In this document: positions 1 to 64,000 of the stretch, piece after piece
How the letters are laid out: each line of letters begins with the position of its first letter
Position numbering within the stretch: position 1 is the stretch's first letter
Assembly: GCA_017893485.1 (NCBI GenBank)
Contig: CM030367.1
Span: forward strand, 84,946,853-85,010,852
Origin: Hemerocallis citrina
Taxonomy: Eukaryota; Streptophyta; Magnoliopsida; Asparagales; Asphodelaceae
Length of the DNA stretch: 64,000 bases
Direction: 5' to 3'
The notes under the pieces: model-generated
What the model saw: the letters and a program-made list of their open reading frames with translations, nothing else
Databases searched by the model: none
Told to the model about the DNA's origin: nothing
Made by a program: the position numbers and the translations under genes

Positions 1-513
1 TTTGTATTTTATTATATAGATATTATTATTTTTAAATGTATGAGTAGCAGCTTCTTCTCTCTTCATACACTTCAATGCACCGCCATTGGACAGAGTGCAA
101 GAGGATGGAGTGGTAGAGGGTGTCACAATGTATTCATGTTACTTTTCAACTTATTGACATGCACACCTCCTATTCATGCACCAAATAGCATGAACAGAAG
201 GAGTGCTTGTCAAGAAGTTGTAAAGTACTGTAAATATACTGCTACACCCACTACTACTGCAACCTCCTAACCAGAGAATTGCTGCCTCTATCTAATGGTG
301 GTGCATGGACGGGGAGTACAACTGCAACTTTTGCATTGAAAAAGAGACAGAATCAGTAGTTCTTCCTACCCGTTTGAGAAAAAGCCTAACATGTACTTGT
401 ATACTAAAGTGATTGCTACCTCTAATCAAATCTATATGTAATCACTTTGTAGTGTATGCATTATTGTAATTTCAATTGAATTAATGTAATCAGTTTCCAA
501 CATTTATAAAAAT
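1..513. other. Intergenic flank, no gene recognised
   Basis: This is AT-rich plant DNA in front of the first retrotransposon. A 76-codon open frame at 40-270 has no recognisable motif and no composition typical of coding sequence, so I do not call it. The last five bases (509-513, AAAAT) are the left copy of the target-site duplication of the copia element that follows. Confidence 0.6.
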
Positions 514-653
514 TGCTAGATATTATTATAGTCCCATATTGGTTGTAGTTGTTTTGATATTTATTCCCCTCCTATATATAGGTGGTATTGTACTTGGTTG
601 AACTCAATTCAATATTCAGTATTGTTTTCACATCTCTCTGATTTATCCTAACA
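514..653 (+). repeat. 5' LTR of the outer copia element (140 bp)
   Basis: It begins TGCTAGATATT (the right copy begins TGTTAGATATT) and ends CCTAACA. A TATA-like CTATATATAGG lies in the middle, where a retrotransposon promoter is expected. It aligns along its length with 15089-15230. Confidence 0.93.
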
Positions 654-666
654 TGGTATCAGAGCC
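654..666 (+). other. Primer binding site, initiator Met-tRNA type
   Basis: TGGTATCAGAGCC directly abuts the left LTR. It is the standard complement of the 3' end of plant initiator methionine tRNA, used to prime minus-strand DNA synthesis in copia elements. Confidence 0.93.
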
Positions 667-1808
<1,142 letters not shown>

Positions 1809-2507
1809 GTGGAACTACAGCTCATGGGTCAGTCTATCAATGTTGGCTCCTCTGCTTCTGCTCTTTCTGCCACTCTCGGTATGAATTCATTCTGGATTTT
1901 AGATTCTGGTGCATCACATCATCTCACTAGTAATCAGACACTATTCACCACCTGCAAAGCACTTCCCTCTCACTCTCCATCTCTATACACAGCTGATGGC
2001 TCACCACTTCTTATTACATACTTAGGAACAATTAGTTCTCCCACACTCACATTACCATATGTTCTTTATGCTCCTCATTTATCAATAAACCTTATTTCTA
2101 TTAGTGCATTGTGTGATAGTGGTCTTCTCGTTACTTTTGACTCTTTAGGTTGTTCTATTACTGATTCCTCCACCGGTGAGGAATTTGGGCGTGCTAGTCG
2201 TCAGGGTCGTCTATATTATCTAGATTTTCTTCGTGCACACCACTCTCCTAGTTTTGTCGGTACTGTTTCCTCTGATGCTAATCTGTGGCACAAACGTTTA
2301 GGTCATATTAGCGCATCACGACTCCAGACTATAGCTCGCAGTGGTGCCATTGGTTCTTTCACTTTTAAACATTTATCTGATTGTCATGGTTGTCATTTGG
2401 CCAAACACATTGTCCTACCCTTTAGTCACAAAAGAACTTCTGAAACCACTCATACTTTTCAACTTGTTCATTCTGACATATGGGGACCCTCTCCCGTACC
2501 TTCGTGA
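1809..2507 (+). pseudogene. Copia protease and integrase N-terminus (fragment)
   Basis: The longest open part (232 codons) carries the aspartic protease signature WILDSGASHHLT near residue 30, followed by the region that precedes integrase (GAG_pre-integrase type). It then shows the HHCC zinc-binding motif of integrase: LWHKRLGH with two histidines, followed by CHGCHLAKH with two cysteines. It ends just inside the integrase core (VHSDIWGP, first catalytic Asp) at a TGA; the core resumes in another frame. The starting Met is simply the first in the open frame, as copia genes are one polyprotein. Dead copy. Confidence 0.9.
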
Positions 2508-2510
2508 AAA

Positions 2511-3170
2511 GTGTATCTCTATTATGTTGCCTTCATCGATGACTTCACTAGACATACATGGGTTTTTCTTATGCGTCAGCGATCTGAGATACCTGATATT
2601 TACCAGTTCTTTACAACTATGATTCACACTCAGTTCGGTGTGCGCATTAAGAATTTTAGATCGGAAGGTGCACGTGAGTACACTTCCACCACTATGAGAT
2701 CGATTCTTCAGTCTCACGGCACCCTTTTTCAACAATCATGCCCTCACACACATGAGCAGAATAGAGTAGCTGAACGCAAGCATCGTCACATCCTTGAGAC
2801 GGCTCGCGCTCTTTTACTTTCCTCTTCTGCTCCTCGTTCTTTCTAGGATGAAGCCATCATAACCTCTATTAGTCTTATCAATATTACTCCCTCGTCTGTC
2901 CTAGCTGGTACGACGCCTTATGAGGCCCTTTATCATTCACCTCCCGACTACAGTATGTTCCGTACTTTTGGGTGCACCTGTTACATCCTTCTCCCTCCTA
3001 CTGAGCGCACGAAGCTCTCCGCTCGTGCTGCTAAGTGCGTTCACCTAGGTCTCAGTCCTGAACACAAAGGTTATCGTTGTTTTGATCCATCAGCGGGTCG
3101 TGTCCGCATTTCTCGGCATGTATCCTTTGTGGAAGACTCCCCTTACTACCTGACTCCCCGAGGATACTAG
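2511..3170 (+). pseudogene. Copia integrase core and C-terminus (fragment)
   Basis: Translation gives FIDDFTRHTWVF (second conserved core block), then a region matching the third block. The usual catalytic Glu region reads as HTHEQNRVAERKHRHI, as expected after [11 protein letters not shown] in copia. A TAG at 2845-2847 interrupts the frame, which continues as TTPYEALYHSPPDYSMFRTFGCTCYILLPP and KCVHLGLSPEHKGYRCFDP, the typical copia integrase tail. The linker to RT follows. The normal GTEYV-type block is changed to GAREYT, one of several signs of decay. Confidence 0.88.
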
Positions 3171-3546
3171 ATTTCTCGATTTCCCAGTTGTTGCTAGCCC
3201 CCTGACTTTATCTTCCCGCATTCCTTTTGATCTCACTTCCCTAGCTCCATTCACTTCTCCTGCAGTCCTTATACCTGTTGTTCCTATCGAAACACCACCT
3301 GCATCTCCTCAGCAGCCAACACCCATCCAACCTACTTCCCCACCGACACATGCACCTACTCCACCGTCCTTACCCCCACACCCTGTCAGTCCACCACCTC
3401 TTCGTCAGTCTACCCGTTCCACTTCTGGTATTCCTCCGGCACGTTATACACCTGATGCCATTGGTCATTCTGACCAATTTGGTTTTGCCACCCTAGCTTC
3501 CTATTCACTACAGTTTCATGCATATCTCACTGCTATACACTCTACA

Positions 3547-4191
3547 CGTGAGCCCAGAACCTATCAAGACACAATTCAATATCTTGAATGGAGAAAAGCT
3601 ATAGCAGAGGAATTTAGTGCATTTGATCAAACTGGCACTTGGGATGTTGTTCCTCTGCCAGTGGGCGTTCAGCCTATTAGCTGCAAGTGGATCTTCACGG
3701 TCAAATATCAACATGATGGATCTATTGAGCGGCACAAGGCTCGTCTAGTAGCCCGAGGATTTACTCAGGAGCATGGCATTGATTATGATGAGACCTTTGC
3801 TCCCGTTGCACAAATGACTACTGTTCGCACTTTTCTTGTTGTTGCAGCCATCCGCCAATGGCCGTTATACCAGATGGACGTGAAGAATGTTTTTCTTCAT
3901 GGTACCTTATCTGAGGTTGTTTATATGGATCCTCCTCCTGGCCTCCCTACTCCTCCTCGTCATGTTTGCAGGTTGCGTAGATCTATATATGGTTTGAAGC
4001 AATCCCCTCGAGCCTGGTTTGAGTGTTTTCGCCTTGTCATCACCAAGGCTGGTTTTAGTCAGAGTTCTCAGGACTATTCTATGTTTATGCGGTCATCACC
4101 GCAGGGGAGGGTAATTCTACTACTCTATGTTGACGATATGATCATTACTGAGGATGACTCTGCGGACATTACATCCACCCAGAAATACTGA
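3547..4191 (+). pseudogene. Copia reverse transcriptase, 5' half, cut by nested insertion
   Basis: The frame covers the start of the RVT_2 domain (EWRKAIAEEFSAF, CKWIFTVKYQHDGSIERHKARLVARGF, DYDETFAPVA), then [22 protein letters not shown] and the catalytic LLYVDDMIIT near the end. The open frame ends in a TGA at 4189-4191 whose bases are the first bases of the inserted gypsy LTR, so the insertion itself truncates the gene. The rest of the domain resumes at 14191 after the nested element. VKNVFLHG instead of the usual VKNAFLHG shows the copy had already begun to drift. Confidence 0.92.
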
Positions 4192-5864
4192 TGAACGCAT
4201 TATTATTCACATTTAGAGGCAATAATCTTAATAAAATTAGACAATTAAAAGCTCTATATGTGGTATTTAACTCTTATTTTCTCTTTTCCATAGGAAACAG
4301 CTCAAGACAGCGAAACGAAGCAAATTCAGGATCTTAAGGATGAACTCAGAAGATTACAGAAGCATCAGTCGACTGGTTCTCCAAAACAGGCGACTGGACA
4401 GAGAACTCAAGCTTACACAGATGTCTCATCACAGTCGACTTACTCTCAAGGACAGTCGACTAATCTGATCAATTATGAAATCTTCAGAAGTCTCGACTCA
4501 GTCGACCGGTTCGAAGACAAGTCGACTGGTCTGCGGCGGAATAAACAGATAAGCTATTCGAAGATTCATCCAAATCTAATTTCAAATCTATTTGAATCCG
4601 GATTTATGCAAATCAAATCTAGAGACTGAGGATTTCCAAGAGCACGTGGTTAACAGATAAGGAAGGGAAGAAGAAACAAGAAAGAAATAAATCATCAAAT
4701 CAATTAAAGAATGACTTCCCTAAAAAAGGGGAAACCCTAATTCATCAGCGGTGCTCTATAAATATCAGAAGAGAGGCATTATTCGGGGGCTTAATCTTTT
4801 CTCAGGGAAGCGACTTAATCACAAGAGTTTCTGCGCACTCAAGTCATCAACAAGGGGCATCATTCTATCAGCATCGAAGAAGGAAAGAAGAGATCCAGTA
4901 TTCGAAGGCAGTCAACTGTGTGACAGCCAGTCGACCTTATTGCCGGAGTTCATTAGTTTATTTCTTCTCCTTTTATTCTTTTATGTTGATCATGTATTCG
5001 AACTTGTTGATTAATAAAACTATTATTATGTGGAACTAAAATTTCATAGTTGGGTAGATTGAAGCCGTAGTTATGTAGTGCTATATTCTTCTGAATTCTT
5101 CTATTTACTTATTGATTGAATCTGATTGAATTGATATAGGTTTGTGATAACCAAACTTGTTCTCGAAGCCTGAGAGCAGTCGACTGAGGTGAGAGCCAGT
5201 CGACTGACAAACAGAGCTTGAGAATATCAAGTTTGTGTTACCATTTATCTGAATCTGTTATATGAGCATATTGAGACGACCCGTATCTCGTGCCCGTAAT
5301 TGTAACAAAGGGATCTTTAGGGGTTCCTGGTTCAATCAACTTAAGGGATCTAGATCTGATACCAATTTCTAGGACCTTGAGTGTTTGTTCGTTTACACTG
5401 ATCTTATGTTTTCTTTAAGCACAACTTAGTAGATACCAAGCTAAACACTTAATGAAAGAAACGAATTAGAGTAGATACCATGCCTAATTCTTGGCCTAGG
5501 AAAACAATACTTTAAGGAGTAGATACCATGCCCTTGAAGTGAACAAACATGAGTAATAAGAAGAAGTTCAGAAGGTGACTTAGCGTTACTGACTATTGGT
5601 GACAATCTAAACCCAACTACTTCATAAATATTTGTGATTCAACACTTCTTAATTCAGTTTTAATCTTTTTATTTCTTTTAGACCTTTAGAACAACTCTTT
5701 ATGATTTTTATTCTTTTTATTGGTTGGTAAGTTAAAGTCTACAATCTCTGTGGGATCGACCCTTGCTATTGCTACGCTTTGTCAAACGATTCGTGCACTT
5801 GCGAGGTTTTTATAATTTGTGTCTAGTTTAGTCTATATATTTAGGTAACTAGATTTGCACAACA
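4189..5864 (+). repeat. 5' LTR of the nested Athila-type element
   Basis: It begins TGATGAACGC and ends GCACAACA, and has the same length as the right copy. It holds eight intact GTCGAC cores (4368, 4434, 4455, 4501, 4521, 4930, 5179, 5199) and degenerate ones (4389, 4911). A probable promoter lies near 4755, where CTCTATAAATATC is a good TATA box. The open frame at 4751-5014 is in this LTR and is not a gene. Confidence 0.95.
4366..4531. repeat. Phased CAGTCGACTGG array in 5' LTR
   Basis: Cores start at 4368, 4389 (GGCGAC variant), 4434, 4455, 4501 and 4521, giving within-pair spacings of 21, 21 and 20 bases. The ten bases between paired cores are not related to each other. The group lies about 225-390 bases upstream of the TATA-like box, where enhancer sites would sit. 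The identical array recurs in the right LTR from 12689. Confidence 0.85.
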
Positions 5865-5870
5865 TATTTT

Positions 5871-5888
5871 TGGCGCCGTTGCCGGGGA
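5871..5888 (+). other. Primer binding site, tRNA-Asp type
   Basis: TGGCGCCGTTGCCGGGGA lies six bases after the left LTR. This is the characteristic primer site of Athila/Tat group elements, complementary to the 3' end of plant tRNA-Asp. Confidence 0.9.
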
Positions 5889-5986
5889 TTGTCTAGTATT
5901 TTAACTTACAGATCAGTAGGAAGTTTTTATTTTCTTTCTTTTAGTTTATTAATAAGTTTTTCTTTTAGGTTACAGGATTTTGGTGG

Positions 5987-7386
5987 ATGCACGGAAGGAG
6001 ATCACTTCGTCCAGAGCTACTACCAATTGACACAGAAACAGAACGCACCTTGCACAGGTTAGGTCGACTGATTGCGACCAACCAGTCGGCTGCTGCACGA
6101 ACCCAGTCGACTGCTCAGAGACCTCAGTCACAAGCAGTCATGGCAGAAGAAATACCCAATCGTGTACCAATGCATGATAAATTTACGCCTAAGAACATTG
6201 AACAACCCTCCTGCATTGCGTATCAACCAAATGTCACAGGGAACATGCATCTATCTCCTCAGTTACTTAGTATGGTTCCCCATTTCAGTGGCAGACCTGA
6301 TGAAGAGCCTCATCTTCATTTACAAGATTTTTTCGATCTCTGCAGGACACAAAGCGTCCAAGGGCTTACCCCTGAACAAATCAGGTTAATATTGTTTCCT
6401 TTTTCCTTAAAACTTAACGCTAAACTATGGTATAATTCTTTGGAACCAGGATCAATAAACTCATGGGAGCAATTGGCGACAAAGTTCTTAAAAGAATTCT
6501 TTCCAGCCCAAAAGACCAAACAGCTGAAAAGGGAGATTCAACTCTTCCAACAAAAGGATGGAGACTTATTTTTCGAAGCATGGAAAGATTTCAAGAACAA
6601 ACTTCTCAAGTGTCCAACACACAACATGCCTAAAGATGATCAGGTACAAGCTTTTTATGAAGGTTTAAATGATACTAATAAGGCAATTGTGGATTCAGCT
6701 TGCAACGGGATCTTGATGAGGAAAAGCGGCGAAGAGGCCATAGAACTATTTGAAGAACTCAGCGAGAATTCACAACAATTCTCAACAAGGAGGGCCCTTC
6801 GAAAAAACAGGGAGTTTATGAAATTTCTAGTAGCAATAACATTCAATTAGAAATGGTAAACATGAATAAGAAAATTGATATGCTTGTTAATGCAATGTCC
6901 ATGATGGGTGGACTTAAAAATCAAACAAATGAAATTTGTGCAATTTGTTCTCATATAGATCATACCACTGATACTTGTCCCATGTCTTCTTTCACAGATC
7001 AGGAGCATGCAAACTATGTAGGTCGAGGAGTTTTTCCACCAAAGAACAACCCATTCTCGAACACATACAACCCAGGGTGGAGGAACCATCCAAACTTCTC
7101 ATGGAGCAATAATCAGAATAATCAAGGGACTCAATTCACACAAGGACATGCACGGAACTTCCAAATGGGAAGTGGGATGGATAGGCCAGTACAAGAACAG
7201 AAGAAGTTGGATTTTGAATCCACCGTTCTTCAATTGCTCCAACAACAACACCAAACAAGCAACCAACAAGGGCAAGCAATTCAGAAGTTGGAAACACAGA
7301 TTGGCCAAATTGCTAAAGAATTAAGCGAGCGAAAGGCAGGGGAACTTCCATCACAAACTATACCAAACCCTGGAGGCCAAGAATAG
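5987..7386 (+). pseudogene. Athila-type gag, frameshifted and stopped
   Basis: The first part (5987-6850, 287 codons) contains the retrotransposon gag core (HFSGRPDEEPHLHLQDF, LKLNAKLWYNSLEPGSINSWEQL, FFPAQKTKQLKREI, CPTHNMPKDDQV). Near 6810 the coding frame shifts by one base: the typical gag continuation (VYEISSSN) is read in a second frame that runs to 7386 through a Cys/His cluster (CAICSHIDHTTDTCP) and a Gln/Asn-rich tail. TAG at 7384 and TAA at 7471 then interrupt the same frame before pol. I infer a single-base indel and two point mutations. The N-terminal 60 codons contain a phased GTCGAC group. Without a working gag this copy could move only if supplied in trans. Confidence 0.9.
6061..6132. 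repeat. Phased GTCGAC group inside gag
   Basis: Cores at 6063, 6085 (GTCGGC), 6106 and 6127 (GTCACA, weak) have steps of 22, 21 and 21 bases. They fall in the poorly conserved N-terminal tail of gag, so the protein reads as a loose Gln-Ser-Ala/Thr repeat. Confidence 0.75.
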
Positions 7387-7479
7387 CTCAAGGCAGTCAC
7401 AACACTAAGAAGTGGTAAGATAATTGATAACAATGTTGGAACACACACCGAAGAAAAAGAAGAACAACCATAAAAAATT

Positions 7480-10400
7480 GTGGGGTCCAACAAGGTAAGT
7501 GAAAAAGAAAGAACAGTTTTGCCACCATTCCCTCAAAGGTTAGTCAAACAAAAGAAAGATCAACATTTATTTGACATCTTTGAAACTCTCAGAAAGGTAG
7601 AAATCAATATCCCCCTACTTGATGCTATTAAACAAATTCCTTCTTATGCTAAATTTTTGAAAGAATGTTGTACTCACAAAAGAACATTTCAGGTTAGGGA
7701 GGATGTGGCCTTGACAGAAGAAGTGAGCGCTGTCTTACTAAGAAAACTGCCCCCCAAATTAAAAGACCCAGGTAGTTTTACTATTCCTTGCAGGATTGGC
7801 GAGCACTTCTTTGAGAAAGCACTACTAGACTTGGGGGCAAGCATCAATCTTCTCCCATACACCATCTATGAGAAGCTAGGATTGGGGGAACTCCAACCAA
7901 CATCCATCACGTTGCAGTTGGCAGATCGCAGTATCAAAAGACCTAGAGGTATTTTGGAAGATGTCCTAGTTCAGGTAAACGATTTCATTTTGCCTGCTGA
8001 TTTTGTTGTGTTAGACATGGAGGAATCTTCAATGCCATCATCTCTACCAATCATTCTAGGTAGACCCTTTATGAGTACGGCTGATATAAAAATTTGTGTC
8101 AAAAAGGGTACCATAAGCATGAAAATAAATGGAGAGAAGGTTGAATTTAAAATGTTTGATACACTGAAATTTCCACTTGATGATCATGAATGCTATAATG
8201 TTGATGTGGTGCAGGATATTGTTGATCACACATTTCAGGTACATAGCGTAGAACCACTACAAGCCACAATTACACAGTCTCTAACTTTATCTAATGTTGA
8301 ACAGGAATATGATGACTGGGAGATTGCAGAGACAATACATCACCTTGACACTTCACAGTCATACTCAGGTAAGTTTGCACCAGCATTTGAACCATTGGTG
8401 ACTGATGAACTTTTTGTTTCTGCAGATAAGTCGACTGGTGCACTGGACAAGTCGACTGCCGCAGAGGATCAGTCGACTGTCCAGACTGTAACGAGGGACC
8501 AGTCGACTGTACCAAGACTTACAAACCCAGAGCTTAAGCAGCTGCCCGACCATTTGAAGCACGCATATTTGGGCGAGAACCAGACGCTACCAGTGATAAT
8601 TGCTGCGAACCTGAGTACACAGGAAGAAGACAAGCTACTACGGGTGTTACGAGAACACAAGAGTGCAATAGGATGGACCATTGCAGATATCAAGGGAATA
8701 AGTCCATCCAAATGCATGCACAGAATACTCCATGAAAACAATGCAAAACCAAGCAGGGAGGCACAGAGAAGGCTTAACCCAAACATGAAGGAAGTGGTAA
8801 GAGCAGAAATTCTGAAGCTACTAGATGTTGGCATCATCTACCCTATCTCAGATAGCAAATGGGTAAGTCCTATACATGTAGTGCCTAAGAAAAGTGGAGT
8901 CACAGTGGTGACAAATGAAGAAAATGAACTTATCCCTACTAGAGTGACCACAGGATGGAGGGTATGCATTGATTATAGGAAACTGAACAATGAAACCAGG
9001 AAAGATCACTTCCCTCTTCCTTTTATTGATCAAATGTTAGAAAGATTAGCAGGATATAGTCATTATTGTTTTTTAGATGGTTATAGTGGCTATAATCAAA
9101 TTGCTATTGCCCCAGAAGATCAAGAAAAAACCACTTTTACATGTCCTTTTGGTACTTTTGCATACATGAGGATGCCCTTTGGATTGTGCAATGCACCAGC
9201 TACATTTCAAAGATGCATGATGAGTATATTTTCAAACATGGTGGAAAGGTTCATTGAGGTATTTATGGATGATTTTAGTGTTTTTGGATCTTGTTTTGAT
9301 GAATGCCTTAACCATTTGCAGCTTGTGCTTAAAAGATGTGAAGAATGCAATTTAGTGCTGAATTGGGGAAAATGCCATTTTATGGTACAACAAGGTATTG
9401 TGTTGGGACACGTGGTGTCCAAAAGGGGAATAGAGGTAGACAAAGCAAAAATCGATATAGTATCAAAACTACCCCCTCCCACTACAGTTAAGGGTGTTAG
9501 GAGTTTTCTAGGACATGCAGGGTTTTATAGAAGATTCATAAAAGATTTCTCAAAAATCTCCAAACCCCTTTGTGACTTGTTGGCTAAGGATGTTGAGTTT
9601 GTATGGACAGAAGAGTGCACAAATGCTTTTGTTACATTAAAAAATCTTCTCATTTCTGCACCTATTGTCATGGCACCAGATTGGAGCCATCCTTTCGAGA
9701 TCATGTATGATGCAAGTGATTATGCTTTAGGGGCTGTTTTAGGTCAACGAATCAATAAGAAACCTCATGTTATCTACTATGCTTCTCGAACTTTAAATGA
9801 TGCACAGCTAAATTATTCCACTACTGAAAAAGAAATGTTGGCTGTTATTTTTGCTATAGAGAAGTTTAGATCATATTTGATTGGTTCAAAAGTTATTGTT
9901 TTCACTGACCATGCTGCTTTGAGATATTTGTTTGCTAAAAAGGAGGCTAAGCCTAGGCTGATCAGATGGGTGTTATTGCTTCAAGAATTCGATCTTGAGA
10001 TTAGAGATAAAAAAGGGAGCGACAACGTTGTTGCAGATCACATGTCCAGGCTACTGCAGGAGGAAGAGAGAATTGTGCCGCCACTTGATGAGACTTTCCC
10101 AGATGAACATTTCTTTGAAATAAACTTATCCTCGGGACAGTCGACTGGTACCAGGACCAGTCGACTGGTATCTTACTGCTCAAATTTTTCATGGTTTGCT
10201 GACATTGTAAATTATCTAACCGCTCATGTTTTCCCTCCAGGTATGACAAGTCAGGAAAGAAAGAGACTGGTGGCTCTGTGCAAGCACTACTATTGGGATG
10301 ATCCTTATTTGTTCAAATTTTGCCCTGATCAAATTATAAGAAGATGTGTGGCAGAAGAAGAGCAATTGAGTATTCTACAACATTGCCACCAATATGCATG

Positions 10401-11487
10401 CGGAGGACATTTTGGACCAAAAAGAACAGCACTTAAGGTACTGCAATCTGGATTTTATTGGCCTAAAGTATTCAAAGATGCTTTTTCTTTTTGCAGGACT
10501 TGTGACAAATGCCAAAGGACAGGCAACATCTCTTCTAGAAATCAAATGCCACTGCAAAACATCCAAGTGATCGAGCTTTTTGACGTTTGGGGAATCGACT
10601 TCATGGGTCCATTTCCTAACTCATTTGGTTATTTATATATACTTGTTGGTGTGGATTATGTGTCTAAATGGGTCGAGGCTGTCCCCTCACGAACTAATGA
10701 TCACAAAGTTGTTGTCAAGTTTTTGCAGGAAAACATCTTCACTAGGTTTGGTACACCACGAGCAATAATAAGTGATGGAGGGAGCCACTTCAATAACTTT
10801 CCTTTTGCTTCTTTGATGAAGAAGTATGGTATTACACATAGAGTGGGCACCCCATATCATCCTCAAACTAGTGGGCAAGTGGAGATTAGCAACAGAGAAA
10901 TCAAAAGCATTTTGGAAAAGACAGTCAACACAAGGAGGAAGGATTGGTCGTTGCACTTGAACGATGCATTATGGGCCTATAGAACCGCATACAAAACACC
11001 CATTGGCATGTCACCATACCGTTTGGTGTTTGGAAAAGCCTGTCATTTGCCAGTTGAGTTGGAGCACAAAGCATATTGGGCCATCAAAAGGTTCAATTTT
11101 GATATGAAACAAGCAGGCGACAAAAGACGATTACAACTAAATGAGCTTGAAGAGTTGAGGCATGACGCTTATGAAAATGCAAAATTGTACAAGGAAAGGA
11201 CAAAGTTGTACCATGACAAACAGCTAGCAAGGAAGGAGTTTTATGAAGGACAGAAGGTACTGATATACAATTCAAGATTGAGACTTTTTCCAGGCAAACT
11301 TATGTCAAGATGGTATGGGCCATACACTGTCACAAGAGTCTTTCCACATGGCGCTTTGGAGGTTCATAGCAAGGAAAAGAACCAAACATTTAAGGTGAAC
11401 GGGCATAGAGTGAAGCCATACATAGAGACGAGCATAGGACCGCAAGAGGAGGATGTGAATCTTCAAACCGTTCACTACATGGCATGA
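7480..11487 (+). CDS. Athila-type pol polyprotein (protease, RT, RNase H, integrase), open
   Basis: An uninterrupted frame of 1,335 codons. Protease active site DLGAS lies at residues 117-121. RT contains the [13 protein letters not shown] block near 565 and the catalytic FMDD at 595-598. RNase H begins near 740 ([14 protein letters not shown], then STTEKEML and FTDHAAL). Integrase has its zinc-binding HHCC region near 965-1015 (CRTCDKCQ), the core Asp in GIDFMGP, the second in ISDGGSHF, and Glu in QVEISNREI. The Met at 7480 is only the first Met after an in-frame TAA at 7471; the native product would be a gag-pol polyprotein. Between protease and RT (residues 318-345) a low-complexity linker repeats KST/QST every seven residues because of phased GTCGAC sites. 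No chromodomain is seen. Catalytic residues look intact. Confidence 0.93.
8428..8512. repeat. Phased GTCGAC array in the pol linker
   Basis: Cores start at 8430, 8451, 8472 and 8502, with steps of 21, 21 and 30 bases, all multiples of three. The encoded peptide repeats KST/QST at seven-residue steps and lies between protease and RT, where little conservation is expected. Confidence 0.9.
10138..10170. repeat. GTCGAC pair between RNase H and integrase
   Basis: Cores at 10140 and 10160 sit 20 bases apart, each in a CAGTCGACTGGTA context. The pair falls in the spacer between the RNase H and integrase domains, again a region of low protein constraint. Because 20 is not a multiple of three, the two copies are read in different frames (QSTG, then TSRLV). 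Confidence 0.85.
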
Positions 11488-12509
11488 CCTCATCACGTCT
11501 AGCTGAAGACAGAAAACACAGCGCTTATTGGGAGGCAACCCAATTTTTCAGGGAGTATTTACACTTTCCTTTGTTTTCTTTCAGTTATTTATTATTATCC
11601 TTATTTTAGTTATTTTTATTTTTAGTTTCTCCTTACTAGATGGTGACACATGCCTATTTTTAAATTTTCTTTCGAACATTGAGGACAATGTTCCATCTAA
11701 GTTTGGGGGTATTAGGGTTAGTTATATTTATCATCTTTTTGAATTTTTTAGGATAAACAATTTCTTATAAAGTAAGAGTAAGTATACTTATTTACTTTAG
11801 GATTGTTGCGTTTCATAATTCCCTAAAAGATTATATGAGTCATGCAATTATACATAATAAACAAATGTGATGCTTTCTTCCTGGTGATCATTCCCTTTAA
11901 ATCTAGTCCTAAATTGAGTTTAAGTAAATAGAGTGATAAAAAAAATATATATATATATAACTATATACTTGAATAAAGTCAATCTACTCCAATGTTTTGA
12001 GTGCTTAGTAACTAGGGGTATTCATCACCAATGTTTACCTTTACGTCAAACGGCAACTTGAAATATGAGTATGCAAAGCACCCTAGAGTTTGTGACTTGC
12101 TGAGTAACCGGGTGGATTCATCACAAATGTTTCGCATTCGCGTAAAAAAGGCAAGTGACAACTTTAGAGAAGCGACTAAAAAAAAAAAAAAAAAAAAAAA
12201 AAAAACAAACTCTAGTTTGCTACTCGGTTTGTAGTAGAGAAAAGGGAATAATCACAGATTGAGTAATTACATACTATAACTATAATTAATTGCATGACGA
12301 GTATGGTTGAGTTTGGAGTTATGAATAAACAATTGCACTAGAGAAAGTGGGTATGTTTAACTTTACTTTATCTGAAATTGTTTATACTTTTCTATGTTGA
12401 TGCCCACATAGTAAGAACTCTTGGTGATTAAGGCTGTTATTATTATCATACCCTTGTTCATAATTCTAGTTTGCTTGAGGACAAGCAAAAATCTAAGTTT
12501 GGGGGTATT
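11488..12509 (+). other. Athila-type 3' untranslated region, no env-like ORF
   Basis: After pol come GCGCTTATTGGGAGGCAACC (11522-11541) and a polypurine-like tract, both common in Athila/Tat elements. A roughly 95-base unit around AGTAAC...GGATTCATCAC is present twice (near 12008 and 12103) in diverged form, followed by a run of about 26 A at 12179-12204. The region is too short and too broken to hold the env-like gene seen in some Athila elements. Open frames at 11528 and 12031 lack any motif. Confidence 0.7.
12493..12509 (+). other. Polypurine tract before the 3' LTR
   Basis: CTAAGTTTGGGGGTATT ends exactly where the right LTR begins (TGATGAACGC). The same 17 bases occur at 11697-11713, so the element has a second, internal copy. 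Confidence 0.8.
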
Positions 12510-14185
12510 TGATGAACGCATTATTATTCACATTTAGAGGCAATAATCTTAATGAAATTAGACAATTAAAAGCTCTATATGTGGTATTTAACTCTTATTT
12601 TCTCTTTTCCATAGGAAACAGCTCAAGACAGCGAAACGAAGAAAATTCAGGATCTTAAGGATGAACTCAGAAGATTACAGAAGCATCAGTCGACTGGTTC
12701 TCCAAAACAGGCGACTGGACAGAGAACTCAAGCTTACACAGATGTCTCATCACAGTCGACTTACTCTCAAGGACAGTCGACTAATCTGATCAATTATGAA
12801 ATCTTCAGAAGTCTCGACTCAGTCGACCGGTTCGAAGACAAGTCGACTGGTCTGCGGCGGAGTAAACAGATAAGCTATTCGAAGATTCATCCAAATCTAA
12901 TTTCAAATCTATTTGAATCCGGATTTATGCAAATCAAATCTAGAGACTGAGGATTTCCAAGAGCACGTGGTTAACAGATAAGGAAGGGAAGAAGAAACAA
13001 GAAAGAAATAAATCATCAAATCAATTAAAGAATGACTTCCCTAAAAAAGGGGAAACCCTAATTCATCAGCGGTGCTCTATAAATATCAGAAGAGAGGCAT
13101 TATTCGGGGGCTTAATCTTTTCTCAGGGAAGCGACTTAATCACAAGAGTTTCTGCGCACTCAAGTCATCAACAAGGGGCATCATTCTATCAGCATCGAAG
13201 AAGGAAAGAAGAGATCCAGTATTCGAAGACAGTCGACTGTGTGACAGCCAGTCGACCTTATTGCCGGAGTTCATTAGTTTATTTCTTCTCCTTTTATTCT
13301 TTTATGTTGATCATGTATTCGAACTTGTTGATTAATAAAACTATTATTATGTGGAACTAAAATTTCATAGTTGGGTAGATTGAAGCCGTAGTTATGTAGT
13401 GCTATATTCTTCTGAATTCTTCTATTTACTTATTGATTGAATCTGATTGAATTGATATAGGTTTGTGATAACCAAACTTGTTCTCGATGCCTGAGAGCAG
13501 TCGACTGAGGTGAGAGCCAGTCGACTGACAAACAGAGCTTGAGAATATCAAGTTTGTGTTACCATTTATCTGAATCTGTTATATGAACATATTGAGACGA
13601 CCCGTATCTCGTGCCCGTAATTGTAACAAAGGGATCTTTAGGGGTTCCTGGTTCAATCAACTTAAGGGATCTAGATCTGATACCAATTTCTAGGACCTTG
13701 AGTGTTTGTTCGTTTTCACTGATCTTATGTTTTCTTTAAGCACAACTTAGTAGATACCATGCTAAACACTTAATGAAAGAAACGAATTAGAGTAGATACC
13801 ATGCCTAATTCTTGGCCTAGGGAAACAATACTTTAAGGAGTAGATACCATGCCCTTGAAGTGAACAAACATGAGTAATAAGAAGAAGTTCAGAAGGTGAC
13901 TTAGCGTTACTGACTATTGGTGACAATCTAAACCTAACTACTTCATAAATATTTGTGATTCAACACTTCTTAATTCAGTTTTAATCTTTTTATTTCTTTT
14001 AGACCTTTAGAACAACTCTTTATGATTTTTATTCTTTTTATTGGTTGGTAAGTTAAAGTCTACAATCTCTGTGGGATCGACCCTTGCTATTGCTACGCTT
14101 TGTCAAACGATTCGTGCACTTGCGAGGTTTTTATAATTTGTGTCTAGTTTAGTCTATATATTTAGGTAACTAGATTTGCACAACA
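12510..14185 (+). repeat. 3' LTR of the nested Athila-type element
   Basis: The same length as the left LTR, with a constant offset of 8,321 bases. By eye I count about 11 substitutions and no indels. One difference restores a GTCGAC core at 13232 that is GTCAAC in the left LTR, so this copy has nine intact cores (12689, 12755, 12776, 12822, 12842, 13232, 13251, 13500, 13520). The open frame at 13072-13335 is LTR sequence, not a gene. Confidence 0.95.
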
Positions 14186-14190
14186 AATAC

Positions 14191-15075
14191 CTTCATCAGC
14201 AGTTCCGTATGAAAGACCTTGGCAGACTACGATATTTTCTGGGCCTAGAGATTGCTCATGGATCTCGGGGGATACTCATTTCTTAACAGAAATACACATC
14301 AGATATTATCTCCGCTGCATGCCTTTCTGACAGTAGATCAGCCGATACACCCTTAGAGCTTCATGTGAAGCTTCGTCCCACTGATGGTGAGCTCCTTCCT
14401 GATCCTACTAGATACAGACAGATTGTTGGACAGCTTGTCTACTTATGCATGACCAGACCCGATATTGTTCACGCAGTCAGTATTGTCAGTCAGTTTGTTT
14501 CTGCTCCTACATCAGTTCACTACGGTGCTCTTCTTCGGATTCTCTGATATCTTCGGGGCACTATTACTCGCTCATTATTCATGCCTGCTACATCCAAATT
14601 AGAGCTGAGTGCATATTCTGATTCAGATTGGGCAGGTGATCCTACTACCAGACGGTCTACCACCGGTTTCTGTCTATTTCTTGGTGATTCGCTGATCTCA
14701 TGGCGAAGTAAGAAACAGGTAGTTGTTGCATATTCTTCGACTGAAGCTGAGTACAGAGCAATGGCAGCTACTACTGGAGACATTGTTCATGTTCGTTGGC
14801 TGTTATCAGATATGAGTGTCACTCTTACAGGAGCTACTCCTCTTCATTGTGATAACCAGAGTGCATTGCACATTGCAAGCAACCCGGTCTTTCATGAGCG
14901 AACGAAGCATATAGAGATTGATTGCCATTATGTTTGTGAGCGCTTTGAGGCAGGGACCATTTCTCTCCATTTTGTTACATCTTCCCAGCAGACTGCAGAC
15001 TTCTTCACCAAATTCCATACTGTTCAGAGATTTAGATACTTAGTAGGCAAACTCACACTGTTTGATCCATCATGA
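14191..15075 (+). pseudogene. Copia RT C-terminus and RNase H (continuation of the split gene)
   Basis: After the nested element, translation resumes with [18 protein letters not shown], the end of the copia RT domain. It continues through RYRQIVGQLVYLCMTRPDIVHAVS and the RNase H block SAYSDSDWAGDPTTRRSTTGFCLFLGDSLISW, STEAEYRAMA, HCDNQSALHIASNPVFHERTKHIEIDCHYV and TADFFTK. A stop interrupts near 14284 and another at 14545-14547. It ends just before the right LTR, as expected for the end of a copia polyprotein. Confidence 0.92.
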
Positions 15076-15088
15076 GTTTGAGTGGGAG

Positions 15089-15230
15089 TGTTAGATATTA
15101 TCATAGTCCCATATTGGTTGTAGAGTTGTTTTGATATTTGTTCCCCTCCTATATATATGTGGTATTGTACTTGGTTGAACTTAATTCAATATTCAGTAAT
15201 GTTTTCACATCTCTCTGATTTATCTTAACA
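15089..15230 (+). repeat. 3' LTR of the outer copia element (142 bp)
   Basis: It begins TGTTAGATATT and ends CTTAACA. A purine tract (TTTGAGTGGGAG) lies immediately upstream as the plus-strand primer. It contains a TATA-like CCTATATATATG and could in principle start transcription toward Fd-GOGAT, since it is in the same orientation and about 600 bp away. Confidence 0.93.
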
Positions 15231-15235
15231 AAAAT

Positions 15236-15827
15236 TAAAATAACGGAGACCGCAGTTGTCAATTACGACTTATGCATTATCGAGGCTGCAGTACCCAACT
15301 GATGTCTTAGTTATATCTCCCTTAGACTTCTTTAGACTTGATAAATTTTAAACTAAGTTTTGAAATCTGAATTTTTTTAGAATGTATAAACACCGCAATA
15401 TAGAATTGCGACCACGTTACTGAAGATGCTGCAATTTAGTATTGTGAGTCGTCTATTTTGAAAATTAGTTTGGAACGCGGTCATTTTCGGGAAAAAAACC
15501 CCTCTCCCTGTCTGTTTCTGTCTCTCTCTCCTGAGCCCTTCATCTGTTATTTATTTCCTCCACATCTTCATCTTCTCTCTCTAAAAGAAAATGCTAGCCT
15601 AGAGTTGAGAGGTAGACGTTAGAGGAAGCAGCTACCTCTTCTTCTTCTTCTTCTTCTTCTTCAACTTCTTCCTCTCTTTCTTAATTCCATTTTATCCTCA
15701 CTCTCACTCTCATTCTCTCCTCCACACAAATTCAATCCCTCTTTTAATCCTTAACCCTCTCCTATTTTTCTTTTCCTATAAAAATAACACAAAAAGGGAA
15801 AAAAAAAAGAAAAAAAGAAAAAGGAGA
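15236..15827 (+). promoter_or_regulatory. Proximal promoter and 5' UTR of Fd-GOGAT
   Basis: Only about 590 bases separate the retrotransposon nest from the ATG. From 15494 the strand is strongly pyrimidine-rich (CTCTCTCTCC runs, CTTCTTCTT from about 15638), a composition typical of plant 5' UTRs and consistent with a transcript start somewhere in 15450-15600. CCTATAAAAATAA near 15775 looks like a TATA box but lies too close to the ATG to be the main one. Between 15247 and 15448 a degenerate unit (CCGCAATATAGAATTGCGA, CTGCAATTTAGTATTGTGA and weaker copies) repeats. Which of these drives expression cannot be told from sequence alone. Confidence 0.6.
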
Positions 15828-16133
15828 ATGACGAGCATTCCTCATCCGATTCCGACGAAACTTTTGTCTCGCCCTCCTTCCCTCTCTTCATCGTCGTCAT
15901 CATCATTACGTCTGGTGCTGAATCGGAGGCTTGTTTTTGGCGATGTTTCTGGTCTGAATGCGAGATCCAGGAGAGTTAGGTATAGTAGAGCGGGAGTTGG
16001 TAACAAGAACTGGAGTTCGTCGGAGACATCTTCGTCGAGGTTTGTTAGGGCTGTTCTTGAGTTGGAAGGGACCTGTGCGGCTCTTAAGGCGGTCCATGTG
16101 TCGGGAAAGGAGCGGAGGGATGATCGGTCAAAG
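15828..16133 (+). CDS. GLU1: Fd-GOGAT exon 1: plastid transit peptide
   Basis: It encodes residues 1-102, starting at the first ATG after the pyrimidine-rich leader (context GGAGAATGACG). The peptide is rich in Ser and Arg with few acidic residues near the start ([20 protein letters not shown]), the usual look of a chloroplast transit peptide. It ends in phase 0 at AAG/GTATTA. Transit peptides diverge quickly, so assignment rests on position, composition and a perfect frame join to exon 2. Confidence 0.85.
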
Positions 16134-19100
16134 GTATTAAAAAACTTGGGTTTATTTGGTTCTTGCTTTTTTATTGGATATGATTCATTGGATCCTGTGC
16201 ACTTAGAGTGGAATGAGATGAGATGAGGGGAGGGAGTCTAATTAGTTTAGTGTGATCAGTCCGAGTAAAAACCCATCCATCAAGTTTTGACTAGTAACTT
16301 TTATGTGACTTGAGATTTGATGTTTGCATCCCCTTTTCGTAGTATATTCTTTGTCCTGATTGTCAACAAGTAACAAGCAAACTAGAACAGGAACTGAGCC
16401 TTTGTCCCAATTCTTTGTTCAACTTGTTTTGGGTTAATCATAGTATGTTTTTGGTCTTTGTTCACCCTCGGAATTATTTGCTTCGTTAACTGGAATCCTG
16501 TGGCCCCTAATTACTGTCCATTGAACTTCACATATCACCTTGACTATTTTTTTGTACTCCTCACCAGGGGCGAAACCAGAACAAAATTTTAGGGGGCCAA
16601 GAAAAAAATTCTATAACTATATATAAATATATAGGTATTTTTTCATAATTTTTAGGGGGGGGGGCAAATAATAAAATTTAATAGATTTAAGGGGGGTTTT
16701 TAAAAAATTTCATAAATTTTAAGGAGATTTTTAAAATTTTGGGGGGGCCCGGGCCACCCCAGTCCCCCAAATAGCTCCGCCACTGCTCCTCACCCATCTT
16801 TGTTTTCTCATTTGACCTGCACTCATTTTGTTGAATGCTGTTAAATATCGAACATATGGATGTATACAACATGGCTACTTGTGGTTTTGTAGTTGTCTTG
16901 TAAATTGTCTTGTAAATTGTCATATCAATTTCATGTACATTCTGAAATACATAATGCCACTTGCTGACTTCAGTGATCCTGCTTCCGTTCTATTGATCGA
17001 ATCATCTTAAATTTTGCCAATGTGTAACTCTCCTCAGTACTTCGCTATGGTGATGTGAACTTTACCCTCATTTCTTCTCAAATTTTACTGAAATTACGTT
17101 CCATTTAGGAATTACTCCATTGTCTTATCCATTTTGTAGCACCTATATAGCATATTATCTTGCATCAAATGAGTATAAGTTTTCCTAGCTATCTAACCAC
17201 GCTGAACTTGATTGTTCTTTCTTTCCCGAAGTCAAGTGGAACACCTTATTGGAAGAAACAATTACGTCTCTACCATATTTTAAGCTGATAATTTGACTAT
17301 CGTGCAACTTAACTACTTAAGCTGATAATGTTGGTCACTGTTTAATATCTATCTGAGCATATTTATAATTATACATAAGTCGTCAGTTTTATCTACATGA
17401 ATTCTTCATAGGTTAATGTGGATGACATTTTTAGGTAGTAGATACTGCTTAGTTAGGTTGTGACCTCCACGTTCGCTTCATAAGTCGGAATACTGGTGTG
17501 ACTTAACAAAATGCTGGAGAATGAGATGATGGGTGTTAATTCTGAGTTTAGGGACAAGGGCCAACTAGACTTTGCCTACCCAACACAAAGTTAAATCTTT
17601 GTGCAACTAGATCATTCATTTATTCCACATCCTTTCCTTTTTTCATATAGTTTCTTTGGAGTCTGGACTCTTTTAAACACTTATTTGGTCTATGGAAACC
17701 AAATAATGCCTATGGCAGTGGGTCAACCTAGGTTTGTAATCCTATTTTCCTGCACTGTGGTATAGTGTAGAAGCCCCATGAGTATCTAAACCAAGCTCAG
17801 ACTTTTGAAAAGTTTACATATTCCTTTAGGACATCTAAATGGGGCCAGACTTTCGCCCAGCCCACTACATTCTCTATCTCATCATGTTTTTAGGATTTAA
17901 TACATCCGCAGGTGCTGCTTGTAAGCTCTTCTTATATGGGTCTTTTTCATGAATGTGTTGAATCTTTTTCCGAAATTGGGAAAGGATGAACAACTTGAGG
18001 GAAATGTTTCTCTATTATTTGCATTATGTTTGAGAATTTTGTTGTGAAAATATGGGCTCTCGGGGAAATAGCTTAGGTTAAACTACTGAGAAACTGTGGA
18101 GTTAACAAAACTCATTAGTAAGATGTATTTATTTAAAAAAATTAAGTTTTTATATTATTTATATTATATAGTTCACCAAAGTGTGTTCCTGATTTTTCTG
18201 TATGGACCTTTTTGATATCTTGCATATCCGAATATGCTAAAGGATTTAAATGATGCTTCAACGTTTTAATCACGTCACTTTTCTTAAGCATCATAATCTT
18301 GTTTTACCAATGTTATGGTTCAGTTAGGATTAGAAATTTGTACCTTACTCAGACCCTTTGGATTTCCAAATTAGTTTTCTTGAGTCCAGTAACTGTATCC
18401 CTAAGTTTCCTAGTTGCGCATAATACAGTGTTTCCCTCAAATTTTGGGTCATCTCCAATGCCATTTAACCAAGAAAGAGTAATTCCTCCCTTTACTGTGG
18501 TCCACTAATGGTATCTACGATTTCACTTTCTCATGTGTTGATTATAAACCAAGATGTAGTTTGATTGTAGCTTGTAACAACATAGAGTGGTTTCGTGCCT
18601 GCTAAAGTTCCAGTATAAGTTGAATTATATGCTTCAACAGATTTATTCTGGTATGTAGGTTTTTTTTTTCTTCATATACTCATAGATAAAGTATAGGATT
18701 CCAAACAACCTGTAATTTTTACCCTCTTGATCATGTGAACCATGTATCTTTTGCCTCTTCATGCAGTATATGTGATATATTTCCAGGTTGCAAATTTGGA
18801 AGATATTTTATCAGAAAGAGGGGCTTGTGGGGTCGGGTTTATTGCAAACCTACGCAATGAAGAATCCCATAAGATTATGGAAGATGCTCTTACTGCACTC
18901 GGATGCATGGAACACCGTGGAGGTTGTGGTGCAGATAATGACTCAGGTGATGGTTCTGGAGTGATGTCAACAGTGCCATGGGATTTGTTTAATAGTTGGG
19001 CAAGCGAACAGGGAATCGCTTCCATGGACAAGAGCAACACTGGTGTTGGGATGGTTTTTCTTCCCAATGATGAAAAGCATCTGATAGATGCAAAGACAGG

Positions 19101-22100
19101 TAAACAAGTTGTGGCTTTTGTATTCCTACATATCTTAGGATTTATCAACAGTATAGTTATATATTTCCTATTTAAAATTTTAAGGTTTATTTGCCTTGAG
19201 TTATTTCTACATCCCTTTCTGTGTCATCAATGTTGCATGATGTTATTTCCTACTAGTGTGCTCACAATTTCTTTTCCTTACAACTCTTTGTTCTTCTCCT
19301 TTTCCTCTTCATTTATTACTTTATGAGCAATTTATCTTCTTATGATTCCTGGATGTGATCATCCTAGAATTTGAAAATTTTCTGTTCCAGGATTTTTTAT
19401 GTCTTCTTTACAAGATTTTTTCAAGTAAAATTATATTGAAATAGGAAGAAAATGTAGACGACATTGATTTCTTCATTTCTTGATTAGCAAGTTATTGTCT
19501 TCTTCTTCATGTATGTGATCTTCCTAGTACCAGACAAATTTCTCTTCCAACAATTAGACAAATGCCCTTTCCGAGATTCTGAAGTTTATCATCCTTACAA
19601 GAATTTTCAGGAAAACTACAACTGAGTCAATGTTAATGTCTTATTTCTTCAAAATCAATGCATACTTATGTATATACTGATGTGTTATTTTTCCTGCAGT
19701 TGTAATGAACATTTTTTTGGAAGAGGGCTTGGAGGTTCTAGGATGGAGACCTGTACCTGTAAATCCATCAATTGTTGGATTCTACGCAAAAGAAACCATG
19801 CCTAACATACAACAAGTATTTGTTAAAGTATCCAAAGAAGAAAATGTAGATGACATTGAGAGAGAATTGTACATCTGCAGAAAGCGGATAGAAAAAGCAG
19901 TACAATTGGAGCAGTGGAAAGATGAACTCTACTTCTGTTCTCTGTCAAATCAAACTATAGTATACAAAGGCATGCTTCGGTCAGAAGCTTTGGGCTTATT
20001 TTATTTGGATCTTCACGACTCTCTTTACAAAACTTCTTTTGCCATTTACCATCGAAGATATAGTACAAATACTAGCCCAAGATGGCCTCTTGCACAACCA
20101 ATGAGATTACTAGGTCACAATGGAGAGATAAACACAATTCAGGTTTCTGATCTTATTTAGTTGTACAGCCAGATATTCTCCTGTTTGTTTAGTTTTTCAA
20201 GTTATTAGTCAATTAAATATGTCCTTGTATCAAATTGATATAACAATTTTAAAAGAAGTGCACTTGCAGGGAAACTTAAACTGGATGCAGTCTCGGGAAG
20301 CAACGATTAAGTCTTCTGTTTGGCGTGGTCGTGAAAATGAAATTCGTCCATATGGTAACCCAAAGGCATCAGATTCAGCAAATCTTGATAGTGCAGCAGA
20401 GGTGAGAACCAAATAGTACTTAGTGATTCAAAATTTATTTCTTTATATTTACCATAGTGGCTATTAAATCATCAAGTATGTTTGCTTATACCCCCAACTT
20501 CACTGGATAAGCACAACAAACAAATACATGATTTCATCTAATACTATGTTAGTCTCTTGGCATCCTCTTTTTTTAAATTACTCCTTTTTTGCAAATAAAT
20601 TGAGTAATAACATGAATATGAATTATAATATTATCATGTCAACTGAAGTTATATTGAAGATTGAATTTTGATCATGTTTTGGTGGCATTAAATCTTTAAT
20701 ATTGGAGGCAGTCTATTCTCTATTGAATTCATTTTAGTCCTCTATCTAAATTGTGATAGTTGGCTCCTATTAAACTAGCAACATAAAATTTAAACCAATA
20801 TAATGTGCTTGACCATGGTTTTTCAGTGCAATTAGATACTTCAATTGCTTGTCTTGTTCAGGCCAGAGACATGCATATCATAGTACTTGTGTTGCGTCAG
20901 ATGGAAACATGCATCACCCTAAATTTTATTCAGTTAAGGTATGCATCTGTAAGTTATTGGAAAACATAATAGTGCTATGCTTATGTCGTTCTATATATGT
21001 CGTAATAACAATGTATGCAGTGGATACATTGATGAGTAGTACTCCACCATGACATACTAGAGGACCACAGTCTTGCACTGCCTTGTGATCTTTGGCTGGA
21101 GAGCAAGTTATTAGGGCATAAACATAAATTCCTTAACCTTCACCATAATTTTGGTGTTTGGGTGTACTGTCATGGAGAATTCACATGGTACCAGAGCAAA
21201 CCTAGGTTCAATTCTGCAAGTGCATCTTCATCTTTTAAAAAAAATACAGCTATGCACAGCTTTAGTTTGGGTCGACAGTAAAGGTGCTCAACGATAAGTC
21301 TCTTATCCTTCTCCATAACTTCAGAGTGTGGATATGGTGGCGATGATTTCACTCAAGCAATAAAATTCCTCTGTACTGCTTCAAATGTTTGCTTGAAATG
21401 TTTTGACTTGAAATCATGAATTCCTGGAATAACCCATCTACTGTGCAATGAGGATGAAAATTACTGATAAAGTATGCTCAGTTTCTATGCTTTCCTAGAG
21501 CATTACAAAGCTGAGCATATTACTTATTCACGTGCCGCACTGGTAGGGGTAGAGAAGATTTAGCGAATTTTCTCAAGTGACAGTGAGTGGTTTCTGAACC
21601 AATTTTATGATCACCCTAAGGATGATGAAGCTAAGTGATGTAGGAGTGTAGGCAAGTCAAGAGATAACCATTAAAACTTGATTGTCTCACACTATTCTTG
21701 ATATTTGTTGCTTCACACCATTCAATAAAAACTTTATGGTCTCAAACAAATCTAAATTACAATCCACTATTTTTTTTTCATCCATGTAATATCTCCATCA
21801 ATTTGTTTCAAATTGAATACATATCGGAAAAGGCCGATGGTTCAATGGTATGACATAAGGATAAAATCCTACAAAATCTACTATTTAGCTTCCAAGCAAA
21901 ATTTGAACTTAGATAGGAAGAGATGGCCATTGTACCCCAACTATAAAACAATCTCCTTAAATCTTTACAAAACTAGATAATAACAATATTTCACATCTAC
22001 TTATATCTTTAAAACCTGTGAAGATCCCATGGTGGCTATGAAGGTTTCATAAATTCTTCAATTGGCAATGCTTTAAATTTGCATCCGACATCACTAAGGG

Positions 22101-25100
22101 GTTGGTTGGGAAATAGAGCCAATAACATAGTGGGTTTTTAGAATCACGATGGGTTCAAAAACAAATCAAGGTGATTCCAAAATTCATGCGACTTGCTTGT
22201 GACTCTTAAATACACGCGTGTGTTCTGAAATCACAACTTGGATTTCATAAAATTTATATTTATTATTTTATAATTATATAAACATGTCATTCAGTCTAAA
22301 TGCTACATGAAGAACATACGCTAGATGACGGAATGGGGAGACCTAGGATGTAAAAGATCATACATGAGTGATCTGGCGGATTTTGGATTCCTACATATCC
22401 ACTCGTTTGGTACCTCACCATACGATTCATATAAGATTCATTTGTCTAAATATCATCATATAAATCTAGAAAGCCGTATGCTTTGGAAGAATCTTGTACA
22501 ATTTGGGAAGGTTTTTTTTTTGGTGATAAAAAAGAAGAATCTACATCAATCGATATGCCCCTCGGCGTGACCATACATAACATAGAAATCACATTTGGAA
22601 ATTGTGGACAATTCGCTAGAGTAGCAGGCGCTGTAGCGAAGTTGATAGCAAAAAAGGGAAATCGACCACATTAAGATTACCTTCTGAGGAGGTTCACTTG
22701 ATATCCAAAAATTGCTCAGCAACAGTCGGACAAGTGGGTAATGTTGGGGTGAACTAAAATAGTTTGGCTAGAGCCGGATCGAAGTGTTAGCTAGGTAAAC
22801 GTCTTGTAGTAAGATGAGTAGTTAAGAACCTTGTAGACCATCCCTATGGGGGCGGTGAAGGGAGAGCTCCAATTGGTAGAAAACAACCCACAACCCCTTG
22901 GGGTTGTCTTGTGCTTGGAAGAAGTACGAAGAGGAAAAAATATAGTGATAGTTTTATTCTTCATCGCCATACCATAAATAGGAATATTGAAAATCAAATT
23001 TATGGAATTTGAAATAATGTGATGGACGAACAACAGGAATTGCGTGTGCCACAACTGATTACTACTTTTTTTTTACATTTTAAAGATTGGCATGATACAG
23101 TAATGATGAATATACAATAATGATGAATGAAAAAAAGAGACACGAAATAATAATTATAACAATATTATAGTACATCAACAACAAAACCTTTATCCCAAAA
23201 TTTTGGAGTCAACTACATAAATTATGCTCCTCCATCCAACTCTATCGAGGGCCACCTCTTTCGTCTAATTAACACTTTTCATATCCTTATTTATAGCTTC
23301 AATCTACGTTTATTTGGTTCTACCCACACTCCTTTTGGTCCCCTAACTTGCATTTAATCAATTTTTCCAACTGGGGCAGTTATCGATCTTTGTTGTATGT
23401 CCATCTTAATATGTTCTCCCGCCTTTTATCTTCAATTGATTCTACGTTTACTTTCTTCTATTTGCAATTATTTATTATGTCTTTTAGTTTGTTTCCATGC
23501 ATCCACCTTAACATCCTCATTTTGGCTACACTCGTTCTTTTTTAACATGTTTCTTACTCGCCTAACACTCTAATCCATAAAGCAATATAAGATATTATTA
23601 TAATATATTAATGTATGATGTCGTTAAGCTATTTATTATATTATTAGGATGAATATTGATTTTTTTAAAAAACTTTTGTGCATCAAATAAAAGCTCACAC
23701 CTATTGTAGCTCTTGTCCGCGATCTCTCTGATAAAAAAACCTTCGCGTTCTAGTGTTTCTTGGGCATTGTTACCAGATTCTCCCACCCTCCTATGAACTA
23801 CGATTCAGACCTTGCGTTCTAGCTTATGGTGGGTTCGCCATCTGGATATAGCTTTTTTTCTATCTTCAAAATGGATACTTTTATTTATTAATCCATCTAC
23901 TTCTCTTAAAATTTTCCTTAATTCGCCATAAAGTTGAATTTGATTGTCACTGTTATATCTGGTAATGCAAGTAACTAATATATTTATAGTCTAATTTTCT
24001 CTGTCTCTTTATCTCAATGCACATCTGTATATATTACTCAAATGAGTCCCCAACTCATCCTACCATCTCCATACCACGTACCGCTTATGGTAACGTTCCG
24101 TGATCCCGTACCAGTACCAATACCATGAACCAAAACGTATTGCAAACCTGGTAACATTGTTGTTGGGCTTCAAAACACCCGTGTGTGAAGGTGCAAACAT
24201 ATTTTCATAAATTCACCATGTTTTTGAGATCATCATTTACTAATATCTAAATTTGAAATCCTCTCCTCTAATACCTAATTTTGTTAATACTCTAATTCTC
24301 AAAGTGTCTTATCAAAATCCTCTTCGACTAACTCCCCTTAAGCTTCTTAATTGATGTACTGACTTGTTAGTGTGATTTGTAGGAATGATTTAATATGTTA
24401 TTGTCACGCCCCGCTTCCCAAAACACGGAATACGAATGCGTGACGAAGCCCAGCGAATGATTTTAATATTATTCATAAGCTGTAGGATCGACTCAGCATC
24501 ACAACAAGAATATAATAAGATATATATATATCACCAAGATGCATGAATAATTTATTAAGCAACGGAAAATAATTGAAAACAAATAATAATATCCAAAATA
24601 GTTTTCCACTCTGGATCAAATGTAAAACTCGGGAATATAAGCCCGTTATAAGTTTTAAGCAACAACAAATGAAATTACTCAATTACAAAATGAAATGATT
24701 AAAGAAAGCTTTTCCCAAGCAAGGCCTAGAACAACTGCTCACCGATTCCAGTAGGTAGTTCGTTTCCAAAGTTTGCTTAATAAATATAAAAAGGAAAAAA
24801 TAGAGAAAACAAGAGAAAACGCTCTTAGTGCAAGTTAGGACTACAAATAGTAAAAACAAGTACAAGTAATGTGGAACAAAAATTGGAATCAAGAATGTAA
24901 CAGGGATACAACAAGTAGTGGAAATCCAAGAACTAACTAGCAAGAAGGACAACTCAAGTAAACAGGCTGAATAACAAATACTAATAGTGGAGCAGATGAT
25001 AAGTGAACATGTAGGGGTATCTAACCTCAAGTTACAGGCATCAAGTACAAGTGTCAGGTAACAAATCTCAAGTCTAGTGTCAAGTTGTCAAGTACAAGTA

Positions 25101-28100
25101 TCAAGTTCAAGTTTCATGTATCAAGTTTCATGTATCATGTAATCAAGTATTAAGTAAACATGTATCAAGTTCAAGTCTTGTAGTTATTACTATCTAGGTA
25201 GCACTTCATGCATCCATACTTTTACTACATGGTTGCTACAGTCAATACAATTTCGTTTAGGTCTAGTAATGGATTTTATAGGGCGGCGTACTCAGGCATC
25301 AAGTATCAAGCACGCACGGTTCATGAATATGAAAATAAATAACAAGTTCACGAAGCGAGTCCGTGAATACTAACAAGTTCAAGAACCACACAGTGGTTTC
25401 ATGAATACAACAAGTTCATGAGCCAAGTAACTGGCTCCATGAATACATCAAGGTGCAACAAGTTCATGAACCGAGTACTGGGAAACACGGGCCCCCTTCC
25501 GAGTATACTTATCTATATTGTTCATTACTATGGTCTTTACCTTAAACCTCGGCTTGTTATTTTTTATTAATTTTTATCAAGCATGCAAGTGTGCGAAACA
25601 CGTCAAGAAAACATAATCATGGATATGGGACAAGTTTGAGATAATTATACAGCATATTCGAGGGTCAACACGAATAAGAATATCACGAACAACGAAAATC
25701 TCAAATCTGGACAGCACGACGTTGCTGTACCAAAACTGTGATTCCCGTTGCTACGAGATAGCAAATGTGGATCCGTCAGGAGGTCTAGAAACTAGACTCC
25801 TGCCCGGTTCCAATGTATATAATTAAGGTACATGAAAGTTGTGAAAACATGTGTCACAACAGCAAACTATATTGCTTCTATGTTCAGCCAGGATTTGTGA
25901 ATCTAAGTTTAAACATGTGAAACAGGGTTAAAACATTACAAATAAATTCTGAAAAAAATTGGGGATGATCTCTAGGGTGTCCAGCAACAGCATATAAAAT
26001 TTCAAGTCAAACGCTTACTGTTAACAAAGTTAAATTAATTTGCAAACTAAAGATATGCAGCAGTTTTGTGAATCTGCGACTACTGACACAGTTGCAGTAA
26101 AACTGCGGTATCTCCTAGACCGTAACTTGGAATTCGAAAATTTCGGAGGCTATCGACATCTAGACATCTAGAGCTACATTTACTGTTCAGGGCTCAGATT
26201 CAGATTCTAACTTTAAAGAACAGCAAGTAAAGTTCAGGACAGCAGCAAGTGTGAATGTCCTTCATGTATAAGTTGCATGATAATTGGTTGTTAGGCGTCT
26301 AGATTAATGTGTGATACATATAAGGGGTAATGGTTATCAAAACAGCTAGTAATATTTATTTCTCAACCCAAATGGGTGCAAGATCATCACATACAAGATA
26401 CAATACACGTCTACAAATCTAGGGTTTCTTAATTTCATGTCTTCACGTGTCTAGGAAATAAAATGAGTCCAAATAATTGTAAATATAACAATGAAGGTAT
26501 TGTGACTCTTAAGATTATGGGATTGATGAGGATTAATATTTGATCAACAACGTCGAGTCAAGGAGGAGTCACAACTACTAACTATTTGCGGTATTTTCAA
26601 ATTAAACGCTTGTACTAGAATAAAAATTTGTACAAGATGAATACTTGCCTTAGGGGAGTAGTCGACGAATCCAACGGAGGAATAACGAAATGGGTCCCGG
26701 GCGACGAACACGATCGGCACGGATCTCGATGATGATCAAGATGAAGATCAAGCGAATCCAATAGTCGAGATTGAAAATAAAACATATAGGAATTTAGAAG
26801 AGTACCAAAAGAGTAAATTTACCATGAATGACAATTGATGAATAAGAACAAAAAGTAGATCAAATGTTTAACTCACCGAGTAGAAGACGAACGAGATGAA
26901 CGAGGGCCGAGATCGAGTTGATCAACCAATCGACGGCCGAGATCGAAGATCAAGATCAAGATCAAGATCAAGATCAAGATCAAGATGATGATCACGATCG
27001 CGATGATCAAAAGAGATCTGACGGTCGAGATCAAGATCTTGATGATGATGGAGACGATGATCATGATTGCAATGATCGACGATCGGACTATCGGACAACT
27101 TAGATCCAATGGCTTGGTGATGATCAAATGAAGGATCAGACGGCTGTGATCAAGAGCTGCTGATGATGATGATGATCTGATCAAATCGGGAGGAGATCGG
27201 GCGATCCAGGAGCGATATGATTGATGATCACAATCTTGATCAGATTGGAGGGCCCATATTCAATCAATCACCAACTTCATCTTTCCACCTTCTCCTTCAC
27301 AAACAGAGAGGAGAGTGACCCGGCGGTGACTGGCAGGACTTCGACCGGCGACTGGCGCGATGACAGGCGGACGGCAACTGGATGGAATAGGGATGCCGGC
27401 GATACCGTTGCTGTTGGCGGAGGACGGCAGGAGGACTGGGTGGCGCTGTGCTGTGCACGTCATCGAGGGGAGTTAGGACTGTGCGCATGGCGCACTGTAG
27501 TCGCGTGACGGGAGGTAGGGCTGTGCTGAGGTGGCTTCGGGAGGGAGACAGAGGTCGGGAGGTGCAGTGGTGGGGAAGGGTGTTGCGAGTGGTGGAGAGA
27601 AGCGGGAGAGACCCTGCGAGGCTTTTGCTGGCGTTGCTTCGGCTGTGGTGCGTCGAGGAGGCGACTGGGGAGGCCAGGGGGAGTCACCGAGCAGGAGGGG
27701 AAGGCTCGGAGGTTGGGAGATCGTGCAGGGAGAACGGAAGTCGAGAGGAATGGGTTTGAAGAGTTGGGTTCGAAAGTTGCGGAGGAGGGAGAGATGAGGG
27801 GTTGGCATATGGCGGCTGGTGTGCACAGTAGGTGAGTAGGGTTAGGTTTAGGTTATTAGTAAGGTATTTATATAATAGGGTATTGGGTTGTTAGGGTTAT
27901 TGGGTAATGGACCCAATAAGAATAAGATAGGGTTTAATTAAAAGACCCAACAAGATAATGGGTTTGGAGATTATAAAAAAAATCAATAGGAATAGGATTT
28001 AGTCAAATGGGTATTTGGGTTTAAAAATACAATAGGGAAATAAAATAACTAATAAAATGTAGGATTATATATCAAGATACATGTTGTACTACAATATGAA

Positions 28101-31100
28101 AATTATTTGAAATCGCTACAAATACAAATATCAATAGAAATAGATTTTTAAAACAATGATCAAGATAACAATATTAATAACAAAAATAATAATTTTGATA
28201 CACATTAAAATGAGATTTGAGATAAACAAGTTTATGAAAACCCAAATAGTAATAAAATAAGATACAAATAGTCGATCACTTAGAAATAAAGATTAAAGTT
28301 AGGATATACTATTATCCGAAGGAAAATACAATTTTCGGTTTGGAAAAGATTTTATTAGAAGGTACAATTCGAGTTTAAAATAATACTGAATTTATAAATA
28401 ATTAAAATACGGAAAATATCCTGAAAATATGTATTTACGGAAACAGGGGTTACAAATCCTATCCACCTACACAAAAATTTCGTCCTCGAAATTTGCTTAG
28501 GCAGCACATAGGATAGGGCTAATCAAACCGGGGGAGGGGGGTAACAAGGCAGAGAATTAAACGGGAAGGAACAATCAGTGGCCACACCAGAAGAATAAGG
28601 AAGTGAATAACAACGATGTCAGGTGGAATGCATGAAGAAAAATAAACAGTAATAAAATGAAAGAACAACGCTAGATAACAAAGCAAGATAAGGAGTAGGC
28701 AGAATTAGAATGCAAGAGAGAAATGACAGGGAAGAATGAAATCAAATAACGAATGGGTGTATGATGACAAAATGGAATGCAAGAAAGAAGTAACTGGTAT
28801 CCAAAATGAAGAAGAAACAACCCAAGGTTTGCAAGATAACAATGCAAAGAGATGGAGAAATAGATAGAGCTGGAATCGAAGAAGGGATGGATAAGGAGGA
28901 GATGAAACAAGAAATGAGTCAAGGGATGAGGACAAATGCAAGGAATGGAACAAAACAACAATACAAGGGAGGAGAAGCAACAAGAGGATCGTGGAACCTG
29001 TGCGTTATGGGCCCACAACGCTTCCACTGCGCCACTTGATGGTGACCTTCCAAGCTCCAGACATGTCGTTGTAGACCACGTGACACCAGGCGACGATCCG
29101 TGCAGAAAGAAAAAAATGAGGCACCAAGATCAAAGAGAATATGGGCTCCAAATAGAGATAAGCAATAATGCAAAGTGGATATAAAGCTTTAGCTTCAATC
29201 AAAAAAAAAATTAAAAGGTATAATACAGATCAAAACTAATGGCTTTAACAGAAATAATAACGATAACAAATATCAATGATAATACTATCAATAGTAAGAG
29301 AACAATAATAACAATAATAAAAACTAATAATAACAATGATAATAATAAAATTAGTAATAATAATAACAAAATAATAATAATAACAATAATAATAATAGTA
29401 ATCAAGATCATCATAGTTATACATACAAAGAAACATTTCATTAGATAATTAGTAGAGGTTGTTAAGATCATGAGCTGATGATTGATGAGCTTTCTCAATG
29501 AGGTTTTCAACCTTAATATTCGAGACGAGTTTATAGTTTAACTGAGTTCCACTATAGAAGTTTCCAAAGAATATTTTGGTAGTAGTCATGCAATTGGTCC
29601 ATAGTTTTAAAGATTGGCCGATCCCAATACGATCTAGCCTATCCGGATCATTTTTTAAGGGACCGCTATGATACAACCCCTAAATCTCAGGATTGGCGAG
29701 ATAACTCGGGGATCGATCGAGTTAGTAATTTGATCGGATGGATCGGCCCGATCGCAACCCGAAACCCCAATCATATGATTAAGAAATTCCAACATTTGAA
29801 TTTTCTATTCATGTGGATCCTCTTGTCCAAGCAATGGAGATTTCATGTCTAGCTTATATTTTGTTTTTTCCTTGTGTGTAAATAAAATTTGTATTATTTG
29901 ATCTATCTATTTATATTGTTCTAGTTTTGTTCTACATTAATAATTCTTTGAAACTAATTAAAACTAGTAATATACACATACGATGCACGTGTTAATTTAA
30001 AAATTAAAGTTAAAAACTGTGATTTGCACGTGCAAAGCACGTCTTAATAAATTTTATTTGTTTTAAAGCAAATATATTTTAAAAATAATATAATATAGCA
30101 CGTGCGAGGCACTTGTTAGTAATATATACATAAAGGGTATAATGGGAGAGTTGGACGTGACGTGCGAAGCACGTGTTAATAAAAAGAATTTAAAGTAAAA
30201 ACTCTGATGTAAACGTGCGGTGTACATGTTAATTTTTTTTAAAAAAGTAAAAAATATATATGCTTTACGTGCGTTGCACGTGCCAGTGAAAAAAATTTTA
30301 AGTAAAAAATGGGAGAGTTGGAGTTGCACGTACAACGCACATGTCAATTAAAAAAAATTTAAGTAAAAAAGGGAGAGTTGGAGCTACACGTGCAACGCAC
30401 AGGTTTGTTTGTTGACAAATTACAACTCCAACTCTCCCATTATAATATAGATAGATAGATGTTCCAGTCGATAATTAAAAATATTAAATGTAAAATTAAT
30501 TATTTTAATCCCTCAATTCATTGTTTTAATTAACTACTATTTGTTTAAAAATAATTTAATTATATAAACATGTTAGATAAAATTTTTAAATTTTAAAAAC
30601 ATCTTTCCCAGATAACTTGATACACTGTTCCAATTCTATCGGTCCGGCTGATACTGATCCCTATCCCGATCCAAATATTTGGAAAAACCCATTTCTGCTT
30701 TCGATCCCGAGTTTTAAAACCTTGAACTGATCAATTGAAATTTGGAAACGCTTCTCCTCTCCTTCATTATGTTATTGTGGAAAGCAACATTATTGGAGAT
30801 CTATGAAAATCTTTCTCCCTCTCTCTTGCTCGCGCTCATATATATTTTTCCTTTGTTTCTTCTTGATATATCTTAGTCATTCAGGTGTGATTTTCTGGTA
30901 CTTCATGTACCATCAGGAACTGTGGAAGTTCTATGAGTGAAAATATTCTTAAGTTCTAATTAACTTAACTACTGTAGTTTGCAATTGTTGTGAACTATTG
31001 TTTCTTTTGAGCTATAAAAAGTTCCAATTTTCGTCTGATCGAGCAAATTTTCATCTATGACAAGAAATTTCCATGCTAATGTTAAATAGCTTCTTGTTAT

Positions 31101-34100
31101 GATGTTTGCACACTATGATGTTTTTTGACTTTGATATTTACACATATTTTCTTTATTTCACCCTCCTTTTCTTGTGATTAGTTACTACTGAGAAGTGGTC
31201 GAAGCCCTGCAGAAGCTCTTATGATTCTTGTTCCTGAGGCATATAAGAAGCATCCAACATTGACAATAAAATATCCAGAGGTAATATTTTCATTTTGTGG
31301 TGTCATTGAGTGTAAGAGTTACCTTTACGAAGAGAAGAAAGTTGATTTGCTAGGAAAAGGATTATAGATTATATCATTTTGTCATTGTAAAAGCAGAACT
31401 TTTAGCCTTATTGTTTTAGAAGTGCGACTGTGGTGGTCTGTATATATTCTATGCAGTGTTATCAATATTATCCCAATGTAGATATGCTTCAAAGTTCAAA
31501 CCATATATTTAATCTCTCTCACTGACTTCAGGTTGTTGACTTTTATGACTATTACAAAGGACAAATGGAGGCTTGGGATGGACCTGCTTTGCTTTTGTTC
31601 AGGTAATACTTGTCTACAAAACTTGCATTATGCGGGGACAGAAAAATTTATTCTCTATTAGCTGATGTCTTATCACTTGTGGACTATTGTGGAATATGGC
31701 TATATAGGTGCTTTTCTTGTAATGATTATGAAACTTGTGCCAACACTGGTTCATCTATGTTAAGAATTTATCTGTTATGGCTTCTGCAGGCTAAATGCGC
31801 ATCATGTAGTTTATCCATTTGGCTCACACTTGAGCATAAATATATGCAGAACCTCTTAAATAAGACTTTGTACAGTACACGTCTACTCATTTCGTTACTT
31901 GTATCTGTATTTGTAGTCAAGGAATAAGTATAAAAGAGAAGTTCCATTCATTTGTTTTTTAACTTGTACTTCATGAGTTCAGTGTTGATTTATTCCATAC
32001 TTTTTAATGTATTCAAGGGATACCCTTTGATCAAAGACCCCCTTCCCTATGCATGTAGCGGTCGCCTTCCCCCCAACCGTATTCCCTCCTCCTTTCTCAC
32101 TCTGGTTGGGCCTTAGGTCCTTGAAACTAAATGACATGCCTGATTGTGCATTTGGTGTGTGGTTCTACTTTTTGTGAACATGTGAATTATTGCGCCCTCG
32201 ATTCACGGAAAGTGACAATTCAGTTCACATGTTTGGATTTGGAATCCATATGGATAGAATATTGCCCTCAAATTTTTGTAAATCATGGCATCATCATCTG
32301 ATATTTTTTTTACTAAAACAAGGTCGGCTTTCAATCACAAAGCGTCAAGAGAGATATAGAAAAATGAACTATGAAAATATTATGACCTGTACTTGACGTC
32401 AACCATCTTTTATTTGGTGCTAGTTTAATCTGTGTTGAGGAATATATGGGGAAGAAGGGGTTTGCTAGTTGCTACTTGCTACAATATAAGTAGGAGGTTT
32501 GCATCTTGTAAATTCTCCTATTTTTTTTTCATAACACGTAGAACATCTACAAGGAAGGAAATATGATGTATAAAACATCCAGAAGGAAGGTAAGCTTGTA
32601 AATCGATAGTATAGAGACTGAAAATAATACTTTATTGGATGCACATAACTGAATCACTGCTTCATATATATAGGAGAGTACAAGGAGTAATCTAAATTTA
32701 TTTCAGATGTGAGACTAAACTAAGAGTACTAACACTCCCTTTCAAGCTGGTGCGTAGATATTGTCGAAGCCAAGCTTGCTCAAGAAAGTTTGAAAAAATT
32801 TAGGAGGTAGAGCTTTAGTGAGGATATCAGCAAGTTCACCAGAACGAACATAAAAAAATGAAATAACCTTCTTCTCCCACTAATCTCGAACGAAGTGATA
32901 GTCAACTTCGATATATTTTGTATGCTCATGAAACAATGGATTTTCAGAAATATGCATAGCGACCTTGTTATCACAGTAGAAAGAAATTGGAGATAATTCT
33001 GGGATTTCCAAGTCTCGAAGAAGAGATTTGAGCCATAAAACTTCAGAAATCATATGCCCAATGACTCAGTATTCAGACCTGCACTTGATTTGGCTACCCA
33101 CTAGTTCAGTGCCTATCATCAACCGATCCTGCCCATCAACATCAAAATATTCTTGTAAAGAAAGAGAATCACCAGGCCGAAAGAGAAGCCCTTGTCCTGG
33201 GGCTTTTTTAAGATAGCGAAGGATGTGAACCACTGCTTTTCAATGAGCGATGGTCGGTGCATGCTTAAACTGACTAACTCGAATAATCGTAAAGGTAATA
33301 TCCGGCCTAGTCACTGAGAGATATATGAGTTTGCCAACCAACATGCGATATCGTCCGGGATCAGGGAACAATGCATCATTGGAGTAGGATAACTTAATAT
33401 TGGGATCTATAGGTGTCACTGGGATGACATCCAACATTTCTGTCTCAGTAAGAATATCAAGGACATTTTTTTTTGAGAAAGAAAGATATCATCTTTTGTG
33501 CGTGCAACCTCAATACCAAGAAAATATCAAAGCGGACCAAGATCATTTGTTTTTTGAGCTAACCGCTGTTTGATGTGTGCAATACCTTATGAATAACTGC
33601 ATGTGATAATGATATTGTCAATATAGACTAACAGAATAACAATGCCTTTGCTTTCTTTCTTTGTGAAGAAAGAGTTGGCTACCTTCTTGAAAATCCATAA
33701 GAGCACACAGCTTTGTTGAACTTTTCAAACCAAGCTCGTGGAGACTGTTTGAGGCCATAAAGAGACTTTTTTGATGGTTGAACAACAGAGGGTACATCTT
33801 GGATGGTCGAATCTGAACGAGCCTTACGTTTCCTGACATAAATCTGAAATGACGGAGGCGGTGGTGGCGGCGATGGTGAAGGTAGTGATGGTGGTGATGT
33901 TGGTGAAAGTGGTGGTGGTGTAGGAAATCAAGACCCTCAACAATGTCCCTTGGTAAATTGGAAGGTTTTGAAGAAATATGTTCAAAAAACGGTTTTTGTT
34001 CAAAGAATGAAACATCTGCTGAGGTAAACATTTTCTTTTGTAAAGGGCAATAACAAAGACAACCTTTCGAAAAGAGCGAATATCCAAAAAATGCACATTT

Positions 34101-37100
34101 AGTAACACGCGGGTCAAGTTTATTCCGGATGGAGATTTTGAATAAAACACGTGCAACCAAAACACAAGGTGGTAGGAAAAATAGATCTTTAGATGGAAAT
34201 ACCAGTTTGAAAGGTGATTGATTTTGAAGAATACGAGTAGGCATACAGTTAATAAGAAAACAGGTAGTGAGAACCGTAAAACTCCAATAAAATTTTGGAA
34301 CGTTCATTTCAAACACCAAAGAGCGAACAATGCAAAAAGTAAATATTGATTTTTACGTTCTGCAACTCCATTTTGTTGAGGTGTATAGGCGCAAGATGTT
34401 GGTGTATTATGCCACGTTCAGAAAAAAATGTGAAAAATTAGAACTCATATATTCTTTAGCATTATCAGACAGAAAACATTTAAGAGTGATGCCAAATTGT
34501 GTTTGTATCTCAAAGAAAAATTCTTGAAAAACTTCATATACTTTAGAACGATCTTTCAAGAGAAACAACCATGTCATGCAAGAGAAATCATCAATAAACG
34601 TAACAAAATAACAATATTTATTAAACGTGGAAAAATCAATAGGTTCCTAAACATCAGAATATACTAAATCAAATAAATGTTCACTACGTTTCTTAAGGCG
34701 TCCTGGGTAGGGAACTCGATGATGTTTAGCTAACTCGCAGGACACAAGATAACTGAAATGAAGACTAACAACCGGAAACTAAGTGCTTGAGAGTATGAAG
34801 GGAGGGATGCCCTATTCACCAGTGCCATAATGCAGGATCAGTAGAAGAATGAAAAACCGAGACTGGTGAATCTAAGAGGTATAACCTATGTTGTTTATGA
34901 CCGGTGCCAATCACCTTCCTAGTCGTAATATCCTAAAATACACAGTGAGAAGGAAAAAATATTCCCGAACAATTTAAATCCTTAGAAATTTTAGGAACCG
35001 ATAACAGACTGTTACGAAATGAACACAAAACAGATGTAAGAGACAAATTCAGAGAAAGTGAGATATCATCATTCCCTTCGATAGGGACATCCATCAGCAA
35101 TACGCACATGATAATTGGAAAGCAAAGAAAAAGAAGAAAGCGGTAAATGAGACATGTTCAAAAATACCTGAATCAATAATCTATTAATGTGAAGAAATAT
35201 AACAAGCAGTACCTGAATGAACCGAATTACCAGGAGACAACAAATTGTGGACTGTTTGCTACTCTTCAGCAGAGAGGGTATACTGGGAGGAGGTTGGCAC
35301 ATCTGTAGGAGCAGTAGTGGAAGAAGATTCCATAGTAGAAGATTGATGAATAACAAGAGGACGACCAATGTGTTTCCAGCATGTCACATACTTATAAGAC
35401 CGGGTCTGACAATAGGTACAATACTTAGTATTGCGATGACTGTCATCATGGTCGCGACCACGACCATTACGGCCTCTTGAAGGATGAGAACCACGACCCC
35501 TGGAGGATGAAGGAAACTGCTGCGAGGGATTAGAAAAACTACGGCCATGGTCAGAGACGAGTGCAGACGGTGTTGGAGTTTTAACAAGAGCAGGAGGGGG
35601 TACGCGTGACAGCTAAATATGGAGATCACGTAGAGAAGGACTGGCGTTGGTGGCGAGGATATGAGAGTGAACACCTTCAAGATATGGGCGAATATTGCCC
35701 AAGACAAGAACGACAAGAAGGGCTTCACGTTGCTGCTGTTGGACAGCTAAATCGACAGAGTATGAGTGATAGATCTTCTATTCTTTTAAGAACTGATTAA
35801 AACGGGATAGATAGGTATGAATGTTGTCACCTTACTTGGTCTCGATGACATCACGAAAGATATCATTCAAGCACTGCATGTTGTTGAAAGAGGAGTATAT
35901 GTTATGAAGGGTATCCCATATCTCTTTGGCTGTGTCGAGGAAAGTGATGACGGTGTAGATGTCCCGGTCCATACAATTGGTCATCATATTGACAATCAAG
36001 TTATCATCACGATCCCATACTTTGAATGTGGGATCTGTAGGCAGAGAAGCTGGCTCAGTGAGGTGATGGTACATCTCGGGCCCTTTGAGGAATGCATGAC
36101 AGAACGAGACTTCATGCCATGCCATGAAGTTGCTGCGCTCTGAGAGATTCTCGGTGGCCATACGTTCGGCCTTCAAGAGAGAGAATCAGTTGCTATGTGA
36201 TGGGTGGGAGTCACCATTGGAGGAGGAGATGCCACCGTTGAAGTATCAGAGATCGTCATAGGAGCATATCTAGATTAAATCTGAAGGAAAAAAGCATATG
36301 AAAGGAATAGATGATGATTGAAAATGGCATTAAAAACTGGTACGCAATCCAGAACAGCGCGCATCACAAGGCTTCATCTTTTTTTTTTCGACTTTTTTTT
36401 TCTTTTAATTTTTTCTTTTAATTTTTGGTTTTTTTGGAAAACAGGAAGAGCGAGGAGTGGGGTTACGGGGTCAGGCGGTGGCGGTGGTGGGTTCCAGGAA
36501 TAGAGGAGGTCGAACGGGTCGAATTTCAGGTGCAGTGGGTGCAACGGCTTGTGGAGAGGAGGTGGATGTAGGAGCGGAGGATAAGGTTGCAGGTGTCAAT
36601 GGAGAGGACGATGGGGTGCAGTAGATGATGATGGATTTCGACGGGTGGCTGGAGATGACGATGAGGGCTGCGGTTTTCGAGGGCGTTGGCTGGTAGAGAG
36701 GAGGAGGTGGTTGCGGGTTGCGAAGGGGGTGGCAGAGGCGTGCAGCGGCGGCGGCGGCGGCGGCTGTGGAGGAGGAGAAGATTAGGGTTAGGGTTTGGGT
36801 TTGGAGGAAGAAGAGAAAGAGGGGAAGAAGAAAGGCGGCTGTTGTTTTTATTTATTTATTTATTTTATTTGAAGAGAGAGAGAGAGAAACCCTGATTAAT
36901 TTCCAGCTCTGATACCATGTCAATCTATAGTATAAGGATTGAAAATAATACTTTATTGGATGCACATAAGTGAATACATTGCCTCCTATATATAGGAGAG
37001 TACGAAGAGTAATTTAAATTTATTTCAGATGTGGGGACTAAACTAAAAGTACTTTCACTAAGAGTACTAAAGAGTAATTTTTTAGAGAGAATCAATATGT

Positions 37101-40100
37101 AAATGTGTGACGAAAGTGTATTTGAGTTCTTAATGTGTGAACGTACATTAGTTATTTATGTTTACATATGTTTCTTTAGTGCATGTGGTTGTACGTGAAT
37201 GTTTGTACATTTGGTTTGTTAATCTATAATTTGTATTAGATGAAACAAAGAATGACAATTAATAATATAATATTCAGGAGTTAAAATTTTATGCGGCATG
37301 TCACTATAATATTTGAAATGTTCCTGATGTGTCCCCAAGACTTGTCAACTAACAGTTAGGACACAATGTTGGCGTCCACCATTTAGAACGTTCTGTATAG
37401 GATTGATTCTTTGGAATTTTATAGTATGATGTGCAATATAAAATACCAATGCGACAAAATTTAATGTTTATCCACTTTATAAGTTTTGCAGAACTTATTT
37501 TCAGTATTGGAATTAATACGCGATTCTGGAATTGGGCAATTAATTCTTATAAGGTCTAAGCAAAAAAAAATCTGTTTTTCTGTACATGTATGTGGATTTG
37601 TGTTGGTGGGAATGTTTGTGGCTCAAGTGAAATATGTTGCCTTAATGAAGGGAGTCTTATCTCTACCATTTGCTGTAAATCTTAAGTGATATATACCAAT
37701 ATCGTAGCCTATTTTTCTTGTTTCTTTTCCGTAGATTGAATTCAGTTTGATAGTTAATATGGTCTTTATATTAATATTTTTGCTATTATGCTGGTATTTT
37801 GATAAATGCTATATCCAAATTAAGAGTGAGACTTATTAGATATTTTGACATATACTTGCCGCCCTTGTTGATTCCATATACATCATTCTGATTAAAGAAA
37901 GTTTGCTTTCGATTCATATAATCCTTATAACAGATATACACAGACATCTATACACATAAACACATATAACATACATATGTTTATATGCACACCTACATAT
38001 ACATTCGTGAATTTGTGTTTGTGTCTTATTAGAGGCTTGTCATTATATGTAGGAAAGAAAGTAAGTTTAGCAGATGTTATTTCTTGTATTTGCTTTGAGA
38101 TTTGTGAAAGGCGTGTTAACTTTTCCAAGCGCATTGAACGCTCTGAAAAATTAAGTATGTCAAATTGCATTCGAATCTCAAAGACCATCCAATCGCCTTC
38201 AAAGTGTTCAATTTACTATTAAAATTTAATTTCACACTATTAGCTTATGACAGTTAACTAATTCATTACTTACTACTAATTCTCTGTTCTATTAGTGATG
38301 GGAAAACAGTAGGAGCTTGTCTCGATAGAAATGGTCTTCGTCCTGCTCGGTATTGGCGAACTGTGGATGATATGGTCTATGTTGCATCGGAGGTAATATT
38401 TGTTCTTTAGATACTCAAAAGGTTCCTCTTCTTGCAACATTTTAATTTGTCCGTAAATGTTAAATTTGCATCATAAATTTTGTTAGTTTGTTAAAGAAAT
38501 TTCAAATCTAATGCGGAATTCTTAATGCTGCGTTGACCATATAGAGAGTACAGTAGACCAGATAACCAGATAATTTTCCAAATTGGAGAAGCATGAAAGT
38601 TGTGATAATAGTTTGGTATACTTAAAGTTGAGATAATAGTTTTGTATACATAGTGTATCACCTCCTGAATTTAAAAGATGAAGTTTTAGCTGACAACATT
38701 GACAAGAAAGAGCAAATGAAGACACAGCTGCTAGTTTTTCGACAACAACAACAACAACAAAGCCTTTTTCCCAACTAGTTGGGGTCGGCTAGTTACTAGT
38801 TGCTATTTTTTCCCTCCACATTATTCTAGATTTGCTGGATCAACTAGTATTTCAAAGGCATTGGGTGTTTCAACTCCTCGTATGGAGTGTTTCTTAAAGA
38901 TTTCTTTGAACCTCCTCCTCAAATAGCCTTGGAACATTTTCCCGCTGAAATTATTACATGCTTCTGTTTGATTGGCATGGATCTTGGAACACAATTATGA
39001 GCTAGAGGAAGACAGTGCAGGTGACTTAAAAGATAGCAAAATCTAGACCAACCTTTGACAAATGCTGCATGTTCTTTAATTTTTTTGCTTCCTATTTGGA
39101 CAATTATCTGTGTAAACTGGCAAACATACTTATTTTAATCTACCATTATTGGTTTGAGATTCTTGACATACAACAACCAATTTTTTGTTGTTGTACACAG
39201 GTTGGTGTTGTACCAATGGATGAGTCAAAGGTCATAATGAAAGGCCGATTAGGCCCAGGCATGATGATAACAGCTGATCTACTGAATGGACAGGTCTATG
39301 CTTAGTTTTTAGTGTTTTCTTTTAGTTGTACTTCATTTTAATTCTTGCATTGTTATCTTGTGGTAATATACTCAATTAACTTATTAGCTTTTAATTTTGA
39401 TGGTTTATTTGCTCTTCTTTTTAATATTTCAGAAGTTCTCTGGGTTGCATTGTGATTACTGAGTTCTGTAGTGATTATAGTTAGGGAATTTTGAACCTAT
39501 AAATTGTTCTTGCATACAGGAGTGTTCTGTTAAGTGATGTGTACTTGATCTTCTGTTCCAGTTTAAAATTATGTAGCTTTTGCACTTTTGCGGAAGTCAC
39601 AACGTCACATGACAATTAAATACTGGAGCAGCCAATATATACAATTAAATGTACTTATCCAATATGTTATATAACATGTCATTATCGTAGTATGTAAAAC
39701 TTGCACTCCACCTTGTATGGTGATAGGAAATTACAGCCACATATTTGGATAGAATAGAAGGTAACCTGAGTAGAGACAAAGGCATCATGTTCTCAGTATC
39801 CTGACATGCTTCATGTTATGTAACATGTGTTGGATCCTGTAGGCAAGGCAAGAAACAGATGTATCCTGCCCGACCTACATCCAGTCCCCATGCAACCCAC
39901 TTGAGAATTTCCACTATTCTTGAAAAAATTACAAGAATACCCTACGGCGTTAGACAACAACCTTGTCCAACCCGGAGTCCTTTCTCACAACTAGAGAAAG
40001 CAACCCACTCTTCCACCAAGAGTGAAAACCTGACTCTACACCTTAGAGCCCTACTCTCCAACCGAGAGGAACCACTCTCACAACCCGAGAGTGAAGAACA

Positions 40101-43100
40101 ACAACAAAATGTTACAATCAACCTATAGCCTTGTTGTGAATGTGATTTTATGCGTGGCTATTAGGTCAACTTCCGAAATCAGTCTAAAACGAAATCACTG
40201 TTATGCTAGACTGATTTCAGAGAACCAAGACTTAGAAAGTGAATGCTTTTGAATGCTTTTTCTGGTTAGATCCAAAAGCTTGAGAACTTGAGAAACAAAA
40301 AGCTTGGAAAATAAGTTGTTAGCCTTTTCCAAGTGATTTCTACACTCTATTTATAGAGTTGGAATCACTGAACGTTAAGAAGCAGTTGTACCAACTGTCA
40401 ACCAACGGAATTAAAACTTTTGAATTCGAAAAAATCAAGTTTTGAAATCAGTAAACTGTCGAAACGACTTGAACAGTCGACTGGGTTGCCGTTATGAGTC
40501 GACTGGTCAGAGTTTGAATAAGTTCAGTTAGTTTCGTACTAGAACAGTCGATTGGTGCCTTATGGTGGTCGACTGGTACTTAACAGCGGAGCTTTTTCAA
40601 TCTAGTTTCGATCTTTTTAAGTGAAAAATACTCAATTATTTTAAAGATAATATGTGAGTGTGTGTGACAAGGCTTTTACAGAATTTCTAAGACTCAAAGA
40701 AAATAAAAAAGTTACAATTGTTACAAGACACTTAATACAATAAATTAAAGCATAGGTCTTGTCTTGAGTCTTGAGTCTTGAGATGGAGCTTTTAGCCTTC
40801 GTCATTTTCTTGTAAGCTGGCAACCTTGTAGCTTTCTTTATCAATTAGCTATAAGAGCTTTGTTTGTAGCTTTGCTTGATCAACTTGCTTTAAGAACCTT
40901 GTAAAGCTTGTTAGAACATTTTGCCTTTGTATATCCTATAATATGTAAGAAGTAGAACTTTGCATTGTGTTGTAATCATCAAAATCAAGAATCAACATTC
41001 TCCCCTTTTTTGATGATAACAACACAATAGCTTAAAATAAAGGGAATAAATATTACAAGTGCTCACATGCTCCCCCTATCAAATGTACAACATGCATAGG
41101 TGTGAAAGCATGCATAAGTGAAAAACATGTACAAAGATATGTATCACCACAACATAACACACAAAGCAATATACAAATTGGAGCTTATATTTTCTCCCCC
41201 TTTGTCATCAACAAAAATGGGAAAAATAACCCTCACAAAAAATAATATAGACAAAATGTCATTCATATTAGAAAAAATAAGTCTTAGTTCAAACAATTAC
41301 ATAATAGATAGAAAATGCAACAATAAGTAGGAAAATACATAGAAAAAAATATAAAAATAGTAACTCATCAATCTTCATCATCTTCATCTTGGTCATCATG
41401 AGAGGAAGGAGGAAATTGAGTGGTGAATAGGTGGGTAAGATGAGAAATATGTGACTCAAGAACATCTTGACGATCCATGATATAATTGACAGCATGATAA
41501 ATACTGCGAGGATCATCACAATCTGCTCGAGGACGAGAGGAACTAGAAGCAGAAGACCGACGAGCTGAAGTAGCTAAAGGAACAGGAGGGGAAGTCCTAG
41601 AAGTAGACCTAGGTGGAGAAGAAAAAAGTTTCATGCGTGCTAAACTTGCACGATCAAAAGACTCATAGTGCTTTACTACATTGGTCTCTGCATCGAGATC
41701 GACATCATAAGCACAAAAAACTCGAGTAAGAAGGGCACCAAAAGGAAGAAATGAAGTATGAACCTTATGAAGCCCAGAAAAAACGATACGACCCCAATTT
41801 AGATTAATTTTGCCGAATATTGCATAAACGGCTTGTAATTCCATGGAATACTGAACATAACTCCCTGTTTTGGGAATGATATTGTATGATAGTATTTGTG
41901 CAACAAGTTTTGCAACAGGGGTAATGGACCTATTTGACATAGGGGGTCCATGATTTGGCAAATAGATTCTAGATAAAGTGGTGGCATCATCCATCTCAAT
42001 TTCTCCTAAGTCAAGCCCTTCATCATCTAAACCCAAAATAAGGTTGATTCTTTCGGAGGTGAGTTTCGTCTTATTTTTGACAGAGGTATAGATGAAAATC
42101 TCACTACCACATCCGATTGGACAACCTTCATATTTGTATAAAACAAATAGATGAGTTGAGGGTAGTAGTAGAGTTGATTTTCTAAAGACAAAAACTCATA
42201 AAGACCACAATGTTGAAACAAAGACATGAGATTAAACCTATCAAGATCGAAAAAATTTACAAACCGACCCGAAAAAATCATAATGGAACATATTATGTAC
42301 CATTTTTCAACAAGGTTGAGACTTCTAAGATATTGAATATAGTCCCTAGAAGATGAACCCTCATCTACATGAGATGTTTTTGATCTTTTAGGAGCCATAA
42401 AGTGAAATCCTAAAAGAGATGGAAAAAAGTTCTAATAAGGTATACCGATAAGGAAGTAGCAAAGAGTAAAGAACTTCAATAGATTTTCAATCTGGATTTC
42501 AAATCCTTGAAATCCCCAAGCAGCAGTAGCAGCCGACTTGAACTTTGGTAGAGAGATGGAGTTAGGGTAAAAGTGAAAGAATGAGGGGAAAGAGTTAGGG
42601 TTTTTACTTTGAATGGATGATTGAGATGAAGGTAGGGAGTTTCAAAGGTTCAGATCGGTCAAAGGGTAAAAAAAATTGCCTCAAACGATGTGCCAAAATT
42701 CGATTTTGAAGAAAATCTGAGTCGCGACAGTCGACTAGTATTAGGAGGCAATCGACTTAGTCGAGAGTCAAAATAGAAAATTGAACGTAATATTAGTACC
42801 ACTGGTCAGTTGACTGGGTACTATGCACAGTCGACCGTCCAGAGCATAAAACTCAGACAAAATTTAGAAAAAGAAACTTGATAGCCGATCGAACAATATT
42901 TGTAAGTCGACTTACCAGAAAGAAAAAAATTCAAGAAACATCATGAAAACTACAAATCCCTAGTTCTCTTCTTAAGGTTATAAAGGTGTCTTCTTTAAGG
43001 AGTTTGGTAAAAATGTCAGCTACTTGTTTATCAGTAGAAATAAAGTCTAAAGAAAGAAATGTCTCCCTTTAAAACATGATCACGTAAAAAATGATGTCGA

Positions 43101-46100
43101 ATATCAATATGTTTCGTACGTGAGTGTTAAACCGGATTTTTAGATAAGTTAATGACACTGGTATTATCACACGTTATTGAAGGTTTTTCAAATGAAATAC
43201 CATAGTCTAATAGGGTTTGTTTCATCCACAAAATTTGGGCACAAGCCAAACTTGCAGCGATATATTCAGCTTCTGTAGTAGATAGGGATACTGAATTTTG
43301 CTTCTTACTGCACCAAGAGACTAGTGAATGTCCCAAATAGTGACATGTCCCACTTGTGCTCTTGCGGTCAGTTTTACTACCAGCAAAATCCGCATCACTA
43401 TATGACAAAAGTTGAAAATTATCGGTGCGTGGATAAAATAGACCATAATCAGACGTGTCTTTAATATATCTTAAAATGCGTTTCATAGCTTTTAAGTGAC
43501 TCTTTAGGACTTGACTGATATCTAGCACAGCACACAAACATACACTAAATATAATGTCCGGTCTACTAGCAGTTATATATAAGAGTGAGCCAATCATACC
43601 TCGATAGAGTTTCTGATCGACAGTCTTACCTAATTCATCTTTGTCAAGGGTAGTGGTAGTAGCCATAGGTGTGGTCTTACTACTAGTGCTATCCATGTTA
43701 AACCGTTTGAGTAATTCCTTGGCATATTTTCCTTGATTAATGAATATACCATTATGTGACTACTTAATTTGTAGTCCAAGGAAATAATTGATTTCACCCA
43801 TGTGACTCATCTCAAACTCGTTTTTCCATGGTGTTAGCAAACTCTTGACATAGATTACTATCAGTAGAACCGAAAATTATGTCATCAACATATATTTGTA
43901 TGATTAAAATATCATTCTTAATTCTTCTAATAAACAAAGTAGTATCTACTTTACCTATTTCAAAACCTGTTTCTAAAAGAAAAGTCTTCAATCGACTATA
44001 CCAAGCACGAGGTGCTTGTTTAAGACCGTATAAAGCCTTTTTCAATTTAAAAACGTGGTTTGGGAATTGTTCATGTTCAAAACCTGGTGGTTGTTTAACA
44101 TAAACATCTTCCTTTATAAACCCATTAAGGAATGCACTTTTAACATCCATTTGAAAAAGTGTAAAATTCATAAAACAAGTAAAAGATAATAAGATACAAA
44201 TTGATTCTAATCTAGCAACAGGAGCACATGTTTCATCAAAATCTATGCCTTCTTGATTATATCCTTGAGCAACTAGTCTAGCTTTGTTCCTAACAACTTG
44301 TCCTGATTCATCTAACTTATTCTTGAATACCCATTTAGTACCAATTATAGTATGATCAGGAGGTCGTGGAACTAAATCCCATACATCATTCCTTATGAAT
44401 TGGTTTAACTCATCTTGCATGGCATTCATCCAAAATTCATTCTCACACGCTTCTTGTATATTCTTCGGTTCAAAATCCGACAAGAAAGCTGTGTGATCTA
44501 TCATGTTAACATGTGATCTCGTCTGAATACCATGTGAATTGTCACCAATTATTAAGTCATGAGGATGATCTCTAATTTCAACAAAAGACTTTGGTAAAGT
44601 TGGAGACATCACAACAGGATCAGTCAACTTGACAAGTCCCTCAGTCGACTGATTTACAATAGTCAACTTGACTTCCTTATCGGTCGACTTATCCGCAAGA
44701 CTAGTTTGTTCTAAAGATGTAATTACTTTATTTAAGGGTGATGAATTAGTTCCATCATCTTCAATTAAGGTCGATGAAAACAAAGATTCATCAAATGCAA
44801 CATGCATGGATTCTTCAATAGTCATTGTTGACTTGTTGAAGATTCTATATGCTTTACTTCTATTTGAGTATCCTACAAAGATTCCCTCATTAGATCTAGG
44901 ATCAAATTTATCTAATTATCTTATTGTTCAGAATAAAACACTTACATCCAAATATTTTGAAGTAAGAGACCTTAGGAATTCTTTCAAAAAATAGCTCATA
45001 ACATGTTTTCTTTAGCTTAGGCCTAATCAAAATTCTATTTAAAACATAACAAGCTGTAGCAACAACTTCAGCCCAAAAATACTTAGGTAAATTGCTTTCA
45101 ACAAGCATGGTACGTGCACATTCTTGCAAAGTCCTATTCTTCCTTTTAACCACTCCATTTTGTGGTGAAGCTCTAGGAAATGCAAATGAATGAGATACCA
45201 TTCTTGTTGCAATATTCTGCAAATGTTTTATTTTCAAATTCTCCACCATGATCACTTCTAATAGTGACTATGGTTAGAGACTTTTAATTTTGAATTCGTT
45301 TACAAAAATTAGCAAATTCTTCAAAAGCATCATTCTTATGTTTTAAAAATAAAGTCCAAGTGAATCGTAAAAAATCGTCTACTAAAACAAAGACATACCT
45401 ACTTTTATTTAAAGAAGCAATTCTAGTAGGACCAAATAAATCTATGTGAATTAATTCGAGCGGCCTACTAGTAGAAATTACTTCTTTTGTTTTAAAAGTA
45501 GATTTAATTTGTTTACCTAGTTGACATACATCACATAACTTATCCTTTTTAAAGGATAGTCTTGGCGGCCCTTTAACTAGGTTGTACTTAGACAATTTGG
45601 AGAGATTTTTCATATTCACATGGCCAAAACATCTATGCCAAAGCCAAGAATCGTTATTAGAAGCTACTAAGCAAAAATCATTCGAAAACTCATATTCTTT
45701 CAATCACAATTCATAAATGTTATTTTTCCTAAACCCTTGAAAAATTATATTTTGCATGGTAGAATCATAAATTAAACATGTGTCTTTTTCAAACATGATT
45801 TTATAACCCTTATCACAAAGTTGACTAATACTTAACAGGTTATGCTTAAGTTCACTAACTAATAAGACATCTTCTATAGAGGGGTTAGTGTGCTTACCGA
45901 CCATACCAATTTTTATGACCTTTCCTTTATTGTTGTCACCAAATGTAACTGTTCCTCCATCAATGTTTTGTATGAAAGATAGGAGGTTGGCATGACCAGT
46001 CCTGTGCTTCGAGCATCTGCTGTCAAGTATCCAACGATCTCTCTTAGGTACCTATAAAATATTCAATGTGAATATGGTACCCTCTTCATTGGGTCCAAAA

Positions 46101-49100
46101 AGATTAGTTTGTGGGAAACCAAACCCATGATGAGTTTGATTTTCCACCATAAGCAGAAATGAAATTAGCAGAATTACATACATTAAGCATATATGAATTA
46201 ATATAAGTAATTCTATCTTTCGAACTCAGGTTGACTGGAACCCATACATATTTGTTCTGTCCAGTCGACTTTACCGCACCTTTCAGTCGACTTTTACTAT
46301 CAATCAGTCGACTTGGAGGTAGTATATGTCGACTTATCTGAGGTATTTGTCTCGTTGAATGAGACTCAGTACCTCTGGACAGGCGACTGGTGGATGAGTG
46401 CAGTCGACTTGGCTGAATTTTAAATTTGCCTTTATCATGAAAACTTACAGTTTTAGGCTTTTCAAAGAACTCATAAAGTTTATGCTTAACACTAGAAATA
46501 GATACAAGTTTATTTACACTAGTGTTCTTAGAAGAATGAGATTTGTCAAGCAACTTTTTAAAACCAAGTCCAAACTTTTGACTAGATTTCACTTGATTTT
46601 GAAAAACATCATTTAAATTCTCATTTCCTTTATTAAATTTAGATACGTTCTTGGATATCTCTTCATAATTTTTCTTTAGAAACTCAAGATCCGTATCTAA
46701 ACTAGAAAAACGAGAATTTAAGGATTTTACTTCTTTATCAAGGTTAAGATTCTCTTGAGAAAGTGTTTGATTAACTTTCTCTAAGTTCTTAACTCTAATC
46801 TTTTCTTTTTTAAGTTCTTGAAAAATTTCATTAAAAGCATTAAGTAATTCATTAGAATCATACTCACTACTTGATTTTGTGACGCCATAAAATACACGTT
46901 TGCAACCTCGTTTGTCTCATCAATTTCTTTTTCCGACGAAGAATCGCTGTCATCCCAAGTTGCTTGGTATGCCTTTTTGTTCTTCACGAACTTGTTCTTT
47001 GTGTACTTATCTTTTTGAAGTTTGATGTCTTTCCCTTAGATTTTGCGTTCTCTAGTGGGCAATCCTTCTTCATATGGCCTGTCTTGTTACACCTGAAACA
47101 AGTTGGAGGTTCATTAGATTTCTTAGATTTTGAATTAAACTTATCTTTTCTTAGGAACTTTTTGAACTTTCTCGTGAACATGGCAATCTCTTCCTTATCT
47201 TCTTCTTCATCCTCGGAGTCCGACATGGCTTTAAATGCTAATGTCTTCTTCTTTGATTGTTGTGGTTTGACATCCTTCTTGCGCTATTTAAGTTGTACAT
47301 CATAAGCCATAAGATTTCCCACAAGATTCTCAAGAGGAAGTTGTGTTAAATCATTGGCCTCTTCTATGGCGGTGGTCGTCTTCTCCCATTCGGGGGTTAG
47401 TGCACGAAGTACCTTTCTCACCATCTCGGCTTGAGTGTATGTCTTTCCAAGTGCCATAAGTGAATTTGTAATGTCTGTGAACCTTGTAATCATCTCGGAC
47501 ACATTCTCATTTTCCTTCATGCGGAACATTTCAAACCTGTGAACAAGAACAGATATTTTAGATTCTTTTACTTTGTTTGTTCCTTCATGAGTTACCTCGA
47601 GTGTGTGCCAAATTTGATGTGCGGTTGTTGCATTGGACACACGGTTGAACTCCTCCTTTGTAAGGGCACAAAATAGCGTGTTCATCGCCTTTGCATTGTT
47701 CATTGTTTGGTTCTTCATGTCGTCGTTCCATTGTGCATCTGGAATGGTAGGAGCGGTGTACTCGGTCTCCGTCATGTTCCATATTTCATAGTTGATGGAC
47801 TGAAGGTAGATCTTTATTCTACACTTCCAATAGTTGTAATTGGTTCCATCGAAGAGGGGTGACCTTTGTGTAGATTGGCCTTCATGGTATTGATTTGCAT
47901 TAGAAGTAGTTGCCATTGCACTCAATCAGGCTCTGATACCAAGTGTTGGATCCTGTAGGCAAGGCAAGAAACAGATGTATCCTAGTTTGGTCCTCCCGAC
48001 CTACATCCAGTCCCAAGCAACCCACTTGAGATTTTTCACTATTCTTGAAAAAATTACAAGAATACCCTACGGCGTTAGACAACAACCTTGTCCAAGCCGT
48101 AGTCCTCTCACAACTAGAGAAAGCAACCCACTCTTCCACCAAGAGTGAAAACCTGACTCTACACCCTAGAGTCCTACTCTCCAACCGAGAGGAACCACTC
48201 TCACAACCCAAGAGTGAAGAACAACAACAAAATGTTACAATCAACCTATAACCGTGTTATGAATGTGATTTTATGCGTGGCTATTAGGTTAACTTCCGAA
48301 ATCAATCTAAAATGAAATCACTGTTATGCTAGACTGATTTCGAGAACCAAGACTTAGAAAGTAAATGCTTTTGAATGCTTTTTCTTGTTAGAACCAAAAG
48401 CTTGAGAACTTGAGAAACAAAAGGCTTGGAAAATAAGTTGTTAACCTTTTCCAAGTGATTTCTACACTCTATTTATACAGTTGGAATCACTGGACGTTGA
48501 GAAGCAATTGTACCAACTGTCAACCAACGGAATTAAAACTTCTGAATTCAAAAAAATCAAGTTTTGAAATCAGTAAACTGTCGAAATGACTTGAACAGTC
48601 GACTGGGTTGCCGTTGTGAGTCGACAGGTCAGAGTTTGAATAAGTTCAGTTAGTTTCGTACTAGAACAGTCGACTGGTGCCTTATGGCGGTTGACTGGTA
48701 CTTAACAGCTGAGCTTTTTCAATCTAGTTTCGATCTTTTTAAGTGAAAAACACTCAATTATTTTAAAGATAATGTGTGAGTGTGTGTGACAAGGCTTTTA
48801 CAGAATTTCTAAGACTCAAAGAAAATAAAAAGTTACAATTGTTACAAGACACTTAATACAATAAATTGAAGTATAGGTCTTGTCTTGAGTCTTGAGTCTT
48901 GAGATGGAGCTTTTAGCCTTCGTCATTTTCTTGTAAGCTGGCAACCTTGTAGCTTTCTTGATCAGTTAGCAATAAGAGCTTTGTTTGTAGCTTTGCTTGA
49001 TCAACTTGCTTTATGAACCTTGTAAAGCTTGTTAGAACATTTTGCCTTTGTATATCCTGTAATATGTAAGAAGTAGAACAACAACTTTGCATTGTGTTGT

Positions 49101-52100
49101 AATCATCAAAATCAAGAATCAACAACATGTTCATATTGGTTGGTAAGTGGGTATATAAACATTACTTCTGCACACCATATTGGTGATGATCATGCAGATT
49201 TTCATGTTCTATCTTCAAAATTTTCTGCAAACCTTAGGTATATTCACTGTACTAATGAGGTGCATTTCATCTCATTATTTTCAGCTAAACTAAATATTAT
49301 GGCAACTTAACAACATTATGTATCAGTGCTTGGATGACTGAAAGTAATGGAAAACCAATAGAGATCATGAGGAGATGGATATTTGTAATCTTCTATAGTT
49401 CTTTGAATAATGTCAAGTTTCGTATTTTATGAAATTGGAGTGGTTCTAATTTAAAATAGTAAATCCTTTTAAATTCAAGGGTTTCTAAGGAAAATATTTG
49501 TGAAATTCATTTTTTTAGAACATTATTATAGCTTATCATTATCTATTTACTGGATATGATTAAGAAATCTATCTGTAACACCCCGAATTCTATTTACATG
49601 TAATTCGTAGCACAACAGGATCTTTTACTTCAAATTCGTACAATTTTACAAGGAAATTAAAACTTTTTATTTACAATAAGTTCTTTACAACAGCGCAGCG
49701 GAAATTAAAAGAATATACAACATAATAGATATACAATTTTAACATTTCAACATGGAGATAATCATCAGCTTTATTTCATCTTTATGTCTTTTGCCAATCC
49801 AAGCCCTGCACTGAAAAACTGTGGGCACGTCAGTTGTATACAACTGACGCAATGCTATTGATATGGCTAAAAATAGGATTAAATCTGGACCATTCAAATC
49901 AGACACGAATCTTAAAGCTTTCAGGGGTAAAATGATAATTTCACTTACAAACAGGTCTGAAATGGGAACTGGGTCTTTCTTCAAAGCCCAATAACCCATA
50001 AACGGATCTGTCCTACTGGGTACGGGTCCCAACCTGCTACAAACCAGTTCAGAAGGATAAAGAAGGATTCCGATTCGTAATTATCCCTAAAAAGTGGTTT
50101 TAACCACTTCTATCCATCCACATCGGGAAGTAGAGATTTGTTCTAATCTCGAAACGGATCCCTAAGGCGACTATAAATACCCCTCCCCCCACCGTAACAA
50201 GGTAATCAAAATATTTCTACATAAAGCTCTGTCATAATCTTCCTGATTACTGACAAGAGCGTCGGAGGGTGCGTCGCCAGGATCCACCCCGGTGTATTGC
50301 ACTTTTTGCAGGTTTGCGGCAGCAGTAAGAAACAAGTCAACACGTTGGTGAAGGTCAACAGGTTTGCCTTACTCGTTTTCTCAAGGATCCACAAATTCAT
50401 CTGTTTGCTCCCACACCAAAGTCAGCAACAACAACTTTAAAACAACGATCCTCACTATACTGTAATATAACGATTCTCTTACTTTAGCAACTACAAACTT
50501 GAATGCATATTAAAGTGTAAAAGAATGACTATCCTAAACATGTCAGTGTATGAAGTGACTTAATGCCTAATGCAGATATTATACTACGATGATACTAATG
50601 CATACTTGTTTGAATTCTATGCATCTCATTCTACATAGGTCCGAGGGCAAGCACCTACGTACTCCACATTAAACTGTTTAATCCCTTGCCATGAATTACT
50701 ACTACGGTGACTAATGTACGGTTTAGATATCCTATGAGTATCTAGTACCACCCCAATAATTCTTGAGTATCATTCTCCCACCCCGAATCGTAACCCCGAT
50801 AATTCTGGAGGCGAATACCCACACCGCGAGTATGACCCCGATAGTTCTTGAGAGTCGTCCTCCCATCGCGAGTGATTTTCGGCCATCATGCCTCACACCT
50901 CGATAATTTTGGAGACGAAACCCACACTGCTCTGTCATCGGTACCTCATCACACAAATTCCCCATGAGCGTCGCCTTAATCCCAGAAATTCTTAAGGAAT
51001 ATCTCCCACCGCGAGCCGCAACCCTGATAATTCAGGAGATAACCTCCCACCGCGCTATCAAGGCCCTCATACTCATGTTTGCCCATACTTCTTCACATCT
51101 CCCCTTAGTGCCTGTCCTTAAGTTATAATTTTATATCATCACAACCTAGAGCTAGCTTACCCTATTGGACTTAAATCAACACGAGAGAAAGTCAGTCCAA
51201 ACTGGCTACTTCTCAAGATATACTTAACCCACACTGGTTAGTTTCTCAAATTTCTTTTATTCACAAATGCCAGTTACTATGGGTCTCGCCTGACCTCTAG
51301 ATTCCAACAATCGTCTCACTTCTGGGACTCGATAGGTTATAAAAAATCCCAACATAAAAATTTCATCGTTTATTCAACAATTCTCTTTATTCACTTTATG
51401 TTTATAAATTCAACTTTTATAACTCATTCAATAACGATTTTCCAAATCAAAATTTCTTATAAACAACTTTTTAGTTAGCCAACCAACTAATCTCATCAAA
51501 GTTCTCTTGATTAATACAACCTTTTCCATTTTTATCTATATTTCATCCAAACTCGTTTCTTTAATTAGATCACTATTTTTAATACCCATCTTCTTTAAAA
51601 AATCATCACTAAAACTTCTTAATTTCCAATTCAAAATTTAGCCTTAATTTCATTATAAACCAACTCTTAATATTTTTAATCTCATACATCCTCTTTATTT
51701 TAATCTTGAATTCAAACTCAACAATTTTATGAAACATGATCTTTTGAATACTGTGGAATAAATCCCAAGTGGTCTATTGATATTCTTGAATATTTATATA
51801 ACTTTTTTTTTCTCGATTTTTAAAACTTAAAAAATACACAACATAATTTAAAAGAATAAATGAAACAAATTTTGAGGGTGGCGGGCTCGAACCAGAGCCA
51901 ACAGCGAGCCAAGTCACCGTTCAACCAGTGAGCCATTTGCGAATTTTGATAAAGAATTTACCGAGTTAATTTTATAGTAAAAATCCATTCTTTGATTTCA
52001 AAAGAAAAAGAAAAAAGAAGCGCCAAAACCCAGGCTCGAATCCGCAACCACAGACCCCCCCCCCCCCCCCCTCCCCTCCCCGGCGCCATGTGGCAGCTCT

Positions 52101-55100
52101 TGGCGCAGCGCGCTAGCCACCAAGGCCAAGACCCTTTACTGATAGTATAAGGGTTTAATTATTTATAACTCAAGTTTATACTTCTGTGTAAAATTTATCT
52201 GTTCAATTGTTTTACAATTTTATTTGTTTCCCCCAAATTAATAGCTCATAAAATATAACCACAAATTTCTAGAAATGTTTTCTTACTAATTTTAATCATA
52301 ATGAAGTTAATTTAAACATACATTTTGTAAATAATGATTTTTAGAAACAACATAAACATATACTTTTGATTTATTAACAAACTACCTCTTTTACACACTA
52401 ATCAAGATTGTATTTTTTTTATTATCAATTTCATGCGAAGTTCTCATCTCCTATTCAATCATAAATTTTTCCATTGATTTCACAATTTTCTTTGCATAAA
52501 TTAACAACTTGTGTATGAATTTATGCCCAATTCATTTAATCTGAATATGATGTATTATTATGCACCCAACAACACCACAACAGCTCTTCCTAAAAATTTC
52601 AACTTATCTACATGACAATCTTTCAACTAGCGGGCATTTCTTTTCATATTTCACAACTACTCTTAATCTAGGTATCAATACACCATCAACATAACAAATT
52701 TGTAATCTAAAGAACACATGCCACATTTTCATTTCAATCATAAAGCAATTAAACATGCACATTATCTAGAAAGCAAAAGAAATCACCCATCTTAGTTGAT
52801 GAAAAAGTGAAAGAAAACTCCTAAAAAGTTGCTCCTAGCTCCAACAAGAATGAGACCTCCTTCTCCTCCCAGCAAAATCCGAAAGCTTCCTTCCTCCTTG
52901 CACAAACCGAACATGCCTTCTCTCTTTCTTTCTTTCTTTTGATTTTTGTGAAAAATACCCATACAATAGGAGGTATTTATAGGGCTAAATGGGTGAATGA
53001 AGAGACACCCACCACCCAAAATAAATACCCACTTTCACAAACTCCTACCTTTTCCTCTCCTTGGCCGGCCATGCCCCTTGGCGTGCACACACGTGCACGT
53101 GCACTCTACGTGTACACACTTCTCATTCTTTTAATCATTTGTTATTAGTCCATTTGTGTGTGTTTGTTACATGACAAGTGTGTAGGATCAAAAAGTGTAC
53201 ATTTAAGTATAAAATGAAGTCATGGGCCTTTCTTTTTAATTAATTTACGTAGTGGGCTTTAAAATGGACTTTAGGCCTATGGGTTTTTAATAAAAAAATA
53301 AATAATACATTTGTAACAAATAAAATGAGAATAAAAATGTGCTTAGTTTTTTTTTTTTTTGGAAACTTTTAGAGACTAAAAATACATAAAATTTTACGTG
53401 CAATGCACGTGCAAAAATAAAAGAATTATTTTATTTTTCTCGGATGTTACACTATCTGAGTAGTTTATATGCATTTTAAGAGTACCTTTGCTAGACTTTT
53501 ATTGCCCATATTAGTGGAACAAATTATTCAGTAATAAAGTATGTTTGGCAAAAGCTATGAAGCACGGGTACTTTCAAATTCCCAATGTACCCGTGTCGAG
53601 TGCGTATCGGGTGCCGATACTCTTTGGGTACTCCCGGGTGCGTACCCAAGGAGTATCCATTTTTTAATACATTTTTGTAACTTTTGGATGCAATTACATT
53701 TAGATAAATGTTTGGGGCCTCGTGTAATTTCAAAAACTTGATATTTTGTGTTATGCTCAAACAACAAGTATACCCAATGTTTTGATAGTTAGATTATCAA
53801 TTATTTTGTCAAAAAATGCTCAGAATTATAATGTATTCCCAAATTCTAAGAAATTGTTCAAATATTTGCATTTTAACAAAATAAATAAATAAATAATTAT
53901 GTGTATATTTGATATAAAATATATTATATTTAATGTACCCACCAACACACCCGTATCATATTTTTTTGTAAAATCACGTATCCCCGTACCCGTGTCGTGT
54001 CGTACCCGCACCCCGTACCCGTATCAGTGCTTCATAGGGAAAAAGTTTAACCAATTGCCAATTCTATTGTTTTACTACAAATATCAGTTATTACTACTTT
54101 TCAGATAGTAAATACCATATTTTTCTAGACACTCTGGTATTATAGTAGGTTAAGCAATGAAGTTATGTAATTTCCATTAAGGGCCAGTGTTTTCTCTGTA
54201 TGATGGCCATTAAATGTTGTGTTGTGCGATTAGTTCGATGACATTATTGACGGTGGAACTTTGTAGTAGCCAGTAGCTTACTTAAATAATTTAATCAAGT
54301 AATGGTGATTATGGTTATAGTCTTTATGGAATGTTAAGCCTAGGCCTTATGGATATCAAGTGCATTTTTGTTTAATATATGTGATAATCTTTTCTTTCTT
54401 CGTTTAGGAACAAACACAATGAAGGCATTTTGTCCAGTCAATAAATAATTGCAACATTTTGATGCTGAGCTGGTTCTTTTGCTATGTGTGTAAAATTAGT
54501 GTGAACTGGATCTGGTGGAGCTAGGTTTATTCTGCTCTTTGTAAGATGTCATTATGACGGGTGTATAGCTTCCTTAAGGACCATGAATTTTCATTAATAT
54601 TGACATGAACGCTCATTTATGCATGTTTGCTGGTGTATAATGAGTATCGATTGTGGAGTTTAAAGGCAAAATAGTTGGTCTTCTTTCCTGTACTATCTTT
54701 GCATTTTATCTAGTTGCAAGCAATGTGTTACCTTTTATTCAGCATCTTGAAAACATCAATAACAAAACCATCATGAAAAAAACATTATTTTATTCATTTT
54801 GTGGTGATAGAAGTGGTTCTTTATGATTGTTCTAGGATGTTTTCCGTTGGCCTGAATTCGGTCCTCTCCAATACTGATTTATTCCAGCAGAAGACTATGA
54901 TGTATTGACTAAATACTAAAATCTCAACTTTTTGAGTTTGTTCAAATTTTAACCAAAATGAAAGTTAGGAAACTAACATAATAGATAAGTCGACATAAAA
55001 GCTCATGTTCGAATTGAAAGCAATGGGTGGCTGCAAGTAATTATATCAATTTAAAACCCGCATAAATGAAAGGGATGTGAGACATAGAATTAACAAGAAT

Positions 55101-55659
55101 CATTAGACAAGTTAGAAGAAAAAAAAGAAAAAAAAATCAACAAAACAAAGGAAAAAGGGTAAACATTTTAAAAACTATTGTAATTGAAGGTAGCACGTCT
55201 GGACCCCCTCAAGGCAGTAGTGCCTTTTTCTTTAATTATTATTGCCTAGGGAACTTGATTCGAGATCTGCCGTTATCTTGTCATATTCCTTAGTCAAATA
55301 TCGAATTTTGCCTCTTGAGCTTGATCAGTAATACAGATGCATAAGTTTTATGTACGGCTGATTCTTCACACAGATATTACTTCATTACCTGCCTCCTTGT
55401 TAATTTCAACTGATTAATGTGCTTACTTTTACTCGACAAGTTCCTTGCTTTACTGAACTGGCCTTGTAATGCTCATATAAGTATTACTGATGTATCTTAC
55501 CTTTGAATTTTAGGTTTATGAAAATACAGAAGTCAAAAGGACTGTAGCAGCCTCAAACCCCTATGGAAAATGGTTGGCTGAAAGTATGCGTACATTGAAA
55601 CCTGTGAACTTCTTGTCAACTCTCAGTATGGATAATGAAATAATCTTGAGACACCAACA
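15828..55659 (+). CDS. GLU1: Ferredoxin-dependent glutamate synthase, plastidial (5' part, exons 1-9)
   Basis: The spliced product makes glutamate from glutamine and 2-oxoglutarate with electrons from reduced ferredoxin, in plastids, working with glutamine synthetase in ammonium assimilation and in recovery of photorespiratory ammonium. Joining 15828-16133, 18787-19099, 19700-20142, 20270-20401, 31182-31280, 31532-31602, 38296-38392, 39201-39293 and 55514-55659 gives 566 codons plus two bases with no stop and GT-AG borders. The first ~115 residues are Ser/Arg-rich and fit a transit peptide; Cys116 (RGACGVGF) would become the N-terminal nucleophile of the glutaminase (class II amidotransferase) domain. 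That domain fills the rest of the window, with [12 protein letters not shown] at 324 and GHNGEINT at 345. The whole enzyme is about 1,600 residues, so roughly two thirds lie downstream. The symbol follows Arabidopsis; GLU1 versus GLU2 paralogy is not resolved. Introns 4, 6, 8 and 9 are swollen by transposons. Confidence 0.95.
16134..18786 (+). other. Intron 1 (2,653 bp)
   Basis: It runs from GTATTA to a TTCCAG acceptor. Apart from the hAT-type MITE at 16565-16785 it is AT-rich intronic sequence in which I see no other gene or repeat. Short open frames (16828, 18299) lack motifs. Confidence 0.85.
16565..16785. mobile_element. hAT-type MITE (221 bp)
   Basis: Terminal inverted repeats CAGGGGCGAAACC and CAGTGGCGGAGCT (right end, reverse complement) are flanked by a perfect 8-bp duplication CTCCTCAC at 16557-16564 and 16786-16793. 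An 8-bp duplication and CAGNGGCG ends are hallmarks of hAT superfamily elements. It is too short to encode a transposase and carries G-runs in its interior. Confidence 0.9.
18787..19099 (+). CDS. GLU1: Fd-GOGAT exon 2: glutaminase nucleophile and oxyanion region
   Basis: It encodes residues 103-206 plus one base of codon 207. [12 protein letters not shown] holds the catalytic Cys116. [19 protein letters not shown] at 142-160 is the highly conserved glutamate synthase block lining the glutamine site. [11 protein letters not shown] follows. The acceptor is TTCCAG/GTTGCA and the donor GACAG/GTAAAC, leaving the frame one base into a codon that exon 3 completes. Confidence 0.97.
19100..19699 (+). 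other. Intron 2 (600 bp)
   Basis: GTAAAC to CCTGCAG. T-rich, nothing else seen. A ~20-base stretch inside (GAAGAAAATGTAGACGACAT near 19445) closely resembles coding sequence of exon 3 (GAAGAAAATGTAGATGACAT near 19839), perhaps a small local duplication. Confidence 0.85.
19700..20142 (+). CDS. GLU1: Fd-GOGAT exon 3: glutaminase domain core
   Basis: It encodes residues 207-354, including [50 protein letters not shown], then [17 protein letters not shown] at 324 and [11 protein letters not shown]. The Arg in HRRYST and the Asn-Gly of HNGE belong to the conserved glutamine-binding and oxyanion elements of class II amidotransferases. The frame join to exon 2 is exact and the exon ends in phase 0. 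Confidence 0.97.
20143..20269 (+). other. Intron 3 (127 bp)
   Basis: GTTTCT to CTTGCAG. A short, ordinary plant intron. Confidence 0.93.
20270..20401 (+). CDS. GLU1: Fd-GOGAT exon 4
   Basis: It encodes residues 355-398 ([16 protein letters not shown] through [22 protein letters not shown]). Both ends are phase 0, with donor GAG/GTGAGA. The next exon lies 10.8 kb away. Confidence 0.97.
21100..21350 (+). repeat. Possible short retroelement remnant (TRIM-like), uncertain
   Basis: TGGTACCAGAGC near 21187 differs by one base from the initiator-tRNA primer site. The ~50 bases before it (CCTTAACCTTCACCATAA...) resemble a stretch near 21299-21345 (CTTATCCTTCTCCATAAC...), like two small diverged LTRs. 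There is no clear border or target duplication. Confidence 0.3.
22305..22970 (+). pseudogene. rpl2: Nuclear copy of plastid rpl2 (NUPT)
   Basis: Translation in shifting frames gives fragments of chloroplast ribosomal protein L2: [48 protein letters not shown], then [24 protein letters not shown] and [12 protein letters not shown]. The sequence before about 22530 resembles the end of the group II intron of rpl2 followed by exon 2, so the insert was DNA, not spliced RNA. Several indels and stops break the frame (for example a TAA in place of a Gln codon near 22756), so it is not expressed as protein. Ends are approximate. It is an old transfer of plastid DNA into the nucleus, sitting in a gene for a plastid enzyme by chance. 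Confidence 0.93.
23155..23560 (-). mobile_element. RTE-like LINE 3' fragment (probable)
   Basis: The stretch starts with CATCAACAACAAAACC followed by CTTTATCCCAAAATTTTGGAGTC. This is the pattern that, read in reverse, forms the (TTG)n tail of plant RTE-type LINEs, and it continues with degenerate sequence resembling the C-terminal coding region. It is truncated and heavily decayed. A second copy of the tail signature is at 38742. Confidence 0.45.
25030..25480. repeat. Minisatellites inside the gypsy LTR
   Basis: From 25030 to 25180 short CAAGT/ATCAAGT units repeat irregularly. From 25335 to 25480 a roughly 40-base unit with CAAGTTCATGAACC and GTTTCATGAATACAA occurs about three to four times. 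Confidence 0.75.
26881..27250. repeat. GATC-dense block with (GATCAA)n core
   Basis: About 28 GATC tetramers lie in 370 bases, against one or two expected by chance. Six or seven are in a perfect GATCAA tandem at 26945-26985, and the rest are dispersed among GATGAT and CGATC words. Confidence 0.9.
28455..29200 (-). mobile_element. Internal fragment of the minus-strand gypsy element
   Basis: The sequence right of the LTR contains ATTTCGTCCTCGAAATTTG, the same kind of palindrome found at the matching place in the chromovirus at 59365 (GTTCCGTCCCCGGAAC). It then carries purine-rich DNA with no recognisable domain. No second LTR is seen, so the element was truncated. The right border is uncertain. 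Confidence 0.5.
29230..29420. repeat. AT-rich low-complexity tract, degenerate (AAT)n
   Basis: Irregular AAT/AAC triplets. Open frames across it translate to Ile/Asn/Tyr runs and are not genes. Confidence 0.85.
29964..30459 (-). mobile_element. Probable non-autonomous Helitron (about 0.5 kb)
   Basis: On the minus strand it would start TCTATCTATC after an A and end in CTAG before a T, matching the TC...CTRR termini and A/T target of Helitrons. A GC-rich inverted motif lies just before the 3' end (CACGTGCATCGTATGTG). Inside, about eight diverged copies of ACGTGCNNNGCACGTG followed by TTAATAAA lie 50-72 bases apart, and GGGAGAGTTGGA is also repeated. The exact 5' end is ambiguous within the TCTA repeat. 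No protein is encoded. Confidence 0.55.
31182..31280 (+). CDS. GLU1: Fd-GOGAT exon 5
   Basis: It encodes residues 399-431 ([33 protein letters not shown]), which follow DSAAE of exon 4 without a gap. Acceptor TTAG/TTACTA, donor CAGAG/GTAATA, both phase 0. Confidence 0.97.
31281..31531 (+). other. Intron 5 (251 bp)
   Basis: GTAATA to CTTCAG; ordinary intron. Confidence 0.93.
31532..31602 (+). CDS. GLU1: Fd-GOGAT exon 6
   Basis: It encodes residues 432-454 plus two bases of codon 455 ([23 protein letters not shown]), the conserved block around the amidotransferase substrate pocket. Donor TTCAG/GTAATA. Confidence 0.97.
32597..32734 (-). repeat. 3' LTR of the intron-6 copia element (138 bp)
   Basis: Read on the minus strand it starts TGTTAGTACTC after a purine tract (GAAAGGGAG) and ends ATTTACA. 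A TATA-like TATATATATG lies in its middle. Confidence 0.85.
32760..33800 (-). pseudogene. Copia RT end and RNase H fragments
   Basis: On the minus strand, pieces such as [12 protein letters not shown] (near 33740), [25 protein letters not shown] (33350) and [33 protein letters not shown] (32870-32980) are readable in different frames. The block with the RNase H catalytic SDADWAG motif appears degraded. Clearly a dead copia polyprotein. Confidence 0.8.
33800..34330 (-). pseudogene. Copia integrase C-terminal region
   Basis: The frame reads [27 protein letters not shown], then [10 protein letters not shown] and [26 protein letters not shown], the standard copia integrase tail. A His-rich stretch after it ([13 protein letters not shown]) comes from a GGTGGT microsatellite and is not meaningful. 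Confidence 0.85.
35340..36250 (-). pseudogene. Copia gag (UBN2 type) with degenerate zinc knuckle
   Basis: The 36176-35832 frame reads [37 protein letters not shown] and [23 protein letters not shown], the typical copia gag core. Near 35350-35410 a CCHC knuckle has its His replaced by Tyr ([15 protein letters not shown]). The N-terminus is disrupted. Confidence 0.82.
36906..37057 (-). repeat. Primer site and 5' LTR of the intron-6 copia element
   Basis: GCTCTGATACCA (36906-36917) is the reverse complement of the initiator-tRNA primer site and abuts the LTR, which starts at 36918. The LTR matches 32597-32734 along most of its length, but its outer end (37045-37075) carries a partly duplicated AAGAGTACTAA motif. 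Confidence 0.82.
38296..38392 (+). CDS. GLU1: Fd-GOGAT exon 7
   Basis: It completes codon 455 and encodes to residue 487 ([33 protein letters not shown]). [11 protein letters not shown] is a signature of all glutamate synthases at the end of the glutaminase domain. Acceptor TATTAG/TGATGG, donor GAG/GTAATA, exit phase 0. Confidence 0.97.
38393..39200 (+). other. Intron 7 (808 bp)
   Basis: GTAATA to TACACAG. It contains a short RTE-type tail signature at about 38742-38830; the rest is ordinary. Confidence 0.9.
38742..38830 (-). mobile_element. RTE-like LINE tail fragment (probable)
   Basis: CGACAACAACAACAACAACA is followed by AAGCCTTTTTCCCAACTAGT and TGGGGTCGGC, a combination common at the 3' ends of plant RTE-type LINEs inserted in reverse. 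Only the tail can be recognised. Confidence 0.5.
39201..39293 (+). CDS. GLU1: Fd-GOGAT exon 8
   Basis: It encodes residues 488-518 ([31 protein letters not shown]). GRLGPGMM is strongly conserved. Donor CAG/GTCTAT, phase 0. The next exon is 16.2 kb downstream. Confidence 0.97.
39828..40997 (-). repeat. 3' LTR of the Sirevirus-like element
   Basis: Read on + it starts TGTTGGATCCTG and ends GAATCAACA; the terminal TGTTG/CAACA are inverted. The purine tract (minus strand AAAAAAGGGGAGAA, 40998-41011) adjoins. It contains GTCGAC cores at 40476, 40498 and 40568 and a variant at 40547. Confidence 0.93.
40474..40575. repeat. Phased GTCGAC group in the 3' LTR
   Basis: Pairs 40476/40498 (22 bases) and 40547 (GTCGAT)/40568 (21 bases), each core in a CAGTCGACTGG-like context. 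The same two pairs stand at 48598/48620 and 48669/48690 in the other LTR. Confidence 0.85.
41368..42398 (-). pseudogene. Extra ORF downstream of pol in the Sirevirus-like element
   Basis: Two overlapping minus-strand frames (42398-42027, 123 codons; 42036-41368, 222 codons) read as one protein with a single frame change near 42060. The N-terminus is [20 protein letters not shown]; the middle (LVYLFYTNM-like, [10 protein letters not shown], then [30 protein letters not shown]) resembles the uncharacterised 'putative plant transposon protein' domain often fused to or carried by plant retrotransposons. The C-terminus is a Ser/Arg/Pro-rich stretch and ends in an acidic tail (DDQDEDDED). No transmembrane segment is obvious, so a true envelope protein is unlikely. 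Function unknown; a nuclear, nucleic-acid-related role would be my guess from the basic/Ser-rich linker. Confidence 0.7.
42728..42912. repeat. Phased GTCGAC groups between RNase H and extra ORF
   Basis: Pairs 42730/42751 (ATCGAC) and 42809 (GTTGAC)/42830 are both exactly 21 bases apart; a single core lies at 42906. They sit in the untranslated spacer just upstream (minus strand) of the extra ORF. Confidence 0.8.
43127..43696 (-). pseudogene. Copia RNase H region (Sirevirus-like)
   Basis: The frame reads [38 protein letters not shown], then [50 protein letters not shown] and [14 protein letters not shown]. The catalytic Asp/Glu residues (SDAD, TEAE, CDN) are present. It is separated from RT by a frame change and a stop near 43750. 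Confidence 0.92.
43812..44825 (-). pseudogene. Copia reverse transcriptase (Sirevirus-like)
   Basis: Open for 337 codons, it shows the whole RVT_2 order: [92 protein letters not shown] and catalytic [13 protein letters not shown] near the C-terminus. The N-terminal ~100 residues are a Ser/Thr-rich linker that includes two phased GTCGAC pairs (44623/44644 and 44662/44683). Catalytic residues look intact, but the polyprotein is broken on both sides. Confidence 0.93.
44621..44690. repeat. Phased GTCGAC group upstream of the RT domain
   Basis: Cores at 44623 (GTCAAC), 44644, 44662 (GTCAAC) and 44683, with steps 21, 18 and 21, all multiples of three. They fall in the linker between integrase and RT. 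Confidence 0.8.
44908..45703 (-). pseudogene. Copia integrase (Sirevirus-like)
   Basis: The zinc-binding HHCC part is [18 protein letters not shown] with [12 protein letters not shown]. The core starts at [16 protein letters not shown] and continues [18 protein letters not shown]. After a frame change near 45280 it resumes with [26 protein letters not shown], which holds the region of the catalytic Glu (usually GVVERKN, here GVVKRKN, a Glu to Lys change), and then the tail [13 protein letters not shown] and [12 protein letters not shown]. Dead copy. Confidence 0.9.
45704..46070 (-). pseudogene. Copia protease region (Sirevirus-like), active site altered
   Basis: Around 46020 the minus strand reads [11 protein letters not shown], where a working protease would have DSG; the Gly is changed to Arg by one substitution. 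It continues with [47 protein letters not shown] as in intact relatives. A TGA at 45706-45704 separates it from the pre-integrase part in the same frame. Confidence 0.85.
46104..46592 (-). pseudogene. Linker between zinc knuckle and protease, with phased repeat
   Basis: The open frame of 162 codons has no known domain. It is basic and Ser-rich and contains repeated SRL/SRH every seven residues ([28 protein letters not shown]). These triplets are encoded by GTCGAC cores at 46264, 46286, 46307, 46328 and 46403 and GGCGAC at 46382. In the gag-pol proteins of related elements this zone is a poorly conserved spacer. Confidence 0.8.
46262..46412. repeat. Longest phased GTCGAC array in the copia element
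   Basis: Cores at 46264, 46286, 46307 and 46328 (steps 22, 21, 21) form a four-member array, followed by the pair 46382/46403 (21 bases). The flanks of each core are CA upstream and T/TT downstream; the remaining spacer bases differ. Confidence 0.9.
46984..47226 (-). pseudogene. Gag zinc knuckle (Sirevirus-like)
   Basis: The frame contains [17 protein letters not shown], a standard CX2CX4HX4C knuckle with all four ligands, preceded by an acidic stretch and a Lys/Phe-rich segment. It is the nucleic-acid-binding end of gag, separated from the core by a frame break near 47280. Confidence 0.92.
47284..47925 (-). pseudogene. Gag core, UBN2 type (Sirevirus-like)
   Basis: It begins 3-4 bases after the primer site with [19 protein letters not shown] and shows the copia gag core: [77 protein letters not shown], then [16 protein letters not shown] and [16 protein letters not shown]. 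The core is intact over 213 codons. Gag multimerises to form the virus-like particle. Confidence 0.93.
47929..47941 (-). other. Primer binding site of the Sirevirus-like element
   Basis: On the minus strand TGGTATCAGAGCC, two bases after the LTR; initiator Met-tRNA type. Confidence 0.93.
47944..49124 (-). repeat. 5' LTR of the Sirevirus-like element
   Basis: It matches 39828-40997 with several substitutions and small indels; for example this copy has an extra TAGTTTGGTCC-like stretch near 47985. GTCGAC cores at 48598, 48620 and 48669, plus GTTGAC at 48690, keep the 22- and 21-base pair spacings of the other LTR. Confidence 0.93.
49130..49568. other. Intron 8 sequence between two elements
   Basis: AT-rich intronic DNA; nothing recognised. 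Its right end carries the left CTATC target duplication (49569-49573). Confidence 0.8.
49574..53451 (-). repeat. Solo LTR of a Ty3/gypsy (Tekay-like) element, 3,878 bp
   Basis: It starts TGTAACACCCCG, ends GGATGTTACA and is flanked by the perfect 5-bp duplication CTATC (49569-49573, 53452-53456). It has no internal region, so it is the product of LTR-LTR recombination. Sequence near 49815-49855 (AACTGTGGGCACGTCAGTTG...) matches 57003-57043 of the chromovirus LTR in the same orientation, hence the minus-strand call. It contains imperfect ~50-60-base tandem repeats around CCCGATAATTCT (50750-51060) and a 17-base C run near 52057. Confidence 0.93.
50750..51060. repeat. Tandem repeats in the solo LTR
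   Basis: About six copies of a 50-60-base unit with CCCGATAATTCTGGAG and CTCCCACCGCGAG, diverged but clear. Confidence 0.8.
53555..54037. mobile_element. hAT-type MITE (483 bp)
   Basis: Inverted ends CTATGAAGCAC are flanked by 8-bp duplications GGCAAAAG (53547-53554) and GGAAAAAG (54038-54045), differing at one base. Next to each end are GTACCC-rich stretches that can pair with each other. It has no coding capacity. The 8-bp duplication points to the hAT superfamily. Confidence 0.82.
54046..55513. other. End of intron 8, no feature recognised
   Basis: AT-rich intron sequence with a short purine-rich stretch at 55115-55160, ending in the acceptor of exon 9. Confidence 0.8.
55514..55659 (+). 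CDS. GLU1: Fd-GOGAT exon 9 (last in the window)
   Basis: It encodes residues 519-566 plus two bases ([49 protein letters not shown]). It continues LLNGQ of exon 8 directly and marks the end of the glutaminase domain and the start of the central linker domain. Donor CAACA/GTAAGG. The FMN-binding and iron-sulfur regions lie beyond the window. Confidence 0.96.
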
Positions 55660-56790
55660 GTAAGGACCGCTGTTCTTTTAGCTCTCCTATGTTTCCTTTT
55701 TTAACAACTAATAGATAGCCGTTGGCTATGGTTAACTGCTTAATATTTCATGTATCTCTATAAATTCATGCCTTTCTCACTAGTACTGTTACAATTTAGT
55801 AAACACAGTAGGATAGTCTTTATAGAATTGTATTTATTAATTATGTTCATCTGTTCATCAGTGTATAATTATTTTGATTATCATGAACATTTTATCCGAA
55901 TAGTTATTTCATGTATGTTTCTAAAATTATAATAATATTTTCATTATGGAAATGCTTGATTTATATAATTTCCTGCAATAATTGAGAGCCCACTATGAAG
56001 TTTTATTATTTGATGCTTGTTTCACAGTTTAGTACTAGAACTGAGCTATCTTAACTTATGTTTAATGTCATTGGCAGTAGAGCCAATTTCTGTGAGATGC
56101 TCATCCAAATTTTACTAGCACATCTACCAAAGCTTTAGCTTACTCTGACCTTAAAAGGACTGGGAAGGGGACTGCAACAGAGGTTAACCTTTTTGGTCGT
56201 ACTTATCGTTGGATGTTGCTCGTCTGTCCTTCTAAATATTGGTTCGTATGTGGTATTTGAGATCCCAATAACCTTTGGCATGTTTCTTGGTTTTATAATC
56301 GAGTTTGATTATTAAATTTAAATTACAACCTGAAATCTATTTGGGTGGTTAAATCTTGTATAACCTCATTCAATTCTTGGTTTAAATTGAGATTTTTGTT
56401 ATTTTCTAGTAATTGTAAGAACAATCTGAAAAGTTTGTGCTGTATGTTAATATCTTGGTTAGGGAGAACTGTTCATGTGGCAAGGGCAAGTGTGCCTTTA
56501 GAAGAAAAAAAACACTGATCAGTGCTTTCATATCTTTTTCAATCATTAAATGGGATTAGTCGAGCTCTGTAAACATTAAAACTGGAACACATGCTGGAGT
56601 ATGTTTGTTTTTCATTAATATTATATAATTGTTTTCTGAATGCATTTTGGTTGGCCCTTGCTAGTGCCTTCAATGTAATTCCTAACAAAAGATCATTATG
56701 TTTTGCGTAACTTGTCATTAGGAATAAATGAAGATGGTTGACATAAGGTCAATGCTAGACCTGAAAACTTTATCAGTTTTGCCAACTCGC

Positions 56791-56823
56791 GGGGGCGGGG
56801 GGGGGGGGGGGGGGGGGGGGGGG
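56791..56823. repeat. G homopolymer at the LTR border
   Basis: A run of about 27 G after GGGGGC, flanked by the inverted heptamers AACTCGC and GCGAGTT. The usual TGTAACACCCC start of the LTR should be here and is missing. Run length is unreliable in any assembly. Confidence 0.85.
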
Positions 56824-57369
56824 CGAGTTCCACACACTGGGAGCTCGTGACACTTATCCAAAATCTTTACTTCAATGAGTATACAACATGGAAATCACAT
56901 AAAATTAAAAACTTACATTTGCACAAGAAAACTATATCCTCCACTTGGATGCTTTCCCCAGCTCCAGTCCCCTGCTCTACGATCAGCAATCCTGCAATTA
57001 GCAAACTGTGGGTAAGCCAGTTGAATACAACTGACGCAATGCGGATGAAACCTGCAATCTCCAAAATCCTCAACAATCAACATTTGATGCAGAAGAAAAG
57101 AAACGTGAAGGTCATACAAACATAAATGTCAGTGTATGTTATGATCTAGATTCTAATGCACAACTCATATGCTCACCATGCTCTTAATCTAATGCAAACT
57201 TGATTTGGAAACATATGCATCCCATACTACTTACTTTCCAAATCGAGTTTGTATTATCCAGATGATAGAGTTCTATCCCTCGCCATGCATCCTACTCTTG
57301 TACTCTTTCCTGTTTCTAACATTCATCTAGTGATTGGTAGAGTTTGCAGTACATGCGGTCCATTCCCGC

Positions 57370-57540
57370 TCCTGCAGTCGGATTGTGGTCCTTCTCCACT
57401 CCGAACGGCAGTGATCACTCTGTTCGTTTAGATCATGGTCCTTCTTCACTCCGACAGGATCGTGGTCCCTCTCCATTCCTGGTCAGGCCGGTGATCATCA
57501 GCTCTGCCGGAATCATGGTCCTTCTCCACTCCTGCCCCTA
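57370..57540. repeat. Minisatellite in the chromovirus LTR
   Basis: Four copies of a unit with TGGTCCTTCTCCACTCC, spaced about 40-50 bases. Confidence 0.8.
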
Positions 57541-58492
57541 CCAAAGTTATCATGAACATAAGGTGAATCAATAGGGCCATCCCTACTTTGCCAAGAGATT
57601 TAGAGTTACACTCTTGCTCCTTGTTCGTATTGATAACCCAGAACATAGACGGAAACTTAAAAGTCCATCTCCTATATTCGGACAGGATTTGCGACTTATG
57701 TCTACATCCCGTTCTTATCACTAAATCCCAGAAATTAACAGTCGAGATCACGCCGCACGTGTTCCAGATGAGACGACGCCGCACGTGTCCCCTTGACAGG
57801 TGAGTACACGCCCAACTAGTGTCTGTCCTTACCAATTATCCTAAATTAATTTCTTAATTCACCAACTTACTCGATTCTAATTGCTTTATTCTCATAACTT
57901 CTATTTTCTAAGTTAATTAAACTGTGTTCCTAGTTTTCACTTTCACCCTTCAGCAAGTTACTTAACTAAATTAACTTAATTCACTAACAGGTTCTAAGTG
58001 AATCCAACCTAGTTGAATCTCAACAAGTCTTATCTTGATTTAATTTGGGTTCAACTTAGCTTTCAAATCATGCTAGAGGTCGGCCCAACATATACCACAC
58101 TAGTGCACTCAATGTGCACAAAACACTACCATATGTAAATATTCAAGTATGCATACCCGCATACTCATGCATACGGTATTCCATCAATTACCGCATTCAT
58201 GCCTACAATCTCTTCTATACTACCAATAGTTCTTTACTTTACCACAATCTACTTTACTAATCACGAATTTTTGGTTAGCTAAGTATACAACTACAAGTGA
58301 TTAAACTATTCTACTACAAGTGACTACATGATTTTTTATGAATTACTACAAACAACATTTACTAAGCATATCATACCAACAACTTTGTTTTTTTATAACT
58401 TACCATTTACCGTATATAGATTACTATACAACTAATTTATTTAATTACTAGACAACATTACCAATTTCTAAACAATACTAACTGGGCATTCA

Positions 58493-58992
58493 NNNNNNNN
58501 NNNNNNNNNNNNNNNNNNNNNNNNNNNNNNNNNNNNNNNNNNNNNNNNNNNNNNNNNNNNNNNNNNNNNNNNNNNNNNNNNNNNNNNNNNNNNNNNNNNN
58601 NNNNNNNNNNNNNNNNNNNNNNNNNNNNNNNNNNNNNNNNNNNNNNNNNNNNNNNNNNNNNNNNNNNNNNNNNNNNNNNNNNNNNNNNNNNNNNNNNNNN
58701 NNNNNNNNNNNNNNNNNNNNNNNNNNNNNNNNNNNNNNNNNNNNNNNNNNNNNNNNNNNNNNNNNNNNNNNNNNNNNNNNNNNNNNNNNNNNNNNNNNNN
58801 NNNNNNNNNNNNNNNNNNNNNNNNNNNNNNNNNNNNNNNNNNNNNNNNNNNNNNNNNNNNNNNNNNNNNNNNNNNNNNNNNNNNNNNNNNNNNNNNNNNN
58901 NNNNNNNNNNNNNNNNNNNNNNNNNNNNNNNNNNNNNNNNNNNNNNNNNNNNNNNNNNNNNNNNNNNNNNNNNNNNNNNNNNNNNNNNNNNN
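58493..58992. other. Assembly gap, exactly 500 N
   Basis: The round number indicates a placeholder of unknown real size, inside the chromovirus LTR. Open frames spanning it are meaningless. Confidence 0.99.
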
Positions 58993-59447
58993 CCTACTAA
59001 AAGTTTTTTCATGTGTTTTAATTAATTGTTTACTAAATTGGGCTACACTACAAGTTAGGCTAATTAAAAGAGTTATTAAATTAAATGGGCTCACTAATGG
59101 GCCAAATGACCATGGGCTCTAGTAAATTAATTAATTAATTAATTATAGTGGGCTAGAAAGTGATAATTTGGCCTAGGATTTAATTAGGCTTTTAAAAATA
59201 GACTTTTTTATAAAATAAAGCGAATAATTACTTGTTCATGCTATAAAGAAATATTTTTCTAGAAAAAGTGCATATGAAATTATACGTGCAAAACACGTAA
59301 AAATCAACAAACTATTCATAAATAAAATTCAGGATGTTACAATACTCCCTCCTTAGAATAGTTCCGTCCCCGGAACTACATTTAAAAAGTGAGAAAACGG
59401 GAATACAACCAACAGATAAGAAGTGAAAGGAAAAAAAAAGATACAAA

Positions 59448-60617
59448 TCAAACAAAGAGCTGAGGATGATCTTTCATCATCCTTTCCTCAGATTCCCAAG
59501 TAGCATGTTCAACGAACTGGTTTCTCCATACTACTTTGACCATTGGTATCGTCTTGTTCCTCAAGACTTTCTCCCGACGATCGACAATCTCAACCGGAAG
59601 CTCAATGTAACTCAGATCCAACTGCAAACCCTCCGGCACTTCGGGCAAATGATGACTCAGATCTGGAATGTACCATCTCAGCATAGACACATGGAAGACA
59701 TTGTGCACCCGAGATAACTCTTTCGGCAACTCCAACCGGTAAGCAATTTTCCCAATCCGCTTCAATATCTTGTACGGGCCTATGAACCTTGGGGCTAACT
59801 TCCCACCTCTGCCAAAGCGAATCACACCCTTGCTAGGTGAAACCTTCAGGAAGACAAAGTCGCCAACCTCAAACTCAAGGTCCCTCCTTCGGTTGTCTAC
59901 ATAGCTCTTCTGCCTACTCTGAGCATCCACCAACCTCTTCCTGATCAGACCGATTTTTAGGTGTCTGCTGCACAATCTCAGGCCCAAACATCTCTCGTTC
60001 CCCAACTTCAAACCAACAAACAGGTGTTCTGCACTTCCTGCCATACAGAGCTTCGTACGGCGCCATCCCAATACTAGTTTGAAAACTGTGGTTGTAGGCA
60101 AACTCCACCATAGCTAGATTCCTTTCTCAACTGCCTTCAAAATCTAGAACACAACCCCGAAGCATATCCTCAAGAATATGGTTGACTCTCTCTCGGTCTG
60201 CCCATCGGCCTGAGGATGAAAAGCAGTGCTGAAATCCGTCTTGGTACCCAGAGCTGTCTGAAGGCTCCTCCAGAAATGCGAAGTAAACCGCGCATCTCGA
60301 TCAGACACAATGGTTAACGGAATACCATGAAGCCTGACGATCTCCCTAACATACAGCTCAGCCAACTTGTCCATCGACGAAGTGAGTTTCATCGCCAGGA
60401 AGTGAGCAGACTTGGTTAGTTGATTGACTATGATTCAAATTGCATCATTGCCCTTTGAACTCTTGGGCAAACCCGTGATGAAATCCATACTGATGTTATC
60501 CCACTTCCATTCCAGAATAGGTAACTGTTGCAATAGACCTCTGGGCTTCTGATTCTCGGCTTTGACCTGCTGACAGATCTCACACTTCGCCACAAACTCG
60601 GCCACATCTCGCTTCAA
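59448..60617 (-). pseudogene. Chromovirus integrase and chromodomain
   Basis: The minus strand reads CEICQQVKAENQKPRGLLQQLPILEWKWDNISMDFITGLP (end of the zinc-binding part and the first core Asp), then VSDRDARFTSHFW (second Asp), FHPQADGQTER (region of the catalytic Glu), and MAPYEALYGRKCRTP. After a frame change near 59940-60100 the GPY/F region follows (APRFIGPYKILKRIGKIAYRLELP), and the chromodomain at the C-terminus (VLRNKTIPMVKVVWRNQFVEHATWESEERMMKDHPQLF). The chromodomain targets insertion to chromatin. Several stops break it. Confidence 0.92.
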
Positions 60618-60626
60618 ACCTGACCA

Positions 60627-62158
60627 CTAGAAATGTTGCTTGATGTCCTTATACATCTTGGTACTCCCAAGATATACAGACAAAAGAGTAGCATGTGCCA
60701 CTTGAGGAATACTCTTCCGTAATTCTGCTTGATCCGAAACACATAGCCTCTTTCCAAACCACAACACTTCATCCCTGATCTGAAACTCTGACAACATGCC
60801 AGCACCAACCTGCTCCTGTATCTTCTGAATCTCTGTATCTTCCTTCTGACTTGGGATAATCCTTTCATTCAGCATTGGTTGGAGCCTTAACTGAGATAAA
60901 GATGATCCCAAGACTTGCAGAACGACTTCAATAATAGCCCGATCCAACTCCTCTGCAAGTTTTCTCTGAGTTGTAATCAAACTAGCTAGACTACTCTTGC
61001 GGCTAAGTGCATCAGCAATAACATTAGCCTTCCCAAGATGGTACTTAATCTCTGGACAAATGTCCTCAAGTACTTCCAGCCATCTCCGTTGCCTCAGATT
61101 CAGGTCCTTCTGCTGATAGATGTACTTCAAGTTTTTGTGGTCCGTGTACATGTTCAGCTTCTCACCATACACGTAATGTCTCCATTGCTTTAAGGCGAAG
61201 ATAATCGCAGCCAACTCTAGATCATGAGTCAGATAATCTTCTCATGCGGTCTTAGTTGCCTAGACCCATAAGCGATCACTTTTCCTTCTTGCATTAAGAC
61301 ACAACCAAGGCCACGATGCGAAGCATCGCTGTAGACATCATACTCAACACCTACTCTAGGCAAAGCTAAAATGGGAGCAGTAGTCAACTTCTCTTTCAAC
61401 TCCTAAAAGCTTGCCTCGCACTGCTCAGTCCACTTGAAGTTCACATTCTTCTTGGTTAGACCAGTGAGTGGCACGGCTATCTGAGCATAGCCCCGAATGA
61501 ACCTCCTGTAGTATCTAGTTAGCCTAAGTAAACTCCTGATTTCATTCACTGTAGTAGGCCTTTCCCAATCCTTCACTGCCTCTATCTTCTGCGGATCAGT
61601 TGCCACTCCCTCCTTAGAAAGGATGTGACCCAGGAATGCCACTTCAGATTTCTAGAAATTGTACTTGGACAACTTAGCATACAACTCATGCTCCTGGAGC
61701 TTCTTCAAAACTGCAGCCAGATGCTCTGTGTGCTCTCCCTATGACTTAGAGGAGACAAGGATATCGTCGATAAACACCACGATGAAAGAATCAATAAACA
61801 GCCTCAGAACTTTGTTCATCACATCCATGAAGATTGCAGGTGCATTTGTCACTCCAAACAGCATAACTAAGAATTCATAATGCCCGTGTCGAGTTCTGAA
61901 CGCAGTCTTATGCACATCTTCAGCTTTCACTCGAACTTGATGGTATCCTGATCAAAGATCTATTTTGGAGAAAACAGCTGCTCCTTGTAAACGATCAAAC
62001 AGGTCATCAATTTGGGGAATAGGATACTTGTTATCAACAGTGACCTTATTCAGCTCTCGGTAATCGATGCACATCCTCATCGAACCATCCTTCTTCTTTA
62101 CCAACAGCATCGTCGCTCCCCAAGGCAATGCACTCAGTTGAATAAAGCCTTTCTCCAA
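60627..62158 (-). pseudogene. Chromovirus RT, RNase H and integrase start
   Basis: Pieces in order on the minus strand: [44 protein letters not shown], then [29 protein letters not shown] and the catalytic [35 protein letters not shown]; RNase H from 61214 (IIFALKQWRHYVYGEKLNMYTDHKNLKYI) and the start of integrase near 60670. FIDD replaces the commoner YIDD/YSDD form and MLFGVTNAP replaces MPFGLTNAP. Stops and shifts occur near 61400 and 61650-61740. Confidence 0.92.
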
Positions 62159-62188
62159 CAGTTCCTCAATCTTCCGTTTGATCTCATC

Positions 62189-62884
62189 CTACTCCACAAG
62201 CACCATCCTATACGATGCATTTGAAATGGGTGCACTCCATGGCTGAATAGTGATGCTGAACCTTACATCACGATGTGGGGGTAACCCAGGAAAATCTTCC
62301 AAGAACACAGTCGGATAGTCCCGAACCACCGGAATTTGCTGCACATCTACAGGAATCTCCTTCTTGCTGATAGCTGCCACCAGCTCTGAACATCTCTTCT
62401 TCCCTTGGAAAGTGACCTCAGGACTACCTGGGGCCTTCACTGTTACTTCCTTGGTCTTACACTCGATGCTTGCACTGTACACCGACATCCAATCAATGCC
62501 AATGATAACATCGACTCCCAAGACATTCAGCTCGATTAAATCAATCCCAAAAATTCTGTCCCTAATCTCGATCTCGCAGTCCGCGTAGTACCGATCAGTA
62601 GTTAATGTATCCCCTAACGGAGTAGCTACTGCTAAGACCTTGCCTGGAAAGACTTTCGGTTCAACTCCCAAAACTTCAGCAAATTTAGGTGACACAAAAG
62701 TGTGAGAGGACCTAGTATTGAACAAAACAACAGCTTTCTTTCCATTAAAATAAAGTTCTCCTGTTACATAACACACACTCGTTACATAACAGTTTACTAA
62801 ATAAAGTGGAAAAGAGAACAACAGAAAAACACTTCTAAACATCCTCCCTCGTACTAGTGATGATGTGATCCACTTCATCAGCAT
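62189..62884 (-). pseudogene. Chromovirus aspartic protease, active site lost
   Basis: The open frame has the retropepsin-like fold landmarks (GELYFNGKKAVVLFNTRSSHTFVSPKFAEVLG, VLGVDVIIGIDWMSVYSASIECK). The catalytic triplet, DTG/DSG in working enzymes, reads NTR here, so both Asp and Gly are changed. The C-terminal part enters the RT linker (VRDYPTVFLEDFPGLPPHRDVRFSI). Confidence 0.9.
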
Positions 62885-62984
62885 CAGCTTTAGTCAAGGC
62901 AAATACTCGCCCCTGCTGGTATGACTTCTTCCCGGCCTGCTGAGTTGGTCCCTTACGGATGACATCTTACAGCTTAGGGCACTG

Positions 62985-63864
62985 GGATTGGTAATGACCT
63001 ATCTCCCCACAATTATAACAAGTCACCATAGGAGGTCTCACCCATACATTCCCGCGTCTCCCAGCCACATTGACAGCGTTCGCCCCAGTCGGTTTGAACC
63101 TTTGGGCCAGCGACTATCCTCTGATATTTCCAGCAACTGCGAGCCTCTTTCCCATGTTCCAGTTGTTCCTCCAGTTCTGAACAACATGGAAATGTTCTAT
63201 ATCCGTCTCAGTGGCTGCAGCGTGCTTGACCAACTTGTCAAACCTCTTAGTACCGAGGGGTATCATCCTGGATCTCAGACTTGGCCTCAAACCATGCTCG
63301 AATTTTCGAGCCTTCTTTGTCTCGTCCATCACCAGTTCGGGCGCATACCTTGAGAGCTGAGTGAACCTTGTCTCATACTCCCTAACCGACATGCCGCCGT
63401 GCTGCAGTGCCAGAAATTCCATGGCCTTCTTCTCATAGACGTCTGATGGAAAATAATGACTGCAGAACTCCTCCAGAATTCCTCCCAGCCAAGAATAATA
63501 TCTCCCATTGTTCGCTTCATCGACTGCCACCACACAGCCGCATCCTTCTCGAACTGCAGTGCAGCCAACTTCACCTTGCTGCCCTCCGGAGTCTCTAAGA
63601 TTTCGAAGATGGTCTTGACCTGTCGGATCCAATTGTCAGCCGCATCAGGGTTTGACTTCCCCTCAACACGGGTGGTTTCATCCTTTTGAATGATTCCACA
63701 AGTTTGATTGCTTCGGATACTGGATTCACAGTCACCCTCCCTTGGTACTGATTCATAGCAACGACATTGAGTGTCTGATAGACCCTCGCTAACTCCGTTT
63801 CCAAGTCCAAACCTTCGCTGCTTCTAGCTCTTCTTCTAGCCATATTCTGATGCAAAATATCCAT
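62985..63864 (-). pseudogene. Chromovirus gag with zinc knuckle
   Basis: Two frames: 63864-63595 (N-terminus, ESFKRMKPPVLRG) and 63632-63114 (gag core: WLGGILEEFCSHYFPSDVYEKKAMEFLALQHGGMSVREYETRFTQLSRYAPEL). A CCHC knuckle follows at about 63030-62990 (CYNCGEIGHYQSQCP), with all four ligands. The first frame change is near 63610. Confidence 0.88.
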
Positions 63865-64000
63865 TAAATTTGAAGTAGAAAATATGAATTTAAATCAACT
63901 CTTCATTTCGTTGAATTCCAAACTATATACATTCGAATTTAAAACATTTCTGATGTCAAATGAAAGCAGTAAGAAGATACAACATTCTAGTTCCTACGGT

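What the first reader, a model, noticed from the sequence alone, without database searches (positions are those of the whole stretch)
4366..48695. A palindrome, CAGTCGACTGG, forms 21-bp-phased arrays in two unrelated retrotransposon superfamilies
Seen: GTCGAC occurs about 25 times in the nested Athila-type gypsy element (4189-14185) and 16 times in the Sirevirus-like copia element (39828-49124), against roughly two each by chance; I noticed three elsewhere in 64 kb (21271, 26661, 54989). Copies come in groups of two to four with near-constant steps. Gypsy: 4368/4389, 4434/4455, 4501/4521, 4911/4930, 5179/5199, 6063/6085/6106/6127, 8430/8451/8472, 10140/10160. Copia: 40476/40498, 40547/40568, 42730/42751, 42809/42830, 44623/44644, 44662/44683, 46264/46286/46307/46328, 46382/46403, 48598/48620, 48669/48690. 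Some members are one-base variants. Most steps are exactly 21, the rest 19-22, while spacer sequences are unrelated. Known parallel: VANC anti-silencing proteins of Arabidopsis VANDAL transposons act on short motifs that have accumulated in those transposons. Inference: 21 bp is two helical turns, so all sites face one side of the DNA, as expected for cooperative binding by a dimeric protein. Sharing between superfamilies suggests dependence on the same factor, or capture of the array by one from the other.
Basis: partly seen in the sequence, partly recalled or inferred. Interest (0 to 1): 0.88.

Follow-up and report, generated by a model that had tools for sequence, protein, structure and literature searches.

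The report
Shared paired palindromes in plant retrotransposons
Several unrelated families of plant jumping genes in one genome carry the same ten-letter mirror-image DNA sign, usually in pairs two turns of the helix apart and kept while the DNA around it changes, which suggests that they rely on one unidentified DNA-binding protein.

Summary
CAGTCGACTG (<=1 mismatch) occurs 26 times in the Athila-type gypsy element, 14 times in the copia element and nowhere else in the window. Of 25 steps <=60 bp, 18 are 19-22 bp; spacers are unrelated overall. I sampled 29 further stretches of the same genome (279.5 kb). The 20-21 bp peak recurs, in diverged Athila LTRs, a Sirevirus relative and a third lineage, the LTRs of a chromodomain gypsy element. 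Between relatives the motif is 88-95% identical, its flanks 61-81%. Masked arrays of different lineages show no convincing homology, so capture is not supported. Coding sites use two reading frames. The copia part matches published Sirevirus "repeated motif" boxes: palindromes upstream of the LTR TATA box and of the ENV position (PMC2829016). Not found in print: one motif in three lineages, the fixed doublet, sites inside gag-pol. Best reading: a paired binding site for one trans-acting, probably host, DNA-binding factor; its identity, and enhancer versus anti-silencing action, remain open.

The parts
4189..14185 (+). Athila-type Ty3/gypsy element, nested in an older copia element; LTRs 4189-5864 and 12510-14185; TSD AATAC on both sides; PBS TGGCGCCGTTGCCGGGG
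   Evidence: LTRs 99.3% identical, ends, TSD, gag and PR-RT-RNaseH-INT order. That this PBS is typical of Athila is recalled.
4366..4528 (.). Three doublets in U3 (steps 21, 21, 20), 230-390 bp upstream of TATA 4757; copied at 12687-12849
   Evidence: kept in diverged Athila LTRs L026 and L028
4909..4937 (.). Doublet (19 bp) downstream of the TATA box; 3' LTR copy 13230-13258
   Evidence: motifs kept in L028 with the same 19-bp step; not recognisable in L026
5177..5206 (.). Doublet (20 bp) in the 3' half of the LTR; 3' LTR copy 13498-13527
   Evidence: kept in L026 and L028, there with a 21-bp step
6061..6113 (.). Triplet (22, 21) in the N-terminal part of gag, before the gag domain, two reading frames
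8428..8509 (.). Four sites (21, 21, 30) in the protease-RT linker of pol
10138..10167 (.). Doublet (20 bp) in the RNase H-integrase linker; its two members lie in different reading frames (QST, SRL)
39828..49124 (-). Sirevirus-type Ty1/copia element; LTRs 39828-40997 and 47937-49124; target duplication CATGT in the sense direction
   Evidence: LTRs 94.6% identical; PBS TATCAGAGC, inverted repeat at the terminal PPT and ends; TSD; gag, integrase, SH3 and RT domains; AGGGGGAG copies at 41201 and 41077
40474..40575 (.). Two doublets in the 3' LTR, upstream of the TATA box; 5' LTR copy 48596-48697
   Evidence: kept in L034
42530..42913 (.). Six sites (two doublets plus two singles) between pol and the 3' ORF, the ENV-upstream position
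41371..42195 (-). 3' ORF at the ENV position; weak match to PF20167 Transposase_32; reading frame appears interrupted in this copy
   Evidence: (E 1.4e-6, 28.7 bits, below the curated cut-off of 45)
44621..44690 (.). Doublet plus single in the integrase-RT linker
46262..46410 (.). Triplet (22, 21), a further 3-mismatch site at 46326, and a doublet, in the coding region after the coiled-coil part of gag, two reading frames
   Evidence: motif 47/50 identical in L034 against spacers 19/34

Best explanation
The arrays are protein-binding sites in DNA. The unit is a doublet of the 10-bp palindrome CAGTCGACTG with 20-21 bp (range 19-22) from centre to centre, as expected if two dimers of one sequence-specific protein bind side by side two helical turns apart. 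Three retrotransposon lineages in this plant (Athila-type gypsy, Sirevirus copia, chromodomain gypsy) have, it seems independently, built up such doublets in their LTRs and, in the Athila and Sirevirus elements, also in stretches of gag-pol that tolerate change. They therefore probably use the same trans-acting factor, most likely a host protein, to be transcribed or to keep their chromatin open. Shown: enrichment, doublet spacing, conservation of the motif above its flanks, unrelated spacers, three lineages. Inferred: that a protein binds, that it binds as paired dimers, that it is host-encoded, and that the effect is activation or anti-silencing.
For: Enrichment in two elements only within the window. 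The same peak in 28 sampled stretches: 116 sites with <=2 mismatches give 2, 11, 9 and 1 pairs at 19, 20, 21 and 22 bp and no other distance up to 120 bp above 5; of 1024 palindromes only two AT-microsatellite ones have more pairs at 19-22 (15 for this one). 76 of 85 sites in six elements or element parts lie in doublets or runs. Motif against 25-bp flanks between relatives: 56/59 vs 95/142, 53/59 vs 104/149, 55/60 vs 113/140, 19/20 vs 47/60, 35/40 vs 72/119, 47/50 vs 93/134, 43/49 vs 81/124; one-sided p from 6e-6 to 0.08, six of seven below 0.05 (comparisons share sequences and are not all independent). No convincing homology between arrays of different lineages. 19 coding sites use two frames, 11 and 8, and 18 of the 19 lie outside Pfam domain matches, so peptide selection does not explain them. 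The discoverers of the Sirevirus boxes suggested a regulatory role.
Against: No binding, expression or methylation data; the factor is unknown. In the chromovirus the five doublets lie about 870-1220 bp downstream of the first TATA-like site in the LTR (5639), which fits an upstream enhancer badly. Within one copy the two chromovirus LTRs differ more in the motif (91/100 identical) than elsewhere (2781/2915), so sites decay after insertion; nothing shows present-day copies to be open. One of the seven conservation tests is not significant (p 0.08), and one doublet is missing in L026. An RNA role is not fully excluded, since U3 and internal sites can all be part of a transcript.
Confidence: 0.68

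Rival explanations
1. VANC-like anti-silencing: a transposon-encoded protein, made by one family (for example from the Sirevirus 3' ORF or an unsampled element), binds the arrays and removes silencing; other families exploit it by having its motif.
For: Arrays run through the whole element, gag-pol included, not only the promoter; VANC21 targets carry multiple motifs at high density (PMC5735166). Arrays differ between relatives as blocks: L034 has three doublets at 2224-2376 where its alignment to the window copia breaks, as VANC target repeats are gained and lost. In the chromovirus the doublets sit in degenerate tandem repeats of about 80 bp.
Against: No DUF1985 or DUF287 match in the ORFs scanned. 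In the internal part of the gypsy element none of the 14 stop-to-stop ORFs of 80 aa or more other than gag and pol has a Pfam match. VANC proteins were reported to act on different TE spectra, whereas this motif is shared by unrelated lineages.
Confidence: 0.17
2. RNA-level role: paired palindromes fold into hairpins (stem 10, loop 9-12) in the transcript, serving packaging or dimerisation or feeding small-RNA production.
For: Any two copies of a palindrome can pair. Of 15 arrays folded, z-scores run from -0.4 to -5.5, with four at -3.6 or below (shuffles destroy the palindromes, so this is partly built in). Inner flanks of the 10 gypsy doublets are more complementary (about 0.43 over four positions) than controls. 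In maize, small RNAs were reported to map to palindrome-rich Sirevirus LTR regions (passages of PMC5311732 and PMC10760457).
Against: Of 32 between-site base pairs with a deviation in 18 doublets, 0 keep Watson-Crick pairing and 7 pair if wobble is allowed. Over all 18 doublets, flanks of partner sites are no more complementary (0.29 inner, 0.26 outer) than controls (0.28, 0.29); in the copia the inner flanks are less so (about 0.13). Triplets exist, and deviations kept between relatives, such as the G at the fourth base of 4387, are not compensated in the partner.
Confidence: 0.08
3. Plain tandem duplication or array capture: a 21-bp minisatellite, or one array spread between elements.
For: Tandem Repeats Finder calls 8428-8479 a 21-bp array of 2.5 copies with 80% matches; chromovirus doublets are part of a degenerate tandem repeat of about 80 bp; gypsy spacers are somewhat alike; masked chromovirus and copia arrays align at the low end of chance (8 and 32 of 500 dinucleotide shuffles).
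Against: Pooled spacers unrelated; the gypsy LTR array shows no masked homology to any other lineage's array (294-466 of 500 shuffles do as well); copia spacers diverge between relatives (19/34, 11/22) while motifs stay (47/50, 43/49).
Confidence: 0.04
4. Coding constraint: a repeated peptide such as QST/KST is selected in the polyprotein.
For: 11 of 19 coding sites are in the frame that reads QST/KST where intact.
Against: 8 of 19 are in the SRL-type frame, the doublet at 10138/10158 uses both frames, and the LTR doublets and those upstream of the 3' ORF lie outside gag and pol.
Confidence: 0.01

Closest known systems
Sirevirus repeated-motif (RM) boxes (Bousios et al. 2010, PMC2829016)
   Same: [quoted passage not shown] the grapevine RM, CGGTCGACCG, differs at two symmetrical bases; the window's copia has the same layout.
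   Different: Core is CAG-CTG, not CGG-CCG; fixed 20-21 bp doublets (no doublet spacing was seen in the parts read); also inside gag and pol; also in Athila-type and chromodomain gypsy elements, whereas the RM was called Sirevirus-specific within the copia set examined there.
VANC target motifs of Arabidopsis VANDAL transposons (PMC5735166, PMC10398659)
   Same: A short motif at high density in one kind of element, gained and lost between relatives.
   Different: The VANC21 motif YAGTATTAY is not palindromic, lies mainly in non-coding regions and often in tandem repeats, and is rare in other TEs; the binder is encoded by the element. No such protein was found here.
Palindromes of maize Sirevirus LTRs (Bousios 2016, not held; described in PMC5311732 and PMC10760457)
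   Same: Clusters of palindromes in the LTR regulatory region; one such palindrome was also the commonest motif in structured regions of elements annotated as Helitrons (PMC10760457).
   Different: Different sequence, CACCGGACNNNGTCCGGTG; studied as small-RNA hotspots; no doublet spacing in the passages read.

Membership tests
Sirevirus (the copia element) | PBS TATCAGAGC after CA/ATTGG | tested here: met
   CA-CTTGG-TATCAGAGC, one base different in the intervening sequence
Sirevirus (the copia element) | Multiple AGGGGGAG polypurine tracts near the 3' LTR | tested here: met
   exact copies at 41201 and 41077, terminal AAGGGGAG at 41007
Sirevirus (the copia element) | Inverted repeat bordering the terminal PPT | tested here: met
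   ATCATCAAAA before the PPT and TTTTGATGAT inside the LTR, read by eye
Sirevirus (the copia element) | PolyC-rich integrase signal at the LTR end | tested here: inconclusive
   a C-run is seen in relative L034, not in the last 90 bases of the window's LTR
Sirevirus (the copia element) | Large gag with zinc knuckle and downstream coiled coil | tested here: met
   L034 gag ORF of 624 aa: gag_2, zf-CCHC, then weak coiled-coil-type matches; window gag split over ORFs with gag_2, zf-CCHC and weak coiled-coil-type matches
Sirevirus RM box | Palindromic, at least 8 copies | tested here: met
   20 sites with <=2 mismatches, one LTR counted
[quoted passage not shown]
Sirevirus RM box | CGG-CCG core | tested here: not met
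   consensus CAGTCGACTG; the published Tnd-1 box also lacks the core
Sirevirus RM box | Confined to Sireviruses | tested here: not met
   same motif and doublet in Athila-type and chromodomain gypsy elements
Sirevirus RM box | RM clusters border CpG islands | tested here: inconclusive
   CpG o/e 0.91-1.26 in the 300-bp bins of the LTR and ENV-upstream arrays; other copia bins 0.00-0.95, including 0.60 and 0.79 for the two coding arrays; no island program was run
VANC anti-silencing system | Element-encoded VANC protein (DUF1985/DUF287) | tested here: not met
   no match among the internal ORFs of 80 aa or more of the two window elements (one search list; scans); the rest of the genome was not tested
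VANC anti-silencing system | Binding of the protein and loss of methylation | not testable with these tools
   needs ChIP, gel shift, bisulfite data
Athila lineage (the gypsy element) | Athila-type PBS, Ty3/gypsy domain order, no chromodomain | tested here: met
   PBS, domains without a Chromo match; the lineage label rests on the PBS as recalled, no tree was built

The most novel reading that the evidence does not exclude
One host-encoded DNA-binding protein has become the common key for LTR retrotransposons of unrelated lineages in this plant. Each lineage independently evolved paired palindromes 20-21 bp apart, in two lineages even inside coding sequence, so that the protein coats the element along its length and holds off silencing: a shared, host-factor version of the VANC system.
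Probability: 0.3. Interest if true: 0.87.

Novelty: new variant of a known kind. Interest (0 to 1): 0.74.

Why it matters
Palindromic boxes in Sirevirus LTRs were described in 2010 without an identified binder (PMC2829016). A fixed doublet, conserved between relatives and shared by three lineages from two superfamilies in one genome, gives a precise probe for finding that binder. It would show parasites converging on one factor, and would test directly whether LTR retrotransposons use sequence-specific anti-silencing as VANDAL DNA transposons do.

Tried and rejected
Minisatellite, array capture, peptide repeat and RNA hairpin were tested and not supported. Structure prediction of the PF20167 ORF from one sequence failed (mean pLDDT 34.8) and was not used; its PDB sequence matches were at chance level (E >= 0.12). 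Viral contigs gave no relatives of the gypsy pol piece and no exact 21-bp doublets. A two-site pattern in bacterial and archaeal genomes gave 9 stretches; I looked at the sequence around the sites and set them aside as unrelated to a plant element. L027 and L031 carry looser variants (CGGTCGACCG-like): L027 has one 19-bp pair of two 2-mismatch sites (2487/2506), otherwise steps such as 12, 33 and 41; L031 has steps of 12, 43, 51 and 56. They are left out of the doublet count, which asks for at least one site with <=1 mismatch, but are inside the counts. Two 2-mismatch sites (10047, 43989) were dropped before the counts and are kept. On a repeat with dinucleotide shuffles, made when checking this report, the masked array comparisons gave the same picture.

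Literature: searches for CAGTCGACTG (29 papers) and for AGTCGACT with retrotransposon (16 papers) listed no paper on this motif in plant retrotransposons, judged by titles and abstract starts. Searches on VANC (13 listed), Sirevirus palindromes (13), Athila palindromes (11) and cross-lineage binding sites (12 of 34 listed) showed no report of it in the listings. The library holds only openly licensed papers. Read: parts 1-4 of 7 of the main section of PMC2829016 plus passages; abstract and two sections of PMC5735166; abstract of PMC10398659; passages of PMC6911290, PMC3414828, PMC5311732 and PMC10760457. Bousios 2016 is not held and is known to me only through the papers citing it.
Full report
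What was checked. The full palindrome CAGTCGACTG with at most one mismatch occurs 26 times in the gypsy element, 14 in the copia element and 0 times in the rest. With one LTR counted per element, <=2-mismatch sites number 20 and 20, against shuffle means of 1.98 and 1.87 and maxima of 8 and 7 in 500 shuffles. Among all 1024 ten-base palindromes it is the top one in both elements and not among the top five in the seven other parts scanned.

Spacing. Of 25 neighbour steps up to 60 bp, 18 fall at 19-22 bp. Over six elements or element parts (both window elements and four sampled ones), 76 of 85 sites lie in doublets or short runs; the steps are 19 (2), 20 (14), 21 (20) and 22 (4). Steps between doublets vary (17 distances, 56-96 bp), and their helical phase is inconclusive (Rayleigh p 0.06-0.07). 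The unit is therefore the doublet. Spacers are unrelated overall, although the gypsy ones are somewhat alike and one site group is called a 21-bp tandem repeat at 80%.

The elements. The gypsy element is 4189-14185 with a 5-bp duplication AATAC, LTRs 99.3% identical, an Athila-like PBS (label recalled) and gag, protease, RT, RNase H and integrase domains; it interrupts an older copia element. The copia element is 39828-49124 on the minus strand with a 5-bp duplication. It shows Sirevirus signatures given in PMC2829016: the PBS, repeated AGGGGGAG tracts and the inverted repeat at the terminal tract. A 3' ORF weakly matching PF20167, below the curated cut-off, stands at the ENV position and appears interrupted.

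Where the sites lie. In the gypsy LTR: three doublets 230-390 bp upstream of the TATA box and two doublets downstream of it. In its internal part: the N-terminal part of gag, the protease-RT linker and the RNase H-integrase linker. In the copia element: the LTR upstream of TATA, the stretch upstream of the 3' ORF, the integrase-RT linker, and the coding region after the coiled-coil part of gag. Of 19 coding sites, 11 are in the QST/KST frame and 8 in the SRL frame, so the DNA or RNA sequence is kept, not a peptide. 18 of the 19 lie outside Pfam domain matches. Two (43989 inside the RT match; 10047 just after the RNase H match) are probably chance.

The rest of the genome. The whole-genome search tool did not complete, but stretches could be taken. 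29 stretches at round coordinates (22 of them from one 471-Mb contig, 7 from three other contigs; 279,500 known bases) hold 42 sites with <=1 mismatch; about 4.9 are expected by base composition for the first 28. In those 28, 116 sites with <=2 mismatches give 23 pairs at 19-22 bp, and no other distance up to 120 bp exceeds 5. Doublets with at least one site of <=1 mismatch occur in 4 of 29 stretches. L026 and L028 are diverged Athila LTRs (76-81% identical to the window's). L034 is a Sirevirus relative of the window copia (80.5% over gag, 71-72% over the LTR; C-rich LTR end; large gag). L019 holds a gypsy element with a chromodomain, whose two LTRs (in L033 and L019, 94.6% identical) each carry five doublets about 80 bp apart. 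That is a third lineage, the second within gypsy; its pol is 28% identical to the window's gypsy pol. L032 and L033 were fetched to extend L019 and are not in the sample counts. L027 and L031 carry looser variants mostly without the 20-21 bp step.

Selection. Between relatives the motif is more conserved than its 25-bp flanks in all seven comparisons (for example 47/50 vs 93/134 in the gag region, 56/59 vs 95/142 in the Athila U3); six have p below 0.05 and one has p = 0.08. These comparisons share sequences and are not all independent. The eighth comparison, the two LTRs of one chromovirus copy, goes the other way (motif 91/100, rest 2781/2915), as expected if CpG-containing sites decay in a silenced copy. 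I infer that function acts on the lineage, not on the dead copy.

Origin. With motifs masked, 15 comparisons between six arrays gave nothing that stands out after allowing for 15 tests: lowest 3 of 100 plain shuffles, and 8 of 500 dinucleotide shuffles, for chromovirus against copia LTR. Four of the 15 were at 3-4 of 100, two of them within one lineage, so a weak relation between chromovirus and copia arrays is not fully excluded; the gypsy LTR array shows none to other lineages. I read this as convergence on one trans-acting factor. L034 has three doublets where its alignment to the window copia breaks, so arrays seem to come and go as blocks.

Mechanism. A palindrome suggests a dimer; two palindromes 20-21 bp apart suggest two dimers on one face of the helix. 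Sharing by three lineages favours a host factor over an element-encoded one. Sites downstream of the TATA box and inside gag-pol suggest that more than an upstream enhancer is involved, hence anti-silencing or chromatin opening as the bolder reading; no data here separate the two. The RNA-hairpin rival is disfavoured: 0 of 32 deviating pairs are compensated (7 with wobble), and flanks over all 18 doublets are not complementary beyond controls, although the inner flanks of the gypsy doublets alone are. Folds are stable in most arrays (z -0.4 to -5.5 in 15), as palindromes can always pair.

Known work. Bousios et al. 2010 (PMC2829016, parts read) described palindromic repeated motifs in 13 Sireviruses, in the LTR and, where an ENV gene is present, upstream of it, proposed a regulatory role and found no common known binder; grapevine's is CGGTCGACCG. 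The copia half of this finding is a new sequence member of that kind. The gypsy cases, the fixed doublet and the coding sites were not found in the literature searched. The VANC parallel (PMC5735166) is a likeness in layout only; no VANC-type gene was found among the ORFs scanned in these elements.

Noticed in passing
window 41371-42431 (-): The 3' ORF of the Sirevirus-like element weakly matches PF20167 'putative plant transposon protein' and appears interrupted in this copy; a motif cluster lies just upstream of it.
   Followed up: partly
L027:2487-2668, 8443-8561; L031:2173-2225, 6699-6837: Related but looser palindromes (CGGTCGACCG-like, several followed by CA), mostly without the 20-21 bp step; L027 also holds a copia RT. 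Possibly a second version of the same code, close to the grapevine Sirevirus box.
   Followed up: partly
L001-L009 (bacterial contigs): CAGTCGACTG doublets at 20-22 bp also occur in a few bacteria; Pengzhenrongella and one Myxococcales MAG have arrays with like spacers. Gene context not examined; probably unrelated.
   Followed up: no
window 514-15230: The gypsy element is nested in an older copia element (142-bp end pieces 94% alike) in which the motif is not enriched, but which has a CAGTCGTCG-rich short tandem repeat at 812-887.
   Followed up: partly
L034:2224-2385: A relative's LTR has three extra doublets near its C-rich end where alignment to the window copia breaks off.
   Followed up: partly
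window 58493-58992: A run of exactly 500 N, probably an assembly gap, just before a gypsy element with a chromodomain match.
   Followed up: no
window 18739-19323: An ORF with a class-II glutamine amidotransferase domain, likely part of a host gene.
   Followed up: no
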